From Methylomonas sp. 11b (GTDB lineage: Bacteria; Pseudomonadota; Gammaproteobacteria; Methylococcales; Methylomonadaceae), in the NCBI RefSeq assembly GCF_000515215.1, contig NZ_KI911557.1:62001-126000 (forward strand): a stretch of 64,000 bases of DNA, in the 5' to 3' direction. This document shows positions 1-64,000 of this stretch, in pieces. Each line of letters begins with the position of its first letter. The first letter of the stretch is position 1. Below the pieces are notes generated by a model that was given only the letters and a program-made list of their open reading frames with translations, did not search any database and had not been told where the DNA came from. Position numbers and translations under genes: made by a program.

Positions 1-743
1 AGGTTGGTGAACAAAATCAGCGATGAAAAAGACCGGTGAATATAAAAAATGATCGGAAAACTATCGCGCCAATACTGCCTGTCGATGTAGCTGTGCTCAT
101 GAGCGATGTAATCGACCGCTTCCCTGACTTGGGTTCCCATTGCCACTTGCAGTAAGGTCATGGCCATGGCAATTTTTAAAACCAAAGCAAAACGCGGTGT
201 CAGCCAATGGCTGTCTATGGCTTGCAGCAGCGGTTTTTGCGATCTGGCGATAGCGTATATGAGTAGCGCGACGATAAACAGGGCCAGCAGCATGTGCAGG
301 GTTATCATTAATGGCTTCAGGTTGCTTGCCACCACGGCCGAACCCAGCCAACCTTGAAACCCAACCAGTAAAAAAACTGATAACGCTAAATAAAAAATTG
401 CTTTATCGGCTTTCAGATAAACCCTGGAGGTCCAGGCCGTCAGAAAAATCAGAAAACCGATAGTCACGCCGACCAGACGATTCGTGTATTCGGTCCAGGT
501 TTTTACCGGATTGAAGGCGGTGCTTTCGTAACCGCGCGCCGCATAAATTTCATGGTAATTGGCCGGCAATTGCGACTCGTGAGTCGGTGGCACCCATTGT
601 CCGAAGCAGGTCGGCCAGTCCGGACAGCCCATGCCGGCACCAGAGGCGCGGACAATGCCTCCAACCAGAATCACGAAATACACAGCAAAGATGGTTAGTG
701 TGCCTAAACGGCGAAACCGGGCGGCGTCGTGGGCGTCTATCAT
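1..743 (-). CDS. ctaA: Heme A synthase COX15/CtaA (C-terminus off window)
   Basis: The minus strand is open from an ATG at 743 to the left edge, so the C-terminal part is missing. The protein would convert heme O to heme A for cytochrome oxidase and sits in the inner membrane. The N-terminal stretch MGCPDWPTCFGQW directly after the first membrane segment and the NRLVGVTIGF motif before the second are characteristic of the COX15/CtaA family. Hydrophobic segments recur every 30-40 residues, as expected for an eight-helix protein. It ends upstream of an HDOD gene on the same strand, with a 13-bp gap to that gene's stop codon. Confidence 0.88.
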   Translation of the reverse strand, partial: MIDAHDAARFRRLGTLTIFAVYFVILVGGIVRASGAGMGCPDWPTCFGQWVPPTHESQLPANYHEIYAARGYESTAFNPVKTWTEYTNRLVGVTIGFLIFLTAWTSRVYLKADKAIFYLALSVFLLVGFQGWLGSAVVASNLKPLMITLHMLLALFIVALLIYAIARSQKPLLQAIDSHWLTPRFALVLKIAMAMTLLQVAMGTQVREAVDYIAHEHSYIDRQYWRDSFPIIFYIHRSFSSLILFTN

Positions 744-756
744 GTGTTGTTATGTC

Positions 757-1599
757 TCAAAGGAACATTGAATGGGCAAGCTCGATCTCTTCCGAGACTC
801 CTTCAATTTCCAAAATTTCGGTATCGGGCTGGATGCCCAATTTAACAAAGGCCGGTACGGTGTTCCAATCGACGCGGCAGGCGGGGTGATCGGTGCCGGC
901 GATGCTTTGCAGAAAAGCGACTTGCACCAAGTCGACATAATCGGCTTTAGAGCCTGAGTCGCGCTGAAAATCTACATATTCGGAAGGCACCAATTTAAGT
1001 TCTTCCGGGAAATTCCAGGTGTTCATGATCAGTTTGCCGACATGCGGGTGGGCTTTCTCCAGCAGCTTGTCTAATCGGGACGGGCTGTCTCTAAACTCTG
1101 GAATTTTCTCGACCAGTGTCAATATTGGTAATTTACCGATTTGATGGATCAGCCCGGCCAGCATGGCTTCATCGGCGTTTAAATGAGGCACGAAAGCAGC
1201 CAAAGCCCGGCTGATCGCCGAGACATTGACGCCTTGCTCCCAGGTGCTGCGGAAATAGCCTTCCAGTAGCGCCGTGGTAGGCGTGAACATTTGCTGCATG
1301 ATCAAGCTGGTAATCAGCGTGCGAATGGTGTTGTTGCCGAGCCGGGTTACGGCCATTTGAATATTCTTGATTTCCATGGTGCCGCGATACAAGGGGCTGT
1401 TGGCCACTTGTATCAAACGGGCGGAAATAGCGGCGTCGGTTGCGATGATCTCGGCCAGGCTTTGCGCGGTGGCATCACCTTTACTGACAGCGTCGCGGAC
1501 TTTGATGGCGACATCCGGCAAGGTAGGCAGGATTAATCGGTTGGCGTCTAGTTCCGCTTGCACATGGACTAAAAAGTCTTGAACAGATTTGAATTGCAT
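757..1599 (-). CDS. HDOD-domain signalling protein
   Basis: This 280-residue protein is essentially one HDOD domain, a catalytically inactive HD-like fold used in bacterial signalling. Visible signatures are LPTLPDVAIKVRDAVSKGD near residue 25, then AQSLAEIIATDAAISARLIQVANSPLY, and MLAGLIHQIGKLPIL near residue 145. The HD metal ligands are not maintained as in active HD-GYP enzymes, so a phosphodiesterase activity is not expected. It lies between ygfZ (15-bp gap) and ctaA on the same strand. A second HDOD gene is nearby at 3076-3945 on the other strand. Its partner is unknown. Confidence 0.85.
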   Translation of the reverse strand: MQFKSVQDFLVHVQAELDANRLILPTLPDVAIKVRDAVSKGDATAQSLAEIIATDAAISARLIQVANSPLYRGTMEIKNIQMAVTRLGNNTIRTLITSLIMQQMFTPTTALLEGYFRSTWEQGVNVSAISRALAAFVPHLNADEAMLAGLIHQIGKLPILTLVEKIPEFRDSPSRLDKLLEKAHPHVGKLIMNTWNFPEELKLVPSEYVDFQRDSGSKADYVDLVQVAFLQSIAGTDHPACRVDWNTVPAFVKLGIQPDTEILEIEGVSEEIELAHSMFL

Positions 1600-1613
1600 G
1601 GATTGAATTTCCG

Positions 1614-2567
1614 CTATTGATCCGAAATTATCGCGATAGGCGTACGATAGTCGTCATCAAGTATAAGGTTTTTTGGCAGTCCATCAACTATTTGCAGGAC
1701 CAACAGCGCACGGTTTATTCCGGTCCAGACCGCGTTCGTCAGTACGCACCCCATATTTTGCTGAGAAATGCCGTCCAACACCTTACAGCCGTTAATGACG
1801 TCGCTTGCTGATTGACGGCATTCGGCAATAAACAAGGCGCGTTTGACTTTGCCCAAATAGTGACTGCGGGCCACGATTTCCTGGCCTGTGTAACAGCCTT
1901 TACTGAAACTGATGCCGCCAAGCTGGTCAATACCCAACATCTGCGGAATATGTTGTTCGGATTGGCTAATATCAAACCAGGGCAGGGCAGTGGAGATGTC
2001 CTGATAGCGCCACTCGTCCAGGCAGCCGGATTCGAAAGCGTATCGGCTAAACAGTAATCCGGTAAATTCATCGATCTGATCAGACGTACCCAATAGCAGA
2101 TGGCGCGGCGCGCCGGGCAACTTAATGGTCGTTAACGGTATTTGCCCGATTGCGAAATTGTCTGTCGGAACGTCAAATTCAGGCGAAAGACCCGATATGC
2201 CCAGGATATGCATGTTTCCGGTTTGATCATGCAATTTTGCATCGGCTCGCAGCACGTACATCCGCAATTTTTTTAACACGGTGTCGAGTAAGTCCGCAGG
2301 TAGTATCAGGTAAAAAGATTCCAGCGATTTAACCACCAATAGCGTACTGATGACCCGGCCTTTGGCGTTGCAGAATCCAGCTATACTGGCTTGCGCTGCC
2401 GATAAATCGTTAATGTTGCATGTTAGCTGGCCTTGTAAGAGTTTTGCGGCATCCTGACCGCTAACTTCTATGAGGCTCAGGCCGGTGGATGCGAATACTT
2501 TTCTGGATAAAGCAAGTGCATTGGGTTCGCTAAAAGCGTTTGTGTGAACTGTCCGGTCTTCAAGCAT
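1614..2567 (-). CDS. ygfZ: Folate-binding protein YgfZ (GcvT-like)
   Basis: YgfZ-family proteins bind tetrahydrofolate and support maturation or repair of some iron-sulfur enzymes. The 317-residue length fits. The diagnostic signature KGCYTGQEIVARSHYLG is present near residue 220, including the conserved cysteine and the GQE core; this motif separates YgfZ from glycine-cleavage GcvT. An N-terminal GcvT-like fold starts around residue 30 (SLIEVSGQDAAKLLQGQLTCN). No strong ribosome-binding site is seen before the ATG at 2567. It is divergent from a YgfX-like gene; ygfZ and ygfX are also near neighbours in enterobacteria, which supports both calls. Confidence 0.9.
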   Translation of the reverse strand: MLEDRTVHTNAFSEPNALALSRKVFASTGLSLIEVSGQDAAKLLQGQLTCNINDLSAAQASIAGFCNAKGRVISTLLVVKSLESFYLILPADLLDTVLKKLRMYVLRADAKLHDQTGNMHILGISGLSPEFDVPTDNFAIGQIPLTTIKLPGAPRHLLLGTSDQIDEFTGLLFSRYAFESGCLDEWRYQDISTALPWFDISQSEQHIPQMLGIDQLGGISFSKGCYTGQEIVARSHYLGKVKRALFIAECRQSASDVINGCKVLDGISQQNMGCVLTNAVWTGINRALLVLQIVDGLPKNLILDDDYRTPIAIISDQ

Positions 2568-2644
2568 GGCGGTAAGGTTTGTAGGAATACGTGAACATAA
2601 TTTAGCAGGGTAGTTTACCTTAGCTCGAAAAAGGTGCGGCGATT

Positions 2645-3076
2645 GTGTCGAAAAATCTTGAACAGAGCATGAATTTTACAGTGGGGCGCTCACGGGCGCT
2701 GACATTCATCGTTAGCGCCATCCACGCGGTGACGCTGGCGGCATGTTGGCTAAACGCGCTGCCGATGCCTTACCAATGCTTGCTAACGATGGCGGTATTT
2801 TTGAGTTGGCGAAGCAATATGGCATCCGGCAAAATTGGCGGCGCATATCTGCGCTATACTCCTCAGCATGGATGGTCGCTGCTGGGAAGTGGCGACCATT
2901 ACCAGTCTATCGAGATTCAAGCATCAACTGTGGTAACCGGATTACTAATCGCGCTGCATTGGGTGCATGATAAAGGGAGGCGTCAATCGATGATAATTCC
3001 CAAAGATGCAATGAGTAACAACGATTACCGCAAACTCTCGGTTTGTTTAATTATTTCAGGTCATGGTCATGGTTGA
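2645..3076 (+). CDS. YgfX/CptA-like small membrane protein
   Basis: This 143-residue protein begins at a GTG (2645) with an AAGG ribosome-binding site upstream; an in-frame ATG at 2669 is the alternative. Residues about 18-55 form two hydrophobic helices separated by a short polar turn, followed by a soluble tail with a GxYLRYTPQHGW-type strand. That layout and the position beside ygfZ match the YgfX (CptA) family. The sequence match is weak, so function is inferred from architecture and neighbourhood. Its TGA overlaps the ATG of the next gene by one base, indicating translational coupling to the HDOD protein. Confidence 0.55.
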   Translation: MSKNLEQSMNFTVGRSRALTFIVSAIHAVTLAACWLNALPMPYQCLLTMAVFLSWRSNMASGKIGGAYLRYTPQHGWSLLGSGDHYQSIEIQASTVVTGLLIALHWVHDKGRRQSMIIPKDAMSNNDYRKLSVCLIISGHGHG

Positions 3077-3945
3077 TGAATGCCGGTGTAAAGCAAACAA
3101 TTGAATTGCAGATGAGTTCGCTGAAAAACTTGCCGGTTTTGCCCGAGGCGAGTCTGCGAATTCTGGGTGCCATTAACACGCCGGACATACCCATAGAAAA
3201 GCTGGCGGATGCCTTATCTTTATCGCCTGGTTTGGTCGCCAGATTGCTTGGATTAGCGAATTCGGCCTACTTTGCCCGAGGCCGTAATGTCTCAGACATT
3301 CGTACCGCCATTTTTCAGGTCCTGGGCCTGGATTTAGTAAAAGCCCTGGCAATGGCAATTATTTTTAATGTTCAATTTGATACGCGTAAATGCCAAGGAT
3401 TCGACGCCGAGTATTTTTGGATACGCTCATTAACAACGGCGGTATCCGCGCAAAAATTGGCAGCCGAAATTCCACAATTGCGCGAGTTTACGCCATCGAC
3501 TATTTATTCCGGCGGATTGCTGCTCAATATCGGCGTATTGGTGCTCGGCTATTTGCAGCCCGAAGAGCTGTATGAGGTTTTTGTCGAGAGCAAAAGAACT
3601 CGCTTGCCGGTGAGTGAGGGAATTTCTCGACAAATGGGGCAGAGCCATTATCAAATCGGTCATTTTTTATTGCATAAATGGCATTTGCCGGCTTTGTATC
3701 AGATTCTATTGCAAAATTATGAAAATAAGGATTTTGACGGTATAGAACTGCCCTTGCTGACTTTATTGAGGGTTTGTGAGCGATTAAGTGCAGCCGTGAT
3801 TGCCGGTGAATCGATTAATCTGCAAGAGTTTGAGCCGGAATGTCGGAAAATTAAGTTACCGTTGGAAAATATACGCGAGCTAGCCGAACAACTGGGCGAA
3901 AATCAGCCGGCTATGCAAAAACTTGCAGCCATCATGGGGAATTGA
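3076..3945 (+). CDS. HDOD-domain signalling protein
   Basis: I place the start at the ATG 3076-3078, which overlaps the preceding TGA (TGATG arrangement), rather than at an upstream TTG. The 289-residue product is an HDOD domain: LPVLPEASLRILGAINTPD near residue 20, a SLSPGLVARLLGLANSAYF helix pair, and GGLLLNIGVLVLGYL in place of the usual GLLHDIG. The stop overlaps the ATG of the following diguanylate cyclase, so HDOD and GGDEF proteins are made from one coupled message. That pairing suggests an input/output module in cyclic-di-GMP signalling, though the target is not visible. Confidence 0.85.
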   Translation: MNAGVKQTIELQMSSLKNLPVLPEASLRILGAINTPDIPIEKLADALSLSPGLVARLLGLANSAYFARGRNVSDIRTAIFQVLGLDLVKALAMAIIFNVQFDTRKCQGFDAEYFWIRSLTTAVSAQKLAAEIPQLREFTPSTIYSGGLLLNIGVLVLGYLQPEELYEVFVESKRTRLPVSEGISRQMGQSHYQIGHFLLHKWHLPALYQILLQNYENKDFDGIELPLLTLLRVCERLSAAVIAGESINLQEFEPECRKIKLPLENIRELAEQLGENQPAMQKLAAIMGN

Positions 3946-5144
3946 TGAATCAGCACAGCGCAGACAGTCAAGATGCCAAACTAGCGGGCTTCGGCATGCA
4001 AGATTTGCTGATCGACCTCGTCAATGCGCTGTCCGCAGTTAAACAACTGTCCGAAATCGACTATCAAGTCGATGATGAAAAAGCCCTAATCAGACAGGCT
4101 TTGGCAAGCCTTATCCAATATCAAGACATGGAACGCTGCTCTTTTTTTATCGTGGATAGTGAAGGCTTATTAAGCAATGTCGCCGGTATTAGTGTTCGTG
4201 AGTTGGGCAATACTGAACCAAATGTTGATAGGCCTTTGCGCTTTAAAGTCGGGGAAGGCTTGATCGGTGCGGCCGCTGCGACCGGTGTTTTGCAACATTG
4301 TCAAAATTGTCATGAAGATAAGCGATTTGAAAAAACTGGAAACGTGAACCAATCGCCCGGCTCAATTATCAGCGTGCCGGTTTTTACCTTCAACCGCACT
4401 CTGATTGGCGTTTTAAACGTATCGCATCCGCAAGCAAATTACTTCAGCGATTGGCATATTCGTTTATTGGAAGTCTATAAAAACATGCTTGGTCAGTTGA
4501 TCACCACTCGGCGCCTGGTTCAGCAAATGGAACAGCAAATTGCGTTGAGGACGGCCGAGTTGGAGAGCTTGGTCGCCGAAACCAATCAACTTAAAGATCA
4601 TTTTGCCAGTATGTCCATGCATGACCAATTAACAGGCCTGCATAATCGGCGGTATTTTTACGACCAAGTCGAAGTCGTTATCGCTCATCATAAGCGCTAC
4701 AAAACTAGTTTTTGTCTGCTGGTGATGGACATTGATCATTTCAAAGTGATTAATGATCGCTTCGGCCATTTGTTTGGCGATCAAGTATTAACCGGCGTGG
4801 CTAACGCGTTAAAGCGACAAGTCCGCAATACCGATATTCTGGTGCGTTTTGGTGGTGAGGAGTTTGTCGCGATTTTTACCAACACCCGTTGCGATAGCGG
4901 TAAAACATTCGCGGAACGTATTCGTCAGGAAATTAAAGCTCTGGAATGGTCTATCGATAAAGAGATGGTTAATTTGACCCTGAGTATTGGTTTGTATTGC
5001 CTGAATGGCGACTTGGTTCAATCCGAACAAACGCCGGACATTGACCAAATGATTAATTACGCCGATGCCGCCTTGTATCAAGCTAAAGCCAGCGGCCGAG
5101 ATAAAACAATAGTATTCGGCGAAGCCTGCTCAGATCAGGGTTAA
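3945..5144 (+). CDS. GAF-GGDEF diguanylate cyclase
   Basis: The 399-residue soluble protein has an N-terminal GAF-like sensor (about residues 40-190, with FKVGEGLIGAAAATG), a short coiled coil around residues 195-225, and a C-terminal GGDEF domain (about 230-395). The active-site loop reads RFGGEEF, the functional GGEEF variant, and LTGLHNRRYF and MDIDHFKVINDRFGH carry the metal- and GTP-binding residues. It should make cyclic-di-GMP. I see no clear RxxD inhibitory site five residues before GGEEF. The start ATG overlaps the stop of the upstream HDOD gene, so an apparent TTG three bases earlier was not used. Confidence 0.93.
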   Translation: MNQHSADSQDAKLAGFGMQDLLIDLVNALSAVKQLSEIDYQVDDEKALIRQALASLIQYQDMERCSFFIVDSEGLLSNVAGISVRELGNTEPNVDRPLRFKVGEGLIGAAAATGVLQHCQNCHEDKRFEKTGNVNQSPGSIISVPVFTFNRTLIGVLNVSHPQANYFSDWHIRLLEVYKNMLGQLITTRRLVQQMEQQIALRTAELESLVAETNQLKDHFASMSMHDQLTGLHNRRYFYDQVEVVIAHHKRYKTSFCLLVMDIDHFKVINDRFGHLFGDQVLTGVANALKRQVRNTDILVRFGGEEFVAIFTNTRCDSGKTFAERIRQEIKALEWSIDKEMVNLTLSIGLYCLNGDLVQSEQTPDIDQMINYADAALYQAKASGRDKTIVFGEACSDQG

Positions 5145-5276
5145 AAACATTTTTAGGTTATTCGTAATCTGATTCCGTAGCTAAAATTGTGAATTTTTAC
5201 ACTTTGCGTAAAACGGGGGATCGTTGCGATTCTGGTACTTGGTTTTTAATTAAGCAAATACCGGAGTTTGTTCAGA

Positions 5277-5888
5277 TTAATACAAATACCACCTCCCGGT
5301 TCCCCAGTACCAATTGTAGCGATAGCCGGAATACCAGTTGTTGTAAAAAACCTGTTGCCATCGTCTCCGCCATTGGTAATCGGCTTGCTCCGATTGGCGG
5401 GCTTTTACTGCCTCTTTAAGTAAACTGCTTGCTTCTTTGTCGCCTTTGTTGGCGGTAATGGACAACCATTTTTCAGCCTCGCCCGGATCGGAGCCCATTT
5501 CACCGAGACCCGTCAGATAAACCCTACCCAAAGCTTTTTGCGCGTCGAAGTTGCCTTTCTCGGCGGATTCACGCATCCATTTGATCGACTTATAAGTATC
5601 TTGGCGAACACCGTCAGCTCTAAAGAAACGCAGGGCCAAATCGTAAGCGGCGCGCGGGTCGTTTGCGGCCAGCTCTTCAAGTGCTTTGATTTTTGCAGCG
5701 TCTTCAGCGGACATCGCCGGTTCCGGCTGAAAAGAGGCATAGTCTTTCGGGCGATCCGCACAGCCATTCTCGTCGCAAATTCTGATGGTGTCTGACTTAA
5801 CTTGTTTCTCTTGATGTGTACACGCGACAAGGCCAAACGCTACGAATAATACAAATAGCGTTGACAAAAAAGGCTTTTTTGAATGCAT
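5277..5888 (-). CDS. Sel1-repeat lipoprotein
   Basis: The protein starts with a lipoprotein signal peptide whose lipobox is GLVAC (Cys about residue 23), so it is probably lipid-anchored after export. Residues about 75-160 hold two Sel1-like (TPR-type) repeats, recognisable from the A-x-x-x-L-x-x-x-[FY]-x-x-G pattern (RAAYDLALRFFRADGV and FDAQKALGRVYLTGLG). The C-terminus is rich in Trp, Tyr and Arg. Such repeats mediate protein-protein contacts; a partner cannot be named. It converges on the GGDEF gene and is divergent from the CsgG-like lipoprotein gene, sharing an intergenic region of about 100 bp. Confidence 0.8.
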   Translation of the reverse strand: MHSKKPFLSTLFVLFVAFGLVACTHQEKQVKSDTIRICDENGCADRPKDYASFQPEPAMSAEDAAKIKALEELAANDPRAAYDLALRFFRADGVRQDTYKSIKWMRESAEKGNFDAQKALGRVYLTGLGEMGSDPGEAEKWLSITANKGDKEASSLLKEAVKARQSEQADYQWRRRWQQVFYNNWYSGYRYNWYWGTGRWYLY

Positions 5889-5991
5889 GAGTATTTCCTT
5901 TTTCTTTTCATAAGTTTTGGTCTATTATCGCTCGAATTTTTTAGTTTGCTAGGCGTCATTAACTGAACGGCAATTTTTTGGAGTTTTTTGG

Positions 5992-6858
5992 ATGAGCGTT
6001 AAATCAATTCGAGATTTATCATTACTGGTCTCTGTTTTTGCTTTTGCCGGCTGCGCGCAACAGCCTGGCTTGCAGACAGGTGGTAGTTCAAATTTAGTCT
6101 CTGGCTCTGCCGGCGGAGCGACCAGCGTCAACGCCAATAAGTCTTTGGAGCGTTGCGCCAGCCCATTGGGTACCTTAGCGGTCAGCGATGGCCGTTTTTC
6201 GGGAGCATCAGGTGTAACCACAGTTGATCCGTTAATCCGCTTGGCAGTACAGCAATCCAATTGTTTTATTATCACCGGTATTGGCAATATGAGCACCAGC
6301 GCCATGCTGGATAGAATCACCGACCAACAAAGAAACTCCGGAGAATATCGGTCAGGTTCAAAACAACACAAAGGCCAACGTGTTGCCGCAGACTATTTAC
6401 TTGACCCGCAGATTATCGTCGCTAACGAATCGACAGGCGGACAAGGGGGCTCCATCGGGGCCGGATTAATCGGTGCCGGATTAGGTGCTGCCGGTTTGGG
6501 CGGTCTAGGCGCCATTGCCGGCGCGGTTTCGCATGCCGTGGAAACGAGAACTACCGATGTGGCACTGACACTGACCGATATTCGTTCAACCGTACAAATT
6601 GCCATTTCCCAAGGTAGTGCCACCGCGAACAATATGAGTACCTCGGGCGGCGGCGCGTTTGGCGGTTGGGGCGGACTTTTTGCCGGCGCGGCCGGGGGTA
6701 GCATAGGCATGTACAGCAGAACCCCGGAAGGCATAGCTACCGCGGCAGCCTTTTTTGATGCCTATAACAATATGGTCCAATCGCTCAGAAACTATAAAGC
6801 GCAGGAAGTACAGGGCGGTGGCGGTAGCGGTCAAGGTGGTGTTTTGCAAGTCAAGTAA
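5992..6858 (+). CDS. CsgG/HfaB-like lipoprotein
   Basis: A 288-residue predicted lipoprotein with lipobox FAGC near residue 20 and a low-complexity Gly/Ser linker. The body resembles the CsgG/HfaB family: TLAVSDGR strand, RLAVQQSNCFIITG, then ADYLLDPQIIV. A glycine/alanine-rich stretch (GAGLIGAGLGAAGLGGLG) follows and could be a membrane-contacting element. Family members form outer-membrane secretion pores or holdfast anchors; here no curli or holdfast genes are adjacent, so the role is open. A perfect 11-bp hairpin follows 8 bp after the stop. Confidence 0.6.
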   Translation: MSVKSIRDLSLLVSVFAFAGCAQQPGLQTGGSSNLVSGSAGGATSVNANKSLERCASPLGTLAVSDGRFSGASGVTTVDPLIRLAVQQSNCFIITGIGNMSTSAMLDRITDQQRNSGEYRSGSKQHKGQRVAADYLLDPQIIVANESTGGQGGSIGAGLIGAGLGAAGLGGLGAIAGAVSHAVETRTTDVALTLTDIRSTVQIAISQGSATANNMSTSGGGAFGGWGGLFAGAAGGSIGMYSRTPEGIATAAAFFDAYNNMVQSLRNYKAQEVQGGGGSGQGGVLQVK

Positions 6859-6866
6859 CAATCCGA

Positions 6867-6894
6867 TAGCGCATCGTCTTTAAACGATGCGCTA
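6867..6894 (+). terminator. Hairpin after the CsgG-like gene
   Basis: Perfect inverted repeat TAGCGCATCGT / ACGATGCGCTA with a 6-base loop, 8 bp after the stop codon. There is no T-run behind it, so it may be a transcript-stabilising hairpin or a weak terminator rather than a classical Rho-independent one. Confidence 0.55.
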
Positions 6895-6999
6895 CTCCTC
6901 GTGTCGGCGCGGTCATATCCGTAAATTCTCTGTATAATCGCGCCCGCACTCTTCCGGTTTATCCGGCTCCTGTTAAATTAATCCTTCTGTATAAAATTC

Positions 7000-8091
7000 A
7001 TGGCACTACATTGCGGAATCGTTGGGCTGCCCAACGTCGGTAAATCAACTCTGTTCAACGCGCTGACCAAAGCCACCATTGCGGCTGAAAACTATCCTTT
7101 TTGCACCATAGACCCAAACGTGGGTGTGGTGCCGGTACCGGATCCGCGCATGGATAAACTGGCGGCCATCGTCAATCCTGAACGCGTATTACCGACCACC
7201 ATTGAGTTCGTCGACATCGCCGGATTAGTGGCCGGCGCGTCGAAAGGCGAAGGCTTGGGCAACCAATTTCTCGGTAATATTCGCGAAACCGATGCCGTTG
7301 TGCATGTGGTGCGCTGTTTTGATGACGACAACGTGATTCACGTTGCCGGCAAAGTCGATCCGATCAACGATATTGAAGTCATCAATACTGAATTGGCGCT
7401 GGCCGACATGTCTTCCGTCGAAAGAGCGCTGCAAAAAGCCGCAAAGGCTTCAAAGTCCGGCAACAAGGATGAGCTGGCCAGAAAGGAAGTTCTCGAACGG
7501 GTGCTGGAACATCTCAATGCCGGTGAAGCCGTGCGTACTTTGGGTCTAAGCGAAGATGAAGCCAAACTGATCAAGGACCTGTGCCTGATCACGATCAAGC
7601 CCACGCTATATGTTGCCAACGTTCAAGACGACGGTTTTGAGAACAACCCGATGCTGGACAAAGTCAAAGCCTTTGCCGAAAAGGAAGGCTCCAAGGTTGT
7701 CGCTGTCTGCGCGGCCATAGAAGCCGAAATCGTGCAACTTGATGAAGACGAAAAGAAAGAATTCCTCGAAGACTTGGGCTTGGAAGAGCCTGGCTTGAAT
7801 AGGGTGGTACGTGCCGGCTACGAACTATTGAATCTCTCGACTTATTTCACCGCAGGCGTCAAAGAAGTCAGAGCGTGGACCATTCCTGTCAACGCCACCG
7901 CGCCGCAAGCCGCGGGCGTGATTCACTCCGATTTCGAAAAGGGGTTCATCCGCGCCGAAGTGGTGTCTTATGCGGATTTTATAGCTTACAACGGCGAACA
8001 AGGAGCCAAAGACGCCGGTAAATGGCGGTTGGAAGGCAAGGAGTACAAAGTCCAGGATGGTGACGTGATGCACTTTCGTTTCAATGTTTGA
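7000..8091 (+). CDS. ychF: Ribosome-binding GTPase/ATPase YchF
   Basis: This 363-residue P-loop protein is full length for the YchF/OLA1 family. The N-terminus carries [15 protein letters not shown] (G1), FVDIAGLV (G3) and, in place of the usual G4 NKxD, the family-typical altered motif around YVANVQDDG. The C-terminal TGS domain is present, ending [10 protein letters not shown], the usual YchF terminus. YchF proteins bind ribosomes and are negative regulators of the oxidative-stress response in several bacteria. A TATAAT at 6933-6938 may be its promoter. Its stop lies inside the -35 box of the downstream tRNA promoter. Confidence 0.97.
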
Positions 8092-8116
8092 CAATTGAAA
8101 AGACGCGTCCTATAAT
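8088..8116 (+). promoter_or_regulatory. Consensus sigma70 promoter for the tRNA
   Basis: TTGACA at 8088-8093 and TATAAT at 8111-8116 are separated by exactly 17 bp, a perfect consensus promoter. The -35 overlaps the last bases and stop codon of ychF. The -10 lies in the loop of the hairpin at 8095-8130. The tRNA begins 28 bp after the -10. Confidence 0.88.
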
Positions 8117-8130
8117 GCGCGTCTTTTCAA
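8095..8130 (+). terminator. 13-bp hairpin after ychF, overlapping the tRNA promoter
   Basis: TTGAAAAGACGCG and CGCGTCTTTTCAA form a perfect 13-bp stem with a 10-base loop 3 bp after the ychF stop. The 3' arm contains TCTTTTC, so it can act as a terminator for ychF. The stem occupies the spacer and start region of the tRNA promoter. Confidence 0.75.
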
Positions 8131-8143
8131 AGCTGTTCCCAGT

Positions 8144-8221
8144 GGCGATATAGCTCAATCCGGTTAGAGCGCGGGATTCATAACCCCGAGGTTCCAGGTT
8201 CAATTCCCGGTGTCGCCACCA
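8144..8221 (+). tRNA. tRNA-Met (anticodon CAT), element attachment gene
   Basis: The acceptor stem GGCGATA pairs with TGTCGCC (one G-U pair), the D arm is GCTC..GAGC, the anticodon loop is TTCATAA, the T arm contains GGTTCAATTCC, and CCA is encoded (8219-8221). The anticodon stem has an A-C mismatch next to the loop. A CAT anticodon could also belong to the lysidine-modified tRNA-Ile2; elongator Met is my preference without a model score. The integrase stop lies 14 bp after the CCA, so the tRNA 3' end is the likely attL. Confidence 0.85.
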
Positions 8222-8235
8222 TTTAAATCAATAAT

Positions 8236-9264
8236 TTAGCGTTTTTTCATCACTGTTACATTTTTGGGTGCTACCGATTTTGCAACGATTGATGAAACAT
8301 TGTTAGCGTAGTCGTTAAGATGATCGGGTGCTAGATGTGCATATCTAAGCACCATGTCGTAGCTACTCCAACCTCCCAGTTCTTGCAAAACGTTCAGTGG
8401 TGTCCCATTTTGAACGTGCCAACTTGCCCAAGTATGTCTCAATCCATGCCAAGTAAAATTCTCAATTTGAGCGCGTTTTAATGCTTCACGCCAGAATTTT
8501 GTTCCTACCTTTAACACTGGACAGCCTCGGTAAGTAAATACTCGCACTGGATGATTTCCAATCTGGAGCGCCAAAATATCAATTGCATCCTGATTCAGTG
8601 GCACCCGAATGACCTTCCCATTTTTTGACTGATCAGCATAAATCCATGCTATTTTTTTTTGCATGTCGATCTGTGACCACTCCAACTGGGTGACATTAGA
8701 TTCTCGCAAACCTGTTGCCAACGTGAAGATTGCCATTGCCCTTGTGTGCTCTGGTAACTCATCTAGCAACCTTCTGGCTTCCTCGGGTGTTAGCCATCTC
8801 AGCCTTTGATTATTTTCTTTAAACCGCCGGATGTGTGGAACGCTATCGATCCACTTCCATTCCTTCATAGATTTATTCAGGATGGATCGTATTAACTCGG
8901 TAGTGCGATTCACACGAGTTTTTCCGGCAACCTTAAGCTTTTCAGCAATGATTTTTTCAATTAACGTCTCGTTAATTTCATCGATATATACATCATCGAG
9001 AAAAGTTCTTAACCATTTTAGGTGATACTTGTCAGTGTCTATCGATTTTTTCTCTGATTCCGAAATCCAGCGAGTTACTGCACTTTGCCAGATATAACGG
9101 GGCTTTTCACCCATTTTGATAATATCGTGAGCTTTGGCCTTCGTTTTGTCAGCTATTTCTTGAGCTTTAGTTTTGTCTTCGGTTCCAGTAGATCTGAATA
9201 TTGTTTTTCCGTTAATCGTAAACTTGTAATGCCAATATTTTGATCCTTTTCTTTTAAAGAGCAT
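8236..9264 (-). CDS. int: Tyrosine recombinase/integrase of the mobile element
   Basis: A 342-residue phage-type integrase. The C-terminal catalytic domain shows the Arg in ATGLRESNVTQL, the HxxR box HGLRHTWASWH and the nucleophile Tyr in MVLRYAHLAPDH, with the SAM-like core-binding domain before it. It would integrate and excise the element at the tRNA 3' end. It reads toward the tRNA, the normal arrangement for tRNA-targeting elements. The upstream excisionase-like gene overlaps its start by 112 bp in another frame, so the two are co-transcribed and int expression probably depends on translation of that gene. Confidence 0.95.
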   Translation of the reverse strand: MLFKRKGSKYWHYKFTINGKTIFRSTGTEDKTKAQEIADKTKAKAHDIIKMGEKPRYIWQSAVTRWISESEKKSIDTDKYHLKWLRTFLDDVYIDEINETLIEKIIAEKLKVAGKTRVNRTTELIRSILNKSMKEWKWIDSVPHIRRFKENNQRLRWLTPEEARRLLDELPEHTRAMAIFTLATGLRESNVTQLEWSQIDMQKKIAWIYADQSKNGKVIRVPLNQDAIDILALQIGNHPVRVFTYRGCPVLKVGTKFWREALKRAQIENFTWHGLRHTWASWHVQNGTPLNVLQELGGWSSYDMVLRYAHLAPDHLNDYANNVSSIVAKSVAPKNVTVMKKR

Positions 9265-9467
9265 GGTCTTGTTTCTCCTTGACCTACATCCTGCTTGCCT
9301 TGTCCAGTATATTTCGAACGAATGTATTCGATCAAATCCAAATCAATGAACACCCAGCATTTACCAATCTTAGCGCCTGGTATTTCTCCAGACTTGGCTT
9401 TTTGCTGCAATGTAACTGGATGAATCTTAAGAAAATCGGCAGCTTTATGCAGGTCTAAAGTATTCAT
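9153..9467 (-). CDS. Small HTH (excisionase/AlpA-like) protein
   Basis: I choose the ATG at 9467 (MNTLDLHKAADFL), preceded by AGGG at a suitable distance, over a longer open frame starting at 9656. The first 55 residues form a MerR/excisionase-type winged helix: LHKAADFLKIHPVTLQQKAKSGEIPGAKIGK, then a tryptophan-containing wing and a basic helix. A charged tail follows. Position and fold suit a recombination directionality factor or int regulator, and the overlap with int supports a shared role. It could instead be a simple transcription regulator. Confidence 0.7.
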   Translation of the reverse strand: MNTLDLHKAADFLKIHPVTLQQKAKSGEIPGAKIGKCWVFIDLDLIEYIRSKYTGQGKQDVGQGETRPCSLKEKDQNIGITSLRLTEKQYSDLLEPKTKLKLKK

Positions 9468-9679
9468 GTTTATCCCTGGGTTAGTATTTTCGATTATGCG
9501 AATGTGTATGCCGACAACCATGAAAATCAGGTCGTACGCTGTCCACAACCCTAGCATCAGATTGCGTTCATATCGGTTTGAAATAACTGAACGATGGCAA
9601 ATACAGAATTGCTTTTGAAATATACTTGCCATGGGCCGGTAGCTTAAAGTGTGCATGCAATATGCTTATGGCGAGTCAA

Positions 9680-10153
9680 TTAAGCTTTTATAAGCTGTTT
9701 ACAGACGCCACACCGCTCAATATGATTCATGCGCGCGCGCAACAAATTCCAGCAATTACAAACAGGACATCGCGTCAGCTCAATCGTATTGGCTTTAAGC
9801 TCTTCAACAATCACACCGGTTTCGGAAAAACCTAGTTGGCTGATCGGGTGTATTTTTTTGAACGCATCAAAAGCATTGATGACTTTGTAAATTTCCACCT
9901 GTTCAACAACTAACTCAGCATGCCTATAACAAACTGCAAAGGCTGTCGCCTCCTTGTATTGCTTGTTAGTTCGCGTGAGCGCGTGGATCGATTGCTTGTT
10001 ATCACCGGATCGCGCAGAAATCCCATGATATTCACGATAAGCTTTTCGCAGCCATTTGATTGAAAGGGTTGTTTCTCCATGAATCGTGGAAATACGGGCT
10101 TTGCGCTTGATGAGTTCAAGGGCCAGTGTATGTTGCTTATAGTTAACTAACAT
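9680..10153 (-). CDS. FlhC-like transcription activator (second pair)
   Basis: A 157-residue protein starting at ATG 10153 with AGGGGA upstream. It follows the FlhC plan: helical N-terminus (LALELIKRKARISTIHGE, LSIKWLRKAYREYHGIS), a middle helical region, and a C-terminal zinc site with two CxxC pairs, CPVC about 20 residues before CGVC. FlhC with FlhD forms a heteromeric activator; SXT/R391-type ICEs use relatives (SetC/SetD) to switch on transfer. It lies 10 bp downstream of the STAS-like/FlhD fusion gene, which should supply its FlhD partner. Divergence from the 10772-11398 copy is high. Confidence 0.65.
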   Translation of the reverse strand: MLVNYKQHTLALELIKRKARISTIHGETTLSIKWLRKAYREYHGISARSGDNKQSIHALTRTNKQYKEATAFAVCYRHAELVVEQVEIYKVINAFDAFKKIHPISQLGFSETGVIVEELKANTIELTRCPVCNCWNLLRARMNHIERCGVCKQLIKA

Positions 10154-10163
10154 CACGTCCCCT

Positions 10164-10751
10164 TTACCCTGCAGTGAGAGCCAGGATCAAATCCACTCGA
10201 TCATAGCGGCGCTGTCCAAATCCCTGAATAAATTGGGAAGTAAAGCGTGGTGCAAAGCATAAACAACCTGATCGAGCTAGGTACTGCATCTCGTCCATGG
10301 ACAAATTCGCCATTGCCAATCTCAACTTTTCATCGGTAACCCCCATGATCAACAGCGCTTGTAGGGCATTCTCTCGGGCGAGTGCACGCACCTTTACCAG
10401 CCAAGCCAAATTCAGATCGTAGAGTTCTTGATCAACCACGTCCTGTTGCCGGCTCATCAATCGCTCAATAAATTCATCCACATGGGTCAAATCATCTTGC
10501 ATGATGGCTTCAACAGCAGGAGTCATATTGACCACCCGCAAATTGCTTTTTAGGAAGTCAGCCCCGAATTCGTTTAGTAGTGTGAAGATAGCTTCCTGAA
10601 AAAATCCTGTGGCGATGGATTCGACCGCTTCAAAATCCAGCGTCAGGCATTCGTTGCGTAAAAAACATTCTCGCGCCCTTTGCACCAACTGCTTGCCATG
10701 GCAGGCTTGGGGTGTTTTCAGTTTGGTGAGGTGTTTGATTACGACATACAT
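10164..10751 (-). CDS. STAS-like (DUF4325) domain fused to FlhD-like domain
   Basis: Start is the ATG at 10751, which has a strong AGGAGA site; an open frame upstream to 10826 overlaps the preceding gene and is unlikely to be translated. Residues about 25-95 resemble the STAS-like DUF4325 fold (LTLDFEAVESIATGFFQEAI, LRVVNMTPAVEAIM). Residues about 110-180 resemble FlhD: DLNLAWLVKVRALARENALQALLIMGVTDEKL, then LSMDEMQYLARS. It is followed by an FlhC-like gene, so the pair probably forms an FlhDC-type activator with an extra regulatory domain. I know of no standard FlhD carrying this domain. Confidence 0.6.
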   Translation of the reverse strand: MYVVIKHLTKLKTPQACHGKQLVQRARECFLRNECLTLDFEAVESIATGFFQEAIFTLLNEFGADFLKSNLRVVNMTPAVEAIMQDDLTHVDEFIERLMSRQQDVVDQELYDLNLAWLVKVRALARENALQALLIMGVTDEKLRLAMANLSMDEMQYLARSGCLCFAPRFTSQFIQGFGQRRYDRVDLILALTAG

Positions 10752-10771
10752 AACAGTCTCCTTGTCGGTGG

Positions 10772-11398
10772 TTAAGATGTCGATAACCGTGAATCTGAGG
10801 CTAAGGTGCGTTCCCAGCCAAGACAAGACGCCTTGTGGCGGCGTATGTTTTTTTCAGCCCAAACCTCACATATTGGGCAGCGTTGATAAAATTTCGGCAA
10901 TGTATTCAGCACGATATGGCGGGATTGACAGATTCCACACAGCACAAGTCGACTTTCACGGCTATTAACCTGCTGAATAAGATGCCAGGCACGGTTGATG
11001 CCTAAGAAATTACCTTGATCACTGCTGACGTCTAATCTATTGTCATTAAAAACACGCCCAACAGTCTCACCGTACAATCCATAGGCCGTCATGAATCGGG
11101 TGGCGTGGACAGGTTTCTGCGTTACGAGTTGAGAGAAGTCGGAATACATACCCAGGAAAATCGAAGCATGTAGTGCATTCATCGATGATCGTGCAATCCA
11201 ATACGAATCGTAAGGCAACATGCCAGACTTAGAGGGGCAGTGATGGACTTCCTTGTAAAGGCGGATCGCCACTTTGCGACCAATGCCACACAGATGCTGA
11301 ACAACTGGCGGCCTAGCGCCTAATAGAATGAGTTTGTTGGCCATGGAAAGGGTTTCCAAAAATTCAGGCAACGCAGTTTCGCTGGGTAACCGGTACAT
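10772..11398 (-). CDS. FlhC-like transcription activator (SetC-type)
   Basis: A 208-residue protein whose ATG at 11398 directly abuts the TAA of the FlhD-like gene. It matches the FlhC layout closely: AIRLYKEVHHCPSKSGMLPYD corresponds to the FlhC LYKELRGSPPPKGMLPFS region, and MNALHASIFLGMY to its VHASMF helix. The C-terminal zinc site is CGIC about 20 residues before CPIC, then a basic tail. With the FlhD-like protein it should form the master activator of the element, by analogy with SetCD of SXT/R391 and AcaCD of IncC plasmids. It is the more typical of the two FlhC-like proteins here. Confidence 0.8.
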   Translation of the reverse strand: MYRLPSETALPEFLETLSMANKLILLGARPPVVQHLCGIGRKVAIRLYKEVHHCPSKSGMLPYDSYWIARSSMNALHASIFLGMYSDFSQLVTQKPVHATRFMTAYGLYGETVGRVFNDNRLDVSSDQGNFLGINRAWHLIQQVNSRESRLVLCGICQSRHIVLNTLPKFYQRCPICEVWAEKNIRRHKASCLGWERTLASDSRLSTS

Positions 11399-11680
11399 TT
11401 AGGCATCCTCCCCGTTGTTATGAGTGGGCAATAACAATGCGCTATGTAAGGACGGCGCTATATGTTGTGGCGTCTTTAGGGGTAATAAGCGAATCATTGC
11501 CCGACTGTTACTCGCCAATTCCCGAATCTTTTCCAGTGTCAGTGTTTCCATGATACTGAGTTGTTTCTGATTCAAACCAAAACGCCAAGCGGCTTCCAGC
11601 GCATTGCTGCGGACAGCCTCGCGGGCCAGCATCAGATATTCAAAATTGAGTTGGGATAAATCCTCTTCCAGTGTCGACAT
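11399..11680 (-). CDS. FlhD-like transcription activator subunit (SetD-type)
   Basis: Start is placed at the ATG 11680 (MSTLEEDLSQLNF), with AGAG upstream. The 93-residue product resembles FlhD, a small all-helical dimer: LSQLNFEYLMLAREAVRSN aligns with the FlhD DINLSYLLLAQRLI helix, EAAWRFGLNQKQ with its MFRLGI turn, and LTLEKIRELASNSRAMIRL with the C-terminal helix. It is first in the operon and abuts the FlhC-like gene without spacing. A 26-bp palindrome lies about 170 bp upstream and is a candidate operator. Confidence 0.75.
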   Translation of the reverse strand: MSTLEEDLSQLNFEYLMLAREAVRSNALEAAWRFGLNQKQLSIMETLTLEKIRELASNSRAMIRLLPLKTPQHIAPSLHSALLLPTHNNGEDA

Positions 11681-11847
11681 TAGCGTTATCTCTACGTTAA
11701 GTGTTTGCTTTAGGCGATATGCTAGGGGGATCAATTGGAAAAATCTCACACGGAAAGTGGTCTGTTTTGGGGTACCTTCCTCGCAAGACTTTGCGGGGCG
11801 TTGGCTGGACGACGGGGAAAAACGGGATAAAACGCAAGTTGTTAGTG

Positions 11848-11873
11848 ATATTTGTGAAACATTTCACAAATAT
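11848..11873. promoter_or_regulatory. 26-bp perfect palindrome upstream of the FlhDC-like operon
   Basis: ATATTTGTGAAA and TTTCACAAATAT form a perfect 12-bp inverted repeat around CA. It sits between the 3' end of radC and the first FlhD-like gene, in the only sizeable gap ahead of that operon. The size and symmetry fit a dimeric repressor operator. Confidence 0.6.
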
Positions 11874-12002
11874 TGTCTCATGATGGAGCAATGCGCCACC
11901 GTCTCAAGGACGGGGCGCTGTTATCAGATTTTTAGATAGCCTATTGGGTAGAGATCCACGTTCTGTGTCGTGTAGATCAGCCTTGATTGCCTAAGAGCAA
12001 GC

Positions 12003-12476
12003 TCACAACAATCCATGTTCAGCGAATGAATACACGGTTTCGCCGACGATGAAGTGATCAAGTACGCGAACGTCAATCAAGGCCAAGGCTTCTTTAAGTT
12101 TTGCTGTAATCACGCGATCGGCCTGACTGGGATCACTAATGCCCGACGGGTGGTTATGCGCCATGATCAGAGCCGAGGAATTATAGTGCAGCGCGGCTTT
12201 GACCACTTCGCGCGGATACACGCTAGCGCCATCAATCGTACCCCGGAATAATTCATCGCAAGCGATGACCCGATGTTGATTGTCCAAGAACAGACACAGA
12301 AATACTTCGTGCTCATACGGCGCCAATTTCAATTTAATACAGTCCTTCGCCTTGTCCGGACTGGTCAAGGCTTCGCCTCGACTGAACGTGCGGTTGTAGA
12401 TCTGTATGGCCTCCAAGATGACATCCTGTTCATCGGCCATACGGTAACGATTATTGGTTCCTCGAATGTATAACAT
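12003..12476 (-). CDS. radC: RadC-family JAB/MPN-domain protein
   Basis: A 157-residue short RadC of the kind carried by mobile elements (no HhH N-terminus). The JAMM metal site is complete: E in the first strand ([15 protein letters not shown]), then [19 protein letters not shown] containing the two histidines and the aspartate. RadC proteins were once assigned to repair, but their biochemical role is unsettled. In SXT-like elements radC lies in this region too. The leader at 12477-12546 is structured, and the anti-loop strand there can alternatively pair with the gene's own GGAGAAAG Shine-Dalgarno. Confidence 0.9.
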
Positions 12477-12546
12477 GGGCTTTCTCCGGTAATCTTAAAA
12501 TGTGGAGAAAGCCGTCCCCTTCCGGGGTGGACTTTCTCCGGAAGGG
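12477..12546 (-). promoter_or_regulatory. Structured leader of radC
   Basis: On the minus strand: CCC-tt-CCGG-loop-CCGG-aa-GGG. The loop contains GGAGAAAG, and the strand CTTTCTCC at 12504-12511 downstream is complementary to it. The same CTTTCTCC is also complementary to the radC Shine-Dalgarno GGAGAAAG (12480-12487). ATTTTAAG follows the second strand. Confidence 0.65.
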
Positions 12547-12677
12547 TTGTCAAAAATGTGCAAAGCGTTGTCAGCGATGCCCGCAAACGTTGGCCGTCCG
12601 CTGAAGCATCCTTCGCTAATAAAACTTAAGTTGACGCCTCTCTTGCGTCAGGTGTTTGGGAATTGGTTTCCTCGAAT

Positions 12678-12745
12678 AAAAAAGCCCCGAGGACACGACA
12701 CAGTCCAACCCCGACGGGGAGAACGGATCATCTCCCCGAGGCGGG
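12678..12745 (-). terminator. Orphan copy of the leader hairpin ending in a T-run
   Basis: Minus strand: outer CCC (12743-12745) with GGG (12710-12712), inner GGGGAGA with TCTCCCC, then a downstream CGGGGC that can pair with CCCCG and is followed by six Ts (12678-12683). No open frame follows it; the next gene on this strand is radC about 200 bp on. It therefore looks like a terminator or attenuator after the methyltransferase gene. Confidence 0.6.
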
Positions 12746-12794
12746 TAATACTGGCTAGGCCAGTGGTTAAATTAAAGACCTGTATAACACCGTA

Positions 12795-14558
12795 TTACGA
12801 TGCCAAAGCCAGGACTGTATCCGATGGTAGAGCCTCGGCCCATTCCAGCAAGCTGGATGGTTCGTTTTCCAATACCGCATCGGGATCAATGCCTCGGCTG
12901 GCAAGTACCGTGCTCATCGCCTGGGTTAACAGACGATGGCCTTTTTCCCGTTCCGACTCGCCGCCGTGCTTGATCGCCCAAAAGGGATCGAAATGGACAT
13001 GCCGGCTACTGCGTGGACACTGCTTGTTCACTTCGGTGTGAAACGCCCGATCTAAGGTCTCTGCCTGTTCGAACTGCTGCCAGAAACCTTGTCCGGCTTG
13101 GCTTTCCACCGGTGGCAACCAGCGGCGCTGGCGGCCAACCCAACGATTCATCCGGTCGATCAAGGTTTTGCTCTTCGGAAAAAAGTGAATGGTGCCAACG
13201 CCCGGATAATAGCGAACGTCAAAATAACTGCCGCCGATCCGCTTGCCGACCCGAAGCGCGTGAAAATGCTGCCGAAACACCGACACCAAACTCACGTCCG
13301 CTTCGGTCTTACCATCGAGCAAGGCAAACACCTTGTCGAAATCCGCTAGCAGACGTTCTGACTCCCAGTTCAGGCTATTGTGGTACGACTCAACTTTGTG
13401 CCCTGGTAGAACGAATCGAGTGGTTTTGATCCGCATGCCCAAGGTGCGATGTTTGTCATTGCTTTTCCAGCCCATGTAAAACACCGCATTTTCACTGTAA
13501 TAGCGGGTGATCAGATCAAACACATCGCACACCATGCTCAATTGAATTTCACCTTGCTGATCGATGATGCCTTGCAAAAAGCCGTAGATATTCGGCACGG
13601 TAAATTCCAAGGACTTCACCGCTTCAAAATCCGACTCCAAGCGTTTCTGCGCCGTCGATGACAAGCGTGAAGTCACTTGCGTAGAGCGTAAAATGCTGGC
13701 CCATGCCCGATTCTTCAGATCGTGATAGCGTTTGAACAGCGTTCGCTTCACCGCATCCGAAGACGACTCGTCTTCACTGCTGATGCCGCCACCGTTCAAT
13801 TCACCAAGGGTTTTACCCAGCATGGTCCGATAACGGCTGGCACGCGCTTCACTGACCACGGCCCGTCGCGCGGCTTCGACCGCGGCATTGAACATCAACA
13901 CCGCGTTATCGATGAAGGCATTCGGCAAGGCCAACTCATGGGGCAATTGAAACTCGCCCGCCACATCGTCGGCCTCCCGGCGATCCTGGCGCAAATCGTC
14001 CAGAATACTGCCGAGGATGTCCTGTTCGAACGTCGAAGTTTTTTTCAACCAGACCAGGGCCACATCGACCGGCGTTTTGCGTTCGGCTTCCTCGCCGGCG
14101 AACATTTCTTGCAGAAACTCGACCTCGCCATGCTGCTCAATTAAACGCAATAACAGCTGGCGTTCTTTCGAAAACGGATTGCGCAAGGTTTCGGCATTGA
14201 GAATGGCGACGATTTCACCGTCAAACAATATCTCCCAAGCCTTCAACACATGTTTGGCGCCTTCGGCAAACGGGGGATTCATGATGATGTGAGAATAGAC
14301 ACTGCCGCTTTGAAACTGCAGAAAATCCATCCCCACCACCGCATAACCTTCATCGCGCAGAACCGCGTGCTTGCGTATATCGATTTCAATGCAATCGATC
14401 GGCAAACGTTTACCGTACTGGTAGGGTCCTGGACGTAGCAAATGTCCTTCGCCTGCTGAAGGCTCCAATACCCGAGCGAATTGCTGGTTCTTGAACATCG
14501 CCCAAGCTTTACGACTCAGTGCTTCTGGTGTGGGGTAATATTGATAAGGGTCTGTCAT
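12795..14558 (-). CDS. DNA methyltransferase-like protein with DUF4942
   Basis: A 587-residue protein with an N-terminal class I SAM-dependent methyltransferase domain: VLEPSAGEGHLL (motif I) near residue 32, IEIDIRKHA (acidic loop) and the catalytic HIIMNPPFAEGAKH motif near residue 92. NPPF indicates an N6-adenine or N4-cytosine amino-methyltransferase. The C-terminal half (about 330-460) resembles DUF4942 (DVFDLITRYYSENAVFYMGWK). No restriction partner is adjacent, so it is probably a solitary or anti-restriction methylase of the element. It has its own structured leader, and a terminator separates it from the upstream gene. Confidence 0.75.
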   Translation of the reverse strand: MTDPYQYYPTPEALSRKAWAMFKNQQFARVLEPSAGEGHLLRPGPYQYGKRLPIDCIEIDIRKHAVLRDEGYAVVGMDFLQFQSGSVYSHIIMNPPFAEGAKHVLKAWEILFDGEIVAILNAETLRNPFSKERQLLLRLIEQHGEVEFLQEMFAGEEAERKTPVDVALVWLKKTSTFEQDILGSILDDLRQDRREADDVAGEFQLPHELALPNAFIDNAVLMFNAAVEAARRAVVSEARASRYRTMLGKTLGELNGGGISSEDESSSDAVKRTLFKRYHDLKNRAWASILRSTQVTSRLSSTAQKRLESDFEAVKSLEFTVPNIYGFLQGIIDQQGEIQLSMVCDVFDLITRYYSENAVFYMGWKSNDKHRTLGMRIKTTRFVLPGHKVESYHNSLNWESERLLADFDKVFALLDGKTEADVSLVSVFRQHFHALRVGKRIGGSYFDVRYYPGVGTIHFFPKSKTLIDRMNRWVGRQRRWLPPVESQAGQGFWQQFEQAETLDRAFHTEVNKQCPRSSRHVHFDPFWAIKHGGESEREKGHRLLTQAMSTVLASRGIDPDAVLENEPSSLLEWAEALPSDTVLALAS

Positions 14559-14624
14559 GGTCTTCTCCGATAAGACCCCTGGCGACCGATGTATCCCTGG
14601 CGGGATAGAATCATCCCGCAGGGG
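14559..14624 (-). promoter_or_regulatory. Structured leader of the methyltransferase gene
   Basis: Minus strand: CCCC (14621-14624), inner CGGGAT with ATCCCG (14613-14618 and 14601-14606), then GGG (14595-14597). The 5' CCCCTG can also pair with a second CAGGGG nearer the start codon. It begins only 8 bp after a Rho-independent terminator. Confidence 0.6.
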
Positions 14625-14631
14625 TAGTGTG

Positions 14632-14652
14632 AAAAAACTCGGCTTAACCGAG
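14632..14652 (-). terminator. Rho-independent terminator
   Basis: On the minus strand CTCGG-TTAAG-CCGAG is followed directly by six Ts. It ends the transcript of the 14674-15171 gene and lies immediately before the methyltransferase leader. Confidence 0.8.
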
Positions 14653-14673
14653 TGTCAAAATCAAAACGGTGCG

Positions 14674-15171
14674 TCAGATCAACGCGAACCGCTTGCCTTC
14701 AATGAAGTCCTGATACTGCCGGGCTTCGGTTTTTACTTTGAACCGGGCATGCACGCTCCCGTCGATCCAGATTTCCCACGGCAAGCGGTTAAGCTCACCT
14801 CTAACCAATTCCACCTCGCCAACCCGAAAATCATCGTGTTGGTAAAGCACTTGGCGAGGACTATCAATGCGAACGATGCACTGATCCAGTAATGCTGGAC
14901 CACCGATCTCGCCGGGTTCGATCAGCAATGGGACTTTGATGGATCCCATAGAGCGGCCGATCCAGCCGATGACATCGTGTTCATCGTGCCAGGACTGCCC
15001 GGTTTGGATATCGCCGTAATACAGCCGAATTTTGCGTCGGCTATGGCGAAGCTGTTCCAACAACTCAACCACCGGCTCCGGTGTATCGGCGTGGTAACAG
15101 GTGCCGGATGGCAAACGCTGATAGTGGATGCAATGACCCGTGCTAAAGGTGTGTTCAAAGATTTGATTCAT
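14674..15171 (-). CDS. Hypothetical element protein
   Basis: The ATG at 15171 (MNQIFEHTF) has AGGAC upstream and follows a structured leader, so I prefer it to a frame start at 15249. The 165-residue product is soluble, with alternating strands: HYQRLPSGTCYHADTPEPVVELLEQLRHSRRKIRLYYGD-type beta-helix-beta segment at residues 12-50, then GQSWHDEHDVIGWIGRS. Hypotheticals with this GDxxTGxxWxEE-like loop occur in conjugative elements, but I do not recognise a named family. A terminator follows 21 bp after the stop. Confidence 0.6.
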   Translation of the reverse strand: MNQIFEHTFSTGHCIHYQRLPSGTCYHADTPEPVVELLEQLRHSRRKIRLYYGDIQTGQSWHDEHDVIGWIGRSMGSIKVPLLIEPGEIGGPALLDQCIVRIDSPRQVLYQHDDFRVGEVELVRGELNRLPWEIWIDGSVHARFKVKTEARQYQDFIEGKRFALI

Positions 15172-15239
15172 GATGTTGTCCTCAATGAAATACGGAAACA
15201 TCACGATTCCCCAGCGGGAATAGGATATTCCCGTGTGGG
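15172..15239 (-). promoter_or_regulatory. Structured leader of the 14674-15171 gene
   Basis: Minus strand: CCC (15237-15239), inner CGGGAAT with ATTCCCG (15227-15233 and 15215-15221), then GGGG (15209-15212). Pairing of the loop with a downstream strand is weak in this copy. AGGAC and ATG follow. Confidence 0.55.
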
Positions 15240-15323
15240 TGGATAACACTGAGCGCCGATCCAGTGACTTGGCTAACTCAGGCTTTTACAAAGTGTGCGC
15301 ATAAAAATTTCATCGCGCAGTTT

Positions 15324-15608
15324 TCAGGATTGGATTTCCAGCGCAGGTTTTCCTAAGACTTCCGGCATGGCATTGGCTAAGGACGGTCCATCGTACGGCA
15401 ACTCGGTTTCCGCCGAGTCACCCGCGATCAATCCGCTTTCATAAGGCTCGATTTCCTTGTTGCAGTCCGGACAGCGATCGTTACAGCCGCAATCCCAAAC
15501 ATCCTCCCATTCGGTCTGGCAGTAAGGGCAGCGGTACTGATTCAGATAGCGAACCGCGCTGTTTTCGGCAGGGGTTGTGCCACTGCTGGATAGGTTGATT
15601 GTTTTCAT
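15324..15608 (-). CDS. Small zinc-ribbon protein
   Basis: The second ATG (15608, MKTINLSSS) sits 8 bases from GGAGG, whereas the ATG at 15614 is too close, so I start there. The 94-residue product has a zinc-binding centre: CPYC, about 15 residues, then CGC..CPDC (residues about 27-52), preceded by a polar segment and followed by an acidic tail. It could contact nucleic acid or protein. No family name is justified. It is divergent from the plus-strand gene at 15773. Confidence 0.7.
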   Translation of the reverse strand: MKTINLSSSGTTPAENSAVRYLNQYRCPYCQTEWEDVWDCGCNDRCPDCNKEIEPYESGLIAGDSAETELPYDGPSLANAMPEVLGKPALEIQS

Positions 15609-15666
15609 GGTCATGTCCTCCTAAAAATGCAGGAACGACCACCCGGCAGGATGGTGTTCCTGCAGG
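15609..15666 (-). promoter_or_regulatory. Structured leader of the zinc-ribbon gene
   Basis: Two exclusive folds are visible on the minus strand. One is the local hairpin CC-CAGGA..TCCTG-GG. The other pairs TGCAGGAACACCA with TGGTCGTTCCTGCA (one bulged base) over about 13 bp, followed by TTTTT, which is terminator-like. GGAGG and ATG come next. Confidence 0.7.
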
Positions 15667-15772
15667 TAAAAAACGCTGCTCAAAGCCGAAAATAGGCTCG
15701 CACAGCGGGGTTGAATTCACACAAAAATCGGTATATGGTGGCTAAAACTCATTAAAAAGCAGAGAAATAACC

Positions 15773-16150
15773 ATGTTTGACGATATTTTGCGCATTTTTG
15801 ATTTCCTCAGTCCTAAGCGGACGGAGGAGCCGTATCCAAGGCGAAAACCGATGGCGATTCCGGTCGATGAACCATTGAAAGTCGTTCGACATTGCCAACA
15901 AATTTTCCAAAAATTGGATGTTTTAGAAGCCGACGTGCTCAAGCGGGTTGATAATCCAGAGCAAGCTTGGCCGTTTCTAAACAAGATTCGACAAATTCGC
16001 CGGGAAACCCAGAACGATTTGTTATCGCTATTGCCCGAAGGCAGCTGGGTATTAGCCGATGAATCGAATCAACACGCGATCCCAGTTCGCCATATCAATA
16101 CGGCAACCGGAACCACGTTGCGGGTATTCAATGGCGGGCTTGCTGATTAA
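15773..16150 (+). CDS. Hypothetical protein
   Basis: One of the few plus-strand genes in this stretch: 125 residues, starting at an ATG 8 bases after AGAGA. The N-terminus is hydrophobic and short (FDDILRIFDFLS). A helical domain follows, residues about 35-85 (VRHCQQIFQKLDVLEADVLKRV and KIRQIRRETQNDLLSLLPEG), then a strand-rich C-terminus. It lacks the structured leader of the minus-strand genes and is divergent from the zinc-ribbon gene. Its 3' end overlaps the convergent gene at 16128 by 23 bp. I do not recognise a family. Confidence 0.6.
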   Translation: MFDDILRIFDFLSPKRTEEPYPRRKPMAIPVDEPLKVVRHCQQIFQKLDVLEADVLKRVDNPEQAWPFLNKIRQIRRETQNDLLSLLPEGSWVLADESNQHAIPVRHINTATGTTLRVFNGGLAD

Positions 16151-16664
16151 TCGTTAACGCGTTGGCGTTACCTTTCAGCGCTTCCCGCAATTGAAATACT
16201 TGTTGAGCAGTTTTAGCGGACTTATCGTCCACAATGGCTGGCCCGATCGCTTTTTTTGTACGCCGACGCGGTTTAGGCTTGATTTCGACCGCAACAGTCA
16301 TCGGTTTGATTTTCAATAGCTCCCGCTCTAGTTTGGCGATTTCAATATCCGCCTCGTAGAGTTTGATTGTTTTCTGTTTGGCTCGATATTGAATTTCCAA
16401 TCGCTCCAACTCGCGATTTGTTTCACGATTACGACTCTGAATTTCCTGACGCACCGAATCCGATATCGCCAGCCAATCCATGTCATCGCGACTACGTGGC
16501 ATGATGACCGGTAGCCGATGTCGTGCTTGGCGCTTGCTTTGATAACTGCGCAACATTTGAGCCGCATTTTTCAACGCACCAAGCAGTTGCAACGCCGTTG
16601 CCCAAATCACCCGCAAGGCGAGGATGAACATCGCCAAAATAATGATCCCGATAATAAAGTTCAT
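16128..16664 (-). CDS. Membrane-anchored coiled-coil hypothetical protein
   Basis: A 178-residue protein with one N-terminal membrane helix (IIGIIILAMFILALRVIWA, residues 4-22), then a basic region, a coiled coil around residues 70-120 (QSRNRETNRELERLEIQYRA.. YEADIEIAKLERELLKI) and a Lys/Arg-rich segment near 130-140. It could tether a complex to the inner membrane. The start has GGAG upstream and a structured leader. A structured-RNA-like module lies 115 bp further upstream on this strand. No family is recognised. Confidence 0.65.
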   Translation of the reverse strand: MNFIIGIIILAMFILALRVIWATALQLLGALKNAAQMLRSYQSKRQARHRLPVIMPRSRDDMDWLAISDSVRQEIQSRNRETNRELERLEIQYRAKQKTIKLYEADIEIAKLERELLKIKPMTVAVEIKPKPRRRTKKAIGPAIVDDKSAKTAQQVFQLREALKGNANALTINQQARH

Positions 16665-16741
16665 TGAAGTTCTCCTTTAAAAATTTAAGAAAACACTTCG
16701 AATGAACAGCACCCGGCCGGGCGATGGTCGCCCGAAGTGGG
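16665..16741 (-). promoter_or_regulatory. Structured leader of the 16128-16664 gene
   Basis: Minus strand: CCC (16739-16741), inner CGGGCG with CGCCCG, outer GGG. An alternative strand CACTTCG pairs with downstream CGAAGTG, which is followed by TTTTCTT. GGAG and ATG follow. Confidence 0.65.
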
Positions 16742-16778
16742 TTTTGATTTGCAGTGGGTAGATCCACTGCGATTTACA

Positions 16779-16883
16779 TCGGGCTTAACGCACCCGACAC
16801 GATCACGGTTTAACGTGCTCGCCGCCTAAAGACGGAACGCCGACCAAAGTCGGATTCAGCATTCATCAAAGAACGCATGAAAT
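16779..16883. ncRNA. Structured-RNA-like module, copy 1
   Basis: First of three related noncoding modules. In plus-strand orientation: TCGGG-cttaacgca-CCCGA; a CACG/CGTG hairpin; CCG..CGG; CCGAC-caaa-GTCGG (16840-16853); a final imperfect hairpin. Stem bases differ from copies 2 and 3 in a compensated way. It lies between the VWA gene stop and the leader of the 16128-16664 gene. The functional strand is not certain; minus is likelier because downstream genes are on it. Confidence 0.55.
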
Positions 16884-17005
16884 GTCTGTTTGTCAAATGG
16901 GCTCCTGGAAGTAAGTGCATTCGACAAACTGCGGATTCAATCAGCTACCCGTAGCCACAATCCAAGGCTTTAGCCAAGGATTGGACTACGAATAATTGAC
17001 TGGGC

Positions 17006-18763
17006 TTAGGCCGCCAACAACAACGATTTCGAGAGTTCAAACAATTGCGCTCTCAGCTCTGAAAGGTCGTTAATGGTGATGGCAATCGGGAATAGATGGC
17101 TGACATCCAATCCCAAGCCTACACCGACCGTTTCAATATCACTATCACGGCAACGCTGTAACAGTTCCAGCGTGCTCAGTGACTCGTTGGGTTGTCCATC
17201 GGTTATCACCATCAATACCTTGCGCGGTTCCCGGCAACGCAGTAGTGACGCCGCAGCAAACCAGATCGCTTCCGTCATCGGCGTACTGCCGGTGGCGGCT
17301 AGCGAAAAGGCGCCAGTTCGGGCATTCACGCGTTGGCCATGTTCCAGTAATCGGAACACCGAATCGTCGTGATGGCCTGGAAACGCTGTGACGCCAGGAT
17401 TGACTCCCGGAATGCCTTCGAATGCCAAGGCCAATGCCAAAGTGGCTTCCAACGCAATCGGCATTCGCGATCCCATCGGTTGGCCTTGGCTATCGGTCAC
17501 CTGATACCCCATGCTTTCGGATTTATCGAGTAACAGATGGATCGCCGTATTGGGTGCCGCTTTGGTCTCTTTACGCTGAAACAGCTTAGTTTCGCCCAGT
17601 GGTAAACGGTGTAAACGCTTGCCATCCAGCCGCCGTCCACGACACGCATGTTGCGACCGGTTTAAGGTTTGCGATTGCACCAAGCCTTGCAAAGCAGCAC
17701 GGATTTTTCCCGATTCGTCTTGCACCTTGCGCAGTAAAAACGCACCGGCCCGCTCGTCCATGGGCGGCTCTAGGCCACTGGGCATCAGCAATTCCGATAC
17801 ATTTTCCGCCGCCAACGACAAGGCCGATTTCAGCGATTCAAACACATCCAGCTCGATATCACTGTCACCAGCGGACAACAGAGTTTGCAAGACGCCCATC
17901 GGATCTGCAATTTCCGCGTTTTCTTCATCTTCGCCTTGTGGGTTGGATGTAGATCTGTCGGATGGCGTTGCCGGTTCATCGTCAGAATTTTTGGGAGTCG
18001 AATCATCGTTACCCGCCGATTCTGAAGACGGATTTTCGTCAATGTCGTTGGGCAATCGTTCATCGGGCTCCATGTCATCCGGCTCAGGCGTGTTTTCCTC
18101 ATCTGCCGATGGCTGTGCTTGGTTCTGCTGCCGTTGTTGCTCGAACTCATCTTCAATCATGGTCAGGATGCGATCGGTCAATTGCAGGCAATCACTCTCC
18201 GATTGCAAGCCCTCCGGCACTTCGGATAGCAAGCCTTTCAGGCGCGTTACCGCACCTTTCGGAAACGTTGCTTTCAATGCCGCTTCGGTTTGCTCGACCA
18301 ATGGCAATAACGCCGATTGACCCAACACCTTGGTCCGCAAATATTTCAACACGAAGCCGTACAGAATATTAGCCGGATGATCATCAATGCTGTTGGCCAC
18401 AAAGTCGCCTTTGGCAATCATCTTTTCAATCATGGTGCGAATGGTCAGCCGGGTACCTGGAAAGTCCTTGGCCAGTTCGTGCTCAATGCGAACATCTTCG
18501 ATGGCATTACATAAGCGCCGGCGCAATACCGAATGTCCAAAGCGCAACGTAAAATCCGAATAACGAATATGCGCGGCTTCGTGGGCTAAAAGGCCCCAGG
18601 CGACATCCTGATAATCTGGATCGTCGCCCTCATAGGCTGGCAGCCAAATGGTTTGACCATCGGTTTCGGCTTTATCACCGCCGACTCTGACTTTGACGCC
18701 AAAGCGATTGCCAATGGCTGCCGCAACGATGGGGAATGCGTTGTGTAATGTTCTATTTTTCAT
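17006..18763 (-). CDS. CobT-like VWA-domain protein
   Basis: The ATG at 18763 with GGAG upstream is the start (585 residues). The N-terminal part (about 1-200) has a zinc-protease-like LAHEAAHIRYSDF motif near residue 65 and an all-helical surround. The middle (about 205-300) is very acidic and low in complexity. The C-terminal VWA domain starts near 395 with an intact MIDAS: LLLDKSESM, the Thr of ATGSTPMTEA and VITDGQP. The layout is that of CobT-like partners of CobS/MoxR ATPases. Cobalamin synthesis is unlikely here; with the AAA, WGR and DUF3150 genes it forms a four-gene MoxR/VWA-type machine of the element. Confidence 0.85.
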   Translation of the reverse strand: MKNRTLHNAFPIVAAAIGNRFGVKVRVGGDKAETDGQTIWLPAYEGDDPDYQDVAWGLLAHEAAHIRYSDFTLRFGHSVLRRRLCNAIEDVRIEHELAKDFPGTRLTIRTMIEKMIAKGDFVANSIDDHPANILYGFVLKYLRTKVLGQSALLPLVEQTEAALKATFPKGAVTRLKGLLSEVPEGLQSESDCLQLTDRILTMIEDEFEQQRQQNQAQPSADEENTPEPDDMEPDERLPNDIDENPSSESAGNDDSTPKNSDDEPATPSDRSTSNPQGEDEENAEIADPMGVLQTLLSAGDSDIELDVFESLKSALSLAAENVSELLMPSGLEPPMDERAGAFLLRKVQDESGKIRAALQGLVQSQTLNRSQHACRGRRLDGKRLHRLPLGETKLFQRKETKAAPNTAIHLLLDKSESMGYQVTDSQGQPMGSRMPIALEATLALALAFEGIPGVNPGVTAFPGHHDDSVFRLLEHGQRVNARTGAFSLAATGSTPMTEAIWFAAASLLRCREPRKVLMVITDGQPNESLSTLELLQRCRDSDIETVGVGLGLDVSHLFPIAITINDLSELRAQLFELSKSLLLAA

Positions 18764-18825
18764 GGTGTGCTCCAAAAGTCAGGGCAAACCACGGCCCCAG
18801 AGGGACATGAATTTGCCCCATTGGG
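18764..18825 (-). promoter_or_regulatory. Structured leader of the VWA gene
   Basis: Minus strand: CCC (18823-18825), inner GGGG with CCC, outer GGG. GGGCAAA from the inner stem and loop is complementary to the downstream TTTGCCC, which is followed by GACTTTTGGAG and the start codon. Confidence 0.65.
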
Positions 18826-18847
18826 TGAAGTGTTAAATGGCGTCAGA

Positions 18848-18973
18848 TTAGAACCAGTAATCCTGGTCAGAATCATCCTCCTCGTCATTGCTTCCTGCAG
18901 TCACCGTTTCAGGTTCTGCTGAATGCTCCGAGTGGTTGGATTCATCTGCAAAGTTACCGGTTTCCAGTTTGGC
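18848..18973 (-). other. In-frame open extension after the DUF3150 amber stop
   Basis: Directly after the TAG at 18974-18976 the same frame stays open for 41 codons and ends at a TAA (18848-18850). The tail is acidic and finishes DSDQDYWF. Two neighbouring element proteins, the WGR protein and the exonuclease, also end in a short tail closing with WF, which argues that this tail was, or is, part of the protein. No separate start codon or ribosome-binding site is evident, so it is not a separate gene. Confidence 0.55.
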
Positions 18974-20038
18974 CTAGCTTTTATCCAGCAAGACCTCAAG
19001 CGCCCAGTCATCCGATGCCGATTCCGGTTCGAGTTCATCGTCAAAGATGCCGTCAAACAGATCAGTAAAATCGGGGCTGTCTGCAGCGGTTTCAGCGATG
19101 ACGGGTGTCGGTTCTGTTGGCACGACGAGTACTGCTGGTGGCTCGGACTCCGCGTATTCGATGACTTCTTCAGTTTCATCAACAACAGGCAGTTGAGTCG
19201 CCAACAATCCTTCACCGTGCCGACGGGTTTTATCCGGATCGGACAACAGCATGGCTGTCGCCAGAATCTCCTGCAAAATGCTGCCTTCAATGGCGCCTTT
19301 GGTGGGGATTCTCGCCAACAGATCGTCAATGGTGCTGACGACCGGCGCGACCCGATGATCCAGAAAACCTAGCCCATCGAGCTTGTCCCGCATGCGGCGA
19401 ATCGGCCGTAACGCGCTGCGGGTGACTTGTTGTTTGCCCAGCAACGACTGCTCGATGAGATGGTTGGCTTCCACGGAAATTTCATAGAACATCTGCTCAC
19501 TGAGAGAACCGATTTTGCTTTCCAGTCGTGCGATGTCCGCCGGCGGCAAGCTATCGGGTAACCCGACACTGACCACCAGAAAATCAAATGACAAGCGCGT
19601 CGAGACAAACTCCACTGAATCCACAGCTTGCTCGATGATGCCGGCAAATTCCGGATGGCGAACCACCCAGTCCGTCACCGCCGCATCGTAACCGGCAATA
19701 AACTCGGTTTTAGCCGCAGCAAAATCCAGCCCGATACGCTCAAGTTCCGCGGTAATACTGGCGGCCGATTCAACCGGCACGGCAAAGCCACCCAGAAAGC
19801 GGGTACCGACGCGCAGACAAATGCGTTCGGCTTCCTTCTTCAGACGGTTGAACACCGTCAGCTTGTCCGGATCGAGCAAACGTTTAGACCCTAAACTGGC
19901 TAAGTCCTCCGGCGGCAATTTGCTACCATCGGCCAGCACCAGGTCTTCTTTTTTCAGTTTCTTGCGGGCGCCGTAAATATTGGCATCCACTTTTACCAAG
20001 ACCACGCGGTCTAAGATGATTTGCGTTTCATGAGACAT
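18974..20038 (-). CDS. DUF3150-family protein
   Basis: A 354-residue protein, AGGAGG before the ATG at 20038. The body resembles DUF3150: LVKVDANIYGARKKLKKEDLV near residue 15, then RICLRVGTRFLGGFAVPV and a long helical region to about 265. The C-terminal 90 residues are acidic and Pro/Glu/Thr-rich. Its role is unknown; DUF3150 genes accompany CobS/VWA genes in phages and ICEs. The frame is interrupted by TAG after LEVLLDKS, but continues with an acidic tail (see 18848-18973), so it may be prematurely truncated by about 41 residues, or read through. Confidence 0.75.
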   Translation of the reverse strand: MSHETQIILDRVVLVKVDANIYGARKKLKKEDLVLADGSKLPPEDLASLGSKRLLDPDKLTVFNRLKKEAERICLRVGTRFLGGFAVPVESAASITAELERIGLDFAAAKTEFIAGYDAAVTDWVVRHPEFAGIIEQAVDSVEFVSTRLSFDFLVVSVGLPDSLPPADIARLESKIGSLSEQMFYEISVEANHLIEQSLLGKQQVTRSALRPIRRMRDKLDGLGFLDHRVAPVVSTIDDLLARIPTKGAIEGSILQEILATAMLLSDPDKTRRHGEGLLATQLPVVDETEEVIEYAESEPPAVLVVPTEPTPVIAETAADSPDFTDLFDGIFDDELEPESASDDWALEVLLDKS

Positions 20039-20099
20039 GGGAACCTCCTAAAATGAGAGGCACACCCATCCCCGCTGGGGTCGATGTGCCCCTGTAGGG
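20039..20099 (-). promoter_or_regulatory. Structured leader of the DUF3150 gene
   Basis: Minus strand: CCC-taca-GGGG-loop-CCCC-agc-GGG, then TGTGCC, complementary to GGCACA in the inner strand and loop, then TCATTTTAGGAGG and the start codon. Confidence 0.7.
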
Positions 20100-20121
20100 T
20101 TAAATGAAAATAACAAACCGG

Positions 20122-20889
20122 TTAAAACCAGCAGTCGTCCTTGTCGGACATGGCCGCTGCCAGATTTAAGCGGGGTTTGAGCAAACCTAAGACTTCTGCG
20201 GTGTCCCGAATGCTGTCCAGATCAGTGCCGAAAAATGCCAGCACGTCCTGTTCAGCTTTCAGATCGACCGAGAGATCTCGGGCGGTTTCGGTGGCAATAT
20301 CAATGTCCACGCCTTTAAAGCCTTTTGCTTTCAATGCCAGTAAAAACAACCAAGGCAGAATGCCATGCGCTGATTTAATCTGGCCGCTCAGATCAAAGAT
20401 TTCGGCATTGAGGGTGGCATCAATCCACTGTTGCCAGCCATCCCAGTCTTTTTCAGGCTTAGAGTGCTGATCCGATACGGATTGAATAACTCCGATCAGT
20501 CGCCTGACCTCGATACCCAAGTCCACTCGAACCGCCTGCTTGGCATGGCAATCAATGGTCCAATACAGCGACTCAACTGGCGGCGTTAGCATGGGCTCTG
20601 GATTTGAATCAGGCTCTGGCACTTGTGATTGAGTTGCCGAAGTCTTACCCGGAAACACCACATTGCCGTCACCGTCAATGTCCACCACGGCCACAAACAC
20701 ATAGCCCTTGGCCTGTTTTTGCTGTTCGATATCGTGCTGGCGTATTCCCGTTCGCGTATTGATGCTCGGCAGACGAGAAGCTGTCTTGCCCCAACGCGTC
20801 GAGATCGAGCCGTCAGCATGGGTGGTAACCGCCCAGTCTTTGAAACTGCCGTCAGTATTACGATGACGATAGAGATTCCAGGCAGCCAT
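20122..20889 (-). CDS. WGR-domain protein
   Basis: A 255-residue protein. Residues about 1-75 form a WGR domain: NLYRHRNTDGSFKDWAV, then STRWGKTASRLPSIN, with the Trp-Gly-Lys variant of the signature. WGR domains bind DNA ends in PARPs and occur widely in bacterial accessory proteins. The rest is helical and acidic without a recognised domain. The C-terminus reads SDKDDCWF. It starts two bases after the CobS-like stop, so the two are probably co-translated. Small single-domain WGR proteins occur twice more in this window. Confidence 0.75.
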   Translation of the reverse strand: MAAWNLYRHRNTDGSFKDWAVTTHADGSISTRWGKTASRLPSINTRTGIRQHDIEQQKQAKGYVFVAVVDIDGDGNVVFPGKTSATQSQVPEPDSNPEPMLTPPVESLYWTIDCHAKQAVRVDLGIEVRRLIGVIQSVSDQHSKPEKDWDGWQQWIDATLNAEIFDLSGQIKSAHGILPWLFLLALKAKGFKGVDIDIATETARDLSVDLKAEQDVLAFFGTDLDSIRDTAEVLGLLKPRLNLAAAMSDKDDCWF

Positions 20890-20891
20890 GA

Positions 20892-21833
20892 CTAGATCTG
20901 CCAGTCATCGCCAAACACATCTTTGGCGATGCGATGAATCGCTTCGCGTTCGGCGGGTTCAGCTCGAAAGGTCAAGGCCCTGTCCAAGGAATACGCCAAG
21001 GCATTCGGCGCACTTTTGAAGGTGGCTACCAATGACGCCCAACGCACTAAACCGCGCGTGGATAAGGTCACCGACAACATGCCACTGCCATCCGCACCGC
21101 CGATAAAGACTTTACGAATCTGATTGGCGACTTTGATCATGCTTTCGCGTACCGTTTCCGGCATACTCGGCACTACATCGGCCAACAGTTTCATTTCGTC
21201 TTCGGGTTCGGGGTAACCAACTTCCATCAGCCTAAAACGATCTAGAAACGCGAGGTTCTGCCGCAACACCCCTTGGTACAAGCCCGACTGATCGCCAGAC
21301 CCAGCACTATTGCCGGTGGCCACCAAACGAAACTTCGGATGCGGGACAATCACGTCGCCGGTCTGTGGAATCGTCAACGGCTTGCCTTCAACAATTTCAT
21401 TCAAGCCAATCAGCTCGGCAGGATCGATGGCATCGATTTCGTTGATCAACAATACATGACCCAGGCGGACTGCCAGGGTCAACGGACCGTCGATCCACTT
21501 CATCGCGCCGCCGTCGACCAGCATGTACTGGCCTAGCAGGTCATTGAGTTCCAATCGACCGTGACCGGTGACCGAATGCACGCCCCAATGGAGACGCGCC
21601 GCAACTTGCTCCAACAACGAGGTTTTACCGGAACCGGTGGGGCCGGTCAGGTATAAGCCGTCGCCATTGTGTGCGCCTAAAAACGCCAACACATCGCGTA
21701 AGTGATCCTTGCGAAACACATAGGGTTTTTGCGCCGGTACATAGGTATTTTGTCCGAGGGCAAAGCCTTCCACTTTCATGGAAGCAGGGGCCGGAATGCC
21801 GAACGTGTCGGCAATGGAATAGTGTTGGTACAT
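20892..21833 (-). CDS. CobS/MoxR-like AAA+ ATPase
   Basis: Starting at ATG 21833, which has GAGG upstream, the 313-residue protein is a MoxR-type AAA+ ATPase: YLTGPTGSGKTSLLEQ (Walker A, near residue 62), VLLINEIDAIDPAELIGLNE (Walker B), LVATGNSAGSGDQSG (sensor region) and a DRFRLMEVGYPEPEDE arginine-finger segment. A short CobS-like N-terminus precedes it (FALGQNTYVPAQKPYVFR). Such ATPases work on or with VWA proteins; the CobT-like VWA gene is two genes downstream. It is the first gene of the AAA-WGR-DUF3150-VWA run and has its own leader. Confidence 0.88.
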   Translation of the reverse strand: MYQHYSIADTFGIPAPASMKVEGFALGQNTYVPAQKPYVFRKDHLRDVLAFLGAHNGDGLYLTGPTGSGKTSLLEQVAARLHWGVHSVTGHGRLELNDLLGQYMLVDGGAMKWIDGPLTLAVRLGHVLLINEIDAIDPAELIGLNEIVEGKPLTIPQTGDVIVPHPKFRLVATGNSAGSGDQSGLYQGVLRQNLAFLDRFRLMEVGYPEPEDEMKLLADVVPSMPETVRESMIKVANQIRKVFIGGADGSGMLSVTLSTRGLVRWASLVATFKSAPNALAYSLDRALTFRAEPAEREAIHRIAKDVFGDDWQI

Positions 21834-21906
21834 GGTGAGCTCCTCGAGGGCTAGCCTCAGAAAAACAAGGGGCGCACCGCCCCGAGGGGTAATGAGCCCC
21901 AACGGG
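21834..21906 (-). promoter_or_regulatory. Structured leader of the CobS-like gene
   Basis: Minus strand: CCC-gtt-GGGG-ctcatta-CCCC-tc-GGG. A competing hairpin GGGGCG-gtg-CGCCCC follows at once and ends in TTGTTTTT. CTCA in the loop also matches TGAG downstream. GAGGAG and the start codon follow. Confidence 0.7.
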
Positions 21907-21942
21907 TGTTAAAACCCTGGCAAAACAGGGTAGATAAAGAAA

Positions 21943-22155
21943 TTAACGTAGCTGCATGACGCAGTACATCGCCCATTCGGCGCGGGCCAACAGCTCCCGA
22001 TCCATCAAGCGCAGGATGCGCTGAATGTCGCTTCTCAAACCGGGGTCCGAGATTTGACGATGCATCTCCAGCAGCAACCGCTTTTTGGCCTGAATGTCGT
22101 CGCTATGCGCAACGTTCAACCAGCCGTGCAAGGTTTTCCAAAAGTCGTGATTCAT
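21943..22155 (-). CDS. Small helical hypothetical protein
   Basis: The ATG at 22155 (MNHDFWKTL) lies 5 bases after GGAGG and is preferred to one at 22170. The 70-residue product appears all-helical, with DIQAKKRLLLEMHRQI and LRSDIQRILRLMDREL. No family is recognised. It has a structured leader and, further upstream, the second RNA-like module. It lies between the exonuclease and CobS-like genes, where SXT-type elements also carry small uncharacterised genes. Confidence 0.6.
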   Translation of the reverse strand: MNHDFWKTLHGWLNVAHSDDIQAKKRLLLEMHRQISDPGLRSDIQRILRLMDRELLARAEWAMYCVMQLR

Positions 22156-22221
22156 AATGACCTCCTTCAATCATCAAAAGGGGTCATCGGGTCCCGTGAG
22201 GGTGATGAACCCCAACGGGAC
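22156..22221 (-). promoter_or_regulatory. Structured leader of the 21943-22155 gene
   Basis: Minus strand: GTCCC (22217-22221) pairs with GGGAC, enclosing GGG with CCC. The loop strand GGGGTTCATC is complementary, with one bulge, to downstream GATGACCCC, which is followed by TTTT, then GGAGG and the start codon. Confidence 0.7.
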
Positions 22222-22233
22222 AAACTAAACACA

Positions 22234-22331
22234 CCAGGCTTGACGCACCTGGCACACGAGGCAAACGCTCATGCCGCTTAATAACGGAACGCCGGTCGAA
22301 ACCGGATTCGGGATTCCACGAAGGGAATGCC
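22234..22331. ncRNA. Structured-RNA-like module, copy 2
   Basis: Plus-strand reading: CCAGG-cttgacgca-CCTGG (22234-22252), GGCA/TGCC hairpin, CCG..CGG, CCGGT-cgaa-ACCGG (22292-22305), ATTCC/GGAAT hairpin. Relative to copy 1, the first stem has T-A replaced by C-G and G-C by A-T, and the fourth stem has A-T replaced by G-C and C-G by T-A. Loops and linkers (CTTRACGCA, CGGAACG) are kept. Confidence 0.6.
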
Positions 22332-22497
22332 TGAACGATGCGGGTTTTGGGTTGGACTTTTTTAAAAGCCCAGCCTAAAACCGACATGCCTAAACTGAAG
22401 GATTTCATGAGGTGTCCGGCGTCAACTATCTTGGCCGGTCGTCAATCAATGAACATCCCGTAACCACCAGGGTTACAGGATGTCTTGAAACGACCCC

Positions 22498-23499
22498 TCA
22501 AAACCAAAAGTCCACACCCGCTAGGTCTTTCAAGGCTTGGGCATCGAACGGTACTTCAGCATGTTTACCGTCGTCATCCCGACAGGTCACACGGACTCTC
22601 GTGGCAGACGGTTTTCGATAGAGTTCCAGCGCCGAAGCCTGAACATCCGGTTGCAAGGTTTGAAGTGCAGCCTTGTAATCGATGGCACCCTGGCTTTGAA
22701 AACGGCTGATCCGCAACCCGGAATGCTCTGCGGCCACGTAATCACCCATCAGCAACACCAACGTGTTTTCAATGGCCGCCTGATTAGCCTCCAAGGTGGT
22801 TAGCTCCGCTTTCAAATCCGCAATTTTCACGGCACGGTTGCGATAACTCGCCGCCAGTTGTTGCCATTGCTGCTCCGCATCACCTTTGGGCAAATACAAA
22901 TCAAGTTCGGGATCCTTAGGTGGCTCCTTTTTGGACTTGACCGCCGACCAGAAATCCATCGCGACAGCGACTAACTCGGTGAGAAAGATCTCATCGCGCT
23001 GAATTTCAAACTCGATGTCCTGGCCTTGGTGATAGAAAAACAAAAAGCCGCGCTGTGCTTCGGACACCAGCAGTTGCTGTTGCACCTGGCACCAATACAG
23101 TTGATAGGCCTCGGACGCTTCCCGATTCAACAGCACATCCAGAAACGTGGTCTGGTGCGGACATTTGATTTCCACGGGCTCATTCGCGTCGGACAAGCCG
23201 TCGAACGATGCCCGCATCAAGGGGTACTGTTCCGACTCGCCGCACAGCGGCAACAACATCAGCTCGTGTTTATCCTCGAAGCGTTGCAAAGCCTCGGGCT
23301 CCTGCTGGATCCCGGCGCGGATCAAGGGGTTGTTGTCCAGGCTGGCTTCCAGTACCAGGCCGATTTTTTCAGCCCAGAGCCGCCAAGGGGTTTTGTAAGG
23401 CGAGCGGTTCATGACGATGGCCGCTTCACTGGCACTGACGCCTTGTGAACGCCAGTGCCGCCATGCGGTGGACCGTTGCGAAACGTCGACGACGTTCAT
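22498..23499 (-). CDS. YqaJ-family (lambda-type) exonuclease
   Basis: A 333-residue exonuclease. The YqaJ domain (residues about 8-165) starts QRSTAWRHWRSQGVSASEAAIV and contains the metal site: Asp in MRASFDGLSD, then PVEIKCP (ExK), a PD-(D/E)XK core. It should resect double-stranded DNA to supply single strands for the Bet annealase at 24007, a Red-like recombination pair as in SXT. The C-terminus (from about 215) is a coiled coil followed by a strand-rich tail ending LAGVDFWF. It overlaps the preceding gene by 4 bp (ATGA). Confidence 0.88.
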   Translation of the reverse strand: MNVVDVSQRSTAWRHWRSQGVSASEAAIVMNRSPYKTPWRLWAEKIGLVLEASLDNNPLIRAGIQQEPEALQRFEDKHELMLLPLCGESEQYPLMRASFDGLSDANEPVEIKCPHQTTFLDVLLNREASEAYQLYWCQVQQQLLVSEAQRGFLFFYHQGQDIEFEIQRDEIFLTELVAVAMDFWSAVKSKKEPPKDPELDLYLPKGDAEQQWQQLAASYRNRAVKIADLKAELTTLEANQAAIENTLVLLMGDYVAAEHSGLRISRFQSQGAIDYKAALQTLQPDVQASALELYRKPSATRVRVTCRDDDGKHAEVPFDAQALKDLAGVDFWF

Positions 23500-23831
23500 T
23501 GCCAGGCATCCGGCAACTGAATGTGGCAGCCTAACCGCAACGAAGGCACGCCGCGTTGGGTTAAATGCTGTTCACAGCGCTTGGCCCAATGGAAATCGGC
23601 AAATAGCAACAACACGGCATCCGCAGTTGGCAATACCAAGCCGCCAAAACTTTCCACCAAATGGTGTAATTCCGCTTTGGAGGGTTTGTCGACCTCTGCC
23701 ACGGCTACACCCGGTTTAAAACTGCGTTCTAAAAAGCCGCGCCCATGTCGGCGAATCACCGTGGGTGAGTCGTAACGCCGCCAGTCGGTATGACAGGGCA
23801 GCCGATTTAACGATTGATCGATTGCATTCAT
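23496..23831 (-). CDS. Hypothetical protein coupled to the exonuclease
   Basis: A 111-residue protein between Bet and the exonuclease, overlapping the latter by ATGA. The middle shows a beta-helix-beta segment: DAVLLLFADFHWAKRCEQHLTQ, then VPSLRLGCHIQLPDAW. The N-terminus is Arg-rich (SPTVIRRHGRGFLERSF). I do not recognise a family. Coupling to the exonuclease and its place in the recombination operon suggest an accessory role, which is inference only. It has a structured leader. Confidence 0.6.
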   Translation of the reverse strand: MNAIDQSLNRLPCHTDWRRYDSPTVIRRHGRGFLERSFKPGVAVAEVDKPSKAELHHLVESFGGLVLPTADAVLLLFADFHWAKRCEQHLTQRGVPSLRLGCHIQLPDAWQ

Positions 23832-23901
23832 GATCTCTCCTTAACTAAAACTCAGAGCATCATGAATCCCCACACGGGCGAGTCATGACGCCCTGAAGGG
23901 G
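23832..23901 (-). promoter_or_regulatory. Structured leader of the 23496-23831 gene
   Basis: The clearest copy on the minus strand: CCCC-ttca-GGGC-gtcatgactc-GCCC-gtgt-GGGG. The inner strand and loop GCGTCATGA are complementary to downstream TCATGATGC (one G-U pair). TCTGAGTTTTAG, GGAG and the start codon follow. Confidence 0.75.
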
Positions 23902-24006
23902 TGGTAGTTGAATGTGACGGATGCTGAAATCCAGCACACATCAGTATGAAAATGGCCTAGCCGATTGCGTGATTAAGCAACAGGACAGCCCTATACAGTG
24001 AAATGA

Positions 24007-25062
24007 CTAACGGTTGGCGCCCAAAGCCTGACGCGCCTGCGTCATAGCCATGTCCTTCGCTGTCAATGGCGGCATGGCCGTCGCTTCAGATTGTTCCAAT
24101 ACCGGTGTGGTCCTGGGTTCGACCTCAGAGACCTTGTCCAACTCGGCCAAGGCAAACGTCAGATCGATACCTCTGAACTTCTGATGGGCATAGTCGTAGG
24201 CGGCTTTCCAGGCTCCTGCCGCCGCAGTACGTCTAACCAGTTCAGCGACCGCTTTTTGCACCTTGGGATGGATTTGCGACAGATCGATGACACGATTTGC
24301 ATCAACGCCAGCATCGCCCCCAAAATCGTGATCGTCACTGCCAACCTCTGCTGCATTCAAAACTGTGGCACTACCATCGATCACGCTACCGTCGGCAATA
24401 TCGTCAAGGGTTTTGCCATCCATTTCCTCGGCGGCATAACCGCATTCCTCCGGAAAGGCTGCCCTGAGCGACGCCGCTTTACCGCATTTGGATAATTGCC
24501 CCTTAGGGCGTTTGATCCACATGGCGGTTGGCACTTGCGAGTGTTTACCACCGGCCGAGCTATAAGCCTCCAGCCAGTAGACTTCCTCGGTAAAGGCGCA
24601 ACGTTTGCCGGCGACGATCCGGTACACAGTAACCGCCACCCATTCGGGAAAGGTCACGGTGACACTGGATTCCTGCCATTGCTCGTTGTCGTCCTTGTAG
24701 CGACCGGTAAAGGTTTTGGTGATATCAGGACCCCAGACGGGTCTGTCCATGCCGGCCCAAACACCGGTTCGGGATGCGGTAGTCTGAATTTCCATGATGG
24801 ACGGCCAGACGGTTTCGACATTGCGGCCTAAAGCGGCACTCCACATCGGTACGATATGCACCGGTTTTTTGAAGATGTCGAGCTTGCGGGCCTTGCAATA
24901 ATCCAGCGCCATCAGGATGGCTTCCGGGGTTTTCGCCGTGGGGAATGTCACTTCCGTCAATACCTTCCATGACTGCTCCGAAATACCATAGCCTTGCTGG
25001 GCTGCCATCGGCATGGGTAAGTCGCGCGACTTAGGTTGATAGTTTCGATTTTGATTGCTCAT
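24007..25062 (-). CDS. bet: Bet/RecT-type single-strand annealing protein
   Basis: The ATG at 25062 (MSNQNRNYQPK), with GGAG upstream, is the start; 351 residues. Residues about 30-210 match the phage Bet/RecT family: AILMALDYCKARKLDIFKKPVHIVPM, then TVWPSIMEIQTTASRTG and a lysine-rich KRPKGQLSKCGKAASLRAAFPEE. The acidic C-terminus is divergent. It anneals single-stranded DNA and works with the exonuclease encoded downstream. Element-borne Bet/Exo pairs drive recombination between related ICEs. Confidence 0.93.
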   Translation of the reverse strand: MSNQNRNYQPKSRDLPMPMAAQQGYGISEQSWKVLTEVTFPTAKTPEAILMALDYCKARKLDIFKKPVHIVPMWSAALGRNVETVWPSIMEIQTTASRTGVWAGMDRPVWGPDITKTFTGRYKDDNEQWQESSVTVTFPEWVAVTVYRIVAGKRCAFTEEVYWLEAYSSAGGKHSQVPTAMWIKRPKGQLSKCGKAASLRAAFPEECGYAAEEMDGKTLDDIADGSVIDGSATVLNAAEVGSDDHDFGGDAGVDANRVIDLSQIHPKVQKAVAELVRRTAAAGAWKAAYDYAHQKFRGIDLTFALAELDKVSEVEPRTTPVLEQSEATAMPPLTAKDMAMTQARQALGANR

Positions 25063-25125
25063 GGTGGGTCTCCTTATCAAAATGAGAACGCCATGGCCCC
25101 AACGGGGATAGTCGTCCCCTTTGGG
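25063..25125 (-). promoter_or_regulatory. Structured leader of bet
   Basis: Minus strand: CCC-aaa-GGGG-acgactat-CCCC-gtt-GGG. The strand GGGGACG pairs with downstream CGTTCTC using two G-U pairs; ATTTTG, GGAG and the start codon follow. Confidence 0.7.
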
Positions 25126-25190
25126 TTGAAAAGCCGTCACCGCAAAAACGGGTCGGCAGTACGTTAAAATTTACCCGCGCTTGCGGCAGC

Positions 25191-25643
25191 TCATGAATAG
25201 CTAGGTTTAGTTGAGCGGCATATCGGCATATCGGCATACTCGTCATCCCAATCAGCGTCTTCTGATGCCGGGTTCGATGATGAACCGCTTGTAGAGGCGG
25301 GCACAGTTGGGCGATCGAGTAGTTGCAACTCATGCACAACCACTTCCGTGCGATAACGCTTTTCGCCGTTCTTATCCCATTGCTGGGTGCGAAGAGCGCC
25401 TTCCACATAGATCTTGCTGCCTTTCTTCAAAAGATCGCCGGCGGTATCGGCCAGTTTTTTAAAAAACACGACCCGATGCCATTCAGTTCGTTCCTGTTTG
25501 GCGTTTTTTGCATCTTTCCAAACCTCACTGGTTGCCAAACGCACTGCCACGACTTTGCCGCCGTTATTCGGTAAATAGCGAATATCCGGATCGGCGCCGA
25601 GACGGCCCAGCAAGATGACTTTGTTTACACCACGATTGGCCAT
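25191..25643 (-). CDS. ssb: Single-stranded DNA-binding protein
   Basis: A 150-residue SSB with a standard OB fold in residues 1-110: [45 protein letters not shown], then [19 protein letters not shown]. The C-terminus has the acidic run [12 protein letters not shown], but the normal tip is not terminal. The sequence TATGCCGA is tandemly repeated here, and the frame runs on to [10 protein letters not shown]. Removing one 8-base unit would give YADMPLN then a stop. SSB tip contacts with host repair proteins may thus be altered. It is the first gene of the recombination block. Confidence 0.93.
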
Positions 25644-25721
25644 GATGATGTCCTCCTATCGGCCGCGCCCGACAAGTGAAAATAAAACCCACCTGCGCGG
25701 CGATGGGTCACATCCGGCAGG
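25644..25721 (-). promoter_or_regulatory. Structured leader of ssb
   Basis: A more diverged copy on the minus strand: CCTGC (25717-25721) with GCAGG (25692-25696), enclosing GATG with CATC. ACCCA in the loop matches downstream TGGGT, followed by TTTATTTT. GGAGG and the start codon follow. Confidence 0.55.
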
Positions 25722-25784
25722 CACATTCCCGGCTAGGAATACGCACTCCCAGACAGGATGAAAATCTAAAACACAACCATTACA

Positions 25785-25876
25785 TCAGGCTTGACGCACC
25801 TGACACGCCGATGGATAACCACCGTCGCCGCTTAAAAACGGAACGCCGACCGCAGTCGGATCAAGGCAATCCTGAA
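25785..25876. ncRNA. Structured-RNA-like module, copy 3
   Basis: Plus-strand reading: TCAGG-cttgacgca-CCTGA (25785-25803), CGATGG with CCGTCG, CCG..CGG, CCGAC-cgca-GTCGG (25846-25859) and a short final hairpin. The second hairpin shares no sequence with those of copies 1 and 2 but sits at the same place. It lies upstream of the ssb leader. Confidence 0.6.
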
Positions 25877-25967
25877 AGATCAGCCGAGAAAATTAGAAAA
25901 ACAGGCAAGCAAAAAGCTAACCGATTCAATTGGCAGGCATTGAAACAGAAAAATTTAAGGATGCTCG

Positions 25968-25999
25968 TACAATAAAGGTCGAATTCGGCCTTTATTGTA
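25968..25999. promoter_or_regulatory. 32-bp palindrome between divergent ssb and AcaB-like genes
   Basis: TACAATAAAGG and CCTTTATTGTA (11 bp, perfect) flank the self-complementary CGAATTCG, with one mismatched pair between. A smaller inverted repeat GCCAAA/TTTGGC follows directly. The site is 61 bp before the plus-strand gene at 26061 and could be an operator for it, or for both directions. Confidence 0.6.
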
Positions 26000-26060
26000 A
26001 AAAGGCCAAAAAAAATTTGGCTTACGATCATGGCTCATTTATCCAACATGGGAAACGGTC

Positions 26061-26729
26061 ATGTCCGAAACAGCTCCTCAGCCAAAATCAGCCTCGCGTC
26101 GCGCCATCAGTCGGCCGATATTTGAGCGCACGTTTAGCATAAACAGCGAACAAGCCATTCGGGTCATTCGTGATAGCTATCACCGGTTGATGGTGTCCTT
26201 GTATGCGATCGACGTGATCCTGCGCATCATCGGTCGGGAAGAAACCGTCGATGAAATCGAAAACATCGTCAGTCAGATGATTGCCGAATGCGCGGAGCAA
26301 CTGCAACTGGAAAAGAGTCGGCTGGAAAAACTCAAAGCCGACAACGGCATCAATGAAACGCCGACCTACACGCACCCTAGGGAATTTGTGGCCAAGATTG
26401 CCTCGCCGCAGATTGCGCAATTCGTAGAGTTGATTCGATTGCTGGATCAGTTGATGATCGTCATGGACACTTTATGGCTATGCCAGATCATCTCCAACAA
26501 ACACTGCATTGCCGCGCGCCTGGAGTGGCAGCAGCGCTTGCAGCGACTGGCCAATAAAATTGTCACAATGGAAAGGCATGCGCATCAGGCAGCTTATGAA
26601 CAAGGGCATGGAGAGGAAGTGCGACTGGCCCGACAAGAATCTGGACTGTTGGGTGAGCCAGCGAAACTTTCCAAGGAAGATGACTCATCGGTTGATGAGG
26701 CCGGTTCGGATAAGGCAGGTGCGCAATGA
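26061..26729 (+). CDS. AcaB/DUF1845-like element regulator (tentative)
   Basis: A 222-residue protein, mainly helical, with SINSEQAIRVIRDSYHRLMVSLYAIDVILRIIG at residues about 28-60 and a second helical block near 110-175; the C-terminal 45 residues are acidic and disordered. Layout and place beside ssb suggest the AcaB (DUF1845) family of ICE/IncC proteins, but I cannot see a decisive motif. It reads away from the ssb block, behind a palindrome. It overlaps the next gene by ATGA. If it is AcaB-like, it would be a transcriptional regulator of transfer. Confidence 0.45.
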   Translation: MSETAPQPKSASRRAISRPIFERTFSINSEQAIRVIRDSYHRLMVSLYAIDVILRIIGREETVDEIENIVSQMIAECAEQLQLEKSRLEKLKADNGINETPTYTHPREFVAKIASPQIAQFVELIRLLDQLMIVMDTLWLCQIISNKHCIAARLEWQQRLQRLANKIVTMERHAHQAAYEQGHGEEVRLARQESGLLGEPAKLSKEDDSSVDEAGSDKAGAQ

Positions 26730-26980
26730 CAGTTAGTGCGGGTGAAATATGCTTGAGTGTTTCGTTATCCGAACAGGAGGCTTGGGATTTGGCGCAATTT
26801 CTGAAGCGAACTGGATTTGCTGATTTTCGAAGTAACGCAGTCGATGATGGGGAGGCTTATCCCATGCAGGCCGTGACCCAAATGATCAGAAGAAACCTGG
26901 AAGTACATGGAATTAACCCGAAGGAACCTGAGGCCTCATTCACCGATCAATTTTTTGATGCTGTCTTTACTGATTGTTGA
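26726..26980 (+). CDS. Small hypothetical protein
   Basis: An 84-residue acidic protein translationally coupled (ATGA) to the preceding gene. A helix with EQEAWDLAQFLKRTGFADFR at residues 17-36 and a second, AVTQMIRRNLEVHG, give a compact two-helix unit that resembles small uncharacterised ICE proteins. No catalytic motif is visible. Its last 45 bp overlap a small gene on the other strand. Confidence 0.55.
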   Translation: MTVSAGEICLSVSLSEQEAWDLAQFLKRTGFADFRSNAVDDGEAYPMQAVTQMIRRNLEVHGINPKEPEASFTDQFFDAVFTDC

Positions 26981-27097
26981 TAAGTTCAGCTTTTTAATTT
27001 CCTTGGCTTTAAAATCTATGGCCTGGGTTTTACCAAGTTCCAGAAGCTTAGCGATTATCAGCTTGTCAGATTTCAATAAAAAATCCTCGAGTGTCAT
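26936..27097 (-). CDS. Small lysine-rich ORF, 53 residues
   Basis: On the minus strand an ATG at 27097 overlaps the TGA of the broken gene upstream (ATGA), and the frame stays open for 53 codons. The product is helical and Lys/Leu-rich (LLKSDKLIIAKLLELG, AKEIKKLNLSTISKDSIKKL). Coupling to the preceding frame is the main argument for reality; the 3' end overlaps the plus-strand gene. Function unknown. Confidence 0.4.
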   Translation of the reverse strand: MTLEDFLLKSDKLIIAKLLELGKTQAIDFKAKEIKKLNLSTISKDSIKKLIGE

Positions 27098-27489
27098 TTT
27101 TTTACACGAACGGCATCGACACCACCTTTAGCCTTTTCGGTATGAACCAGTCCCATGACCATAAAAAACGCAATTGCTTTGTTAACGGTCGTTTTGCTAA
27201 TGCTCGGGTCAGCTTTATTGCACAGATCGAATAAGGTCGTTCTAAACTGTGCCGGATCAGGACAGACGTCCTTTAAGGCCACGGCGTGTTTGTAAATTGT
27301 TTTTAGCCTATCGGCATTGTCTGGCAGCGTATTGTATTTTTTTAGCAGGACTTTATAGCCCTCCGCGCTAGCAACGACTTCAGTTTTTTCGGTCGGTTGT
27401 ATCGGCTTTGCGAGACTGGCTAAATTAGCGTACCGCTTTTGCTGACTTCAATGGCGTCGTTGGCGTTTAGATAATCGGTACCGTCCAAA
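27094..27489 (-). pseudogene. 5'-truncated, frameshifted gene at the transposon insertion
   Basis: The minus frame reads NLASLAKPIQPTEKTE to a C-terminal winged-helix-like region (TTLFDLCNKADPSISKTTV, IAFFMVMGLVHTEKAKGG). Upstream, the sense continues in another frame as LDGTDYLNANDAIEVSK before a TAG, so a frameshift lies near 27420-27450. The 5' end is lost about 10 bp from the left end of the 295-bp element. The family is not recognised. Confidence 0.55.
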
Positions 27490-27497
27490 ATCGACCG

Positions 27498-27792
27498 TGT
27501 CAATGTCAGAAGATGACTGCACCATCTTATTGGGCTAGAACCACTTAGTGAAGTCAACTATTGAGCAAAAAAATATCAATAGACATCTGCACAGTGCGTC
27601 ATTTTGCTCAGCACTTCTCTTCACAAGAATAGGGTTTGGGGCGCTAAATAGCTTTTTGGCGTTGTCCGATGAACTATGAAAGGTTTTCTTAGTGTGTGAA
27701 GCCGGCTTCTGAAAATGACACCACCAATATTAATGGTATCTAAAGTCGTGCAGTCAACTTCTGAATTCGTGCAGTCGTCTTCTGATATTGAT
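27498..27792. mobile_element. 295-bp internally deleted Tn402-like element
   Basis: The left end starts TGTCAATGTCAGAAGA, identical to the left end of the full transposon; the right end (27728-27792) is a slightly diverged copy of the full right end. GACCG flanks both sides (27493-27497 and 27793-27797), a 5-bp target duplication. About 100 bp of unrelated sequence lies inside and no gene. It is a MITE-like derivative that could be mobilised by the adjacent TniABQ. Confidence 0.75.
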
Positions 27793-27952
27793 GACCGAAA
27801 TCGACCGGTGTCAATGTCAGAAGATGACTGCACCATCTTATTGGGCTAGAACCACTTAGTGCAGTCAACTATTGAGCAAAAAAATATCAATAGACATCTG
27901 CACAGCGCGTCATTATGCTCAATACTTCTCTTCACAGAAGTGAGTATTTGGT

Positions 27953-29623
27953 ATGGAACCCGAGTCCACTAAATTCACTGAACAGGGAGTGTTGACTTTA
28001 TCTCAAGAACATTGGGAGTTGGCTCGTATGCGAGCCAGTATCATTGGCCGACTCGCGGCCTTAGAAATCGTTGGACATCAATCAGCCGATGAAGCCGCTC
28101 AAAAATTGGGTATCTCCCGAAGACAAGTTTATGTCCTGATTCAAAGATTCCGGCAAGGTACCGGGTTAGTGACGGATCTTGCCCCAACACACACCAGTGG
28201 GGGCAAAGGTAAAAGGCGATTGGTCGAAGCGGTAGAAAATATCGTCAGTGAATTGATACGGAAAAAGTTTATGACTCGGCAAAAGCTGACAGTCGCGAAA
28301 CTTTACCGGCGTATTAAACAGGAATGTAAGACTAGAGGATTACCGGTTCCCGCCCGTAATACGGTTGCCCTAAGAATAAAATGGTTGAATCCAGTGCAGG
28401 TGAAACAAGCGCGGGAAGGCGCCGATGCTGTTCGATCTTTGTTGTCAGCCGGCGGTACGCCGCCAGAAATCACCGCCATTTTGGAAGAAGTTCAGATTGA
28501 CCATACGGTGATTGACCTAATTGTCGTTGACGAACGCGACCGCCAGCCTATTGGTCGACCGTACCTGACCATCGCTATTGATGTCTTTAGTGATTGCATT
28601 GTCGGTATGGTTGTGACGTTAGAACCTCCATCCACCATTTCTGTCGGACTCTGTCTAGCCCATATGGTTTGCGATAAGCGTCCCTGGCTTGAACAATTAC
28701 AGTTAGAAGTCGATTGGCCTATGAGTGGAAAACCCAGGTCAGTTTATGTGGATAATGCGCCGGAATTTAAAAGCGAAGCGTTGCAGCGGGGCTGTGAACA
28801 ACATGGCATTTCGCTGAGTTATCGTCCGCTAGGGCAACCGCATTATGGCGGTATTATTGAACGGTTGATAGGCACCATGATGGGGGATATTCATGAGCTC
28901 CCCGGTACTACCTTTTCAAATCCGGAAGCTCGCGGCGATTATGATTCTGAAAAAAAGGCCGCGTTAACACTCCATGAATTGGAACGCTGGCTAACGATAG
29001 CGGTCGCTTATTATCATGGTGAAACCCATTATAATGATCTACAAGAACCCCCGACAAAGCGTTGGTCCAAAGGGCTTACCTTAAATGGCCCGCCGCCTGT
29101 TGTCACTCATGCAAAAGCATTTCTGATCGATTTTCTGCCGATTATCCGACGCTCCTTGACGCGTACCGGTTTTAGAGTCGACTACATTGATTACTTTGCC
29201 AATGGGTTAAAGCCGCTAATTGCCCGGCGGAAGAAGGGCGGCACTATGTTCCTGATACGTCGCGATCCAAGGGATATTAGCCGTATCTGGGTATTGGACC
29301 CGGATAGTCAACAGTACCTGGAAATTCCTTACCGCTCCTTGGAAAACCCTGCCATTACGTTGTGGGAACATCGTCAAGCCATCAAACGGTTGCGGGCTGA
29401 AGGTCGGGACCAAGTGGATGAAGTTTCTCTCTTTCGGATGATCGACCAGATGCGCGATATTGTTCACGATGCCCAAAAAGCCACGAAACGAACTAGACGA
29501 AATAATGAGCGGCTTAAACACTTAACGCATTCGACAAAGAAAAGTAAACCCCAGATACCGCCTGATTCCGACCAATCGGAAATTACGTCTGCCGTACCCT
29601 TCAGCGACATTGAGGAGTGGTAA
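27953..29623 (+). CDS. tniA: TniA DDE transposase
   Basis: A 556-residue Mu/retroviral-integrase-type transposase. An N-terminal helix-turn-helix (AAQKLGISRRQVYVLIQRF, near residue 45) is followed by an rve core whose catalytic triad is Asp183 (QIDHTVID), Asp267 (VDNAPEF) and Glu303 (GGIIERL), a DD35E spacing. The C-terminal beta-barrel region is Mu-like, and the tail is basic. It cuts and joins transposon ends under TniB and TniQ control. Length and order match Tn402/Tn5053. It overlaps tniB slightly, with the tniB site GAGGAG inside its last codons. Confidence 0.95.
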   Translation: MEPESTKFTEQGVLTLSQEHWELARMRASIIGRLAALEIVGHQSADEAAQKLGISRRQVYVLIQRFRQGTGLVTDLAPTHTSGGKGKRRLVEAVENIVSELIRKKFMTRQKLTVAKLYRRIKQECKTRGLPVPARNTVALRIKWLNPVQVKQAREGADAVRSLLSAGGTPPEITAILEEVQIDHTVIDLIVVDERDRQPIGRPYLTIAIDVFSDCIVGMVVTLEPPSTISVGLCLAHMVCDKRPWLEQLQLEVDWPMSGKPRSVYVDNAPEFKSEALQRGCEQHGISLSYRPLGQPHYGGIIERLIGTMMGDIHELPGTTFSNPEARGDYDSEKKAALTLHELERWLTIAVAYYHGETHYNDLQEPPTKRWSKGLTLNGPPPVVTHAKAFLIDFLPIIRRSLTRTGFRVDYIDYFANGLKPLIARRKKGGTMFLIRRDPRDISRIWVLDPDSQQYLEIPYRSLENPAITLWEHRQAIKRLRAEGRDQVDEVSLFRMIDQMRDIVHDAQKATKRTRRNNERLKHLTHSTKKSKPQIPPDSDQSEITSAVPFSDIEEW

Positions 29624-29625
29624 CG

Positions 29626-30534
29626 ATGAAAGACAACTCTAGTTTAGACCTATCCCATTTGACCCCTCCAGCCCAACGCTTGGCTCATCTCCAGTCTCCC
29701 GAACGGATCACGCATATACGTGCTGAACGATGGATCGGTTACCCGCGTGCGGTGGAGGCAGTCAATCGGCTGGAGACGCTGTATCAATGGCCAGCGAAAC
29801 AACGCATGCCGAATCTCCTCATTATCGGGACGACCAATAATGGAAAATCCATGATTGTTGAAAAGTTTCGGCGTCAACATCTACCCAGTTCGAGCCCGGA
29901 CGCTGAGCATATTCCTGTTCTTTGTGTGCAAATGCCATCCGAACCCTCAATACTTCGCTTTCATATAGCATTGCTTGCCGCGATGGGGGCGCCACTAAGA
30001 TCGCGTCAACCTATCGCCATCTTAGAACAACAAGCACTGAGCCTAATGCGCCGTATCGGCGTCAAGATGCTGGTGATTGATGAACTGCATAATATGTTGG
30101 CGGGTAACAGCAACAGCCGGCGGGAATTTCTTAACTTGCTGCGGTTTTTAGGGAACGAACTTCGAATTCCCTTAGTGGGCGTCGGCACTCGTGACGCCTA
30201 TTTGGCTATTCGTTCCGACGATCAACTGGAAAATCGTTTCGAGCCCTTGATATTACCGTTATGGCAAGTTGACAAGGATACCTGTTCGCTGCTGGCAAGT
30301 TTTGTGGCGGCATTCCCCTTGCGCCGACCATCCAATATTGCGACCGACGACATGGCTCGGTATCTGTTAGCGCGTTGTGAGGGCACGATAGGTGAGCTGG
30401 CGTTGTTGCTGACCAAAGCCGCTATTGCCGGTATCGAAACGGGTGAAGAGGCCATCAACCAAAGGACATTAGCATTAGCTGATTACGCCGGCCCGAGCGA
30501 ACGCCGCCGGAAATTTGAAAGAGAGCTCAATTGA
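29626..30534 (+). CDS. tniB: TniB AAA+ transposition regulator
   Basis: I start at ATG 29626, eight bases after GAGGAG, giving 302 residues; a GTG at 29617 is in frame. The protein is an AAA+ ATPase: LLIIGTTNNGKSMIVEKF (Walker A, near residue 65), MLVIDELHNMLAG (Walker B, near 145) and a GTRDAYLAI sensor. TniB-type ATPases pick target sites and activate TniA. The stop overlaps the TTG start of tniQ. Confidence 0.95.
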   Translation: MKDNSSLDLSHLTPPAQRLAHLQSPERITHIRAERWIGYPRAVEAVNRLETLYQWPAKQRMPNLLIIGTTNNGKSMIVEKFRRQHLPSSSPDAEHIPVLCVQMPSEPSILRFHIALLAAMGAPLRSRQPIAILEQQALSLMRRIGVKMLVIDELHNMLAGNSNSRREFLNLLRFLGNELRIPLVGVGTRDAYLAIRSDDQLENRFEPLILPLWQVDKDTCSLLASFVAAFPLRRPSNIATDDMARYLLARCEGTIGELALLLTKAAIAGIETGEEAINQRTLALADYAGPSERRRKFERELN

Positions 30535-31718
30535 CATCGGCTCAACGATGGCCGGTTCATCCGGTCCCTGTCGAAAACGAAGCCTTATCGTCCTGGCTAT
30601 ATCGAATTGCCCGGTGTTACCAAATGGACTTGGAATATTTATTACGTTATGAATGGGGACAGGGGCAATTGCTAGATATCGATATTCTGCCCCCCATAGG
30701 TTTTCTTGAAATCATTGCCCAACGTAGCGGTGTAGCGGTAGATAGACTTCGCTTGATGACGATGTCGGGCTGGGCACCTTGGTTACTGGACAGTTTGGAC
30801 CCTGATCCTAATTCTTACGCCAGTTATGTTCATCAAATGTCGGTTTTATTTCCACACCCAAAGCGTCAGCGCAGATTGATACCAAGATGGCGAGCTTGGT
30901 TGCCCAAGCAAACCCTACAACGAGCCTGTCCAAGCTGCTTGAATGAATCATCGGGTCACGAAACATTTAAGCTGATGTGGCAGTTCCCTTTATTTATCAG
31001 CTGTCCCATTCACGGATGCTGGCTGCAATCGTATATTGGTGATGGCCAGCTGAGTTCCTGGCATCAACTGGATGCGGCATTAATACGTGAAGCCAGTGAC
31101 GCGATCAAGACAATGGATAGGCGAACCGAACAAGCATTGACGTGTGGGGAAGTTGACTTGCCTAGACGACCAGTACATGCCGGCATTTGGTTCCGGCTGT
31201 TACGGGCGTTAATTGAAGAATTGAGTATGCCGATTTCTATCAGCGGGCTGCAATCGAAAGACCTTGCAAGGATATGGGCCACCTGCGGCCACCCTATTCG
31301 AGCAGGGCAATTTCGCTGGTATCCATTCGAAACGTTAGATCCATCGGCGCAATTGCAGTTTTTGGAAGCCTCTGCGGTGGCAATGAGCATGATAGAAAAC
31401 CAAGAAATAAAGGCTCGGGGTAGTCTAGCCTCCTTATTTTGGCCTGAACCGGATCAAATCGTTGATGCCGGTCATCCGCTGCCTGTGCTTTCCGAACCGA
31501 CTGAAAAAGAAATTCACTATTGGCAGATAGCCGAAAGATCGTTAGCAAAGACTATTGACGAGGCTCGAACAAACCCAGTAGTCGCAAAAGCGTTGTTTAC
31601 GGTTCTGCTGTTTGGTCGTCGAGATACCAAGACCATACGAACAATCCGAACACATCTATCCGCTTTTGGAATTCCCGCGAAATGGTGTCACAATAAATCA
31701 AATTCATACCCTTTATAA
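30531..31718 (+). CDS. tniQ: TniQ transposition protein
   Basis: A 395-residue TniQ/TnsD-family protein beginning at TTG 30531, which overlaps the tniB stop; GAGAG lies upstream. The N-terminal TniQ domain has the typical PVPVENEALSSWLYRIARCY opening, and a zinc site is visible in ACPSCLNE with CPIHGCWL further on. It is required for Tn402-type transposition and probably helps target choice. The reading frame is intact, so the transposon may be active. Confidence 0.92.
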   Translation: MTSAQRWPVHPVPVENEALSSWLYRIARCYQMDLEYLLRYEWGQGQLLDIDILPPIGFLEIIAQRSGVAVDRLRLMTMSGWAPWLLDSLDPDPNSYASYVHQMSVLFPHPKRQRRLIPRWRAWLPKQTLQRACPSCLNESSGHETFKLMWQFPLFISCPIHGCWLQSYIGDGQLSSWHQLDAALIREASDAIKTMDRRTEQALTCGEVDLPRRPVHAGIWFRLLRALIEELSMPISISGLQSKDLARIWATCGHPIRAGQFRWYPFETLDPSAQLQFLEASAVAMSMIENQEIKARGSLASLFWPEPDQIVDAGHPLPVLSEPTEKEIHYWQIAERSLAKTIDEARTNPVVAKALFTVLLFGRRDTKTIRTIRTHLSAFGIPAKWCHNKSNSYPL

Positions 31719-31816
31719 TACATAGATTATATTACGGGTTATATGACATTTTTTGACGACACTGACGAAGTCTTTTAAAGTGTCACATAAACGACCGTAT
31801 AAGTGACAGGTGAAAA
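31719..31816. promoter_or_regulatory. Putative res site of the transposon
   Basis: The 98-bp gap between tniQ and the resolvase gene is AT-rich with short related repeats, including TGTCACATA and, inverted, TATAAGTGACA about 9 bp apart, and a further TGACATTTTTTGACG. This is the normal position of res and the resolvase promoter in Tn402-type elements. The exact subsites are not proven. Confidence 0.55.
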
Positions 31817-32431
31817 ATGCTAATTGGTTATATGCGGGTTTCAAAAGCCGATGGTTCCCAGGCATGCGATTTGCAACGCGATGCCCTATTAGCCGCCGGC
31901 GTCGACCCCGCTCACATTTATGAAGACCAGGCTTCTGGAAAACGGGAAGATCGACCTGGTCTTTCAGCTTGCATCAAAGCATTACGCGAAGGGGATACGC
32001 TGCTGGTCTGGAAGCTGGATCGGTTAGGTCGCGATTTGCGGCATTTGATTAATACCGTGCACGATCTAACAGGCCGAGGTGTCGGCCTTAAAGTGTTAAC
32101 GGGTCAAGGCGCAGCCATCGATACCACGACCGCCGCTGGGAAATTAGTCTTCGGAATTTTTGCAGCGCTTTCCGAGTTTGAACGGGAGCTGATCTCAGAA
32201 CGAACGGTAGCCGGATTGGCTTCGGCGCGTGCGCGCGGCAGAAAGGGCGGACGACCCTTTAAAATGACAGCCGCCAAACTGCGGTTGGCCATGGCGGCTA
32301 TCGGGCAGCCCGAGACAGTGATCGGGAACCTATGTAAAGAATTGGGTATTGCCAGACAAACTTTATATAGACATGTTTCACCCAAGGGGGAGCTGCGACC
32401 AGACGGCGTGAAACTCTTATCTAATGGTTAG
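31817..32431 (+). CDS. tniR: TniR serine resolvase
   Basis: A 204-residue small serine recombinase. The catalytic serine lies in IGYMRVSKADGSQ (Ser9), with QASGKREDRPGL and LLVWKLDRLGRDLRHLI carrying the conserved arginines; the C-terminal helix-turn-helix ends with ELGIARQTLYRHV. It resolves cointegrates at res. It ends 162 bp before the right transposon end. Confidence 0.94.
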   Translation: MLIGYMRVSKADGSQACDLQRDALLAAGVDPAHIYEDQASGKREDRPGLSACIKALREGDTLLVWKLDRLGRDLRHLINTVHDLTGRGVGLKVLTGQGAAIDTTTAAGKLVFGIFAALSEFERELISERTVAGLASARARGRKGGRPFKMTAAKLRLAMAAIGQPETVIGNLCKELGIARQTLYRHVSPKGELRPDGVKLLSNG

Positions 32432-32693
32432 AAAATGGGTGGCGACTTCTGTCACGGGCAAAACCGGCCAAAGCGCCACCATCCCACTCTACCCCCGTAA
32501 GATATTTCTAGCCAATCGGCCCATATTATTAAAGGTATCTCAAGTCGTGCAGTCCACTTCTGACATTCGTGCAGTCGTCTTCTGACATTGACACCGGTTT
32601 CGGACAGTGCTTAAAAAATATGTACTAAAGTAGTCAAAACGAGTTTCGTACATGTGTTATGATTCGTACATCCATTTCGGACGGAATTAGCAC

Positions 32694-33314
32694 ATGTCAC
32701 GCGTCTTTGCTTATTGTCGAGTCTCGACCACGGACCAGACCACCCAAAATCAAAGCCTAGAAATTCAATCTGCCGGTTTTGCCATTCAGTCGCATCGTTT
32801 GATTGAAGAAAGCATCAGTGGTTCAGTAGCGGCTAAAGAGCGCCCCGGTTTTAATAAACTGATCGAGCGATTGGAATCTGGCGATGTGTTGGTGGTGACC
32901 AAACTGGATCGCCTTGGCCGCAATGCCATGGATGTTAGATCCACGGTCGAGCATCTTTCTAGTTCCGGAGTGCGCGTTCATTGTCTGGCGTTAGGCGGGG
33001 TTGATCTAACCAGTTCTGCCGGCAAGATGACCATGCAAGTCATCGCAGCGGTTGCTGAGTTTGAGCGTGACTTGCTGATTGAGCGAACCCAAGCCGGCAT
33101 TAGTCGCGCGAAGGCAGCGGGTAAACAGTTTGGCCGACCGCCGGCACTCAATGCCGAAGCGCGGGCTGACGTTGTAAAACGCTTGGCCGCTGGCGGCAAC
33201 GTTTCGGAGTTGGCTCGGGAGTTCAAAACCACTCGGCAAACCATTATGCGGATTCGGGATGCGGCGATGAAATCACCGCAAAGTGACAAGTCCTTCAACC
33301 ATTCTGGAGAGTAA
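32694..33314 (+). CDS. Serine recombinase (intact copy)
   Basis: A 206-residue resolvase/invertase-type protein lying just outside the transposon: [16 protein letters not shown] (catalytic Ser), [32 protein letters not shown], and a C-terminal helix-turn-helix [18 protein letters not shown]. The upstream 60 bp contain repeated GTACAT elements, possible binding sites. A closely related, broken copy lies at 52292-52600. Both are followed by a small WGR gene, so the pair is a repeated unit bracketing the defence island. It may resolve or invert DNA between sites, but that is not shown. Confidence 0.9.
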
Positions 33315-33317
33315 GCG

Positions 33318-33548
33318 ATGAATCATTTATATATGGAACGACACGATGACAAAGACAACATGCATCGTTTTTATCAGATGTTTGTGACACCAGGTTTATT
33401 TGACGATTGGTCACTGATTAAGGAGTGGGGCAGGGTAGGTTCTCCAGGTACGGTGCGGAAGGAATGGTTCACCACTGAACAAGAAGCGGAATTGGCTAGC
33501 CAAAAAATCAGCAGCAAAAAAGTTAAAAAGGGTTATCGGTTAAAATAA
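33318..33548 (+). CDS. Small single-domain WGR protein (copy 1)
   Basis: 76 residues, almost entirely one WGR domain: YQMFVTPGLFDDWSLIKEWGRVG, then GTVRKEWFTTEQEA, ending in a lysine-rich tail. It starts 3 bp after the recombinase stop with GGAG upstream. It is about 90% like the gene at 52604. Coupling to a serine recombinase is conserved in both copies, suggesting that it helps recombinase or DNA-end binding; this is inference. Confidence 0.8.
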   Translation: MNHLYMERHDDKDNMHRFYQMFVTPGLFDDWSLIKEWGRVGSPGTVRKEWFTTEQEAELASQKISSKKVKKGYRLK

Positions 33549-33683
33549 CGCAATGGGGGATTTAAGCATTTCACTGCCGCATTCATGCAAGAAATACTCG
33601 TCATTTTCGTCCGTATAACGCCGATTTAATTCTGCCCAACGAACGGCGAAAATATCAGAGATATACTTGACGAAAATGAGGCC
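33540..33683 (-). pseudogene. HsdM N-terminal fragment
   Basis: The minus strand reads GLIFVKYISDIFAVRWAELN, then RRYTDENDEYFL and a stop at 33540, with no start or catalytic part. LxFxKYISDxF is the conserved N-terminal helix of type I methylase subunits. The remnant is unrelated in frame to both hsdM genes elsewhere in the window and overlaps the WGR gene end by 9 bp. Confidence 0.5.
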
Positions 33684-33903
33684 AATTTGGAGAGTATGCA
33701 AAACCGGTGGAGGCAGTTAAGCAACCTTTTGGATTTTTTCACCATTTGCCGCCCGGAAGCCGGGATGCCAGTTTCGAAACATTTGTTCCAATTCGACGTT
33801 GAGTACCCGTGTCAGAATCTGCAAAAGTAAATGGGCGCCCTTGGGGTGTGACACTGACTTTGAAATATTAGCTTTACGCTATAAACCCTAAAACGGAATC
33901 AAA
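33684..33903. other. Gap with an unassigned minus-strand remnant
   Basis: The minus strand is open from about 33830 to a TAA at 33717 and reads VLNVELEQMFRNWHPGFRA, then a basic end. I cannot assign it and no start is visible. The 80 bp before the DUF262 gene hold no clear promoter. Confidence 0.3.
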
Positions 33904-36024
33904 ATGGACGAACCAAAACCGCTCGATAGTCTCTTCAAAGAGAAAATCTTCCGCATACCTGATTATCAGCGGGGGTATGCTTGGCAGCGCGAGCAGCTTA
34001 AAGCATTCTGGGAGGACTTGCTGAATCTTTCAAGTAACCGTTCGCATTACACAGGGGTTCTTACCTTGAAGGAGATTCCTGCGCGCAATATTGCCGATAG
34101 CGATAAAGAATTTTGGTTAGTAGATGACCACTCCTATCGCGTATATCACGTAGTAGATGGTCAGCAGCGATTGACAACATTCATTATCTTTTTGCAAGCA
34201 CTGGTTGATTTTTTCAAAGCTCTCCCAGAGAACAAGGGCAAGCCAGAGGAAAACGTATATATCAGCGAAAGCCTTAGTCTTGCGGCCTTACAGAGCCGAT
34301 ACTTGTTCAAGATAAAGCCTACAGGTGATGAATTTCGCACCTATAAATTTGGTTATACACAGGACAATCCCAGCTACAACTATTTGCGGTTTCAAATTCT
34401 TGGCGAAGACGGGGGAGGTTTCGTGCAGGAGACCTTTTATACGCTCAATCTGAGTAATGCGAAAACCTATTTTACAGAGCAGCTCCGCGAATTGCATAGG
34501 GAGGAAGGTATCACAGGGCTTCAGGAAATTTATAAAAAGCTTACTAAGCGCTTTCTCTTCAACGAATATGTCATAAAAGATGACTTCGATGTTTTTGTTG
34601 CTTTCGAGACCATGAACAACCGTGGCAAGAAGCTATCTGATCTGGAGCTGCTTAAAAATCGCCTGATCTACCTAACTACTCTTTATACCGACGATGAACT
34701 TGATGCAGCATCGCGTAAAAACCTGCGTGATACTATCAACGATGCGTGGAAAGAGGTGTATCACCAACTCGGCAGAAACAAATCGCGCCCCCTTAACGAT
34801 GACGATTTTTTGCGCGCTCACTGGACAATGTATTTCAAATATTCGCGGCAAACTGGTCGCGACTACATCCGTTTCCTGCTTGATGAACAGTTTACGCCGC
34901 AGAATGTTCATAAAAAGATCGAAAGAGAAGTTGTATTGGAAATTGCAGAAGAGCAGCGGTATGTGACTGATATTCTGGATTTTGACGATGCAGATATAGA
35001 TGTTGCCGAAGAAGTAAAAGTCATTTCCTCTGCTCAGCTTCAGCCCATAGAAATCAGAGATTTCGTTAACAGCCTGAAAGAGTCTGCCGTCCATTGGTTC
35101 AATTCCTTTTACCCTGACTTAGCGGAGGGCATATCGGAGAATGAGCGCCTATGGATAGACCGGTTAAACCGTGTTGGTATGGTGTATTTTAGGCCATTGA
35201 TAATGGCCATACTGAAAAATGAACCAAGCGAAGCAGACAGAATCCGAATCTTCCAGAGAATCGAACGTTTTATTTTCATTGCTTTTCGCACAACCAGTGC
35301 TCGGGCTAATTACCGAAGCAGTGAGTTTTACAACGCCGCTAGAGCATTGGATCGTAAGGAGACAACCCTTGATGAAATTTCCAAAAAATTGGATGACGGA
35401 CTTTCCTACACTTTCAACGATGATGGAACGCTTCGGGATATTGAGTTTTACAATATTCTGCGCAAGAAATTTGAAAACGGCTCTGGCTATTACGGTTGGT
35501 CTGGGTTGCGCTATTTTCTATACGAATACGAGATCAGCTTACTCTCTGAAAGCAGGCATAAGAAAATTGATTGGAGTGATTTACTGAAAACAGAGAATGA
35601 CAAAATATCTATTGAGCATATCTACCCACAGACAGAGACGGACGAATGGGCAAATGCGTTTATTGGAGTCGACATAGAAAAAAAACGGTATTACAACGCA
35701 ACACTCGGTAATTTGCTTTTGCTTTCTGCATCAATTAATTCGTCGCTCCAAAACGATATCTTCGTTGAAAAAAAGAAAGCCAAATATAATGCGGCGAAAG
35801 AAAAAGTTCGTAATGGATATTCGGATGGATCGCATTCTGAGATAGAAGTTTCTCAACAAGATATATGGGGGCCAGAACAAATCAATGACAGGGGAATCAA
35901 GTTACTCTCATTTATGGAGAAACGATGGGACTTCAAGTTTAAGGATAATGCGCAGAAAAATAATATTCTTTTCTTGAATTTTGGGGAACAGAGCGAAGAA
36001 ATACATCAACAAGTAAATAACTAA
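33904..36024 (+). CDS. DUF262/DUF1524 (GmrSD-like) defence protein
   Basis: A 706-residue protein with the architecture of fused GmrS-GmrD. The N-terminal DUF262 domain has IFRIPDYQRGYAW (residues 15-27) and the nucleotide-handling VVDGQQRLTTF (83-93). FETMNNRGKKLSDLELLKN follows near residue 235. The C-terminal DUF1524/HNH-like region has ISIEHIYPQ near residue 567 and TLGNLLLLSASINSSLQN. GmrSD enzymes cleave DNA with modified cytosines; relatives include SspE and other anti-phage proteins. It stands alone, 32 bp before the large NTPase gene, and the two may be one operon. Confidence 0.85.
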   Translation: MDEPKPLDSLFKEKIFRIPDYQRGYAWQREQLKAFWEDLLNLSSNRSHYTGVLTLKEIPARNIADSDKEFWLVDDHSYRVYHVVDGQQRLTTFIIFLQALVDFFKALPENKGKPEENVYISESLSLAALQSRYLFKIKPTGDEFRTYKFGYTQDNPSYNYLRFQILGEDGGGFVQETFYTLNLSNAKTYFTEQLRELHREEGITGLQEIYKKLTKRFLFNEYVIKDDFDVFVAFETMNNRGKKLSDLELLKNRLIYLTTLYTDDELDAASRKNLRDTINDAWKEVYHQLGRNKSRPLNDDDFLRAHWTMYFKYSRQTGRDYIRFLLDEQFTPQNVHKKIEREVVLEIAEEQRYVTDILDFDDADIDVAEEVKVISSAQLQPIEIRDFVNSLKESAVHWFNSFYPDLAEGISENERLWIDRLNRVGMVYFRPLIMAILKNEPSEADRIRIFQRIERFIFIAFRTTSARANYRSSEFYNAARALDRKETTLDEISKKLDDGLSYTFNDDGTLRDIEFYNILRKKFENGSGYYGWSGLRYFLYEYEISLLSESRHKKIDWSDLLKTENDKISIEHIYPQTETDEWANAFIGVDIEKKRYYNATLGNLLLLSASINSSLQNDIFVEKKKAKYNAAKEKVRNGYSDGSHSEIEVSQQDIWGPEQINDRGIKLLSFMEKRWDFKFKDNAQKNNILFLNFGEQSEEIHQQVNN

Positions 36025-36055
36025 GCGCTATGGGAAGCCGAATATTGAGGCAAGC

Positions 36056-39000
36056 ATGAACACCTTTTCAACTGCGACGCCAACCGAACTATCCCGAACG
36101 TTTTCATCTGCGCAGAACCGGCAGGACGACGGCGATGACTGGAGCGCCTACCTTGGCTTAACCAAGGGTAAACTCACTTGGAAAGACCTGCATAATAAGC
36201 CCCTTTCTGTGATTGTCGGTGAAGCGGGTATCGGAAAGACGGTTGAGTTCGAACTTGAGGCTCAAAGGCTACGAAGTGCTGGCAATACGGCGTTCTTCGT
36301 CGCTTTGAACCTGCTGGTAGATTTGGAATCCTGGGAACGTGCTCTGGCGGAGTCCTTCGATGAATACGAGCATTGGAAGGTGTCTACAGGGACTGCGTAC
36401 TTCCTACTTGATGCCGTGGATGAAGCGCGTCTCACAGGTCAGACTGCCTTTGAGCAAGCACTATCTGTGGTGTCGTGGGCCTTGCGCGGGAATATGTCCA
36501 GAGTACACTTCGTTATCTCATCGCGTCCGACAGACTGGTCAATCGAAAGTGTCAGGGTAGCTGTTAATAAGTACCTAGGAAGGCCAATAGCAGCCGCGCT
36601 TTCTGCGTTGGAGGAGACGCAGACATCTGAAATTGGCTCGGGAGGCACAACGCTCGACGTCATTCGGCTGCCGACTATGGAAGTCATTGAGCCGCTCGTC
36701 GTCTCCATTGATCCTCTCTCCATTTCGGAAGCGAAGAGACTTGCCGAAGCCTTTGGTGTGCTCGATGCCAAGGCATTCTGGGATACGGTCTCTGATGGCG
36801 GCTATGCATTTATGGCCACCCGCCCCCTTGATCTGGGGTGGATGGTTCGCCTGTGGAATGAAAAGCGCAGCTTGGGAACCTACCGAGAGCTTATTGAATT
36901 CAACATCGAGAACCGATTGACCGAGATGAACCCGAGCTACCGCGCTGCGGGAGCCGTGCTATCTCAGGACCAACTACGTAGGGGAGCAGAAGAGCTTGCT
37001 GCCGCTGCGGAGCTTTCAGGCCGCGCCTACATAGCAACTGAATCTGCGCCAACCGTTAGGGCCGACGAAGTTGCGCCATCATCTGTGCTTTCAGGGTGGA
37101 AGCCAAACGAGATCGCTCGCCTTCTTTCAGCAGCCGTCTTTGATGAAGCAACCTTTGGAAGGGTTCGGTTTCACCACCGGATAATACGAGCATATCTAGC
37201 AGCCTGTTGGGTGAACAGACAATTAGCTATTGGTGTTCCGTTCCATCGTATGCTCACGCTCTTTGCCTCTTCACCTTTTGGCACAGTCGTGCTCATTCCT
37301 AATCGTCGCTGGGCACTTTGTTGGCTCGCAACAATCAACGTCGCTGCCCGTGAATGGCTTACACAGTACTTTCCTGAAATGCTATTGTTCGACGGTGACC
37401 CGGAGGCATGGGATTCTCTGTCCGCCGATAGAGCCTTTATGGGTTATGTCAACCGCCTGAAGAATGGGCTCGGAACCGACTGGTACAACGACATAAGTGA
37501 GTTCCGGCGGGTTGGCAGGAGGCTGTCACCGGGTCTCGTCGCTGGCATACTGGTAACACCTGATCTGTCGACGCAGGTCACAAGTGCACTATTCCCCATA
37601 ATCAAGCATGGACACCTAGCGGATTGTGCAGAGGCAGTGTTCGGCATTTATAGGAACACCGTTGCGAGCCATCGCGAGCGTCGATACGCCCTCACAGTCT
37701 TAAAGACGATAGCAACACCCGAGCAGCGCATAGCCATCAAAGATGACCTTGTTTCTGGCCTTCTCACTACCAACGAACTCATCGCGTCGGCACTGCCAGC
37801 CGCAGATTGGCAGAGTCTGAGCGTCGAGCAACTGGTTGCGATTTTCGGGGCAACTCAGTCTGAGGGAAGCTACGGAGCAAGTCCTATGTCACGCACCCTG
37901 AAGGACGACATGCTCCCGGAGACGAACGCTGTGTCGGCGGAGGCGCTGTTACGAGCTGTACTTGAGGCACTACCGAAGCCTGAACAGGGAAAGCGATTCG
38001 CACGATTCCCGGATTCGGACCAGCCCGAACGGGCTTGGCTATTGGATGTGCTGCCGGACTGCTTCGAGCGCTTGCTCACACTACTGCCACGAACACACAC
38101 CAACTATCCGGAGGCCTGTATGGAGGCGGCCGAGCGCCTTGAGGCGCTAAGGGACACCGGCTTCACCAACCGCGAGGAATTCAGCCGCATCCATTCCATT
38201 GTTGCGAATCATCCAGGACTGCGCTGGCAAATTGCACTTGAGATTGCACAGTCCGAGAACATCACCCATTCGACTAGCAGACTTGTCTGGGGCATGGACT
38301 GCCTCGTGAGCTTCGCAGCCGATGACGTGCCCCAACTGATCGTGCGAGCAAATGATGGCGTCACCAACATAGACTTGCGCAACATTTGGTTCACCGTTGG
38401 AATGGATGTGATCTTCCGAGGGCTCCGGGGACGTGAGCGCACAGATGCACTGGCGTCCCTTGTCTCAGGAACAGACAACGAAGCTCGAACAACATGTATA
38501 GCCACTCAACGCACAAACTGGATAGACGGTGCAAAGCATCGTCGGGAATGGAAAAGTAAAGAAATCGCTCGAAAACGCGGGCTACAGGCCCAACATGAAG
38601 TAAACAGGTTACAACTTCTGAGCAATGTCGAGCATATCCGCGACGCAAGTCATAAAGGGCGTCTCCACTGGCTGATTAACTATTCCTACAATCAATCAGG
38701 TCGAAATAGTCTCACGCACGTTGACTATGGGTTGATTGCGAGGGATTTCGATCAGACTGTGGCGGATGCGTTAGCTGCCGGGCTCAAGGTAGAATGGGCA
38801 ACAACTGAAGTTCCAAATCCAGCGGACTACAGCGATGGTACAGTTCCTTGGGACGCGCTCGCTGCGTTGGCCGGTTTGCACACGCTGCTGGATGAAGGCA
38901 TGGAAATCGCATCTTTGCCCGATGTCGATGCTGGCCGGGCAGCCAAACTTGCCGTATGGGAGCTGAACGGGCCAGACTGGTTCGAACCGTTGGTTACTGC

Positions 39001-40324
39001 TCACCCCCCCGCAGTTTCAGAGTCACTTAAGTCATGCATTGAAAGTGAAGCGCAACTGGCGACCGATACACATGGGTTGCGTCGTTGTCTCGAGATGGCG
39101 CTTCGCTGCTCCGCTGATGTTGGTGCTGCGTTACTGGCACCATTGACGCCAATGATTACAGATGGGCGTATCAGTCACCCAAAAACATTAAAGGATGTCG
39201 TCAAGGCACTTCGTGCCGGTGGACTCATCGCCTCCGATGTTCTGACAGACCTCTGTCGTGCCAAGGTTGTCGCCTCCATTTCGCCACAAGGACTGGTTGG
39301 CGAGATACATTGGCTCCGTACCTGGCTGGAAGAAGATCCTGCGTCCGCTTGGGCCTGGTTCGAGGATTACGTCGCCAACTCGCCCACTGTAGCGGGCGAG
39401 CTAGTCAATTCTTTTGCCAGAATGGCCAACGACTGTAGATGGTTCAAACAACCAGCCAATGTTGCTGCGATAGACGTCTTGCTTCGATTACATCGCCTTC
39501 TCACTCAACATCAACCATCTCCAGACACTCAAGTTAGCGAAGAGAACCAGGGCGTGTTTGAACATGTTGTGTTAGAGCTTCGCTCAAAAATTCCGAACCT
39601 TCTTACCCAGACAAGAGGTTTGGCGGCTCATCGCGCACTTATTGAACTTGAAACAGCAGAAATCTCACCCAACACGAAGCAATGGTTGGGTGATCGAATA
39701 ATGGAACATGCGGCACTGGAAGCTTTGCAGACTTCACAGATTGATCCGCGTAACCTTTACAACATCAGCTCGCCCTTCGTTACAGATCCAGAAAGCGAAG
39801 CTCAACTCTTTAAACAGGTCATAGCTCGCTTAGAAGAAATACGCAAAGGCACTGAGGAGGGGCCCTTCAGCGACCGAGGCCTTTTCAGTCCAAACATACC
39901 CGAAAAGCATTTACAGAATTGGCTTGCAGCACGTTTTCGAGAAACTCAAAATCGGCGGTTTACTGTCACTCGCGAAGAAGAGGTAGACAAAAATAAGGAG
40001 CCGGATATCCAGCTTGGCTGCCCGCAAGGGAAAGTCTGCGTCGAGATAAAGCCGTTGTCCAGAGAACATAGCTACTCAGCGAATTCACTTACCGATACAT
40101 TGCGAACGCAAATCGTAAGCCAATACTTGAAGGGTTTTAACAGTGCTCATGGAGTTCTAGTGCTTTTTAGGCTCGACGACAAAGCTTGGGACATCCCTGG
40201 GGGGGAGAAGAGCAAACCGTTCTCTGCACTTGTTGAATACATGCAGGCACAAGCCACCATTATTATGGCTGAGTCATCGGGAGTGAACGCTCTAACAGTC
40301 TTCGGTATTGATTGTGTGGCTTGA
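36056..40324 (+). CDS. Large STAND-like NTPase with C-terminal nuclease domain
   Basis: A 1422-residue protein; GAGG precedes the ATG. The N-terminal NTPase has VIVGEAGIGKTVEFE (Walker A, residues 53-66), AYFLLDAVDEARL (Walker B, 114-126) and HFVISSRPTDW (sensor), a NACHT/STAND pattern. The middle, about 330-1200, is helical and repeat-like without a named family. Residues about 1290-1360 hold a PD-(D/E)XK-type nuclease: EPDIQLGC, then KVCVEIKPL. In Avs-type defence the effector is usually N-terminal, whereas here it is C-terminal. The base composition is more GC-rich than the DUF262 gene. Likely an abortive-infection sensor-nuclease. Confidence 0.7.
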   Translation: MNTFSTATPTELSRTFSSAQNRQDDGDDWSAYLGLTKGKLTWKDLHNKPLSVIVGEAGIGKTVEFELEAQRLRSAGNTAFFVALNLLVDLESWERALAESFDEYEHWKVSTGTAYFLLDAVDEARLTGQTAFEQALSVVSWALRGNMSRVHFVISSRPTDWSIESVRVAVNKYLGRPIAAALSALEETQTSEIGSGGTTLDVIRLPTMEVIEPLVVSIDPLSISEAKRLAEAFGVLDAKAFWDTVSDGGYAFMATRPLDLGWMVRLWNEKRSLGTYRELIEFNIENRLTEMNPSYRAAGAVLSQDQLRRGAEELAAAAELSGRAYIATESAPTVRADEVAPSSVLSGWKPNEIARLLSAAVFDEATFGRVRFHHRIIRAYLAACWVNRQLAIGVPFHRMLTLFASSPFGTVVLIPNRRWALCWLATINVAAREWLTQYFPEMLLFDGDPEAWDSLSADRAFMGYVNRLKNGLGTDWYNDISEFRRVGRRLSPGLVAGILVTPDLSTQVTSALFPIIKHGHLADCAEAVFGIYRNTVASHRERRYALTVLKTIATPEQRIAIKDDLVSGLLTTNELIASALPAADWQSLSVEQLVAIFGATQSEGSYGASPMSRTLKDDMLPETNAVSAEALLRAVLEALPKPEQGKRFARFPDSDQPERAWLLDVLPDCFERLLTLLPRTHTNYPEACMEAAERLEALRDTGFTNREEFSRIHSIVANHPGLRWQIALEIAQSENITHSTSRLVWGMDCLVSFAADDVPQLIVRANDGVTNIDLRNIWFTVGMDVIFRGLRGRERTDALASLVSGTDNEARTTCIATQRTNWIDGAKHRREWKSKEIARKRGLQAQHEVNRLQLLSNVEHIRDASHKGRLHWLINYSYNQSGRNSLTHVDYGLIARDFDQTVADALAAGLKVEWATTEVPNPADYSDGTVPWDALAALAGLHTLLDEGMEIASLPDVDAGRAAKLAVWELNGPDWFEPLVTAHPPAVSESLKSCIESEAQLATDTHGLRRCLEMALRCSADVGAALLAPLTPMITDGRISHPKTLKDVVKALRAGGLIASDVLTDLCRAKVVASISPQGLVGEIHWLRTWLEEDPASAWAWFEDYVANSPTVAGELVNSFARMANDCRWFKQPANVAAIDVLLRLHRLLTQHQPSPDTQVSEENQGVFEHVVLELRSKIPNLLTQTRGLAAHRALIELETAEISPNTKQWLGDRIMEHAALEALQTSQIDPRNLYNISSPFVTDPESEAQLFKQVIARLEEIRKGTEEGPFSDRGLFSPNIPEKHLQNWLAARFRETQNRRFTVTREEEVDKNKEPDIQLGCPQGKVCVEIKPLSREHSYSANSLTDTLRTQIVSQYLKGFNSAHGVLVLFRLDDKAWDIPGGEKSKPFSALVEYMQAQATIIMAESSGVNALTVFGIDCVA

Positions 40325-40504
40325 CAATTCTTTTGTCCGACAATGTATGGTGAAACTTGAATTGTAATGGTGTGCTGATACATACAGCTCTATATAGGCG
40401 GGGCTTATTCAATGTTAAAATTGTCGTTATGCTTTCCATCATAAATCAAAGCCCGCCTTAAAATCCGGCTGACTTAAATCACCAAAACTGGAACTTAACA
40501 CAGA

Positions 40505-43336
40505 ATGGACATCCTCCAATACGAATCAAAAATCTGGGCAACGGCTGACTTGTTACGGGGCAGCGGCATTAAAGAATCCGAGTGGCCCTCTTTTATGATG
40601 CCGTTTTTTGCCTTGGCGATGATTGAAAGCCGCCTGATCCGCATGTTTGATGAGCTTAAAGCCGATATTGGTGAAGCCGCGTTTAACGGTATCGATAAAA
40701 ACGACCTTTATGACATGATCCGCGACAAAGGTCAGGGCTATAACATTTTCATTTTTGAAAAAAACCAGTCATTAACCGACATCTGCAAAAACGACAAGTC
40801 CTTCGAGATTGACTTTGATGCTTACCTTAAAGGCTTTGACGGTGAAACCAAAGACCTGCTCGGCGTAGAGGCGTCCGAGGGCGAAAAATTCCTCGACATC
40901 AAAGGTGTGGTGACCAAGCTTAAAGCCAAAAAAGTCTTATTGGGCTATACCAAATTATGGGCGGAGATCGATCTTAAGCCCTTTAACAACTCCGAAATCA
41001 CCACATTAGAAGAACACATCAAGCGAAAATGGGCGGATATTTCCGCCGAAACGGCTGGGGAACAATTCACCCCCGACGACGTGATCGCGTTGATTGCCGA
41101 AATCATCGCTTCCAAGATTGAAGAATCCGACACGCTGTTAAAAATTTACGACTGTACATGCGGTGGTGGCAACATGTTGTTTGGGGTTGAAGATCGCATC
41201 AACCAAAAATTCAAACGTCTCACGCAAACCTTCGGTCAAGACTGGAATGACGCGCTTTACGCGCTGGCCAAAATTGAAAGTCGCTTTCGCCCCGATTCCA
41301 AAATAGAACACGGCAACACCCTGGTAGACGATAAATTTTATAATGAAGAATTTGATGTCGTCATCGCCAATCCGCCTTATGGCGTCAGCTGGAAAGGCTA
41401 CGAAAAAGACATCACCCACGACAAAACCGGCCGTTTTAAATTCTTGCCATCAATCTCAGACGGGCAGCTGTTGTTTATGCAGCACCTTATTTCCAAGCTG
41501 GATAGCGTCGGCATGGGCGTAGTGGTACACAACGGTTCCACGCTGTTTAGCGGCGATGCCGGTTCGGCTGAAAGCAATATTCGCAAATGGATGTTGGACA
41601 GCGACATCGTTGAAGCCGTTATCCAACTGCCGACCGACGAGTTTTTTAACACCGGCATTTACACCTATTTGTGGATACTCAATAAAAACAAACAGCCGCA
41701 CCACAAAGACAAAGTGATGCTGATTAACGCCAGTGACAAATTCAAACCGCTGAAAAAGAGCAAAGGCTCCAAGCGCAAAGAAGTCGATGCCGCCAGTCGC
41801 CTAGAGATCGTCGACACCCTCACCACCTATCAAGATAATGACTACGCCCGCGTGTTTGATAAAGAGTATTTCTACTTCAACAAACAAGCAATCATGCTCA
41901 CCAATGTCGATGAACACGGCAACAGTTTTGCCGCGCAATTACCGGCAACCAAAACCAGCGAAAAACTGACGCCCACAAAGTTGAGCAACGGCGAGCGTGA
42001 CATCACCGAGTTTACGATCACCACGTTTGACCCACAGCAATACAGCTCGCTTGCCGACTACTTTGAACAAGACATCAAACCCTATATCGCCAGCCTGGAT
42101 TACAAAGAACAGCCGGTGGTCGTGACCACCAGCGAAGCGCGCTATTGGTTTGATAACGAACAAGAAACCTTGATTAAGGAAACTCAAAAATCCCTTCGCC
42201 CTGAACCTGTCGAAAGGTTATCCCTATACAGCAGCATAGGGGTTAGGCCACGCAAAGATTTAGAAGCTCGCGGAAATAAGGCAAGTTCTACCGATGGCTA
42301 TTGGATGGTTAAAAAGGGCGATATCGTAGTCAATAAGCTTTTAGCATGGATGGGGTCTGTAGGCTTGTCGGACTATGATGGAGTTACGAGTCCAGCTTAC
42401 GATGTTTTGAGAAAAGTTAATTCAACGTTGTTGGATGAAAGATATTTTGCTTATTTATTTAGAACAGGGAATGCCCAGCAAATATTTAAAAGGCATTCAC
42501 GAGGCATAATGGATATGAGGCTCCGATTATATTTCGATAAACTCGGTGCAATTACGGTTCCCGTACCACCATATTTAACACAAGAAGCAATCGCTGCTTA
42601 CCTCGACACCAAAACCGCACAGATTGACAGAAAAATTGATCTGCTCAGCCAAAAGGCGGATCAGTACGGCAAACTCAAACAATCCCTCATCAACGAAACC
42701 GTCACCCGTGGACTGGATAAAACCGTGGCGATGAAAGACAGTGAGGTTGAGTGGCTTGGCGAAGTGCCTGAACATTGGAGCGTTGAGAGGTTGAAGAATC
42801 TTGCATACATAAAAACCGGTGGGAAGGATACTGTAGATAATGTTGAAGGCGGGAGTTATCCATTTTTTGTTCGATCTCAAACTATCGAGAGAATAAATTC
42901 TTACTCATTTGATGGTGAAGCAATTCTGACAGCCGGGGATGGAGTCGGAGTAGGTAAAGTATTTCACTATGTGAATGAAAAATTTGAATACCACCAGCGT
43001 GTTTACAAAATTAGCCACTTTAGACATGTTTTAGGTAAATTCGTTTTCTATTATATGAGAGAAAACTTCTATAAAGATGCACTTCGTCTCAACGCCAAAT
43101 CTACCGTTGATTCTTTAAGAATGCCAATGTTTCAGAATTTTGTTATAGCTTTTGGCAGTATTGATGAGCAACATAGAATTGTGGATTACCTCGACGAAAA
43201 AACCGCGCACATCGACCGCATCGTCGCCACCATCAACAGCCAAATCGACAAGCTCAAAGAACTACGTAAAGCCCTGATTAACGATATAGTCACGGGAAAG
43301 ATTCGTGTATTTAAACCGGAGCATCGCCATGAATAA
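40505..43336 (+). CDS. Type I restriction HsdM-HsdS fusion
   Basis: A single 943-residue frame. Residues 1-550 are HsdM: YDCTCGGGNMLFG (SAM-binding, near 215), DVVIANPPYGVSWKG (catalytic NPPY, near 286) and FNTGIYTYLWILNKNK. From about 570, HsdS-like sequence begins: IGVRPRKDLEARG with VKKGDIVVNKLLAWMG (target-recognition domain 1, apparently lacking its start), a coiled spacer, KDSEVEWLGEVPEHWSVERLK (start of domain 2) and a C-terminal spacer (LREL..DIVTGKIRV). The join carries LRPEPVERLS, encoded by a palindromic repeat. Normally these are two genes. It should form the methylase/specificity part of the HsdR complex at 43734. Confidence 0.88.
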   Translation: MDILQYESKIWATADLLRGSGIKESEWPSFMMPFFALAMIESRLIRMFDELKADIGEAAFNGIDKNDLYDMIRDKGQGYNIFIFEKNQSLTDICKNDKSFEIDFDAYLKGFDGETKDLLGVEASEGEKFLDIKGVVTKLKAKKVLLGYTKLWAEIDLKPFNNSEITTLEEHIKRKWADISAETAGEQFTPDDVIALIAEIIASKIEESDTLLKIYDCTCGGGNMLFGVEDRINQKFKRLTQTFGQDWNDALYALAKIESRFRPDSKIEHGNTLVDDKFYNEEFDVVIANPPYGVSWKGYEKDITHDKTGRFKFLPSISDGQLLFMQHLISKLDSVGMGVVVHNGSTLFSGDAGSAESNIRKWMLDSDIVEAVIQLPTDEFFNTGIYTYLWILNKNKQPHHKDKVMLINASDKFKPLKKSKGSKRKEVDAASRLEIVDTLTTYQDNDYARVFDKEYFYFNKQAIMLTNVDEHGNSFAAQLPATKTSEKLTPTKLSNGERDITEFTITTFDPQQYSSLADYFEQDIKPYIASLDYKEQPVVVTTSEARYWFDNEQETLIKETQKSLRPEPVERLSLYSSIGVRPRKDLEARGNKASSTDGYWMVKKGDIVVNKLLAWMGSVGLSDYDGVTSPAYDVLRKVNSTLLDERYFAYLFRTGNAQQIFKRHSRGIMDMRLRLYFDKLGAITVPVPPYLTQEAIAAYLDTKTAQIDRKIDLLSQKADQYGKLKQSLINETVTRGLDKTVAMKDSEVEWLGEVPEHWSVERLKNLAYIKTGGKDTVDNVEGGSYPFFVRSQTIERINSYSFDGEAILTAGDGVGVGKVFHYVNEKFEYHQRVYKISHFRHVLGKFVFYYMRENFYKDALRLNAKSTVDSLRMPMFQNFVIAFGSIDEQHRIVDYLDEKTAHIDRIVATINSQIDKLKELRKALINDIVTGKIRVFKPEHRHE
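42195..42214. repeat. Palindromic dispersed-repeat-like insert at the HsdM/HsdS join
   Basis: TTCGCCCTGAACCTGTCGAA is an imperfect palindrome that resembles a dispersed bacterial repeat read in proteins as PEPVEG-like peptides. It lies in frame exactly between the HsdM and HsdS homology. Confidence 0.6.
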
Positions 43337-43547
43337 CACACACCAGACTGAAATACCCGATCAACTCTGGCAACAGGCGCAAACACTGGTGCAACAGGGA
43401 TGGGCTGGTAACTTGCAGGAAATCGTCACAGAAGCCCTGCGTCGTTATCTGGAGTCTCATCAACAGGTATTAACTGAAACCTTTATCCAGGATGATGTTG
43501 AATGGGGATTGCATGGCGAAGACTACCGCCGCGCGTTTAGCCGCTAA
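43329..43547 (+). CDS. Ribbon-helix-helix antitoxin-like protein
   Basis: The ATG at 43329 (MNNTHQTEIP) has GGAG nearby and overlaps the end of the HsdM-HsdS gene by 8 bp. The 72-residue product resembles CopG-type antitoxins: IPDQLWQQAQTLVQQG, then NLQEIVTEALRRYLESH, followed by a C-terminal toxin-binding tail (DDVEWGLHGEDY). Such genes normally precede a DUF3368 PIN toxin; here only a remnant of one follows. Confidence 0.7.
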   Translation: MNNTHQTEIPDQLWQQAQTLVQQGWAGNLQEIVTEALRRYLESHQQVLTETFIQDDVEWGLHGEDYRRAFSR

Positions 43548-43737
43548 AAGCCTGAATATTACCGCGCATGGCACTTTGGGTTTGTTAATTCGTGCTGTTC
43601 GCCAACAGTTACGCACACCGTCTGAAGTAGTGGCGCTGTTAGCCGCGATTCCCCAACAAACGACATTACACATCCGGCCCAGCTTATTACACGACGTTAT
43701 CGCACGAGTTAAAGCGGAATGGGCCAGTGAGCTATGA
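43513..43737 (+). pseudogene. C-terminal remnant of a DUF3368/PIN-like toxin
   Basis: A 74-residue frame from ATG 43513 overlapping the antitoxin gene. ARLAAKSLNITAHGTLGLLIRAVR corresponds to the last part of DUF3368 PIN proteins, after their final acidic residue; the N-terminal catalytic half with the other acidic ligands is absent. It overlaps hsdR by ATGA. It is either non-functional or kept only for coupling to hsdR. Confidence 0.55.
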
Positions 43738-46700
43738 ACGAACTACACCTGCAAGATAAGTTTTTAGTCCCCTTTTTTCGGGATGGCTTGGGTTATAAGG
43801 AAGTTAAAGCCAACACCGTCACCCAATCGCTGATTATTGAAGAAGATTTGCAGGCGTTTATCTCGGATACCGAGCTGAACAAAAAGCCTTATGAGCAGCT
43901 GCTGAAAAAATACGGCGGTAATAAGCAAAAGTTACTGGCGGATTTGATCGAGCTAATTCAGGAACGCTGTGGCAGTAGCCGCAACAAAGCGCTATTTATC
44001 AACGCCAACAAGTCCATTACTTTGCAGGGCATTAAGCTGCATCTGTTTTACACCAGTGACAGCGTAATCCACGACAATGCGCTGTTTGAGGAAAACATCT
44101 TCTCCTTGGTGCAGGAGCTGCATTATAAATACAGTTACCAAGGCCAGCAGGTGTTTTCATTCCGCCCGGATATTGTGTTGTTTGTGAATGGCATTTATTT
44201 GGGATACAGCGAATTAAAATCCAACTACACCAGCCAAAATGCCACCAAGAATGGCCGTGGCAAAGTCATTAAAGATTATTTTGAGGCCGTGAAAGTCTAT
44301 CATCAGCAGTTTGATAGCAATGCCATGCTCAGTGATAACGAAAAGCTGGCTTATCGCAAAGATTTCCTGAAGATATTCGAAAAAGCCATTCATATCACCA
44401 CCACCGATATAGGCGAAACCTTTGTAATTCGCACCCTGGCGGATTATTTTGACGAAATGTTGGCCACCTGCCGTGAAGGCAAATTTGACCGGGAAGAGAT
44501 TGAGAAAAAAGCGTCTGGGGTGTTTAAGCCTTATCCATTGTTAAAGCCCGATGCCGATAAAAAAGATAAGCTGAAAGAGTTGTTTACTGCACTGTATGGC
44601 AAGTTGTTCATCGAAAAGGAGATTTTGTATTACAACTTTATCGAGCGTGATGTCTATGTGAACAAAGGCGTTAAAGAAGTCAAAAATGAAGCAGGGCACT
44701 TGATTTCACCACGCCCCAAGCAGAAATTCGGCACCGATAAAATCATGGCCAAGATTGATGAGTTTTTGGCGCATGAAAAAGAACCCGATTACTTTGAACA
44801 GCTGTTAGAAAAGCAGTTGGCCGGTGTCGGCGAAGCCAAGAAAAAAGAGCTGCTGGAAAAACGCAAAGCCTATTCCAATAATAAAAACGTGTATTCCTTA
44901 TTGATGCAATACGCGGCTGGGTTTGGCAAATCCAACATCATCGGTTGGTCGGCATTGCAATTGAAAGACTTGCGACGCCCAGATAGTTACGCTAAGAGCG
45001 AATACGTTTACGACAAAATCATGATTGTGGTGGATCGTTTGCAGCTGCGAAGCCAGATAGATTCATTGATGCTGAACATGAACATCGATAATCGTATGGT
45101 CAAGGAAGCCACCAATAAAAAGACCTTTCAAGAAGCGCTGGCATCGGATACCCGCTTGGTGATCGTCAACTTGCAAAAGTTCGGTTCGGTGCGGGAAATG
45201 CTGGATGCTGAGGTGCTGCAAAAACTGGCTAACATGCGCATCGTGTTTCTGATTGATGAGATCCACCGTTCTAACAGCGGCGACCAGCATGAAGAAATGA
45301 TCAGCATCTTCGATGAGCTGCAAAGCCCGTTTGATAATTCAGCTTATGCCGGCGCCCGTACCAAAAAGAATTTGATTATCGGCTTTACCGCCACCCCCGA
45401 TGATCATTCTCTGGCACGGTTTGGTGAATTCAGTGGTTATGCCGAAAGCGAAAAACTTTGGCGGCCTTTTGACAGCTACACCATGAAAGAAGCGATTGAG
45501 GATGGCTTTATTCTGAACCCGTTGAAAAACATTGTGCCGGTTGCCTCTAAGATGTTGTTTGATCTACCCAGTAATCCGCTGACCGGTTTCACTGAAAAAG
45601 ACTACAAAGACGCCCAGAAAAAACAAATCTATGAAAATCGTGATCGCATTGATGCCATAGCCAAGTATGTGGCCGATCTATTGGTAAAAGACGTCTATCG
45701 CCAAATACGCGGTACCGGTAAGGCGATGTTGGCGGTACATTCCATCAAAGCGGCAATTGCTTACAAAGAAGCGGTAACCAAGCACTTCAACGCCTTGGTA
45801 CAACAGCCAAAATTCGCCAAATATGCCGAGGCACCCATCCATGTGGTGTATTCCAGTAATCAGGACGAACAAAGTGCCACGGGTTTGAATGGCGGGTTGA
45901 CCGAAGAAAAGGTCTTGGAAAGTTTTGCGCTGAGTAAAAACGGTTTGATGATTGTGGTCGCCAAGCTGCAAACCGGCTTTGACGATAAAAGACTGCATAC
46001 CTTATTTTTGGATAAAGAAATTAATGGCATCAGTGCCATTCAAACTATTTCCCGCGTTAACCGTACCGCAAAATATAAGAACGATTGCAAGATTGTCGAT
46101 TTCTCCTACAACAATGTGAATGTCCAAAACATTAAAGATGCCTTTGAACATTTTTCCGATGTGGTGGTGAGTGACTTTGATCCGTTCAGCGATAAAAAGG
46201 TATTGGATGTTCTGCTCAGTGAACTGAAAAAATCGGACACCTTCGATAAGTTTTTTACGGTGTTCATGGCGATTTACAAAGATTCGGTCAAACGCGATGA
46301 CCCTGAAAACTACCTGGATTTTGAAAGCAGCTTAAAGAAATACATCGATGCCAATCCCCAGAGAACCGCCGATACAAAGGCCAAAGCGGCCCAGTATTTC
46401 ACCATTCTTAATCGGATTGAATATGTGATTGAACTGGATGCCAAGTACAGCGAGCCAAGCTTTTTATTCTTCTGGCGTAAATTCAATACCCTCTACAACA
46501 TGATGCACCGCAGCGAAGACATTAAAGACCCGATTGAGGTGTATTTTGATAATCAGATTGGCATGGTTGAAGTCATTCCCGAAGACTCAAAAAGGAAGAA
46601 AAAGAAGCCAACCGAAGTTGCCGTAGGGACACCACCTGGCACTGGTGGGCAGTTTGATATTCTAGCTATCATCGCCGCGCGTAATGAGCAAGAGGCCAAA

Positions 46701-46967
46701 ACTGGCACACTGATACAGGATTTTGAAGCCAAGATTTTAGATTTCTTCCAGTATGTGCGCAACGACAAAGACGGTATGCGGCTAATCGTAAAGATTAAGT
46801 CGCATGTGTCGGAAACTGAAATTTATGATGATTTCGCGAAAATATATCGCCGCTACAAGGCACTCAATCGACAGATCGTTGGAGAATACTTCTTCAAAGA
46901 AACTGAAGACTTGGTTGATAAGCTTTGTGATGATTTTGAGGGTACAGTAGTAAATGCTGGTGAATAG
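43734..46967 (+). CDS. hsdR: Type I restriction endonuclease subunit HsdR
   Basis: A full-length 1077-residue HsdR. The N-terminal nuclease has FRPDIVLFVNGIYLGYSELK (D and ExK, near residues 145-160). The helicase motor follows: YAAGFGKSNIIGW (Walker A-like, near 395), FLIDEIHRSNSGDQ (DExH, near 505), IGFTATPDD (motif III) and ISAIQTISRVNRTAK (motif VI). It translocates and cuts unmodified DNA with the fused HsdM-HsdS. ATGA overlap with the toxin remnant indicates one operon from 40505. Confidence 0.95.
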   Translation: MNELHLQDKFLVPFFRDGLGYKEVKANTVTQSLIIEEDLQAFISDTELNKKPYEQLLKKYGGNKQKLLADLIELIQERCGSSRNKALFINANKSITLQGIKLHLFYTSDSVIHDNALFEENIFSLVQELHYKYSYQGQQVFSFRPDIVLFVNGIYLGYSELKSNYTSQNATKNGRGKVIKDYFEAVKVYHQQFDSNAMLSDNEKLAYRKDFLKIFEKAIHITTTDIGETFVIRTLADYFDEMLATCREGKFDREEIEKKASGVFKPYPLLKPDADKKDKLKELFTALYGKLFIEKEILYYNFIERDVYVNKGVKEVKNEAGHLISPRPKQKFGTDKIMAKIDEFLAHEKEPDYFEQLLEKQLAGVGEAKKKELLEKRKAYSNNKNVYSLLMQYAAGFGKSNIIGWSALQLKDLRRPDSYAKSEYVYDKIMIVVDRLQLRSQIDSLMLNMNIDNRMVKEATNKKTFQEALASDTRLVIVNLQKFGSVREMLDAEVLQKLANMRIVFLIDEIHRSNSGDQHEEMISIFDELQSPFDNSAYAGARTKKNLIIGFTATPDDHSLARFGEFSGYAESEKLWRPFDSYTMKEAIEDGFILNPLKNIVPVASKMLFDLPSNPLTGFTEKDYKDAQKKQIYENRDRIDAIAKYVADLLVKDVYRQIRGTGKAMLAVHSIKAAIAYKEAVTKHFNALVQQPKFAKYAEAPIHVVYSSNQDEQSATGLNGGLTEEKVLESFALSKNGLMIVVAKLQTGFDDKRLHTLFLDKEINGISAIQTISRVNRTAKYKNDCKIVDFSYNNVNVQNIKDAFEHFSDVVVSDFDPFSDKKVLDVLLSELKKSDTFDKFFTVFMAIYKDSVKRDDPENYLDFESSLKKYIDANPQRTADTKAKAAQYFTILNRIEYVIELDAKYSEPSFLFFWRKFNTLYNMMHRSEDIKDPIEVYFDNQIGMVEVIPEDSKRKKKKPTEVAVGTPPGTGGQFDILAIIAARNEQEAKTGTLIQDFEAKILDFFQYVRNDKDGMRLIVKIKSHVSETEIYDDFAKIYRRYKALNRQIVGEYFFKETEDLVDKLCDDFEGTVVNAGE

Positions 46968-47038
46968 ATGCTTCAATAAGCATTTACTCTTACTTTTCGT
47001 CTGTGGAAATATCTTATTATGTATATACGATTACTATT

Positions 47039-47548
47039 ATGCGAAATTGGTTAAAAACTCTATTGTTCATGTCAGCATTTTCACCAGTAATGTTGACTCT
47101 TGCTTATGTTCGCTTCGACCAGCATGGCTGGCAACAAGATGTTGCAGAACTTTTAGTCATCGGCAGTATTGGTTCCATTCTCCCAATTCTAATAATCAAG
47201 ATGTTGTCGCGCTCAAGTGAATCGATTGCGTTTGATGCAAAGAAAGTTGAGTCAAATGATTTTATGTTGCTGATGTTTGTTGGTAGTTACTTGATACCAA
47301 TCATAGCTCGCGCTTCGGAGTTGCAATTTGACATGATAGTTATATTGACATCGATCCTTGTTCTAATATTGTGGCTAATAAGTGCAATGCCATCTCACCC
47401 CCTACTTCGGCTATTACACTTTAGATTTTATAAAGTTGAATCATCTTCCGGAGTTGTTTACGTCTTGATCTCAAAGCGGGACATAAGGGACGCTAAAAGT
47501 GTGAAGTTTGTTAAAAAAATATCAGAAAATATGCTGATGGAGATATAG
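47039..47548 (+). CDS. kwaA: KwaA-like membrane protein (Kiwa)
   Basis: The ATG at 47039 (MRNWLKTLLFMSAF) is the likely start; a GTG at 47003 is in frame. The 169-residue protein has four hydrophobic segments (about residues 7-24, 37-56, 78-96, 101-120) and a soluble C-terminus of about 50 residues, as in KwaA. In Kiwa, KwaA sits in the membrane and senses phage events, acting with KwaB. It starts 71 bp after hsdR and is 5 bp from the KwaB-like gene. The call rests on architecture and this pairing. Confidence 0.75.
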   Translation: MRNWLKTLLFMSAFSPVMLTLAYVRFDQHGWQQDVAELLVIGSIGSILPILIIKMLSRSSESIAFDAKKVESNDFMLLMFVGSYLIPIIARASELQFDMIVILTSILVLILWLISAMPSHPLLRLLHFRFYKVESSSGVVYVLISKRDIRDAKSVKFVKKISENMLMEI

Positions 47549-47553
47549 TAAAA

Positions 47554-48429
47554 ATGCTTAATTTGTTTGCGTTGACCGATGATCCTGCTAGCAGGGTAGT
47601 AAGATTTTCTTTGTCTCAGGAAGTGCAAAGCGAACTGACTCCATTCCTACAAAATCAAGAAATGCAATTTACAAACTCAATTGATCAGGAAATTGCTTTT
47701 GATGGCAAGTATAAACCGGACTCCGGTCAGGCGCTCGTCATTGCGAACTTTGATGATATAGATGGATTATCCATAGTAATAAGAAACCCACTTTCAGTAG
47801 CAGAGGTTGTCGCATCACCAGAGGTTTTTCAAATTATTAAGGCTTTATTCACTGGTTATATAGATCAATCCGGAGGGGTAACAATCCTGATTCAACACTT
47901 TGATAAAAGAAAAATCATCTCTACGAATGGACTATCTATATTTCACTCAGCAAACGTCTATAAAAAAATAGAAGGTATTGGTTTAACAATTGATTCGAAG
48001 TTAACTGCCATACTCAAGGACGGGTCTTTAAAGTTTTTTAGCTTTCATTTACTCCGCCAAATATTCGATATGAGTGAATATTACAAAGAAGCAACAGACA
48101 GCGACATTGACGATTTTGCTTCATTGCAACTTATAACAGCAGATAGCCTTCCAAATTTAATTTCAATATCAGATACTTGGGTAAGAAGAAAGTTTTCACT
48201 AATTCAGCAAAGCCAAATTCTTGAAAATGTACCTTTAAATGACATAAAAGCAGTTGCAGCTGAATTCAATATTCCACTCGCAACAACAACTGCAGATGGG
48301 ATTGAAAAAATTGTGTTGCCTGGCAACAAGGCTGACCTTAAAACTTTATTACGCTTTCTGGACGAGGACTATTACAAGTCGCCACTATCTAAAACTCAAT
48401 ACATAACTAACTCAAAGCGGGTTGCTTAA
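47554..48429 (+). CDS. kwaB: KwaB-like DUF4868 protein (Kiwa)
   Basis: A 291-residue soluble protein matching the DUF4868 (KwaB) layout: GKYKPDSGQALVIANFDDID near residue 50, then ILIQHFDKRKIIS and GLSIFHSANVYKKIEGIGL, FDM and helical C-terminus with FNIPLATTTADGIEKIVLP. KwaB binds DNA and blocks phage replication with KwaA. It is immediately downstream of the KwaA-like gene. About 600 bp without an intact gene follow. Confidence 0.8.
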   Translation: MLNLFALTDDPASRVVRFSLSQEVQSELTPFLQNQEMQFTNSIDQEIAFDGKYKPDSGQALVIANFDDIDGLSIVIRNPLSVAEVVASPEVFQIIKALFTGYIDQSGGVTILIQHFDKRKIISTNGLSIFHSANVYKKIEGIGLTIDSKLTAILKDGSLKFFSFHLLRQIFDMSEYYKEATDSDIDDFASLQLITADSLPNLISISDTWVRRKFSLIQQSQILENVPLNDIKAVAAEFNIPLATTTADGIEKIVLPGNKADLKTLLRFLDEDYYKSPLSKTQYITNSKRVA

Positions 48430-48735
48430 GCTTTAAAGCCTCATTAAATCTCATGGTCATATAAATCATCCATTGGCCCGTCCTTACTACTACCGAAGCC
48501 AGGGGGGCAGGAGCTACGCCATTGGATTGCAAGAGGGCCTTAGAGCCATTACCAGACCATATCGCCTGCAACCACAATGAACGAAGCGTTTCGAATCGAA
48601 CTGCAAGCCTGTGATGCATCATGTAAACACCTTGCTGGACCCTCTCATCTGGTTGAGGCCCCCGCCGCCCACCTTGTGCTATTGCAACGCAAGCCCCTGA
48701 GACGGGGTACCGAATCCAAATTTCTTTTGGCCGAA
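48430..48735. other. Gap without a supported gene
   Basis: No frame here has a ribosome-binding site or recognisable product; a 90-codon plus frame at 48577-48849 crosses the helicase remnant in antisense and is discounted. Confidence 0.4.
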
Positions 48736-48935
48736 TTACGCTGCCTCGAAAACGGCTTCTGTGTGAATGGCCTCACCTTCAAAAAGATCAAGTTGGCGCA
48801 CATGTGCTTCTGCCTGTTCAGGATCGGTCGTGAAGAGGACGACTGCTAAGTCTTTCAATGCCCTTGTGCAACTCACATAGAAAAGACGACGCGTTCGATC
48901 CAACACTTCAAGGGTTTCATAAGGAGATTGACCTT
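48736..48935 (-). pseudogene. 3' remnant of a UvrD-like helicase
   Basis: The minus strand reads LDRTRRLFYVSCTRALKDLA, then VVLFTTDPEQAEAHVRQLDLF and a short tail to a TAA at 48736. RRLFYVxxTRAxxxL is motif VI of UvrD/Rep helicases. Only about 65 codons remain, with no start, so another defence or repair gene once stood here. Confidence 0.65.
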
Positions 48936-49037
48936 AGTAATATGTTTAGTGTACAAGATATGCAGACCTATATAATAACTTGTTATGTGTAAAAAATCAG
49001 TTCGGCGAGAATGGAAGAATAAAGCAGGGTTTAGAGT

Positions 49038-50042
49038 ATGAAGCCAAGAGTATTTATCGGTTCATCCGTTGAAAGTTTGCCGTTTGCCCGAGCCATCCAA
49101 TCTGAAGTTGCATATGACTTTGAGGTGACTATATGGAGCCAGGGAATTTTCAAGCTTTCAAATAGTTCATTAGAGGACTTGGAGAATGCTCTCAATGAAT
49201 TTGATTGTGGAATATTCGTATTCAGTCCTGACGATGTCCTTAAAATAAGAAATAGACGTCATAAAGCTGTACGGGATAACGTAATCTTTGAGTTTGGGCT
49301 TTTTGTCGGAAAACTAGGTAAGGATCGAGTTTACTTTTTAATTCCCGAAGACAGTGGCGAGTTGCATCTTCCTTCTGATCTGCTTGGAATAAAGCCAGGC
49401 ACATATTTCAATCGAAGCGATGGAAATCTACGTGCTGCTGTAGCACCGTTTTGCTATGAAGTGAGAGAAAAGATTCGTGATCTTGATCTACGGTCTACCG
49501 GGCTATCAAAAGCTGGAATGTTTCAAGATTTTATGGGGGCATTCCAAACTCTGCTTGCTATGTCCAGTGAACTGGCGCTTTTTTTCATCCACTCAAGGAG
49601 CTGGAGAGAAAACAACCATGATCTTATTTTGGGGTTTCTAGAGAGAAAAGAATCAAAAAGACTGTACATTTTCCTTCCAAACTTTCTAAATGACGCACTA
49701 ATGAGGCAGCTTGCATATAATTTCGATGATGGGCGCTATATCCTGGGATTGGTAGAAGATGCTGTTAATTTCTTTCTAAACATCCAAAAGAAGTACCCAA
49801 GGAAAGTTGTATTGAGGCTTTATGACTTTTACCCCACATATTCTTTCTACAAATTCGACAATAGCGCAATAGTCGCTTTCTACCCAACTACCGATAAGAA
49901 AAAGAATGTTCCTACATTCGAATTTCAGAAGGAATCGAGTTTTTGGAACTTCCTGAATGATGATTTTGAAACGCTGGTATCCAAGACAATTCCACTCTCA
50001 TCTGAGCACACTGAGAAATTACTGGAGAACAACAATGCCTGA
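49038..50042 (+). CDS. TIR-like effector protein
   Basis: A 334-residue protein. Residues 1-150 form the TIR-like nucleotide-binding domain of the CAP12/Pycsar-effector type: KPRVFIGSSVESLPFARAIQ, WSQGIFKLSNSSLEDLENAL, CGIFVFSPDD, then RDNVIFEFGLFVGKLGKDRVYFLIP with the conserved FExG glutamate. These domains usually degrade NAD. The C-terminal half (about 165-320) is unassigned; YSFYKFDNSAIVAFYP recalls receiver domains of nucleotide- or nuclease-linked defence proteins. It does not look like STING. It overlaps the glycosylase-like gene by 8 bp. Confidence 0.75.
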   Translation: MKPRVFIGSSVESLPFARAIQSEVAYDFEVTIWSQGIFKLSNSSLEDLENALNEFDCGIFVFSPDDVLKIRNRRHKAVRDNVIFEFGLFVGKLGKDRVYFLIPEDSGELHLPSDLLGIKPGTYFNRSDGNLRAAVAPFCYEVREKIRDLDLRSTGLSKAGMFQDFMGAFQTLLAMSSELALFFIHSRSWRENNHDLILGFLERKESKRLYIFLPNFLNDALMRQLAYNFDDGRYILGLVEDAVNFFLNIQKKYPRKVVLRLYDFYPTYSFYKFDNSAIVAFYPTTDKKKNVPTFEFQKESSFWNFLNDDFETLVSKTIPLSSEHTEKLLENNNA

Positions 50043-50814
50043 ACTCCCAGATTTACAAGTCATAAGTAAAAACCTAGAAAAGCGTCTTTTGGGTAAAAAA
50101 GTCCTGAAAGTGAACGCGTCAAAAACTAAGAAGCAAACCACAACTACAGAACATTTTATGGATGCCTTGTGTGGGGCTTCTGTCAGTGCTGTAAGCAGGG
50201 AAGGAAAAGAGCTGATTTTCTCTTTTGATAATGGGGTTAAGGTCAGCATGCATTTAATGCGAGAAGGGCAGTTATATATTAATGAAGAAGGAAATATTAA
50301 ACACCAGATAATCAAATTAGAATTTGAAGATGGTGATTTTTTTGTCATGTCAGATTTTATGCAGCAAGCAATTGCGGTAATAAATCCAGAATATTCAGAT
50401 GTACCAGATGCGCTTTCTGAGAACTTTACAATTGATTATCTTGCTTCATGCTTGGATAAAAAGAAAACCGCAACAGTCAAGGGTTTTCTCATAGATCAAA
50501 GCAATATGAGAGGCATTGGCAATGCTTATGCGGATGAAATACTTTGGGCTGCTCTAATATCACCAAAAACAAAATGTGGAAAACTACCGAGGGATGCAAT
50601 AGAGGTTCTTCATCAGAAGATTGGGGATGTGCTTTTGAGGGCTGAAAATTCAATAGTCGAAAGAAAGCCTGATCTTATAAGTGGTGAAATACGAGATTTC
50701 TTATGCGTTCATAACAAAAATGCCACAGAATCACCAACAGGTCATTCGATTATTAACGAAAAAATTGGGGGGAAAAGCACATACTACACTCAAGAGCAGG
50801 TTTTGTATGAGTAG
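50035..50814 (+). CDS. Fpg/Nei-like DNA glycosylase without zinc finger
   Basis: Start at ATG 50035 gives the invariant MPELPD N-terminus with catalytic Pro2 and Glu3. 259 residues. SMHLMREGQLYI and the H2TH region FLIDQSNMRGIGNAYADEIL are kept. The usual C-terminal zinc finger (four Cys) is missing; the end reads SIINEKIGGKSTYYTQEQ. Fpg/Nei enzymes excise oxidised bases and nick at the abasic site. The gene overlaps the TIR gene, so the glycosylase is part of that unit and probably not a housekeeping repair enzyme. Confidence 0.82.
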   Translation: MPELPDLQVISKNLEKRLLGKKVLKVNASKTKKQTTTTEHFMDALCGASVSAVSREGKELIFSFDNGVKVSMHLMREGQLYINEEGNIKHQIIKLEFEDGDFFVMSDFMQQAIAVINPEYSDVPDALSENFTIDYLASCLDKKKTATVKGFLIDQSNMRGIGNAYADEILWAALISPKTKCGKLPRDAIEVLHQKIGDVLLRAENSIVERKPDLISGEIRDFLCVHNKNATESPTGHSIINEKIGGKSTYYTQEQVLYE

Positions 50815-51012
50815 TTTACGTGTGTTTAAAAACACATATCAATCGAATAAGGAGCTTATCCGGTGAATAGTAGTCGTAAAGGCCATGCCCATCAATCGAA
50901 TCAAGACAGACGCTGACCGCGTCTCCTTATTCTACCCGTTACATGAGCAATTTATGACATAAACCGGCCATTCAGAAATCAACCCCGAAGGTCGGCAATT
51001 GGCCGTTATGTT

Positions 51013-51044
51013 GATCTACACATAGCGGCCACTATGTGTAGATC
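51013..51044. repeat. 13-bp perfect inverted repeat
   Basis: GATCTACACATAG-6 bp-CTATGTGTAGATC. It starts a region of related CTACACATA elements that runs to about 51470 and holds no gene. Confidence 0.6.
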
Positions 51045-51640
51045 CAAACTATGTGTATATGCAAATTTGTCTTATGGCTCAGCCCTTGGTATCCGTTGCA
51101 TAAGGCCAAGTGCAACTACACATAATTTCAATGCTTGAAGATGCAGCATCCACTTGCCATCGGTTAGATTACATCGGCTCATTGTTGAGTCCAGCACTTT
51201 GATTCATTGTGATAGTCATGAAATCTCAAGTTAGGGTGTCAATTGGCTATCAAATAGCTTACTGGTTGAGTGGCGCAGGACGTGAGTCATTGAATCCCTG
51301 ATGCCTATGAGTTTTTACTTCAGGACTACCGGCGAAACTATGTGAAGCTAAGAATTACTCATATTGGCTGTATCCCACGTGGAATCTACCTCTCATCCAG
51401 GTGATAGGAACGATCTACACATAATTTGGAACTACACATAGTGGCCGAAACTGTGAGTACGCAAATTTCTACAAACCAATAAATTCTGCCAATTTTAATT
51501 TCAGATCCATCGCAATAAAACGCTTTTAGTCTGATACAAAAATTAGCGGCCAAACCACGAACGCCCGATCAAAATCGTCATCCTTTACTGTGAAACAAGG
51601 ACGAACTGATTGGCCATTACCCGTCCTATTACAAGCAAAG
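51045..51640. repeat. Noncoding region with CTACACATA-type repeats
   Basis: CTACACATAATTT occurs near 51114 and 51414, and CTACACATAG-(T/C)GGCC at 51016 and 51433, each followed by AAACT..GTA..GCAAATTT. The arrangement is a roughly 45-bp imperfect direct repeat about 400 bp apart. No coding frame is convincing. It could be the ends of a decayed element. Confidence 0.45.
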
Positions 51641-52243
51641 CTATTCTTTCAGCGCTATCATCTCGGCCCGGTCTAAGATACTCAGTGTGATTTTGCCTTC
51701 CTGGCCCAACCAGCCAATACCTCGCTGGATGACTTTTTCTTCTTCCGGCAGTTCTTTAATCAGTTTTGTAACCGAGGTAGCGCCGTTCTCGGATAAGTAA
51801 TGCCAAATGCTGCCTGCGGTTAAACCGGTCCGTTCACTTGCCGATATTTCCGACGTTGCCACTACGGGTTCCGGGACTGCGGTTTCAGGCTTTTTCGGCG
51901 CTTTCTTTGCTGGACTGGATTTTTTAGCGGTGGTTTTGGTAGTTTTAGGTTGTTCGGTTTCGGCAGAGGGAGTTATAGCTGCTGTAGGCGTTTCCGTTAG
52001 TTTTTTAGTCACTTTGATCGTAGGTGTCTGTTCAGCCTTAGCGTTGGCTTCGACATCCGGGGTCTTTTTCGGGGTTTTCTGCGTGGTGCTGGTTTTTTTA
52101 GCGGTAGTTTTACTGGCTACCGGTGCTGCAGGTTGTTCCGCTTTGGCCTTTGTAGATATTGGCTTTTCGGGGGTGGTTTTAGGTTTCTTCGTCATGAAAT
52201 ACACCATAGTCAGGATGAACAAGAGTAGTAACGCTTCAGTCAT
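51641..52243 (-). CDS. Membrane-anchored histone-H1-like protein with winged helix
   Basis: A 200-residue protein: a short N-terminal membrane helix (ALLLLFILTMVYFM), then about 110 residues of Lys/Thr/Pro/Ala-rich repeats (TTAKKTSTTQKTPKKTP, TAKKSSPAKKAPKKPE) like histone H1 tails, and a C-terminal winged helix of the DUF2582 type (AGSIWHYLSENGATSVTKLI, then GIGWLGQEGKI). It could hold DNA at the membrane. It stands alone between the TIR/glycosylase pair and the second recombinase copy. Confidence 0.65.
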   Translation of the reverse strand: MTEALLLLFILTMVYFMTKKPKTTPEKPISTKAKAEQPAAPVASKTTAKKTSTTQKTPKKTPDVEANAKAEQTPTIKVTKKLTETPTAAITPSAETEQPKTTKTTAKKSSPAKKAPKKPETAVPEPVVATSEISASERTGLTAGSIWHYLSENGATSVTKLIKELPEEEKVIQRGIGWLGQEGKITLSILDRAEMIALKE

Positions 52244-52291
52244 GGAGGCTCTTCATACAGGCTGCTGAATATTACCCGACTTTGCGCTGAT

Positions 52292-52600
52292 CTGACCAGT
52301 TCTGCCGGCTAGATGACTATGCAGGTGATCGCAGCGGTCGCTGAGTTTGAGCGTGATCTGCTGATTGAGCGAACCCAGGCTGGCCTTAGTCGCGCGAAGG
52401 CCGCGGGTAAGCAGTTTGGTCGGCCGCCGGCGATCAATGCGGAAGATCGTGCTGAAGTGGTGAAACGATTGGCCGCTGGCAGCAACGTTTCGGAGTTGGC
52501 TCGGGAATTCAAAACCACCTGGCAAACCATTATGCGGATTCGGGAAGCGGGGATGAAATCTACGCAAAGTGAAAAGTCCGTCAACCATTCTGGAGAGTAA
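52292..52600 (+). pseudogene. Truncated serine recombinase (second copy)
   Basis: The sequence aligns with the intact recombinase gene from DLTSSAG onward at about 90% identity. The Lys codon AAG after SSAG has become TAG, and everything upstream, including the catalytic serine, is absent. The 3' two-thirds ([17 protein letters not shown] to the stop) stay open. Confidence 0.85.
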
Positions 52601-52603
52601 GCG

Positions 52604-52840
52604 ATGAATCATCTATATATGGAACGACACGATGACAAAGACAACATGCATCGTTTTTATCAGATGTTTGTAACGCCGGGTCTATTTGATGATTGGTCGC
52701 TGATCAAGGAGTGGGGCAGGGTAGGTTCTCCAGGCACGGTCAGGAAGGAGTGGTTCGACACCCAGGAAGAAGCCATCGTTGCCGAGAATAAGTTGTGCAC
52801 GGCCAAATGTAAAAAAGGTTATCAAGCGATTCGCGTATAG
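52604..52840 (+). CDS. Small single-domain WGR protein (copy 2)
   Basis: 78 residues, nearly identical to the 33318 gene over the first 55 residues (WSLIKEWGRVG, GTVRKEWF) and different at the C-terminus (TAKCKKGYQAIRV). It remains intact although the recombinase upstream is broken, which suggests a function of its own. GGAG lies just before the start. Confidence 0.78.
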   Translation: MNHLYMERHDDKDNMHRFYQMFVTPGLFDDWSLIKEWGRVGSPGTVRKEWFDTQEEAIVAENKLCTAKCKKGYQAIRV

Positions 52841-52971
52841 GCCGCAATTGAAACAGCGCTCGCTATCAGTGTATTCTCCGCTCACTAGAGTTAACCTCAC
52901 GACTTAAGGTTACAAGGATTTTATAATCACTCTACCCCCAAATTTCTACCGGTAGATAATAACAAACACAC

Positions 52972-53340
52972 ATGGCCATCAAAAAATCCGAGCTGTATAG
53001 CTCGCTATGGAAAAGCTGCGACGAACTGCGCGGCGGAATGGATGCATCTCAGTACAAGGATTATGTGCTGGTATTGTTGTTCATCAAATACGTCAGTGAT
53101 AAATACGCCGGCATGCCTTATGCCCCGGTCACCATCCCGGAAGGGGCCAGTTTTCAAGACATGGTCGCCCTCAAGGGCATCCACGGCGAAATGGACCGCA
53201 TCAGCCAGCAATTGACCCAGCGCGTCAAGCAACTGGCCGAACGCTACGAAACCCCGGTGCCACAAATCAATTTGCGAGTGGACGCATTGGAAGCCAAAGT
53301 CAACGGCCACCTGCAAAGGATGGGGTTTGCATGGAGTTGA
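52972..53340 (+). CDS. Internally deleted HsdM
   Basis: A 122-residue frame joining the HsdM N-terminus (SELYSSLWKSCDELRGGMDA, LLFIKYVSDKY) to what looks like an HsdM C-terminus (LAERYETPVPQI, then DALEAKVNGHLQRMGF). The methylase core with NPPY, several hundred residues, is missing, apparently in frame. It overlaps the DUF1016 gene by 10 bp. It cannot methylate DNA. Confidence 0.7.
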   Translation: MAIKKSELYSSLWKSCDELRGGMDASQYKDYVLVLLFIKYVSDKYAGMPYAPVTIPEGASFQDMVALKGIHGEMDRISQQLTQRVKQLAERYETPVPQINLRVDALEAKVNGHLQRMGFAWS

Positions 53341-54344
53341 CCCAAAACACTGATTATCAAACCCTGCTGGAGCGCATCACCGACAGCTATACCCAAGGCC
53401 GGGTGCAGGCCATGCAGGCTGTCAATATCAGTCTGCTGGAAACCTACTGGCAAGTGGGTCGGCATATCATCGAGTTTGAGCAAGACGGCAAAATCCGCGC
53501 CGAGTATGGCAAAGCCTTGATCGGCACCTTGGCTACCGACTTAAGCCTGCGCCACGGCAAAGGCTTCAGTCGCAGCAATTTGGTCTACATGCGCCTGTTC
53601 TATTTGCGTTACCCAATAAGTCAGAAGCCTTCTCACCAATTGAGCTGGTCACACTATGTCGAATTATTAAAGCTCGATGACGAGTTGGAACGTAGTTTCT
53701 ACGAAAAACAGGCCATCGCCGAACGCTGGTCGGTGCCGGAGCTGAAACGCCAAAAAGCCTCTTCCTTGTTTTTAAGACTGGCGGCCAGTAAAGATAAAGC
53801 CGGGGTATTGCAGTTGGCCGCACAAGGCCAAACGCTGGCCCAACCCACCGATCTGCTGCGCGAACCCTACATTTTTGAATTTCTGAAAATCCCGGAGCCG
53901 GCGCAGGTCTCGGAAACCCAACTCGAAACCTTGTTGTGCAATCATTTGCAGCAATTTTTACTGGAGCTGGGTAAAGGCTTCACCTTTGTCGGCAGGCAAT
54001 ACCGCATTACCCTCAACAACACCCATTACAAAGTAGACCTGGTGTTTTATCACCGTATTTTGCGTTGCTTTGTGCTGATCGACCTGAAAATGGGCGATGT
54101 GCAGCATCACGACATTGGCCAAATGAACATGTACCTGGGCTATTTTGCCAACGAGGAAAATATCGAAGGCGACAATCCGCCCATCGGCATCATCCTCAGT
54201 CGGCATAAAGACGAACTGCTGGTGGAATACGCCACCTACAACCTGAACAGCCAATTATTCGTGCAGAAATATCAGCTGTACCTGCCGGATAGGGAAGAGC
54301 TGCGGCGAGAGTTGGAAGATACCTTACGCGAGGCGGAGCAATGA
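53331..54344 (+). CDS. DUF1016/YhcG-type PD-(D/E)XK nuclease
   Basis: A 337-residue full-length member. The N-terminal DUF1016 helical domain has LLETYWQVGRHIIEFEQ and GFSRSNLVYMRLFYL; the C-terminal nuclease domain has YKVDLVFYHRILRCFVLIDLK (D, then DxK in place of ExK) and HHDIGQMNMYLGYF. These genes are often embedded in type I restriction loci, as here between hsdM and hsdS remnants. A stop-start ATGA overlap joins it to the hsdS fragment. Confidence 0.88.
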   Translation: MELTQNTDYQTLLERITDSYTQGRVQAMQAVNISLLETYWQVGRHIIEFEQDGKIRAEYGKALIGTLATDLSLRHGKGFSRSNLVYMRLFYLRYPISQKPSHQLSWSHYVELLKLDDELERSFYEKQAIAERWSVPELKRQKASSLFLRLAASKDKAGVLQLAAQGQTLAQPTDLLREPYIFEFLKIPEPAQVSETQLETLLCNHLQQFLLELGKGFTFVGRQYRITLNNTHYKVDLVFYHRILRCFVLIDLKMGDVQHHDIGQMNMYLGYFANEENIEGDNPPIGIILSRHKDELLVEYATYNLNSQLFVQKYQLYLPDREELRRELEDTLREAEQ

Positions 54345-54673
54345 GTGAGCCGCGAGATAGGGAAGCGGACAGGGGTGTAAAGGAAGCCAGCCGCCGCTAT
54401 TTGCCTGTTGCCCAGTTGGGGCTCCACGCTCCCGGCGACAGGGCTTTCGGCGCGGCTGCGACTGTTCCGCCGGGTTATAAGCTGACCGAGGTCGGGGTGA
54501 TTCCAGAAGATTGGGAGACATCTACCGTGGGAGCAGAGTTTTCAATCAAGCTTGGTAAAATGCTAGATGCAGGGAAAAACGTTGGGGTATTAAAGCCTTT
54601 TTTGGGTATCAGTTCCTGCGATTTATGTTATCGGGCCACTACACACATTGCTTCCGACTCCCGGGTAAATTAA
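54341..54673 (+). pseudogene. Truncated HsdS
   Basis: After a low-complexity stretch the frame reads PPGYKLTEVGVIPEDWETST and KLGKMLDAGKNVGVLKPFLG, a typical start of an HsdS target-recognition domain, then leaves homology near 54605 and stops. The remaining domain 1, spacers and domain 2 are absent. Confidence 0.75.
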
Positions 54674-54723
54674 CGCGTGGTTAAGTTACTCCAGATAGGA
54701 CATTTCAACTTTGCTAAAACAGG

Positions 54724-54780
54724 ACGCAATTATATTGCGTTAACAGTGTGACTTCGCATAACGCTGATTATGTTAAAACG
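54724..54780. other. Inverted-repeat cluster at the end of the broken type I locus
   Basis: ACGCAAT-tat-ATTGCGT (54724-54740) is followed by TTCGCATAACGCTGATTATG, where CATAA and TTATG are inverted about a 6-bp centre. Such a layout suits a tyrosine-recombinase core site, but no partner copy was seen. Confidence 0.3.
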
Positions 54781-54865
54781 TCGAGATTTACCGCCATTAT
54801 TTACAATAAAAACAAGCGTTTAGACCGGACTGGGTTTCACGCTTGGCAGACCTCTGATTAGACGA

Positions 54866-55075
54866 CTATAAAGGCGTCACGTTTTCAGCTTGTGGGCCTT
54901 TGGCCCCAGCGGTCACTTCCATCGTCACGCGCTGGCCTTCTTTCAGGCTTTTCCGACCGCTGCCTTGGATCACACTAAAGTGGACAAAGACATCTTTGCC
55001 GCCGGCTTGCTCAATGAAACCAAAGCCTTTTTCATCGTTGAACCACTTTACTTTGCCTTCTACTAATGCTGCCAT
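54866..55075 (-). CDS. CspA-family cold-shock protein
   Basis: 69 residues from ATG 55075; longer upstream frames are not needed. The single cold-shock domain carries [15 protein letters not shown] (RNP1) and VFVHFSVIQ (RNP2), so it binds single-stranded RNA/DNA. GHxSL-type differences are minor. The 200 bp upstream have no other gene. It is probably resident in the element or host rather than part of the metal cluster. Confidence 0.93.
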
Positions 55076-55541
55076 CACTTTCTCTGACTTTAAAAAAACC
55101 ATTGCTGGTGTATTGTCCATACGGACGGAATGCCGATTATCGCTTAATTTAAGGTGAAATGCGCGATTGGTAAAACCCAAAAAAAATGACAGCTTTCCGG
55201 CGATGAATCTGAAGAGCGGGCGGTCAACACCCGACCCTTTGCTGCCTATCCCCACTAAACTGCTGCGGGTGTCTGGATATTGCACCTTAGCTGACTCTCA
55301 CTATCTCCAAACACGGAAAAATGATACTAGCCTTGTAAGCCGGGTGATCAATCAGTGGAGGGATAAGTTGAGAACACCTGTATTTATCCTAATTGTGCAG
55401 TTGTAGAAATCATGGTATAAGAAAAAATCCAAAGAAGGAGTTCGATCTGAGGCTGTTGTCTGTTTTACGGCCATTGGCAGAGAAGCTATATCCATAGTGA
55501 TTTAAATCCACTGTTCTAATCAATTCGTTAGGAGAAAACTC

Positions 55542-55799
55542 ATGAAAGTATCCGCTCTATTCATAATTGCTTTGATAGCATTTGGCAGTCCCATTGCGTT
55601 TGCCGCTGAAGAGCAACAAAAGCCAATGTCCGAAAAGGAGATGCAGGAACAAATTAAGAAATTGGAAAAGGAACTAGCCGAAATACGCCAGACGAAGAAC
55701 CCCCAAGAGCGCAAGCAGATGATGGATCAACATATGGAGCACATGCAGCACATGCACGACATGATGGGAAATGATGGGTGCTGCGGAGGTCACCAATGA
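55542..55799 (+). CDS. Small secreted Met/His-rich protein
   Basis: 85 residues with a signal peptide cleaved after AFAA (about residue 22). The mature part is a charged coiled coil (MQEQIKKLEKELAEI), then MDQHMEHMQHMHDMMG and a CCGGH end. The Met/His/Cys content suggests periplasmic metal binding. GGAG precedes the ATG. It converges on the metal-efflux operon, with a hairpin between. Confidence 0.72.
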   Translation: MKVSALFIIALIAFGSPIAFAAEEQQKPMSEKEMQEQIKKLEKELAEIRQTKNPQERKQMMDQHMEHMQHMHDMMGNDGCCGGHQ

Positions 55800-55859
55800 T
55801 GGATCATGAACCCAAACAATAATAAAGGGCTACATGGCCGGAATTTAATTGATCAGAGC

Positions 55860-55894
55860 TGTCCCATCGTTCTTCTGAGAAGAACGATGGGACA
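55860..55894. terminator. 16-bp hairpin between convergent genes
   Basis: TGTCCCATCGTTCTTC and GAAGAACGATGGGACA form a perfect stem with a 3-base loop, symmetrical for both directions. No long T-run follows, so termination efficiency is uncertain. Confidence 0.6.
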
Positions 55895-55949
55895 CACGGT
55901 TGACAGACAGTATTTGATTTCCTGGGCTTCAAAGTAGGCAAGCTCAACC

Positions 55950-58259
55950 CTATTTAGTCTGTAGCAATCTCAATCCGTTTGCCACAACCAATAAAGAAGC
56001 TCCCATGTCGGCGGCAATGGCTTCCCATAAGGTCGCCACTCCTGCAAAGGCGAGCGTAGCGAAAACCGCCTTGATCGTCAGCGCAAAGGTAATATTCTGT
56101 CGAATGATCGATAACGTTCGTTTGGAATGTCCGATCAGCCAAGGCAGCTTTGAAAGGTCGTCGCCCATCAAGGCGATATCGGCTATTTCGATAGCCGCAT
56201 CCGATCCTAATACGCCCATCGCAATCCCCAGACTGGCCCGCCCTAGCGCCGGTGCATCGTTGACACCATCGCCTATCATCGCCACCTGTCCGTATTGCTC
56301 GACCATTTGACCGACGATCTCCACTTTATCGGCGGGCAACAATTCAGCATGTACCTCATCGATGCCAATCTGGGCCGCGATGTTATTGGCGGTTACCTGG
56401 TTGTCACCGGTCAACATGACCAGGTGTTTAACACCCGTCTGTCTCAAGGCCTGCAAAATCGATTGAATGTCAGCGCGGGGTTGATCGGCAACCGCAATCA
56501 GGCCGCAGATGTGCCGGTCATTGCCAATCGCAATCACGGTTTGTCCGGTCTGTTCCAGGGCAATGGCTTTGTCGCTGATTTCGCGGATTTCCTGACTGCG
56601 TTCCAATAGATAACGACGCGATCCCAGCCAGTAATCCGTGCCGTTAAATAGTCCGGTAACGCCTTTGCCGGGCAACACCGTCACATTGTCGGCGCTGGCC
56701 ACACGGATACCGAGTGTTTCTGTGTGACGTAATATGGCTTTCGCCAGCGGATGAGTGCTACGCGCTTCCAGCGCGGCAGCGCGGGACAATAGCTCTTCTT
56801 CGCTATGACTGTTGAACGGATAGACACCGGTCACAATCGGTTCACCGCGGGTCAGCGTGCCGGTCTTGTCAAAAGCAAAGGCCTGAATGGCTGCGGGGGC
56901 TTCAATATAAGTACCGCCTTTAATGAGAACGCCTTGCCGGGCGGCACAGGCCAGCGCCGCAACAATGCTCACCGGTGTCGAAATCACTAACGCACAGGGG
57001 CAAGCGATGACCAACAACACCAAGGCCTGGTAAAACCATTCATCCCAGACGCCTTCGAAAAACAACGGCGGAATGATGCACATCGCCAACGCTACCAGCA
57101 TCACGACCGGTGTATAAATACGCGCAAATTTCTCCACCCATTGCTCGACTTCGGTGCGCTTGCCATGCGCTTCCCCGACCAGACGCGTGATCTGTGCGAG
57201 GGTGGTATCCGTCACGCGTTTGGTGGAGCGGATTTCCAGCGTTCCCTCGCCATTAATGCTACCGGCAAACACTTCATCGCCGACTTGTTTGGCCACGGGC
57301 ATGCTTTCTCCGGTAATCGGTGCCTGATTGACCGAACTGGAACCTCGGGTGACTTCGCCATCGAGCGGGATTTTATCGCCTGGGGAGAGAATAAATTGTG
57401 CGCCTATACTGACTTCTGCGGCAGATACTATGCGTTCATGTCCACTTTCTTCCTTGACCCTAACCGTCGATGGCGCTAAATCCAGCAAGGCTTCAACGGC
57501 ATGACGGGCGCGGCCTATACTCCAGCTTTCAATTGCCAGAGACAGGGCAAACAAGAAACTGACCGTTGCCGCTTCGAACCATTCGTCAATGAATAATGCG
57601 CCGATAACGGCAATCGTCATTAGCAAATTCATATCGGCCCGCAAGCGCTTCAAGGCATAAAACGCTTTCACAATCACATGCCGGGAACCGCAAGTGACGG
57701 CTAGGCCAAAGGCTATTTTTTCCGGCAGCGGTATCGCCTGCTGAGCGTGGGCATTCAATAAGCTATGCAGATAGCGAGTCACCACGTCCCATTGCAGTTC
57801 AACATTTTCTTGCAGGCTGAAAACGGTTTGCAGATTCGCTAAGCCTTCGGCCATGGCGATATGAATGATCATGCCGCCCACAATAAACAAACCGCTGAGC
57901 ACGGTATAAACGGTCTTCGAACGGTGCAGTTGCTGGGCATCGGCCTCTGTCTGACCGGGTTGCCAAGGAACGGCTTTCATACCGGTTGCAGCGACCGCCT
58001 TTATGATAGTTTTTTCCGTCACAGGCTCCGCATCAGACAACAGCATCATGCGCCCGTTTAAAACATCGAAGGCCAGCTTGTCGCTGCCGCCCACCAGCGG
58101 ACCGATTGCGCTTTTCAAGGTGGCGACTTCTTCGGCGCAATCCAGACCTTCGATCTTGAACGTCATGTCGCTCGGCGAGTTTGATGGCGTCGGCTGGGAG
58201 GCATCCGGTTTCTCGCCAGGGTAACAGCAGGATTTTTCTGTTTGATTGCAGTTACTCAT
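55950..58259 (-). CDS. Heavy-metal P-type ATPase (Zn/Cd/Pb type)
   Basis: A 769-residue P1B ATPase. The N-terminus has a Cys-rich start (NCNQTEKSCCYPGEK) and a degenerate metal domain with GLDCAEEVATL. The CPC motif LVIACPCALVIS, phosphorylation site FDKTGTLTRG, HP motif (STHPLAKAI) and GDGVNDAPALG are intact. The CPC plus C-terminal KxxN..-type context (NITFALTIKAVF) suits the Zn/Cd/Pb subgroup. It moves metal from the cytoplasm to the periplasm, from where CzcCBA exports it. The ATG overlaps the czcA stop by 8 bp. Confidence 0.92.
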   Translation of the reverse strand: MSNCNQTEKSCCYPGEKPDASQPTPSNSPSDMTFKIEGLDCAEEVATLKSAIGPLVGGSDKLAFDVLNGRMMLLSDAEPVTEKTIIKAVAATGMKAVPWQPGQTEADAQQLHRSKTVYTVLSGLFIVGGMIIHIAMAEGLANLQTVFSLQENVELQWDVVTRYLHSLLNAHAQQAIPLPEKIAFGLAVTCGSRHVIVKAFYALKRLRADMNLLMTIAVIGALFIDEWFEAATVSFLFALSLAIESWSIGRARHAVEALLDLAPSTVRVKEESGHERIVSAAEVSIGAQFILSPGDKIPLDGEVTRGSSSVNQAPITGESMPVAKQVGDEVFAGSINGEGTLEIRSTKRVTDTTLAQITRLVGEAHGKRTEVEQWVEKFARIYTPVVMLVALAMCIIPPLFFEGVWDEWFYQALVLLVIACPCALVISTPVSIVAALACAARQGVLIKGGTYIEAPAAIQAFAFDKTGTLTRGEPIVTGVYPFNSHSEEELLSRAAALEARSTHPLAKAILRHTETLGIRVASADNVTVLPGKGVTGLFNGTDYWLGSRRYLLERSQEIREISDKAIALEQTGQTVIAIGNDRHICGLIAVADQPRADIQSILQALRQTGVKHLVMLTGDNQVTANNIAAQIGIDEVHAELLPADKVEIVGQMVEQYGQVAMIGDGVNDAPALGRASLGIAMGVLGSDAAIEIADIALMGDDLSKLPWLIGHSKRTLSIIRQNITFALTIKAVFATLAFAGVATLWEAIAADMGASLLVVANGLRLLQTK

Positions 58260-61200
58260 GATTCAATTCCTCATTAAAAGCCATAGCCTCACCGTCAGGC
58301 GTCGCGGTTGTAATGTGTTCGTCCTGGCGATGGGCGAACCAATACAAAATCGGTAATACCAATAAGGTCAGCGCCGTTGACGACAGGATGCCGCCGATCA
58401 CCACGGTAGCCAAGGGGCGCTGAACTTCAGCCCCGGTACCGGTGGCCAGCGCCATCGGCACAAAACCGAATGACGCCACCAAAGCTGTCATGAGTACCGG
58501 TCTAAGACGGGTCAGCGCCCCCTCGACAATCGCCTTATCCAGCGACATGCCTTCTTCACGCAGGCTGCGGATAAAGGCAATCATCACCAAACCGTTCAGT
58601 ACCGCCACGCCCGACAAGGCGATGAAACCCACTGCCGCTGAAATCGACATCGGAATGTCGCGCAACCACAGCGCAACCAAGCCGCCGGTCAGCGCAAATG
58701 GGATGCCACTAAAAACCAACAGACCGTCCTTGATGTTGCCAAACATCATGAACAACAATGTAAAAACCAGTATCAATGCCACCGGCACCACAATTTCCAA
58801 GCGCTGCGTGGCCGATTGCAATTGCTCGAACTGTCCGCCCCATGTAGTCCAATAAGCGGGTGGTATTTTGATTTGTTGCTCAAGATGTCCTTGCGCGTCG
58901 GCAACAAATGAACCGATGTCGCGGCCTCGTACGTTGGCGCTGACCACGATCCGGCGTTTTCCATTCTCCCGGCTGATCTGATTAGGCCCTGGCGACAATT
59001 CCAGACTTGCCACTTCGGCCAGCGGAATATACGTCACCGAGCCGTTTGCGCCCGGCGCAAACGGCAATGCAATCGGTAAGCGCTTAATGGCCTCCATATT
59101 GCTGCGCAAGTTTTCCGGCAGACGCACGATGATGTCGAAGCGGCGGTCGCCTTGAAACAAAGTGCCGGCTTCTTTTCCGCCAATGGCTATAGCCACGGCA
59201 TCCTGCACGTCACCCACATTCAGCCCATAACGCGAAGTTTTATCGCGATCAATGTTGACCATCAGCACGGGCAGGCCTGTGGTTTGCTCGACTTTTACCT
59301 CGGATGCGCCAGGAATATTCCTGATCACCGATGCAATTCTGTTTGCCGTGTCGTTCAGCACAACCATGTCATCGCCAAACACTTTGATGGCCACATCGCT
59401 ACGCACGCCTGAAATCAGTTCATTCACGCGCAATTGAATGGGCTGGGAGAATTCGTACAGGTTACCGGGATGTTTGTTGACCGCTGCCTGTATGGCAGCC
59501 AGCAGTTCGTCCCTTGATTTTTTCGGCTCAGGCCACTGATCGGCTGGCTTGAGCATGATATAGCCATCCGAATTGTTGGGCGGCATCGGGTCTGAGGCAA
59601 TCTCGGCGGTGCCGGTTCTGGAAAACACCCGTTCGATTTCCGGAAACTGCTGTTTCAGAGAGCTTTCAATCTGCTGCTGCATGGCGACCGATTGCGACAA
59701 ACTGGTGCCGGGCGTACGTAACGCCCCAATAGAAAAATCGCCTTCATTCAAGCTCGGCACAAATTCGCTACCCATACGGGTCGCCAACAGGCCGGACAAA
59801 ATCACCGCTACCACCGCGAAGGTTAATACCACGGGTTTGTTGGCCATCGCCCGATCCAGCACCGGCGCATAAAACCGCTTGGCCGATTGCATCAGGATAT
59901 TGTCTTTCTCGGTCACTTTATCGCCGATGAAGATGGCCACTGCGGCTGGAATGAAGGTCACTGAAAGAATCATAGCGCCGACCAAGGCAATCACTACCGT
60001 AAAAGCCATTGGATGGAACATCTTGCCTTCCACGCCGGTCAGCGCAAAGATCGGCAAATAAACGACCATGATGATCAACTGGCCGAACAGCAGCGCTCGC
60101 CGGGCTTCTTTCGAGGCTGTAAATACTTCCTGAAAGCGCTCGCTACGGTTCAATGGCCGCCCTTGCAGCACTTGGGCGTGGGCGAGCCGTCGCGCACAGT
60201 TTTCGACAATGACCACCGCACCATCAATAATGATGCCAAAGTCGAGTGCGCCCAGGCTCATCAAATTGGCGCTGACCTGGTACGCCACCATGCCGGTAAA
60301 GGTAAACAGCATCGCCAGCGGTATCACCATCGCGGTAATGACGGCCGCGCGGATGTTGCCGAGGAACAGGAACAGAATGGCGATCACCAGGATTGCGCCT
60401 TCCATTAAATTCTTCTTGACCGTGTCGATGGCTTTATCGACCAATACCGTCCTGTCATAGACTGTGACAGCCTGCACGCCTTCAGGCAGGGTGCGATTGA
60501 TGTCCGCCATCTTCTTGTCAACCGCCTGCGAAACGGCACGGCTGTTCTGTCCAATCAGCATGAACACCGTGCCCAGCACGACCTCTCGGCCATTTTCGGT
60601 GGCGGCACCGGTGCGCAATTCGCGGCCAAATTCGACTTGGCCGACATCGCGAATACGGATCGGCACGCCCTGCACGTTGCCAAGAATAATGTTGCCAATA
60701 TCCTCTATCGAACTAACCTGACCCGGTGCGCGGATCAAATACTGTTCGCCGTGCTTCTCAATATACCCCGCACCGACATTATTGTTGTTACGATCCAGCG
60801 CGACCACGATGTCTTGTAAAGTCAAACCGTAGGACGCGAGCTTTTCCGGAATCGGCGCAACCTGGTATTGTTTCGCGTAACCGCCGATGGTATTGATCTC
60901 GGTCACCCCCGGCACGTTGCGCAACTGCGGCTTGATGATCCAGTCCTGGATTTCACGCAGGTCAGTTGCAGTGTAACTTGAGCCGTCCGGCTTTTTTGCG
61001 TCGTCTTTAGCTTCGACAGTCCATAGGTAAATTTCCCCTAGGCCTGTGGCAATAGGCCCCATCTTCGGGGTAATACCATTGGGCAATTTATCTTTCGCTT
61101 CCTGGATGCGTTGATTGACCAGTTGCCGTGCAAAATAAATATCGGTGCCGTCCTTGAAGATCACCGTTATCTGCGACAGACCATAGCGCGATAGCGACCG

Positions 61201-61446
61201 CGTCTGCTCCAGATGAGGCAAGCCCGCCATCACGGTTTCCATCGGGTAGGTGATGCGCTGCTCGGTTTCCAACGGCGAATAGCCGGGGGCCGTGGTGTTG
61301 ATCTGCACCTGGACATTGGTGATGTCCGGGACGGCGTCAATGGGGAGTTTTTGAAAACTGTAGATGCCTAGCGCCGCCATACCGGTTACGAACAAAATAA
61401 CCAGCCAGCGATGTTCTATGGCGATGCGGATGATACGCTCAAACAT
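58252..61446 (-). CDS. czcA: CzcA-type heavy-metal RND transporter
   Basis: A 1064-residue RND pump with first-helix start FERIIRIAIEHRWLVILFV and the proton-relay motif LGALDFGIIIDGAVVIVEN, the Zn/Co/Cd (HME1) form. Periplasmic segments include GLPHLEQTRSLSRYGLSQI. It exchanges protons for divalent cations and pairs with the CzcB adaptor and CzcC channel. It starts 16 bp after czcB. Confidence 0.95.
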   Translation of the reverse strand: MFERIIRIAIEHRWLVILFVTGMAALGIYSFQKLPIDAVPDITNVQVQINTTAPGYSPLETEQRITYPMETVMAGLPHLEQTRSLSRYGLSQITVIFKDGTDIYFARQLVNQRIQEAKDKLPNGITPKMGPIATGLGEIYLWTVEAKDDAKKPDGSSYTATDLREIQDWIIKPQLRNVPGVTEINTIGGYAKQYQVAPIPEKLASYGLTLQDIVVALDRNNNNVGAGYIEKHGEQYLIRAPGQVSSIEDIGNIILGNVQGVPIRIRDVGQVEFGRELRTGAATENGREVVLGTVFMLIGQNSRAVSQAVDKKMADINRTLPEGVQAVTVYDRTVLVDKAIDTVKKNLMEGAILVIAILFLFLGNIRAAVITAMVIPLAMLFTFTGMVAYQVSANLMSLGALDFGIIIDGAVVIVENCARRLAHAQVLQGRPLNRSERFQEVFTASKEARRALLFGQLIIMVVYLPIFALTGVEGKMFHPMAFTVVIALVGAMILSVTFIPAAVAIFIGDKVTEKDNILMQSAKRFYAPVLDRAMANKPVVLTFAVVAVILSGLLATRMGSEFVPSLNEGDFSIGALRTPGTSLSQSVAMQQQIESSLKQQFPEIERVFSRTGTAEIASDPMPPNNSDGYIMLKPADQWPEPKKSRDELLAAIQAAVNKHPGNLYEFSQPIQLRVNELISGVRSDVAIKVFGDDMVVLNDTANRIASVIRNIPGASEVKVEQTTGLPVLMVNIDRDKTSRYGLNVGDVQDAVAIAIGGKEAGTLFQGDRRFDIIVRLPENLRSNMEAIKRLPIALPFAPGANGSVTYIPLAEVASLELSPGPNQISRENGKRRIVVSANVRGRDIGSFVADAQGHLEQQIKIPPAYWTTWGGQFEQLQSATQRLEIVVPVALILVFTLLFMMFGNIKDGLLVFSGIPFALTGGLVALWLRDIPMSISAAVGFIALSGVAVLNGLVMIAFIRSLREEGMSLDKAIVEGALTRLRPVLMTALVASFGFVPMALATGTGAEVQRPLATVVIGGILSSTALTLLVLPILYWFAHRQDEHITTATPDGEAMAFNEELNHE

Positions 61447-61461
61447 GTCAATTCCTCTGTA

Positions 61462-62736
61462 TCAATCGGAGTCTTCGGCGCTACTTTTACTCAGCTCCGC
61501 TTTGATAATGAAGCTGCCATCGACAGCGTATTCGGTATTCGGTTCGAGCCCGGCCACGATCTCGGTGTGTGCGCCATCGGATAGCCCGGTTTTGACCGGT
61601 TGGGCGATAAAGCCACCGGGTGCCCGAACAAAAATCGTGGGCTTGTCGTTGATCGTCTGGATGGCTTCGGTCGATACGGCGACCGGCACTTCGGTTTCGT
61701 TGGCAACGACCTCGACATTAATGAACAATCCCGGTCGCCAAGCCATCTGCGGATTCGCCAGGGTCACACGAGCCTTGGCGGTTCGGGTTTGTTCGCCCAT
61801 TAATGCGCTCACGTAGGACACCGTACCGGATGCCGTGGAATCGAACGCTGTCGCTTTGATCGTGACCTTTTCACCAACCCGAACCACATTGAGATCCTTT
61901 GCCGACACGATAATGTCGGCCCATACCGTTGATAAGTCGGAAATCGTGAAGATGTTGGCGTCTTCCTTGACCGCTTCGCCCAAAGCAATATGTTTCTCGA
62001 CCACCATGCCGTCGAACGGTGCGCGAATTTCATAACGATTGATCGCACCGCTATTGGCTGATACCGTAGGGCTTGCGCCAAGTGCAAGCAATTTTTGTTG
62101 GGCGTTATGAACGGCAATTTCCATTTCCCGCATCGCCTGCCGGGCTTGCAAATAGTCTTGTTCAGCAGAGATTTTCGCTTCCCATAAATGCTTTTCCCGC
62201 GCGAAAGTGGCACGAGCTAATTCCAGACGCTTTTGCGCCGATAGCAATTCACTGCGCTGTTCGGACAACGCCGTACTGGCAATCACCGCCATGACCTGAC
62301 CCTTTTTGACTTGTTGGCCCAAATTGGCGGGTACGCTTTCGACCACACCTGCCAGACGAGGGACGACATGCGAGGTCTTATCTTCATTAAAACGAATTTC
62401 ACCTGGCAGGATTACGACGTTTTTGATGTGAGCTGTGCTTACTGCCTGTATCGATATGCCGTTTTCTACGATCTGCTGATCGGTCATTGCCACCAATGCA
62501 CCTTCTTGCAAGACCTCGTCACGATCAGGCGTTTGTGATTGATTTTCTTTATCGGAACGCTCGCGTTTATCATCGTCCTGGGGCATCTGAGATTTAGCGG
62601 CTGTGGAGCCTTCTTCAACCAATTCATCGGCTTCCGTCATGGTCTTATCGGTGCGCAAAATGAATACGCTGAGCAATACGCCAACAACGATAATCGCGGC
62701 GATAGAGATCCCTTGTTTTTTATTAATCGTGTTCAT
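61462..62736 (-). CDS. czcB: CzcB-type periplasmic adaptor
   Basis: A 424-residue membrane-fusion protein. One N-terminal anchor (ISIAAIIVVGVLLSVFIL) is followed by an acidic linker and the lipoyl/hairpin/barrel layout: GVVESVPANLGQQVKKGQVMAVI, a coiled hairpin (ELLSAQKRLELARATFAREK), then YEIRAPFDGMVVEKHIALGEAV. It bridges CzcA to the outer-membrane factor. ATGA overlap with czcC upstream. Confidence 0.93.
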   Translation of the reverse strand: MNTINKKQGISIAAIIVVGVLLSVFILRTDKTMTEADELVEEGSTAAKSQMPQDDDKRERSDKENQSQTPDRDEVLQEGALVAMTDQQIVENGISIQAVSTAHIKNVVILPGEIRFNEDKTSHVVPRLAGVVESVPANLGQQVKKGQVMAVIASTALSEQRSELLSAQKRLELARATFAREKHLWEAKISAEQDYLQARQAMREMEIAVHNAQQKLLALGASPTVSANSGAINRYEIRAPFDGMVVEKHIALGEAVKEDANIFTISDLSTVWADIIVSAKDLNVVRVGEKVTIKATAFDSTASGTVSYVSALMGEQTRTAKARVTLANPQMAWRPGLFINVEVVANETEVPVAVSTEAIQTINDKPTIFVRAPGGFIAQPVKTGLSDGAHTEIVAGLEPNTEYAVDGSFIIKAELSKSSAEDSD

Positions 62737-64000
62737 GGTGATACCTCGGGTTGGCTGTCCGCCACTGTCTCGTTCATGCCGCTACCAATCAAACGTTCTA
62801 CGTCAGCCACGGACTTATGATAATTGGCCAAGGCCACTAAATACTGATTTTGGGCACCAAACAGGGTGCGTTGCGCGTCCAGCACATCCAGAAAACCGAA
62901 CTTGCCCAAGCGATAACCTTCACGGGCAGCATCGTAGGCACTTTGCGCACCGGGCAGAATCTCTTGCCGTAAAGTCAGAATTTCGGAATAGGCGCTATCC
63001 AAAGCCTGATAGGCGGTGTTCAATGCCGTGGTGATGCGTACTTCGGTATTGCGCATGTCCTGTTCCGCTTTGGTCAACCGATGTTCGGCTTCCTGAATGC
63101 GGCCTTGATTGCGATCAAACACCGGCAAGGGTACCGAGAAACCAACCACTAAGGCGTAATCATTGGGCATCAGATATTTACTGGCACCGACGGTCGCGGT
63201 CACATCCGGGATGGCTTTGGACTTTTCCATGGCGATGAGGGCCTGACGTTGGGTTATTTCGGTGACCCAACGGGCTAAATCAGGATTTTTAGACAGGCGT
63301 TGTTGCAATGAGTCCAGGGAAGCTGGCGTAGGTAGGCTGTTCAGATCACCGGCCACTGACTCAAAGCGCGCTGTGGTGCTGCCCCAACCCGCCGCCAAAC
63401 GTTTGCGGGCGGCTTCCAGTTCTTTCTGGGCATGCATCAGCTCAATTTGTACCGAGGCACGCGCGACTTTGGCTTTGGTTTCTTCAACGGGCGATACTTT
63501 GCCGGCCTGAACCCGCGCGGCTGTCGTCACCGTCGTCTGATTCGCCAAGTCATGCGTTTGTTGGGTTAGCGCCAAGCGCTGCTGAGCCGCCAACACGTCA
63601 ATAAAGGCTTGAGTCACCTGGGTAAGCACATCGGCACGTTTGGCTTCGTAATCCCAATCGGCGAGCTGTTTGGTCAGCGCGGCGGCTTCGATGCGTGCGC
63701 TACGCTTACCGCCCAACTCGATCAATTGACTGAGTTCCAAGGTAACTGAATCGCCATCGAAGCCCTGAAGAACCCGATTGCCGAAGTTCGAAGCATTGGC
63801 GTTGAAGGTGGGATTAGGTAGCAATCCGGCTTGTAGGGTAGCGGCTTCCTGGGCTCGGCTCTCCCAGGAAAAGGCCGACAGTTCCGGGTTTTGGGTTAAC
63901 GCCAAGGCCAGGGCTTGAGATAAAACCAAGACGCCGGTCGATTCCTCGGCGATTGGCCGACTGGAATCACTCAGAACCTGATGGTCTGGTTGAGCCGACA
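62733..64000 (-). CDS. czcC: CzcC-type outer-membrane factor (N-terminus off window)
   Basis: The frame is open to the right edge, so the signal peptide is missing. It shows two TolC-like halves: LALALTQNPELSAFSWESRA.. LPNPTF and, later, ALIAMEKSKAIPDVTATVGA with FSVPLPVFDRNQG, and ends with the coiled repeats LGKFGFLDVLDAQRTLFGAQ. It forms the outer-membrane channel of the CzcCBA complex and is the first gene of the visible operon. Confidence 0.92.
   Translation of the reverse strand, partial: SAQPDHQVLSDSSRPIAEESTGVLVLSQALALALTQNPELSAFSWESRAQEAATLQAGLLPNPTFNANASNFGNRVLQGFDGDSVTLELSQLIELGGKRSARIEAAALTKQLADWDYEAKRADVLTQVTQAFIDVLAAQQRLALTQQTHDLANQTTVTTAARVQAGKVSPVEETKAKVARASVQIELMHAQKELEAARKRLAAGWGSTTARFESVAGDLNSLPTPASLDSLQQRLSKNPDLARWVTEITQRQALIAMEKSKAIPDVTATVGASKYLMPNDYALVVGFSVPLPVFDRNQGRIQEAEHRLTKAEQDMRNTEVRITTALNTAYQALDSAYSEILTLRQEILPGAQSAYDAAREGYRLGKFGFLDVLDAQRTLFGAQNQYLVALANYHKSVADVERLIGSGMNETVADSQPEVSP

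Follow-up and report, generated by a model that had tools for sequence, protein, structure and literature searches.

Structured leaders in a DNA-processing gene block

The window analyzed here is a 64,000-nucleotide stretch of the genome of Methylomonas sp. 11b (contig NZ_KI911557.1). Its minus strand carries a block comprising radC, a DUF4942 methyltransferase (MTase) gene, gene 14674-15171, a small Cys-rich gene, gene 16128-16664, and genes for VWA, DUF3150, WGR, CobS-like AAA, gene 21943-22155, YqaJ, gene 23496-23831, RecT/Bet and SSB proteins. Gene identities were taken from Pfam, except that the WGR gene had no Pfam match and owes its label to a first-pass annotation of the sequence. That annotation had described twelve minus-strand leaders with a shared hairpin order, and all twelve are present, directly 5' of start codons.

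We define a leader by six strands (segments), numbered 1 to 6. Hairpin A arises when strands 1 and 4 pair around paired strands 2 and 3 (1:4 and 2:3). Strand 5 is complementary to strand 2 plus the loop (2:5) and also to strand 6 (5:6), which runs from the Shine-Dalgarno (SD) sequence up to and including the AUG; strand 2 therefore imitates strand 6. Hairpin A was called when 1:4 plus 2:3 scored -12 or below, and a joint criterion combined hairpin A with 2:5 at or below -9 and 5:6 at or below -7. The leaders occupy short intergenic gaps, strand 1 starting 0-29 nt past the end of the upstream CDS in 23 of the 37 leaders measured. They are predicted to fold strongly.

12003-25643, minus: gene block under the leaders
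12477-12546, minus: radC leader, with segments 1-6; the SD region GGAGAAAG recurs in segment 2 and is complementary to segment 5
14559-14623, minus: leader of the DUF4942 methyltransferase gene; clear hairpin A, joint criterion in 2/14 orthologous leaders
15172-15239, minus: leader of gene 14674-15171
15609-15669, minus: leader of the small Cys-rich (zinc-ribbon-like) gene 15324-15608; the start is the second ATG
16665-16742, minus: leader of gene 16128-16664; shows hairpin A plus an SD hairpin, but joint criterion in 0/16 orthologous leaders
18764-18825, minus: leader of the VWA/CobT-like gene
20039-20099, minus: leader of the DUF3150 gene; 11-bp 2:5 helix with compensatory changes among orthologues
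21834-21906, minus: leader of the CobS/CbbQ-like AAA gene; the WGR gene behind this gene has no leader
22156-22221, minus: leader of gene 21943-22155; predicted fold with segment 5 paired with the SD region
23832-23901, minus: leader of gene 23496-23831; the overlapping YqaJ nuclease gene has no leader
25063-25125, minus: leader of the bet/RecT gene
25644-25702, minus: leader of the ssb gene, the most diverged; joint criterion in 0/21 orthologous leaders

Pairing within the window and among orthologues

Hairpin A was found in all 12 window leaders, compared with 12 of 125 host leaders (from ORFs sampled on the same chromosome) and 34 of 240 dinucleotide shuffles. Eight of the 12 window leaders satisfied the joint criterion, against 0/125 host leaders and 3/240 shuffles; shuffles of other elements' leaders gave 7/294. 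The twelve-leader set thus stands, and the same palindromes are not equally common at host genes. On the opposite strand of the 12 leaders, hairpin A was still called in 9 because it is palindromic, and the joint criterion in none. Swapping partners between window leaders raised the 2:5 energy from -12.4 to -7.2 kcal/mol (0 of 5000 permutations as good as the true partners) and the 5:6 energy from -10.2 to -7.5 kcal/mol (4/5000).

Orthologous gene starts gave a graded picture. As the first-pass annotation had proposed, the WGR gene lacks a leader: among 29 distinct orthologous starts the joint criterion never held, and hairpin A was called in 2. YqaJ starts gave 1/26. The orthologous leaders of ssb, 16128 and the MTase gene mostly keep the hairpin and rarely or never satisfy the joint criterion (counts listed above); these three are the weak points of the set.

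Compensatory changes were sought in two orthologue sets. In 22 of 26 distinct DUF3150 leaders, the 11-bp 2:5 helix has 90% of cells paired and five pairs changed on both sides, with a covariation of 0.321 compared with 0.219 when shuffled (0/500) and at most 0.157 when slid; this helix, which covaries, includes the 5' strand of the stem. Hairpin A in these leaders showed no two-sided changes. In 21 of 24 distinct VWA leaders, the helix hiding CCAUG is 91% paired, with two pairs changed on both sides and a covariation of 0.183 against 0.131 shuffled (1/500), two of its five measures being unremarkable (22/500 and 199/500 shuffles).

Leaders across conjugative elements

The first-pass annotation had confined the family to the element in the window. 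The family is real, and that scope was too narrow: the leader design recurs in R997 (which we take to be of SXT/R391 type; the gene names setC, setD and setR are likewise presumed), in IncC, IncHI2A, Aeromonas, Pseudomonas, Azospirillum and Azonexus elements, and in other radC-bearing elements (25 of 40 matches inspected), so that it spans many conjugative elements. When R997 was scanned CDS by CDS, the joint criterion was confined to the block, holding at 7 of the 10 block starts with a gap of at least 40. A Pseudomonas aeruginosa plasmid (L062) had common hairpins and satisfied the joint criterion once. A Moellerella plasmid has much the same genes and no leaders, and the genes therefore do not need them.

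For the pairing statistics, gene starts at L034-L043 were hand-picked from feature tables before the leaders were read and represent a subset of CDS (11, 10, 13, 16, 10, 8, 9, 9, 14 and 16 starts, in order of locus). At L057, L058, L060 and L061, every plus-strand CDS with a gap of at least 40 was used for pairing statistics, fold predictions and energy conditions. L034 and L037, which duplicate or nearly duplicate L057 and L058, and L038 and L039, which mostly have no leaders, were kept in the partner-swap and joint-criterion runs and excluded from the T-run, strand-blocking, 11-element pairing, fold and energy counts. L059 and L062 were scanned for the joint criterion and left out of the 11-element statistics. 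The 11 elements contributed 152 gene starts, of which the 126 whose leaders have hairpin A were retained.

Across these 126 leaders, true partners outperformed swapped ones for both 2:5 (z -18.4) and 5:6 (z -15.1), and for strand 5 against the post-SD bases alone (z -10.8), each with 0 of 5000 shuffles as good. Strand 2 plus loop also directly resembles the SD-to-AUG stretch (z -6.4; 0/5000), as the loop does the post-SD bases (z -3.3; 9/5000). Together with the DUF3150 changes in 2:5, these results uphold the earlier view that the sequence varies while the pairing is kept.

We built a covariance model of hairpin A (R1) from 37 leaders, three of them from the window, and searched mobile elements with it. 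The model recovered 10 of the 12 window leaders at E ≤ 0.27, the exceptions being those of 16128 and ssb. It also gave two weak window matches (25098-25126, plus strand, E 0.25; 45840-45885, minus strand, E 1.5), which we presume to be noise. In twelve 20-kb stretches of host DNA no match reached E ≤ 2, and the 12 matches found at E ≤ 0.01 in the organism's own genome fall into three clusters (150 of 401 initial candidates scored). Records held 3 to 25 matches, one ahead of gene after gene. At five annotated loci, 47 of 51 plus-strand matches end on an annotated start codon (two minus-strand matches excluded), an agreement to be read with the fact that the model itself ends in ATG. The RNAalifold consensus over the 37 leaders was weak (-2.93, covariation term 0.06); since RNAalifold returned just a near-invariant core from such mixed leaders, the segment-swap tests were used instead.

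Comparison with known RNA families

No Rfam match at gathering score covers a leader in the window or 18 related loci, where the only matches were to DUF3085, radC, STAXI, EFASI, group II intron and tRNA models; permissive scans added just chance-level matches. DUF3085 RNA (RF02959) is, like the leaders, a cis-regulatory RNA ahead of genes in such elements. It abuts the leader, the last positions of its model covering the leader's first CCC and G-run, and differs in that its paired part sits upstream. For at least 9 of the 19 DUF3085 matches listed in the Azonexus record (one at E 0.46), a leader match follows with an overlap of 11-12 nt; of the other 11 records, ten had no DUF3085 match at E ≤ 1 and one had only a match at E 0.58. 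Neither DUF3085 nor STAXI RNA matched in the window.

The radC (RF01754) and STAXI (RF01728) RNAs occur in the same kinds of mobile elements (radC in L082, STAXI in L080), but their models are longer and different, and the leaders match neither. For radC RNA, there was no match in the organism's own genome at E ≤ 0.001 or in control genomes, none above cut-off in 12 records, and one in L082, outside the leaders. STAXI matches in L080 do not overlap leader matches, one lying 46 nt upstream of a leader match with E 0.006.

Translational riboswitches and erm-type translational attenuators are sequestrator/anti-sequestrator switches, and the leaders resemble them in that access to the SD would depend on which of two incompatible helices forms: strand 5 can pair with the SD or with an alternative upstream strand, as the 5:6 and 2:5 statistics and the eight window leaders satisfying both pairings indicate. 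Unlike riboswitches and erm attenuators, the leaders have no ligand domain or leader peptide that was noticed by non-systematic inspection; they also differ in recurring ahead of successive genes, at 3 to 25 model matches per record.

The start-associated sequences (SAS/ESAS) of cluster K mycobacteriophages, according to the pertinent sections of PMC3203893, number 11-19 in each genome and sit where translation of non-structural genes begins; inverted repeats lie upstream of about half of them. SAS is, on the same account, a fixed 13-bp sequence with repeats of conserved sequence, whereas in the leaders the sequence varies and complementarity is kept; by inspection, the bases around the SD differ between leaders, which do not share such a fixed sequence. 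A description of the leaders was not found in the passages of the literature searched (including PMC2864571, PMC7657543, PMC3118119, PMC10954446 and PMC3203893), a scope outside which the 2017 paper behind many Rfam motifs falls.

A proposed translational switch

We think it likely, judging from sequence and predicted folding, that each leader is a cis-acting sequestrator/anti-sequestrator translational switch. When 2:5 forms (with 3:4), the SD would be free; when hairpin A forms, 5:6 would hide the SD and start codon. When the leader is folded only as far as the SD, 77 of 94 switch leaders have 2:5 as their predicted minimum free energy fold; for the full leader, that fold is hairpin A with the SD paired in 81/94. 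Predicted energies favor 2:5 before strand 6 is made and A with 5:6 afterward, and an open-then-closed order is therefore proposed, in which a fresh transcript would pass through the open state and then close unless a ribosome or factor kept it open. Both energy conditions held in 66/94 switch leaders, or 80 of the 126 with hairpin A, compared with 161/630 with the strand-5 region shuffled; of the 12 host controls with hairpin A, four satisfied them as well. The six-strand anatomy and the pairing statistics are observed, whereas translational action, the succession of states and whatever triggers them are inferred.

Two candidate triggers were considered, and no trans-acting factor emerged. 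Blocking strand 1 in silico left 21/95 leaders open against 4/95 unblocked, so that upstream ribosomes alone would be a weak trigger, and we rejected them as the sole one. A divergent candidate regulator upstream of the block (window 26061-26729) encodes a protein with homologues at the corresponding position in IncC, Azospirillum and Pseudomonas elements. We discounted it, since an annotated AcaB gene likewise lies upstream of the block in the Moellerella plasmid, which lacks leaders, a comparison of position and not of kinship.

The first-pass annotation had left the choice between translational control and attenuation, and had seen by eye that strand 5 complements the loop, suggesting an H-type pseudoknot or an exclusive stem. 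Its interpretation was partly supported, with translational control the likelier level and the pseudoknot and transcription attenuation less likely as general mechanisms. In transcription attenuation, the 2:5 hairpin followed by a U-run would act as an intrinsic terminator, with hairpin A as its antiterminator. Some leaders do have a long T-run behind strand 5: five or more Ts lie between segment 4 and the SD in 28 of 95 switch leaders, including 8/10 in L043 and 4/5 in L060. The other 67 lack T5, as do all 24 in L036, L040 and L041, and attenuation is therefore not general; the terminator reading was rejected as a general feature. It also leaves unexplained the match of strand 5 to the bases between SD and AUG, and we regard it as unlikely. 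In a pseudoknot gated by a protein or ligand, the loop would pair with strand 5 while stem 2:3 stayed, and a trans factor of the element would bind. The loop alone does pair with its own strand 5 above chance (z -8.4, 0/5000 over the 126 leaders; weak in the window alone, 188/5000), but contributes just -2.5 kcal/mol, compared with -14.0 when strand 2 is included, and loops are 4-8 nt long in 83 of the 85 leaders listed (loops above 10 nt having been filtered out beforehand). Since strand 5 pairs through the stem strand, as in the covarying DUF3150 helix, and with the SD-to-AUG stretch, two mutually exclusive states are the natural reading, and the pseudoknot seems very improbable.

That the stems protect or define mRNA pieces of a polycistronic transcript, as RNA-processing or stability hairpins, would suit strongly folding leaders in short intergenic gaps, but such hairpins would not require an extra strand that matches strand 2 as well as the SD-to-AUG stretch; we give this explanation little credence. 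It is most improbable that the signal acts in DNA, as a protein-binding inverted repeat or a single-stranded hairpin used on conjugative entry. The block genes do handle DNA, and the relevant passages of PMC2864571 discuss the STAXI motif, near similar genes, as a possible ssDNA structure, preferring RNA. The leaders' joint criterion is nonetheless strand-specific, and their position is fixed relative to the SD and AUG.

Implications for conjugative elements

With one copy of the translational switch per translated unit, the whole DNA-processing block would come under the same gate. More speculatively, MOBH-type and related conjugative elements might share a general post-transcriptional code, in which RNA gates in front of almost all genes of the establishment and recombination block would respond jointly to a single signal, such as arrival in a new cell or an RNA-binding protein encoded by the element, and translation of 10-28 kb would be shut off or allowed as a whole. 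If the switch reading is right, large families of conjugative elements would run their DNA-handling block through an RNA layer for which Rfam has no model at the loci scanned. These families include SXT/R391-type ICEs and the IncC and IncHI2 plasmids, and several of them carry resistance genes. The regular short gaps between block genes would be explained, and transcript levels would be a poor guide to protein levels in the block. The testable question would then be what opens the gates, and whether it is entry into the recipient.

Leader architecture

Twelve genes at window positions 12477-25721, on the minus strand, each have a leader about 60-80 nt long just before the start codon. These leaders share one order: a C-run (strand 1), a G-rich strand with its loop (2), a C-rich strand (3) and a G-run (4), followed by a strand complementary to strand 2 (5), in many cases a run rich in U, and the segment from the Shine-Dalgarno sequence (SD) to AUG (6). 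We call pairings 1:4 and 2:3 hairpin A (score ≤ -12); the joint criterion adds two alternative helices that use strand 5, 2:5 (≤ -9) and 5:6 (≤ -7). Hairpin A was found in 12/12 window leaders, as the first-pass annotation had described, versus 12/125 host leaders and 34/240 shuffles. By that annotation, equal occurrence of such palindromes between unrelated host genes would have spoken against the family: hairpin A does occur there at the lower rate given, and the joint criterion was found in 8/12 window leaders, 0/125 host leaders and 3/240 shuffles. Fold z-scores of individual leaders ranged from -1.6 to -6.0.

By Pfam, the genes behind leaders include radC, a DUF4942 methyltransferase (MTase), VWA/CobT-like, DUF3150, CbbQ/CobS-like AAA, RecT/Bet and SSB genes; several further leader-bearing genes have no Pfam match. 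A YqaJ nuclease gene and the WGR gene, both within the block, have no leader. Since WGR starts 2 bp behind CobS in the window and YqaJ overlaps gene 23496, leaders seem to mark translated units. The lack of a WGR leader, annotated at first pass, extends to its orthologues, and hairpin A on its own is present in all or nearly all orthologous leaders of every gene except WGR and YqaJ, including 17/21 for ssb.

Joint criterion among distinct leaders of each gene (window and related loci L001-L033)
radC: 5/5
MTase: 2/14
14674: 17/19
Cys-rich gene: 12/14
16128: 0/16
VWA: 22/24
DUF3150: 22/26
WGR: 0/29 (hairpin A 2/29)
CobS: 28/31
21943: 15/15
YqaJ: 1/26 (hairpin A 7/26)
23496: 12/22
bet: 17/17
ssb: 0/21

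Conservation of pairing

Because leaders within one element differ in sequence, we exchanged strands between leaders and compared how well own and foreign strand 5 fit strands 2 and 6. In the window, foreign strands did as well as the leader's own in 0/5000 (strand 2) and 4/5000 (strand 6) permutations, in agreement with the earlier claim that sequence differs while pairing is kept. Of ten other loci, eight likewise favoured the leader's own strand 5 (2:5, no more than 12/5000; 5:6, no more than 2/5000 except in L036, 36/5000, and L041, 156/5000); outcomes were mixed in Geoalkalibacter (L038; 2:5 52/5000, 5:6 3698/5000) and Allochromatium (L039; 647/5000 and 89/5000). Pooling 126 leaders, from 152 gene starts in 11 elements, gave z-scores of -18.4 (2:5) and -15.1 (5:6), and the signal persisted with the loop alone (z -8.4) or the bases behind the SD alone (z -10.8). 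Restricted to the window, the loop-only signal is weak (188/5000) and that of the post-SD bases clear (0/5000).

Covariation, suggested at first pass as a check, was found in two helices. The DUF3150 2:5 helix has 11 pairs, with 90% of cells paired and five pairs changed on both sides (21 distinct leaders), and in the VWA helix hiding CCAUG 91% of cells are paired and two pairs have changed on both sides (21 leaders). Hairpin A of the DUF3150 leaders is nearly invariant and showed no covariation.

A proposed translational gate

Folding predicts that the SD is hidden by default: its predicted mean unpaired probability exceeded 0.5 in 4/95 switch leaders, and the median predicted cost of freeing SD to AUG was 8.0 kcal/mol. 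When the transcript ends before the SD, the best predicted fold is 2:5 in 77/94; with the SD included, it is hairpin A with the SD paired in 81/94. Both energy conditions held in 66/94 switch leaders, or 80/126 leaders with hairpin A, compared with 161/630 controls with a shuffled strand-5 region and 4/12 host leaders having hairpin A. From this predicted fold order and these energies we propose a gate that would be open first and then close, and that a ribosome or factor might keep open. In 23/37 leaders measured, 0-29 nt separate the end of the upstream CDS from strand 1, so a terminating upstream ribosome could contribute to opening, but in silico masking of strand 1 by itself opened only 21/95 leaders.

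Relation to known elements

Sequestrator/anti-sequestrator switches are a known mechanism class. No Rfam match covered the leaders of the window and 18 related loci. The DUF3085 RNA of an Azonexus plasmid lies directly upstream of a leader, its model tail overlapping only the leader's first bases, and radC and STAXI RNAs lie near leaders yet are separate. Searches of the open-licence literature found no description of this leader family or its repeated per-gene use. The nearest precedent found is SAS/ESAS of cluster K mycobacteriophages, a start-site element that recurs at numerous genes and differs in make-up from the leaders (PMC3203893).

Neighbouring features

16821-16841, 22273-22293 and 25827-25847, minus strand: GGCGTTCCGTNNTTANGCGGC with a small C-G hairpin after it
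18974-20038: DUF3150 gene
26061-26729, plus strand: divergent gene upstream of the block
27953-31718, plus strand: transposition genes beside the block, with Mu_C/rve, TniB and TniQ domains

The GGCGTTCCGTNNTTANGCGGC element lies upstream of the 16128, 21943 and ssb leaders only, apparently at the heads of transcription units; its chance expectation in the window is 0.01, and it occurs in 17/76 loci, own genome included. DUF3085, STAXI and radC RNAs lie upstream of family leaders in related loci (L041 9890-9950; L080 7179-7333; L082 5902-6044), as does an EFASI RNA in L080, with close spacing for DUF3085 and one STAXI. These known structured RNAs suggest a two-layer layout of head RNA and per-gene leader.

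The divergent gene's protein has homologues encoded at the equivalent position in elements of IncC (44% identity; itself 54% identical to that of R997), Azospirillum (33%, with a sub-threshold match to AcaB) and Pseudomonas (27%); it may be a transcriptional regulator acting on the block. Among the relatives found for the window DUF3150 protein, the nearest belong to Methylomonas, whose genomes carry several of them, which suggests that the host is a Methylomonas or closely related to that genus. The window protein ends early at 354 aa versus 390-401 aa in all seven orthologues checked (L001, L002, L003, L005, L007, L009 and L011). The longer orthologues finish with an acidic-aromatic tip, SDQDYWF, reminiscent of that of SSB, and the WGR protein has a similar end (DKDDCWF).

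Distribution

In R997, which we take to be of SXT/R391 type, a CDS-by-CDS scan found the joint criterion solely within the ssb-to-primase block (7/10 block starts with a gap of at least 40; hairpin A 9/10). An IncC plasmid (29-kb stretch read) had it at 13/19 starts from the block's first gene on (hairpin A 17/19) and at none of the tra genes within that stretch. Its locus, L058, also has a strong leader match (13325-13389) ending at a start codon without an annotated gene, which suggests a small gene missed in annotation. Joint-criterion counts were 5/13 in an IncHI2A plasmid (from locus position 8411 on), 11/15 in a Vibrio plasmid (from 6517 on) and one overall in a P. aeruginosa plasmid. 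A covariance-model search, a kind of check suggested at first pass, with a model built from 37 leaders, matched 12/13 records at 3-25 copies apiece; the exception, a Moellerella plasmid of closely similar gene content, had no matches and no start with the joint criterion.

The own genome has 12 matches at E ≤ 0.01 in three clusters (150/401 first-look candidates scored). At least 9/299 sampled genomes of the phylum, this one among them, match at E ≤ 1e-4, a lower bound given the strict filters and 17 candidates scored per genome; 19/25 matches examined, in six of the matching genomes, have the joint criterion. Three of these loci (L077, L080 and L082) have radC, and DUF3150 gave no match within the part of them that was covered, so the leader family probably extends beyond the DUF3150 block.
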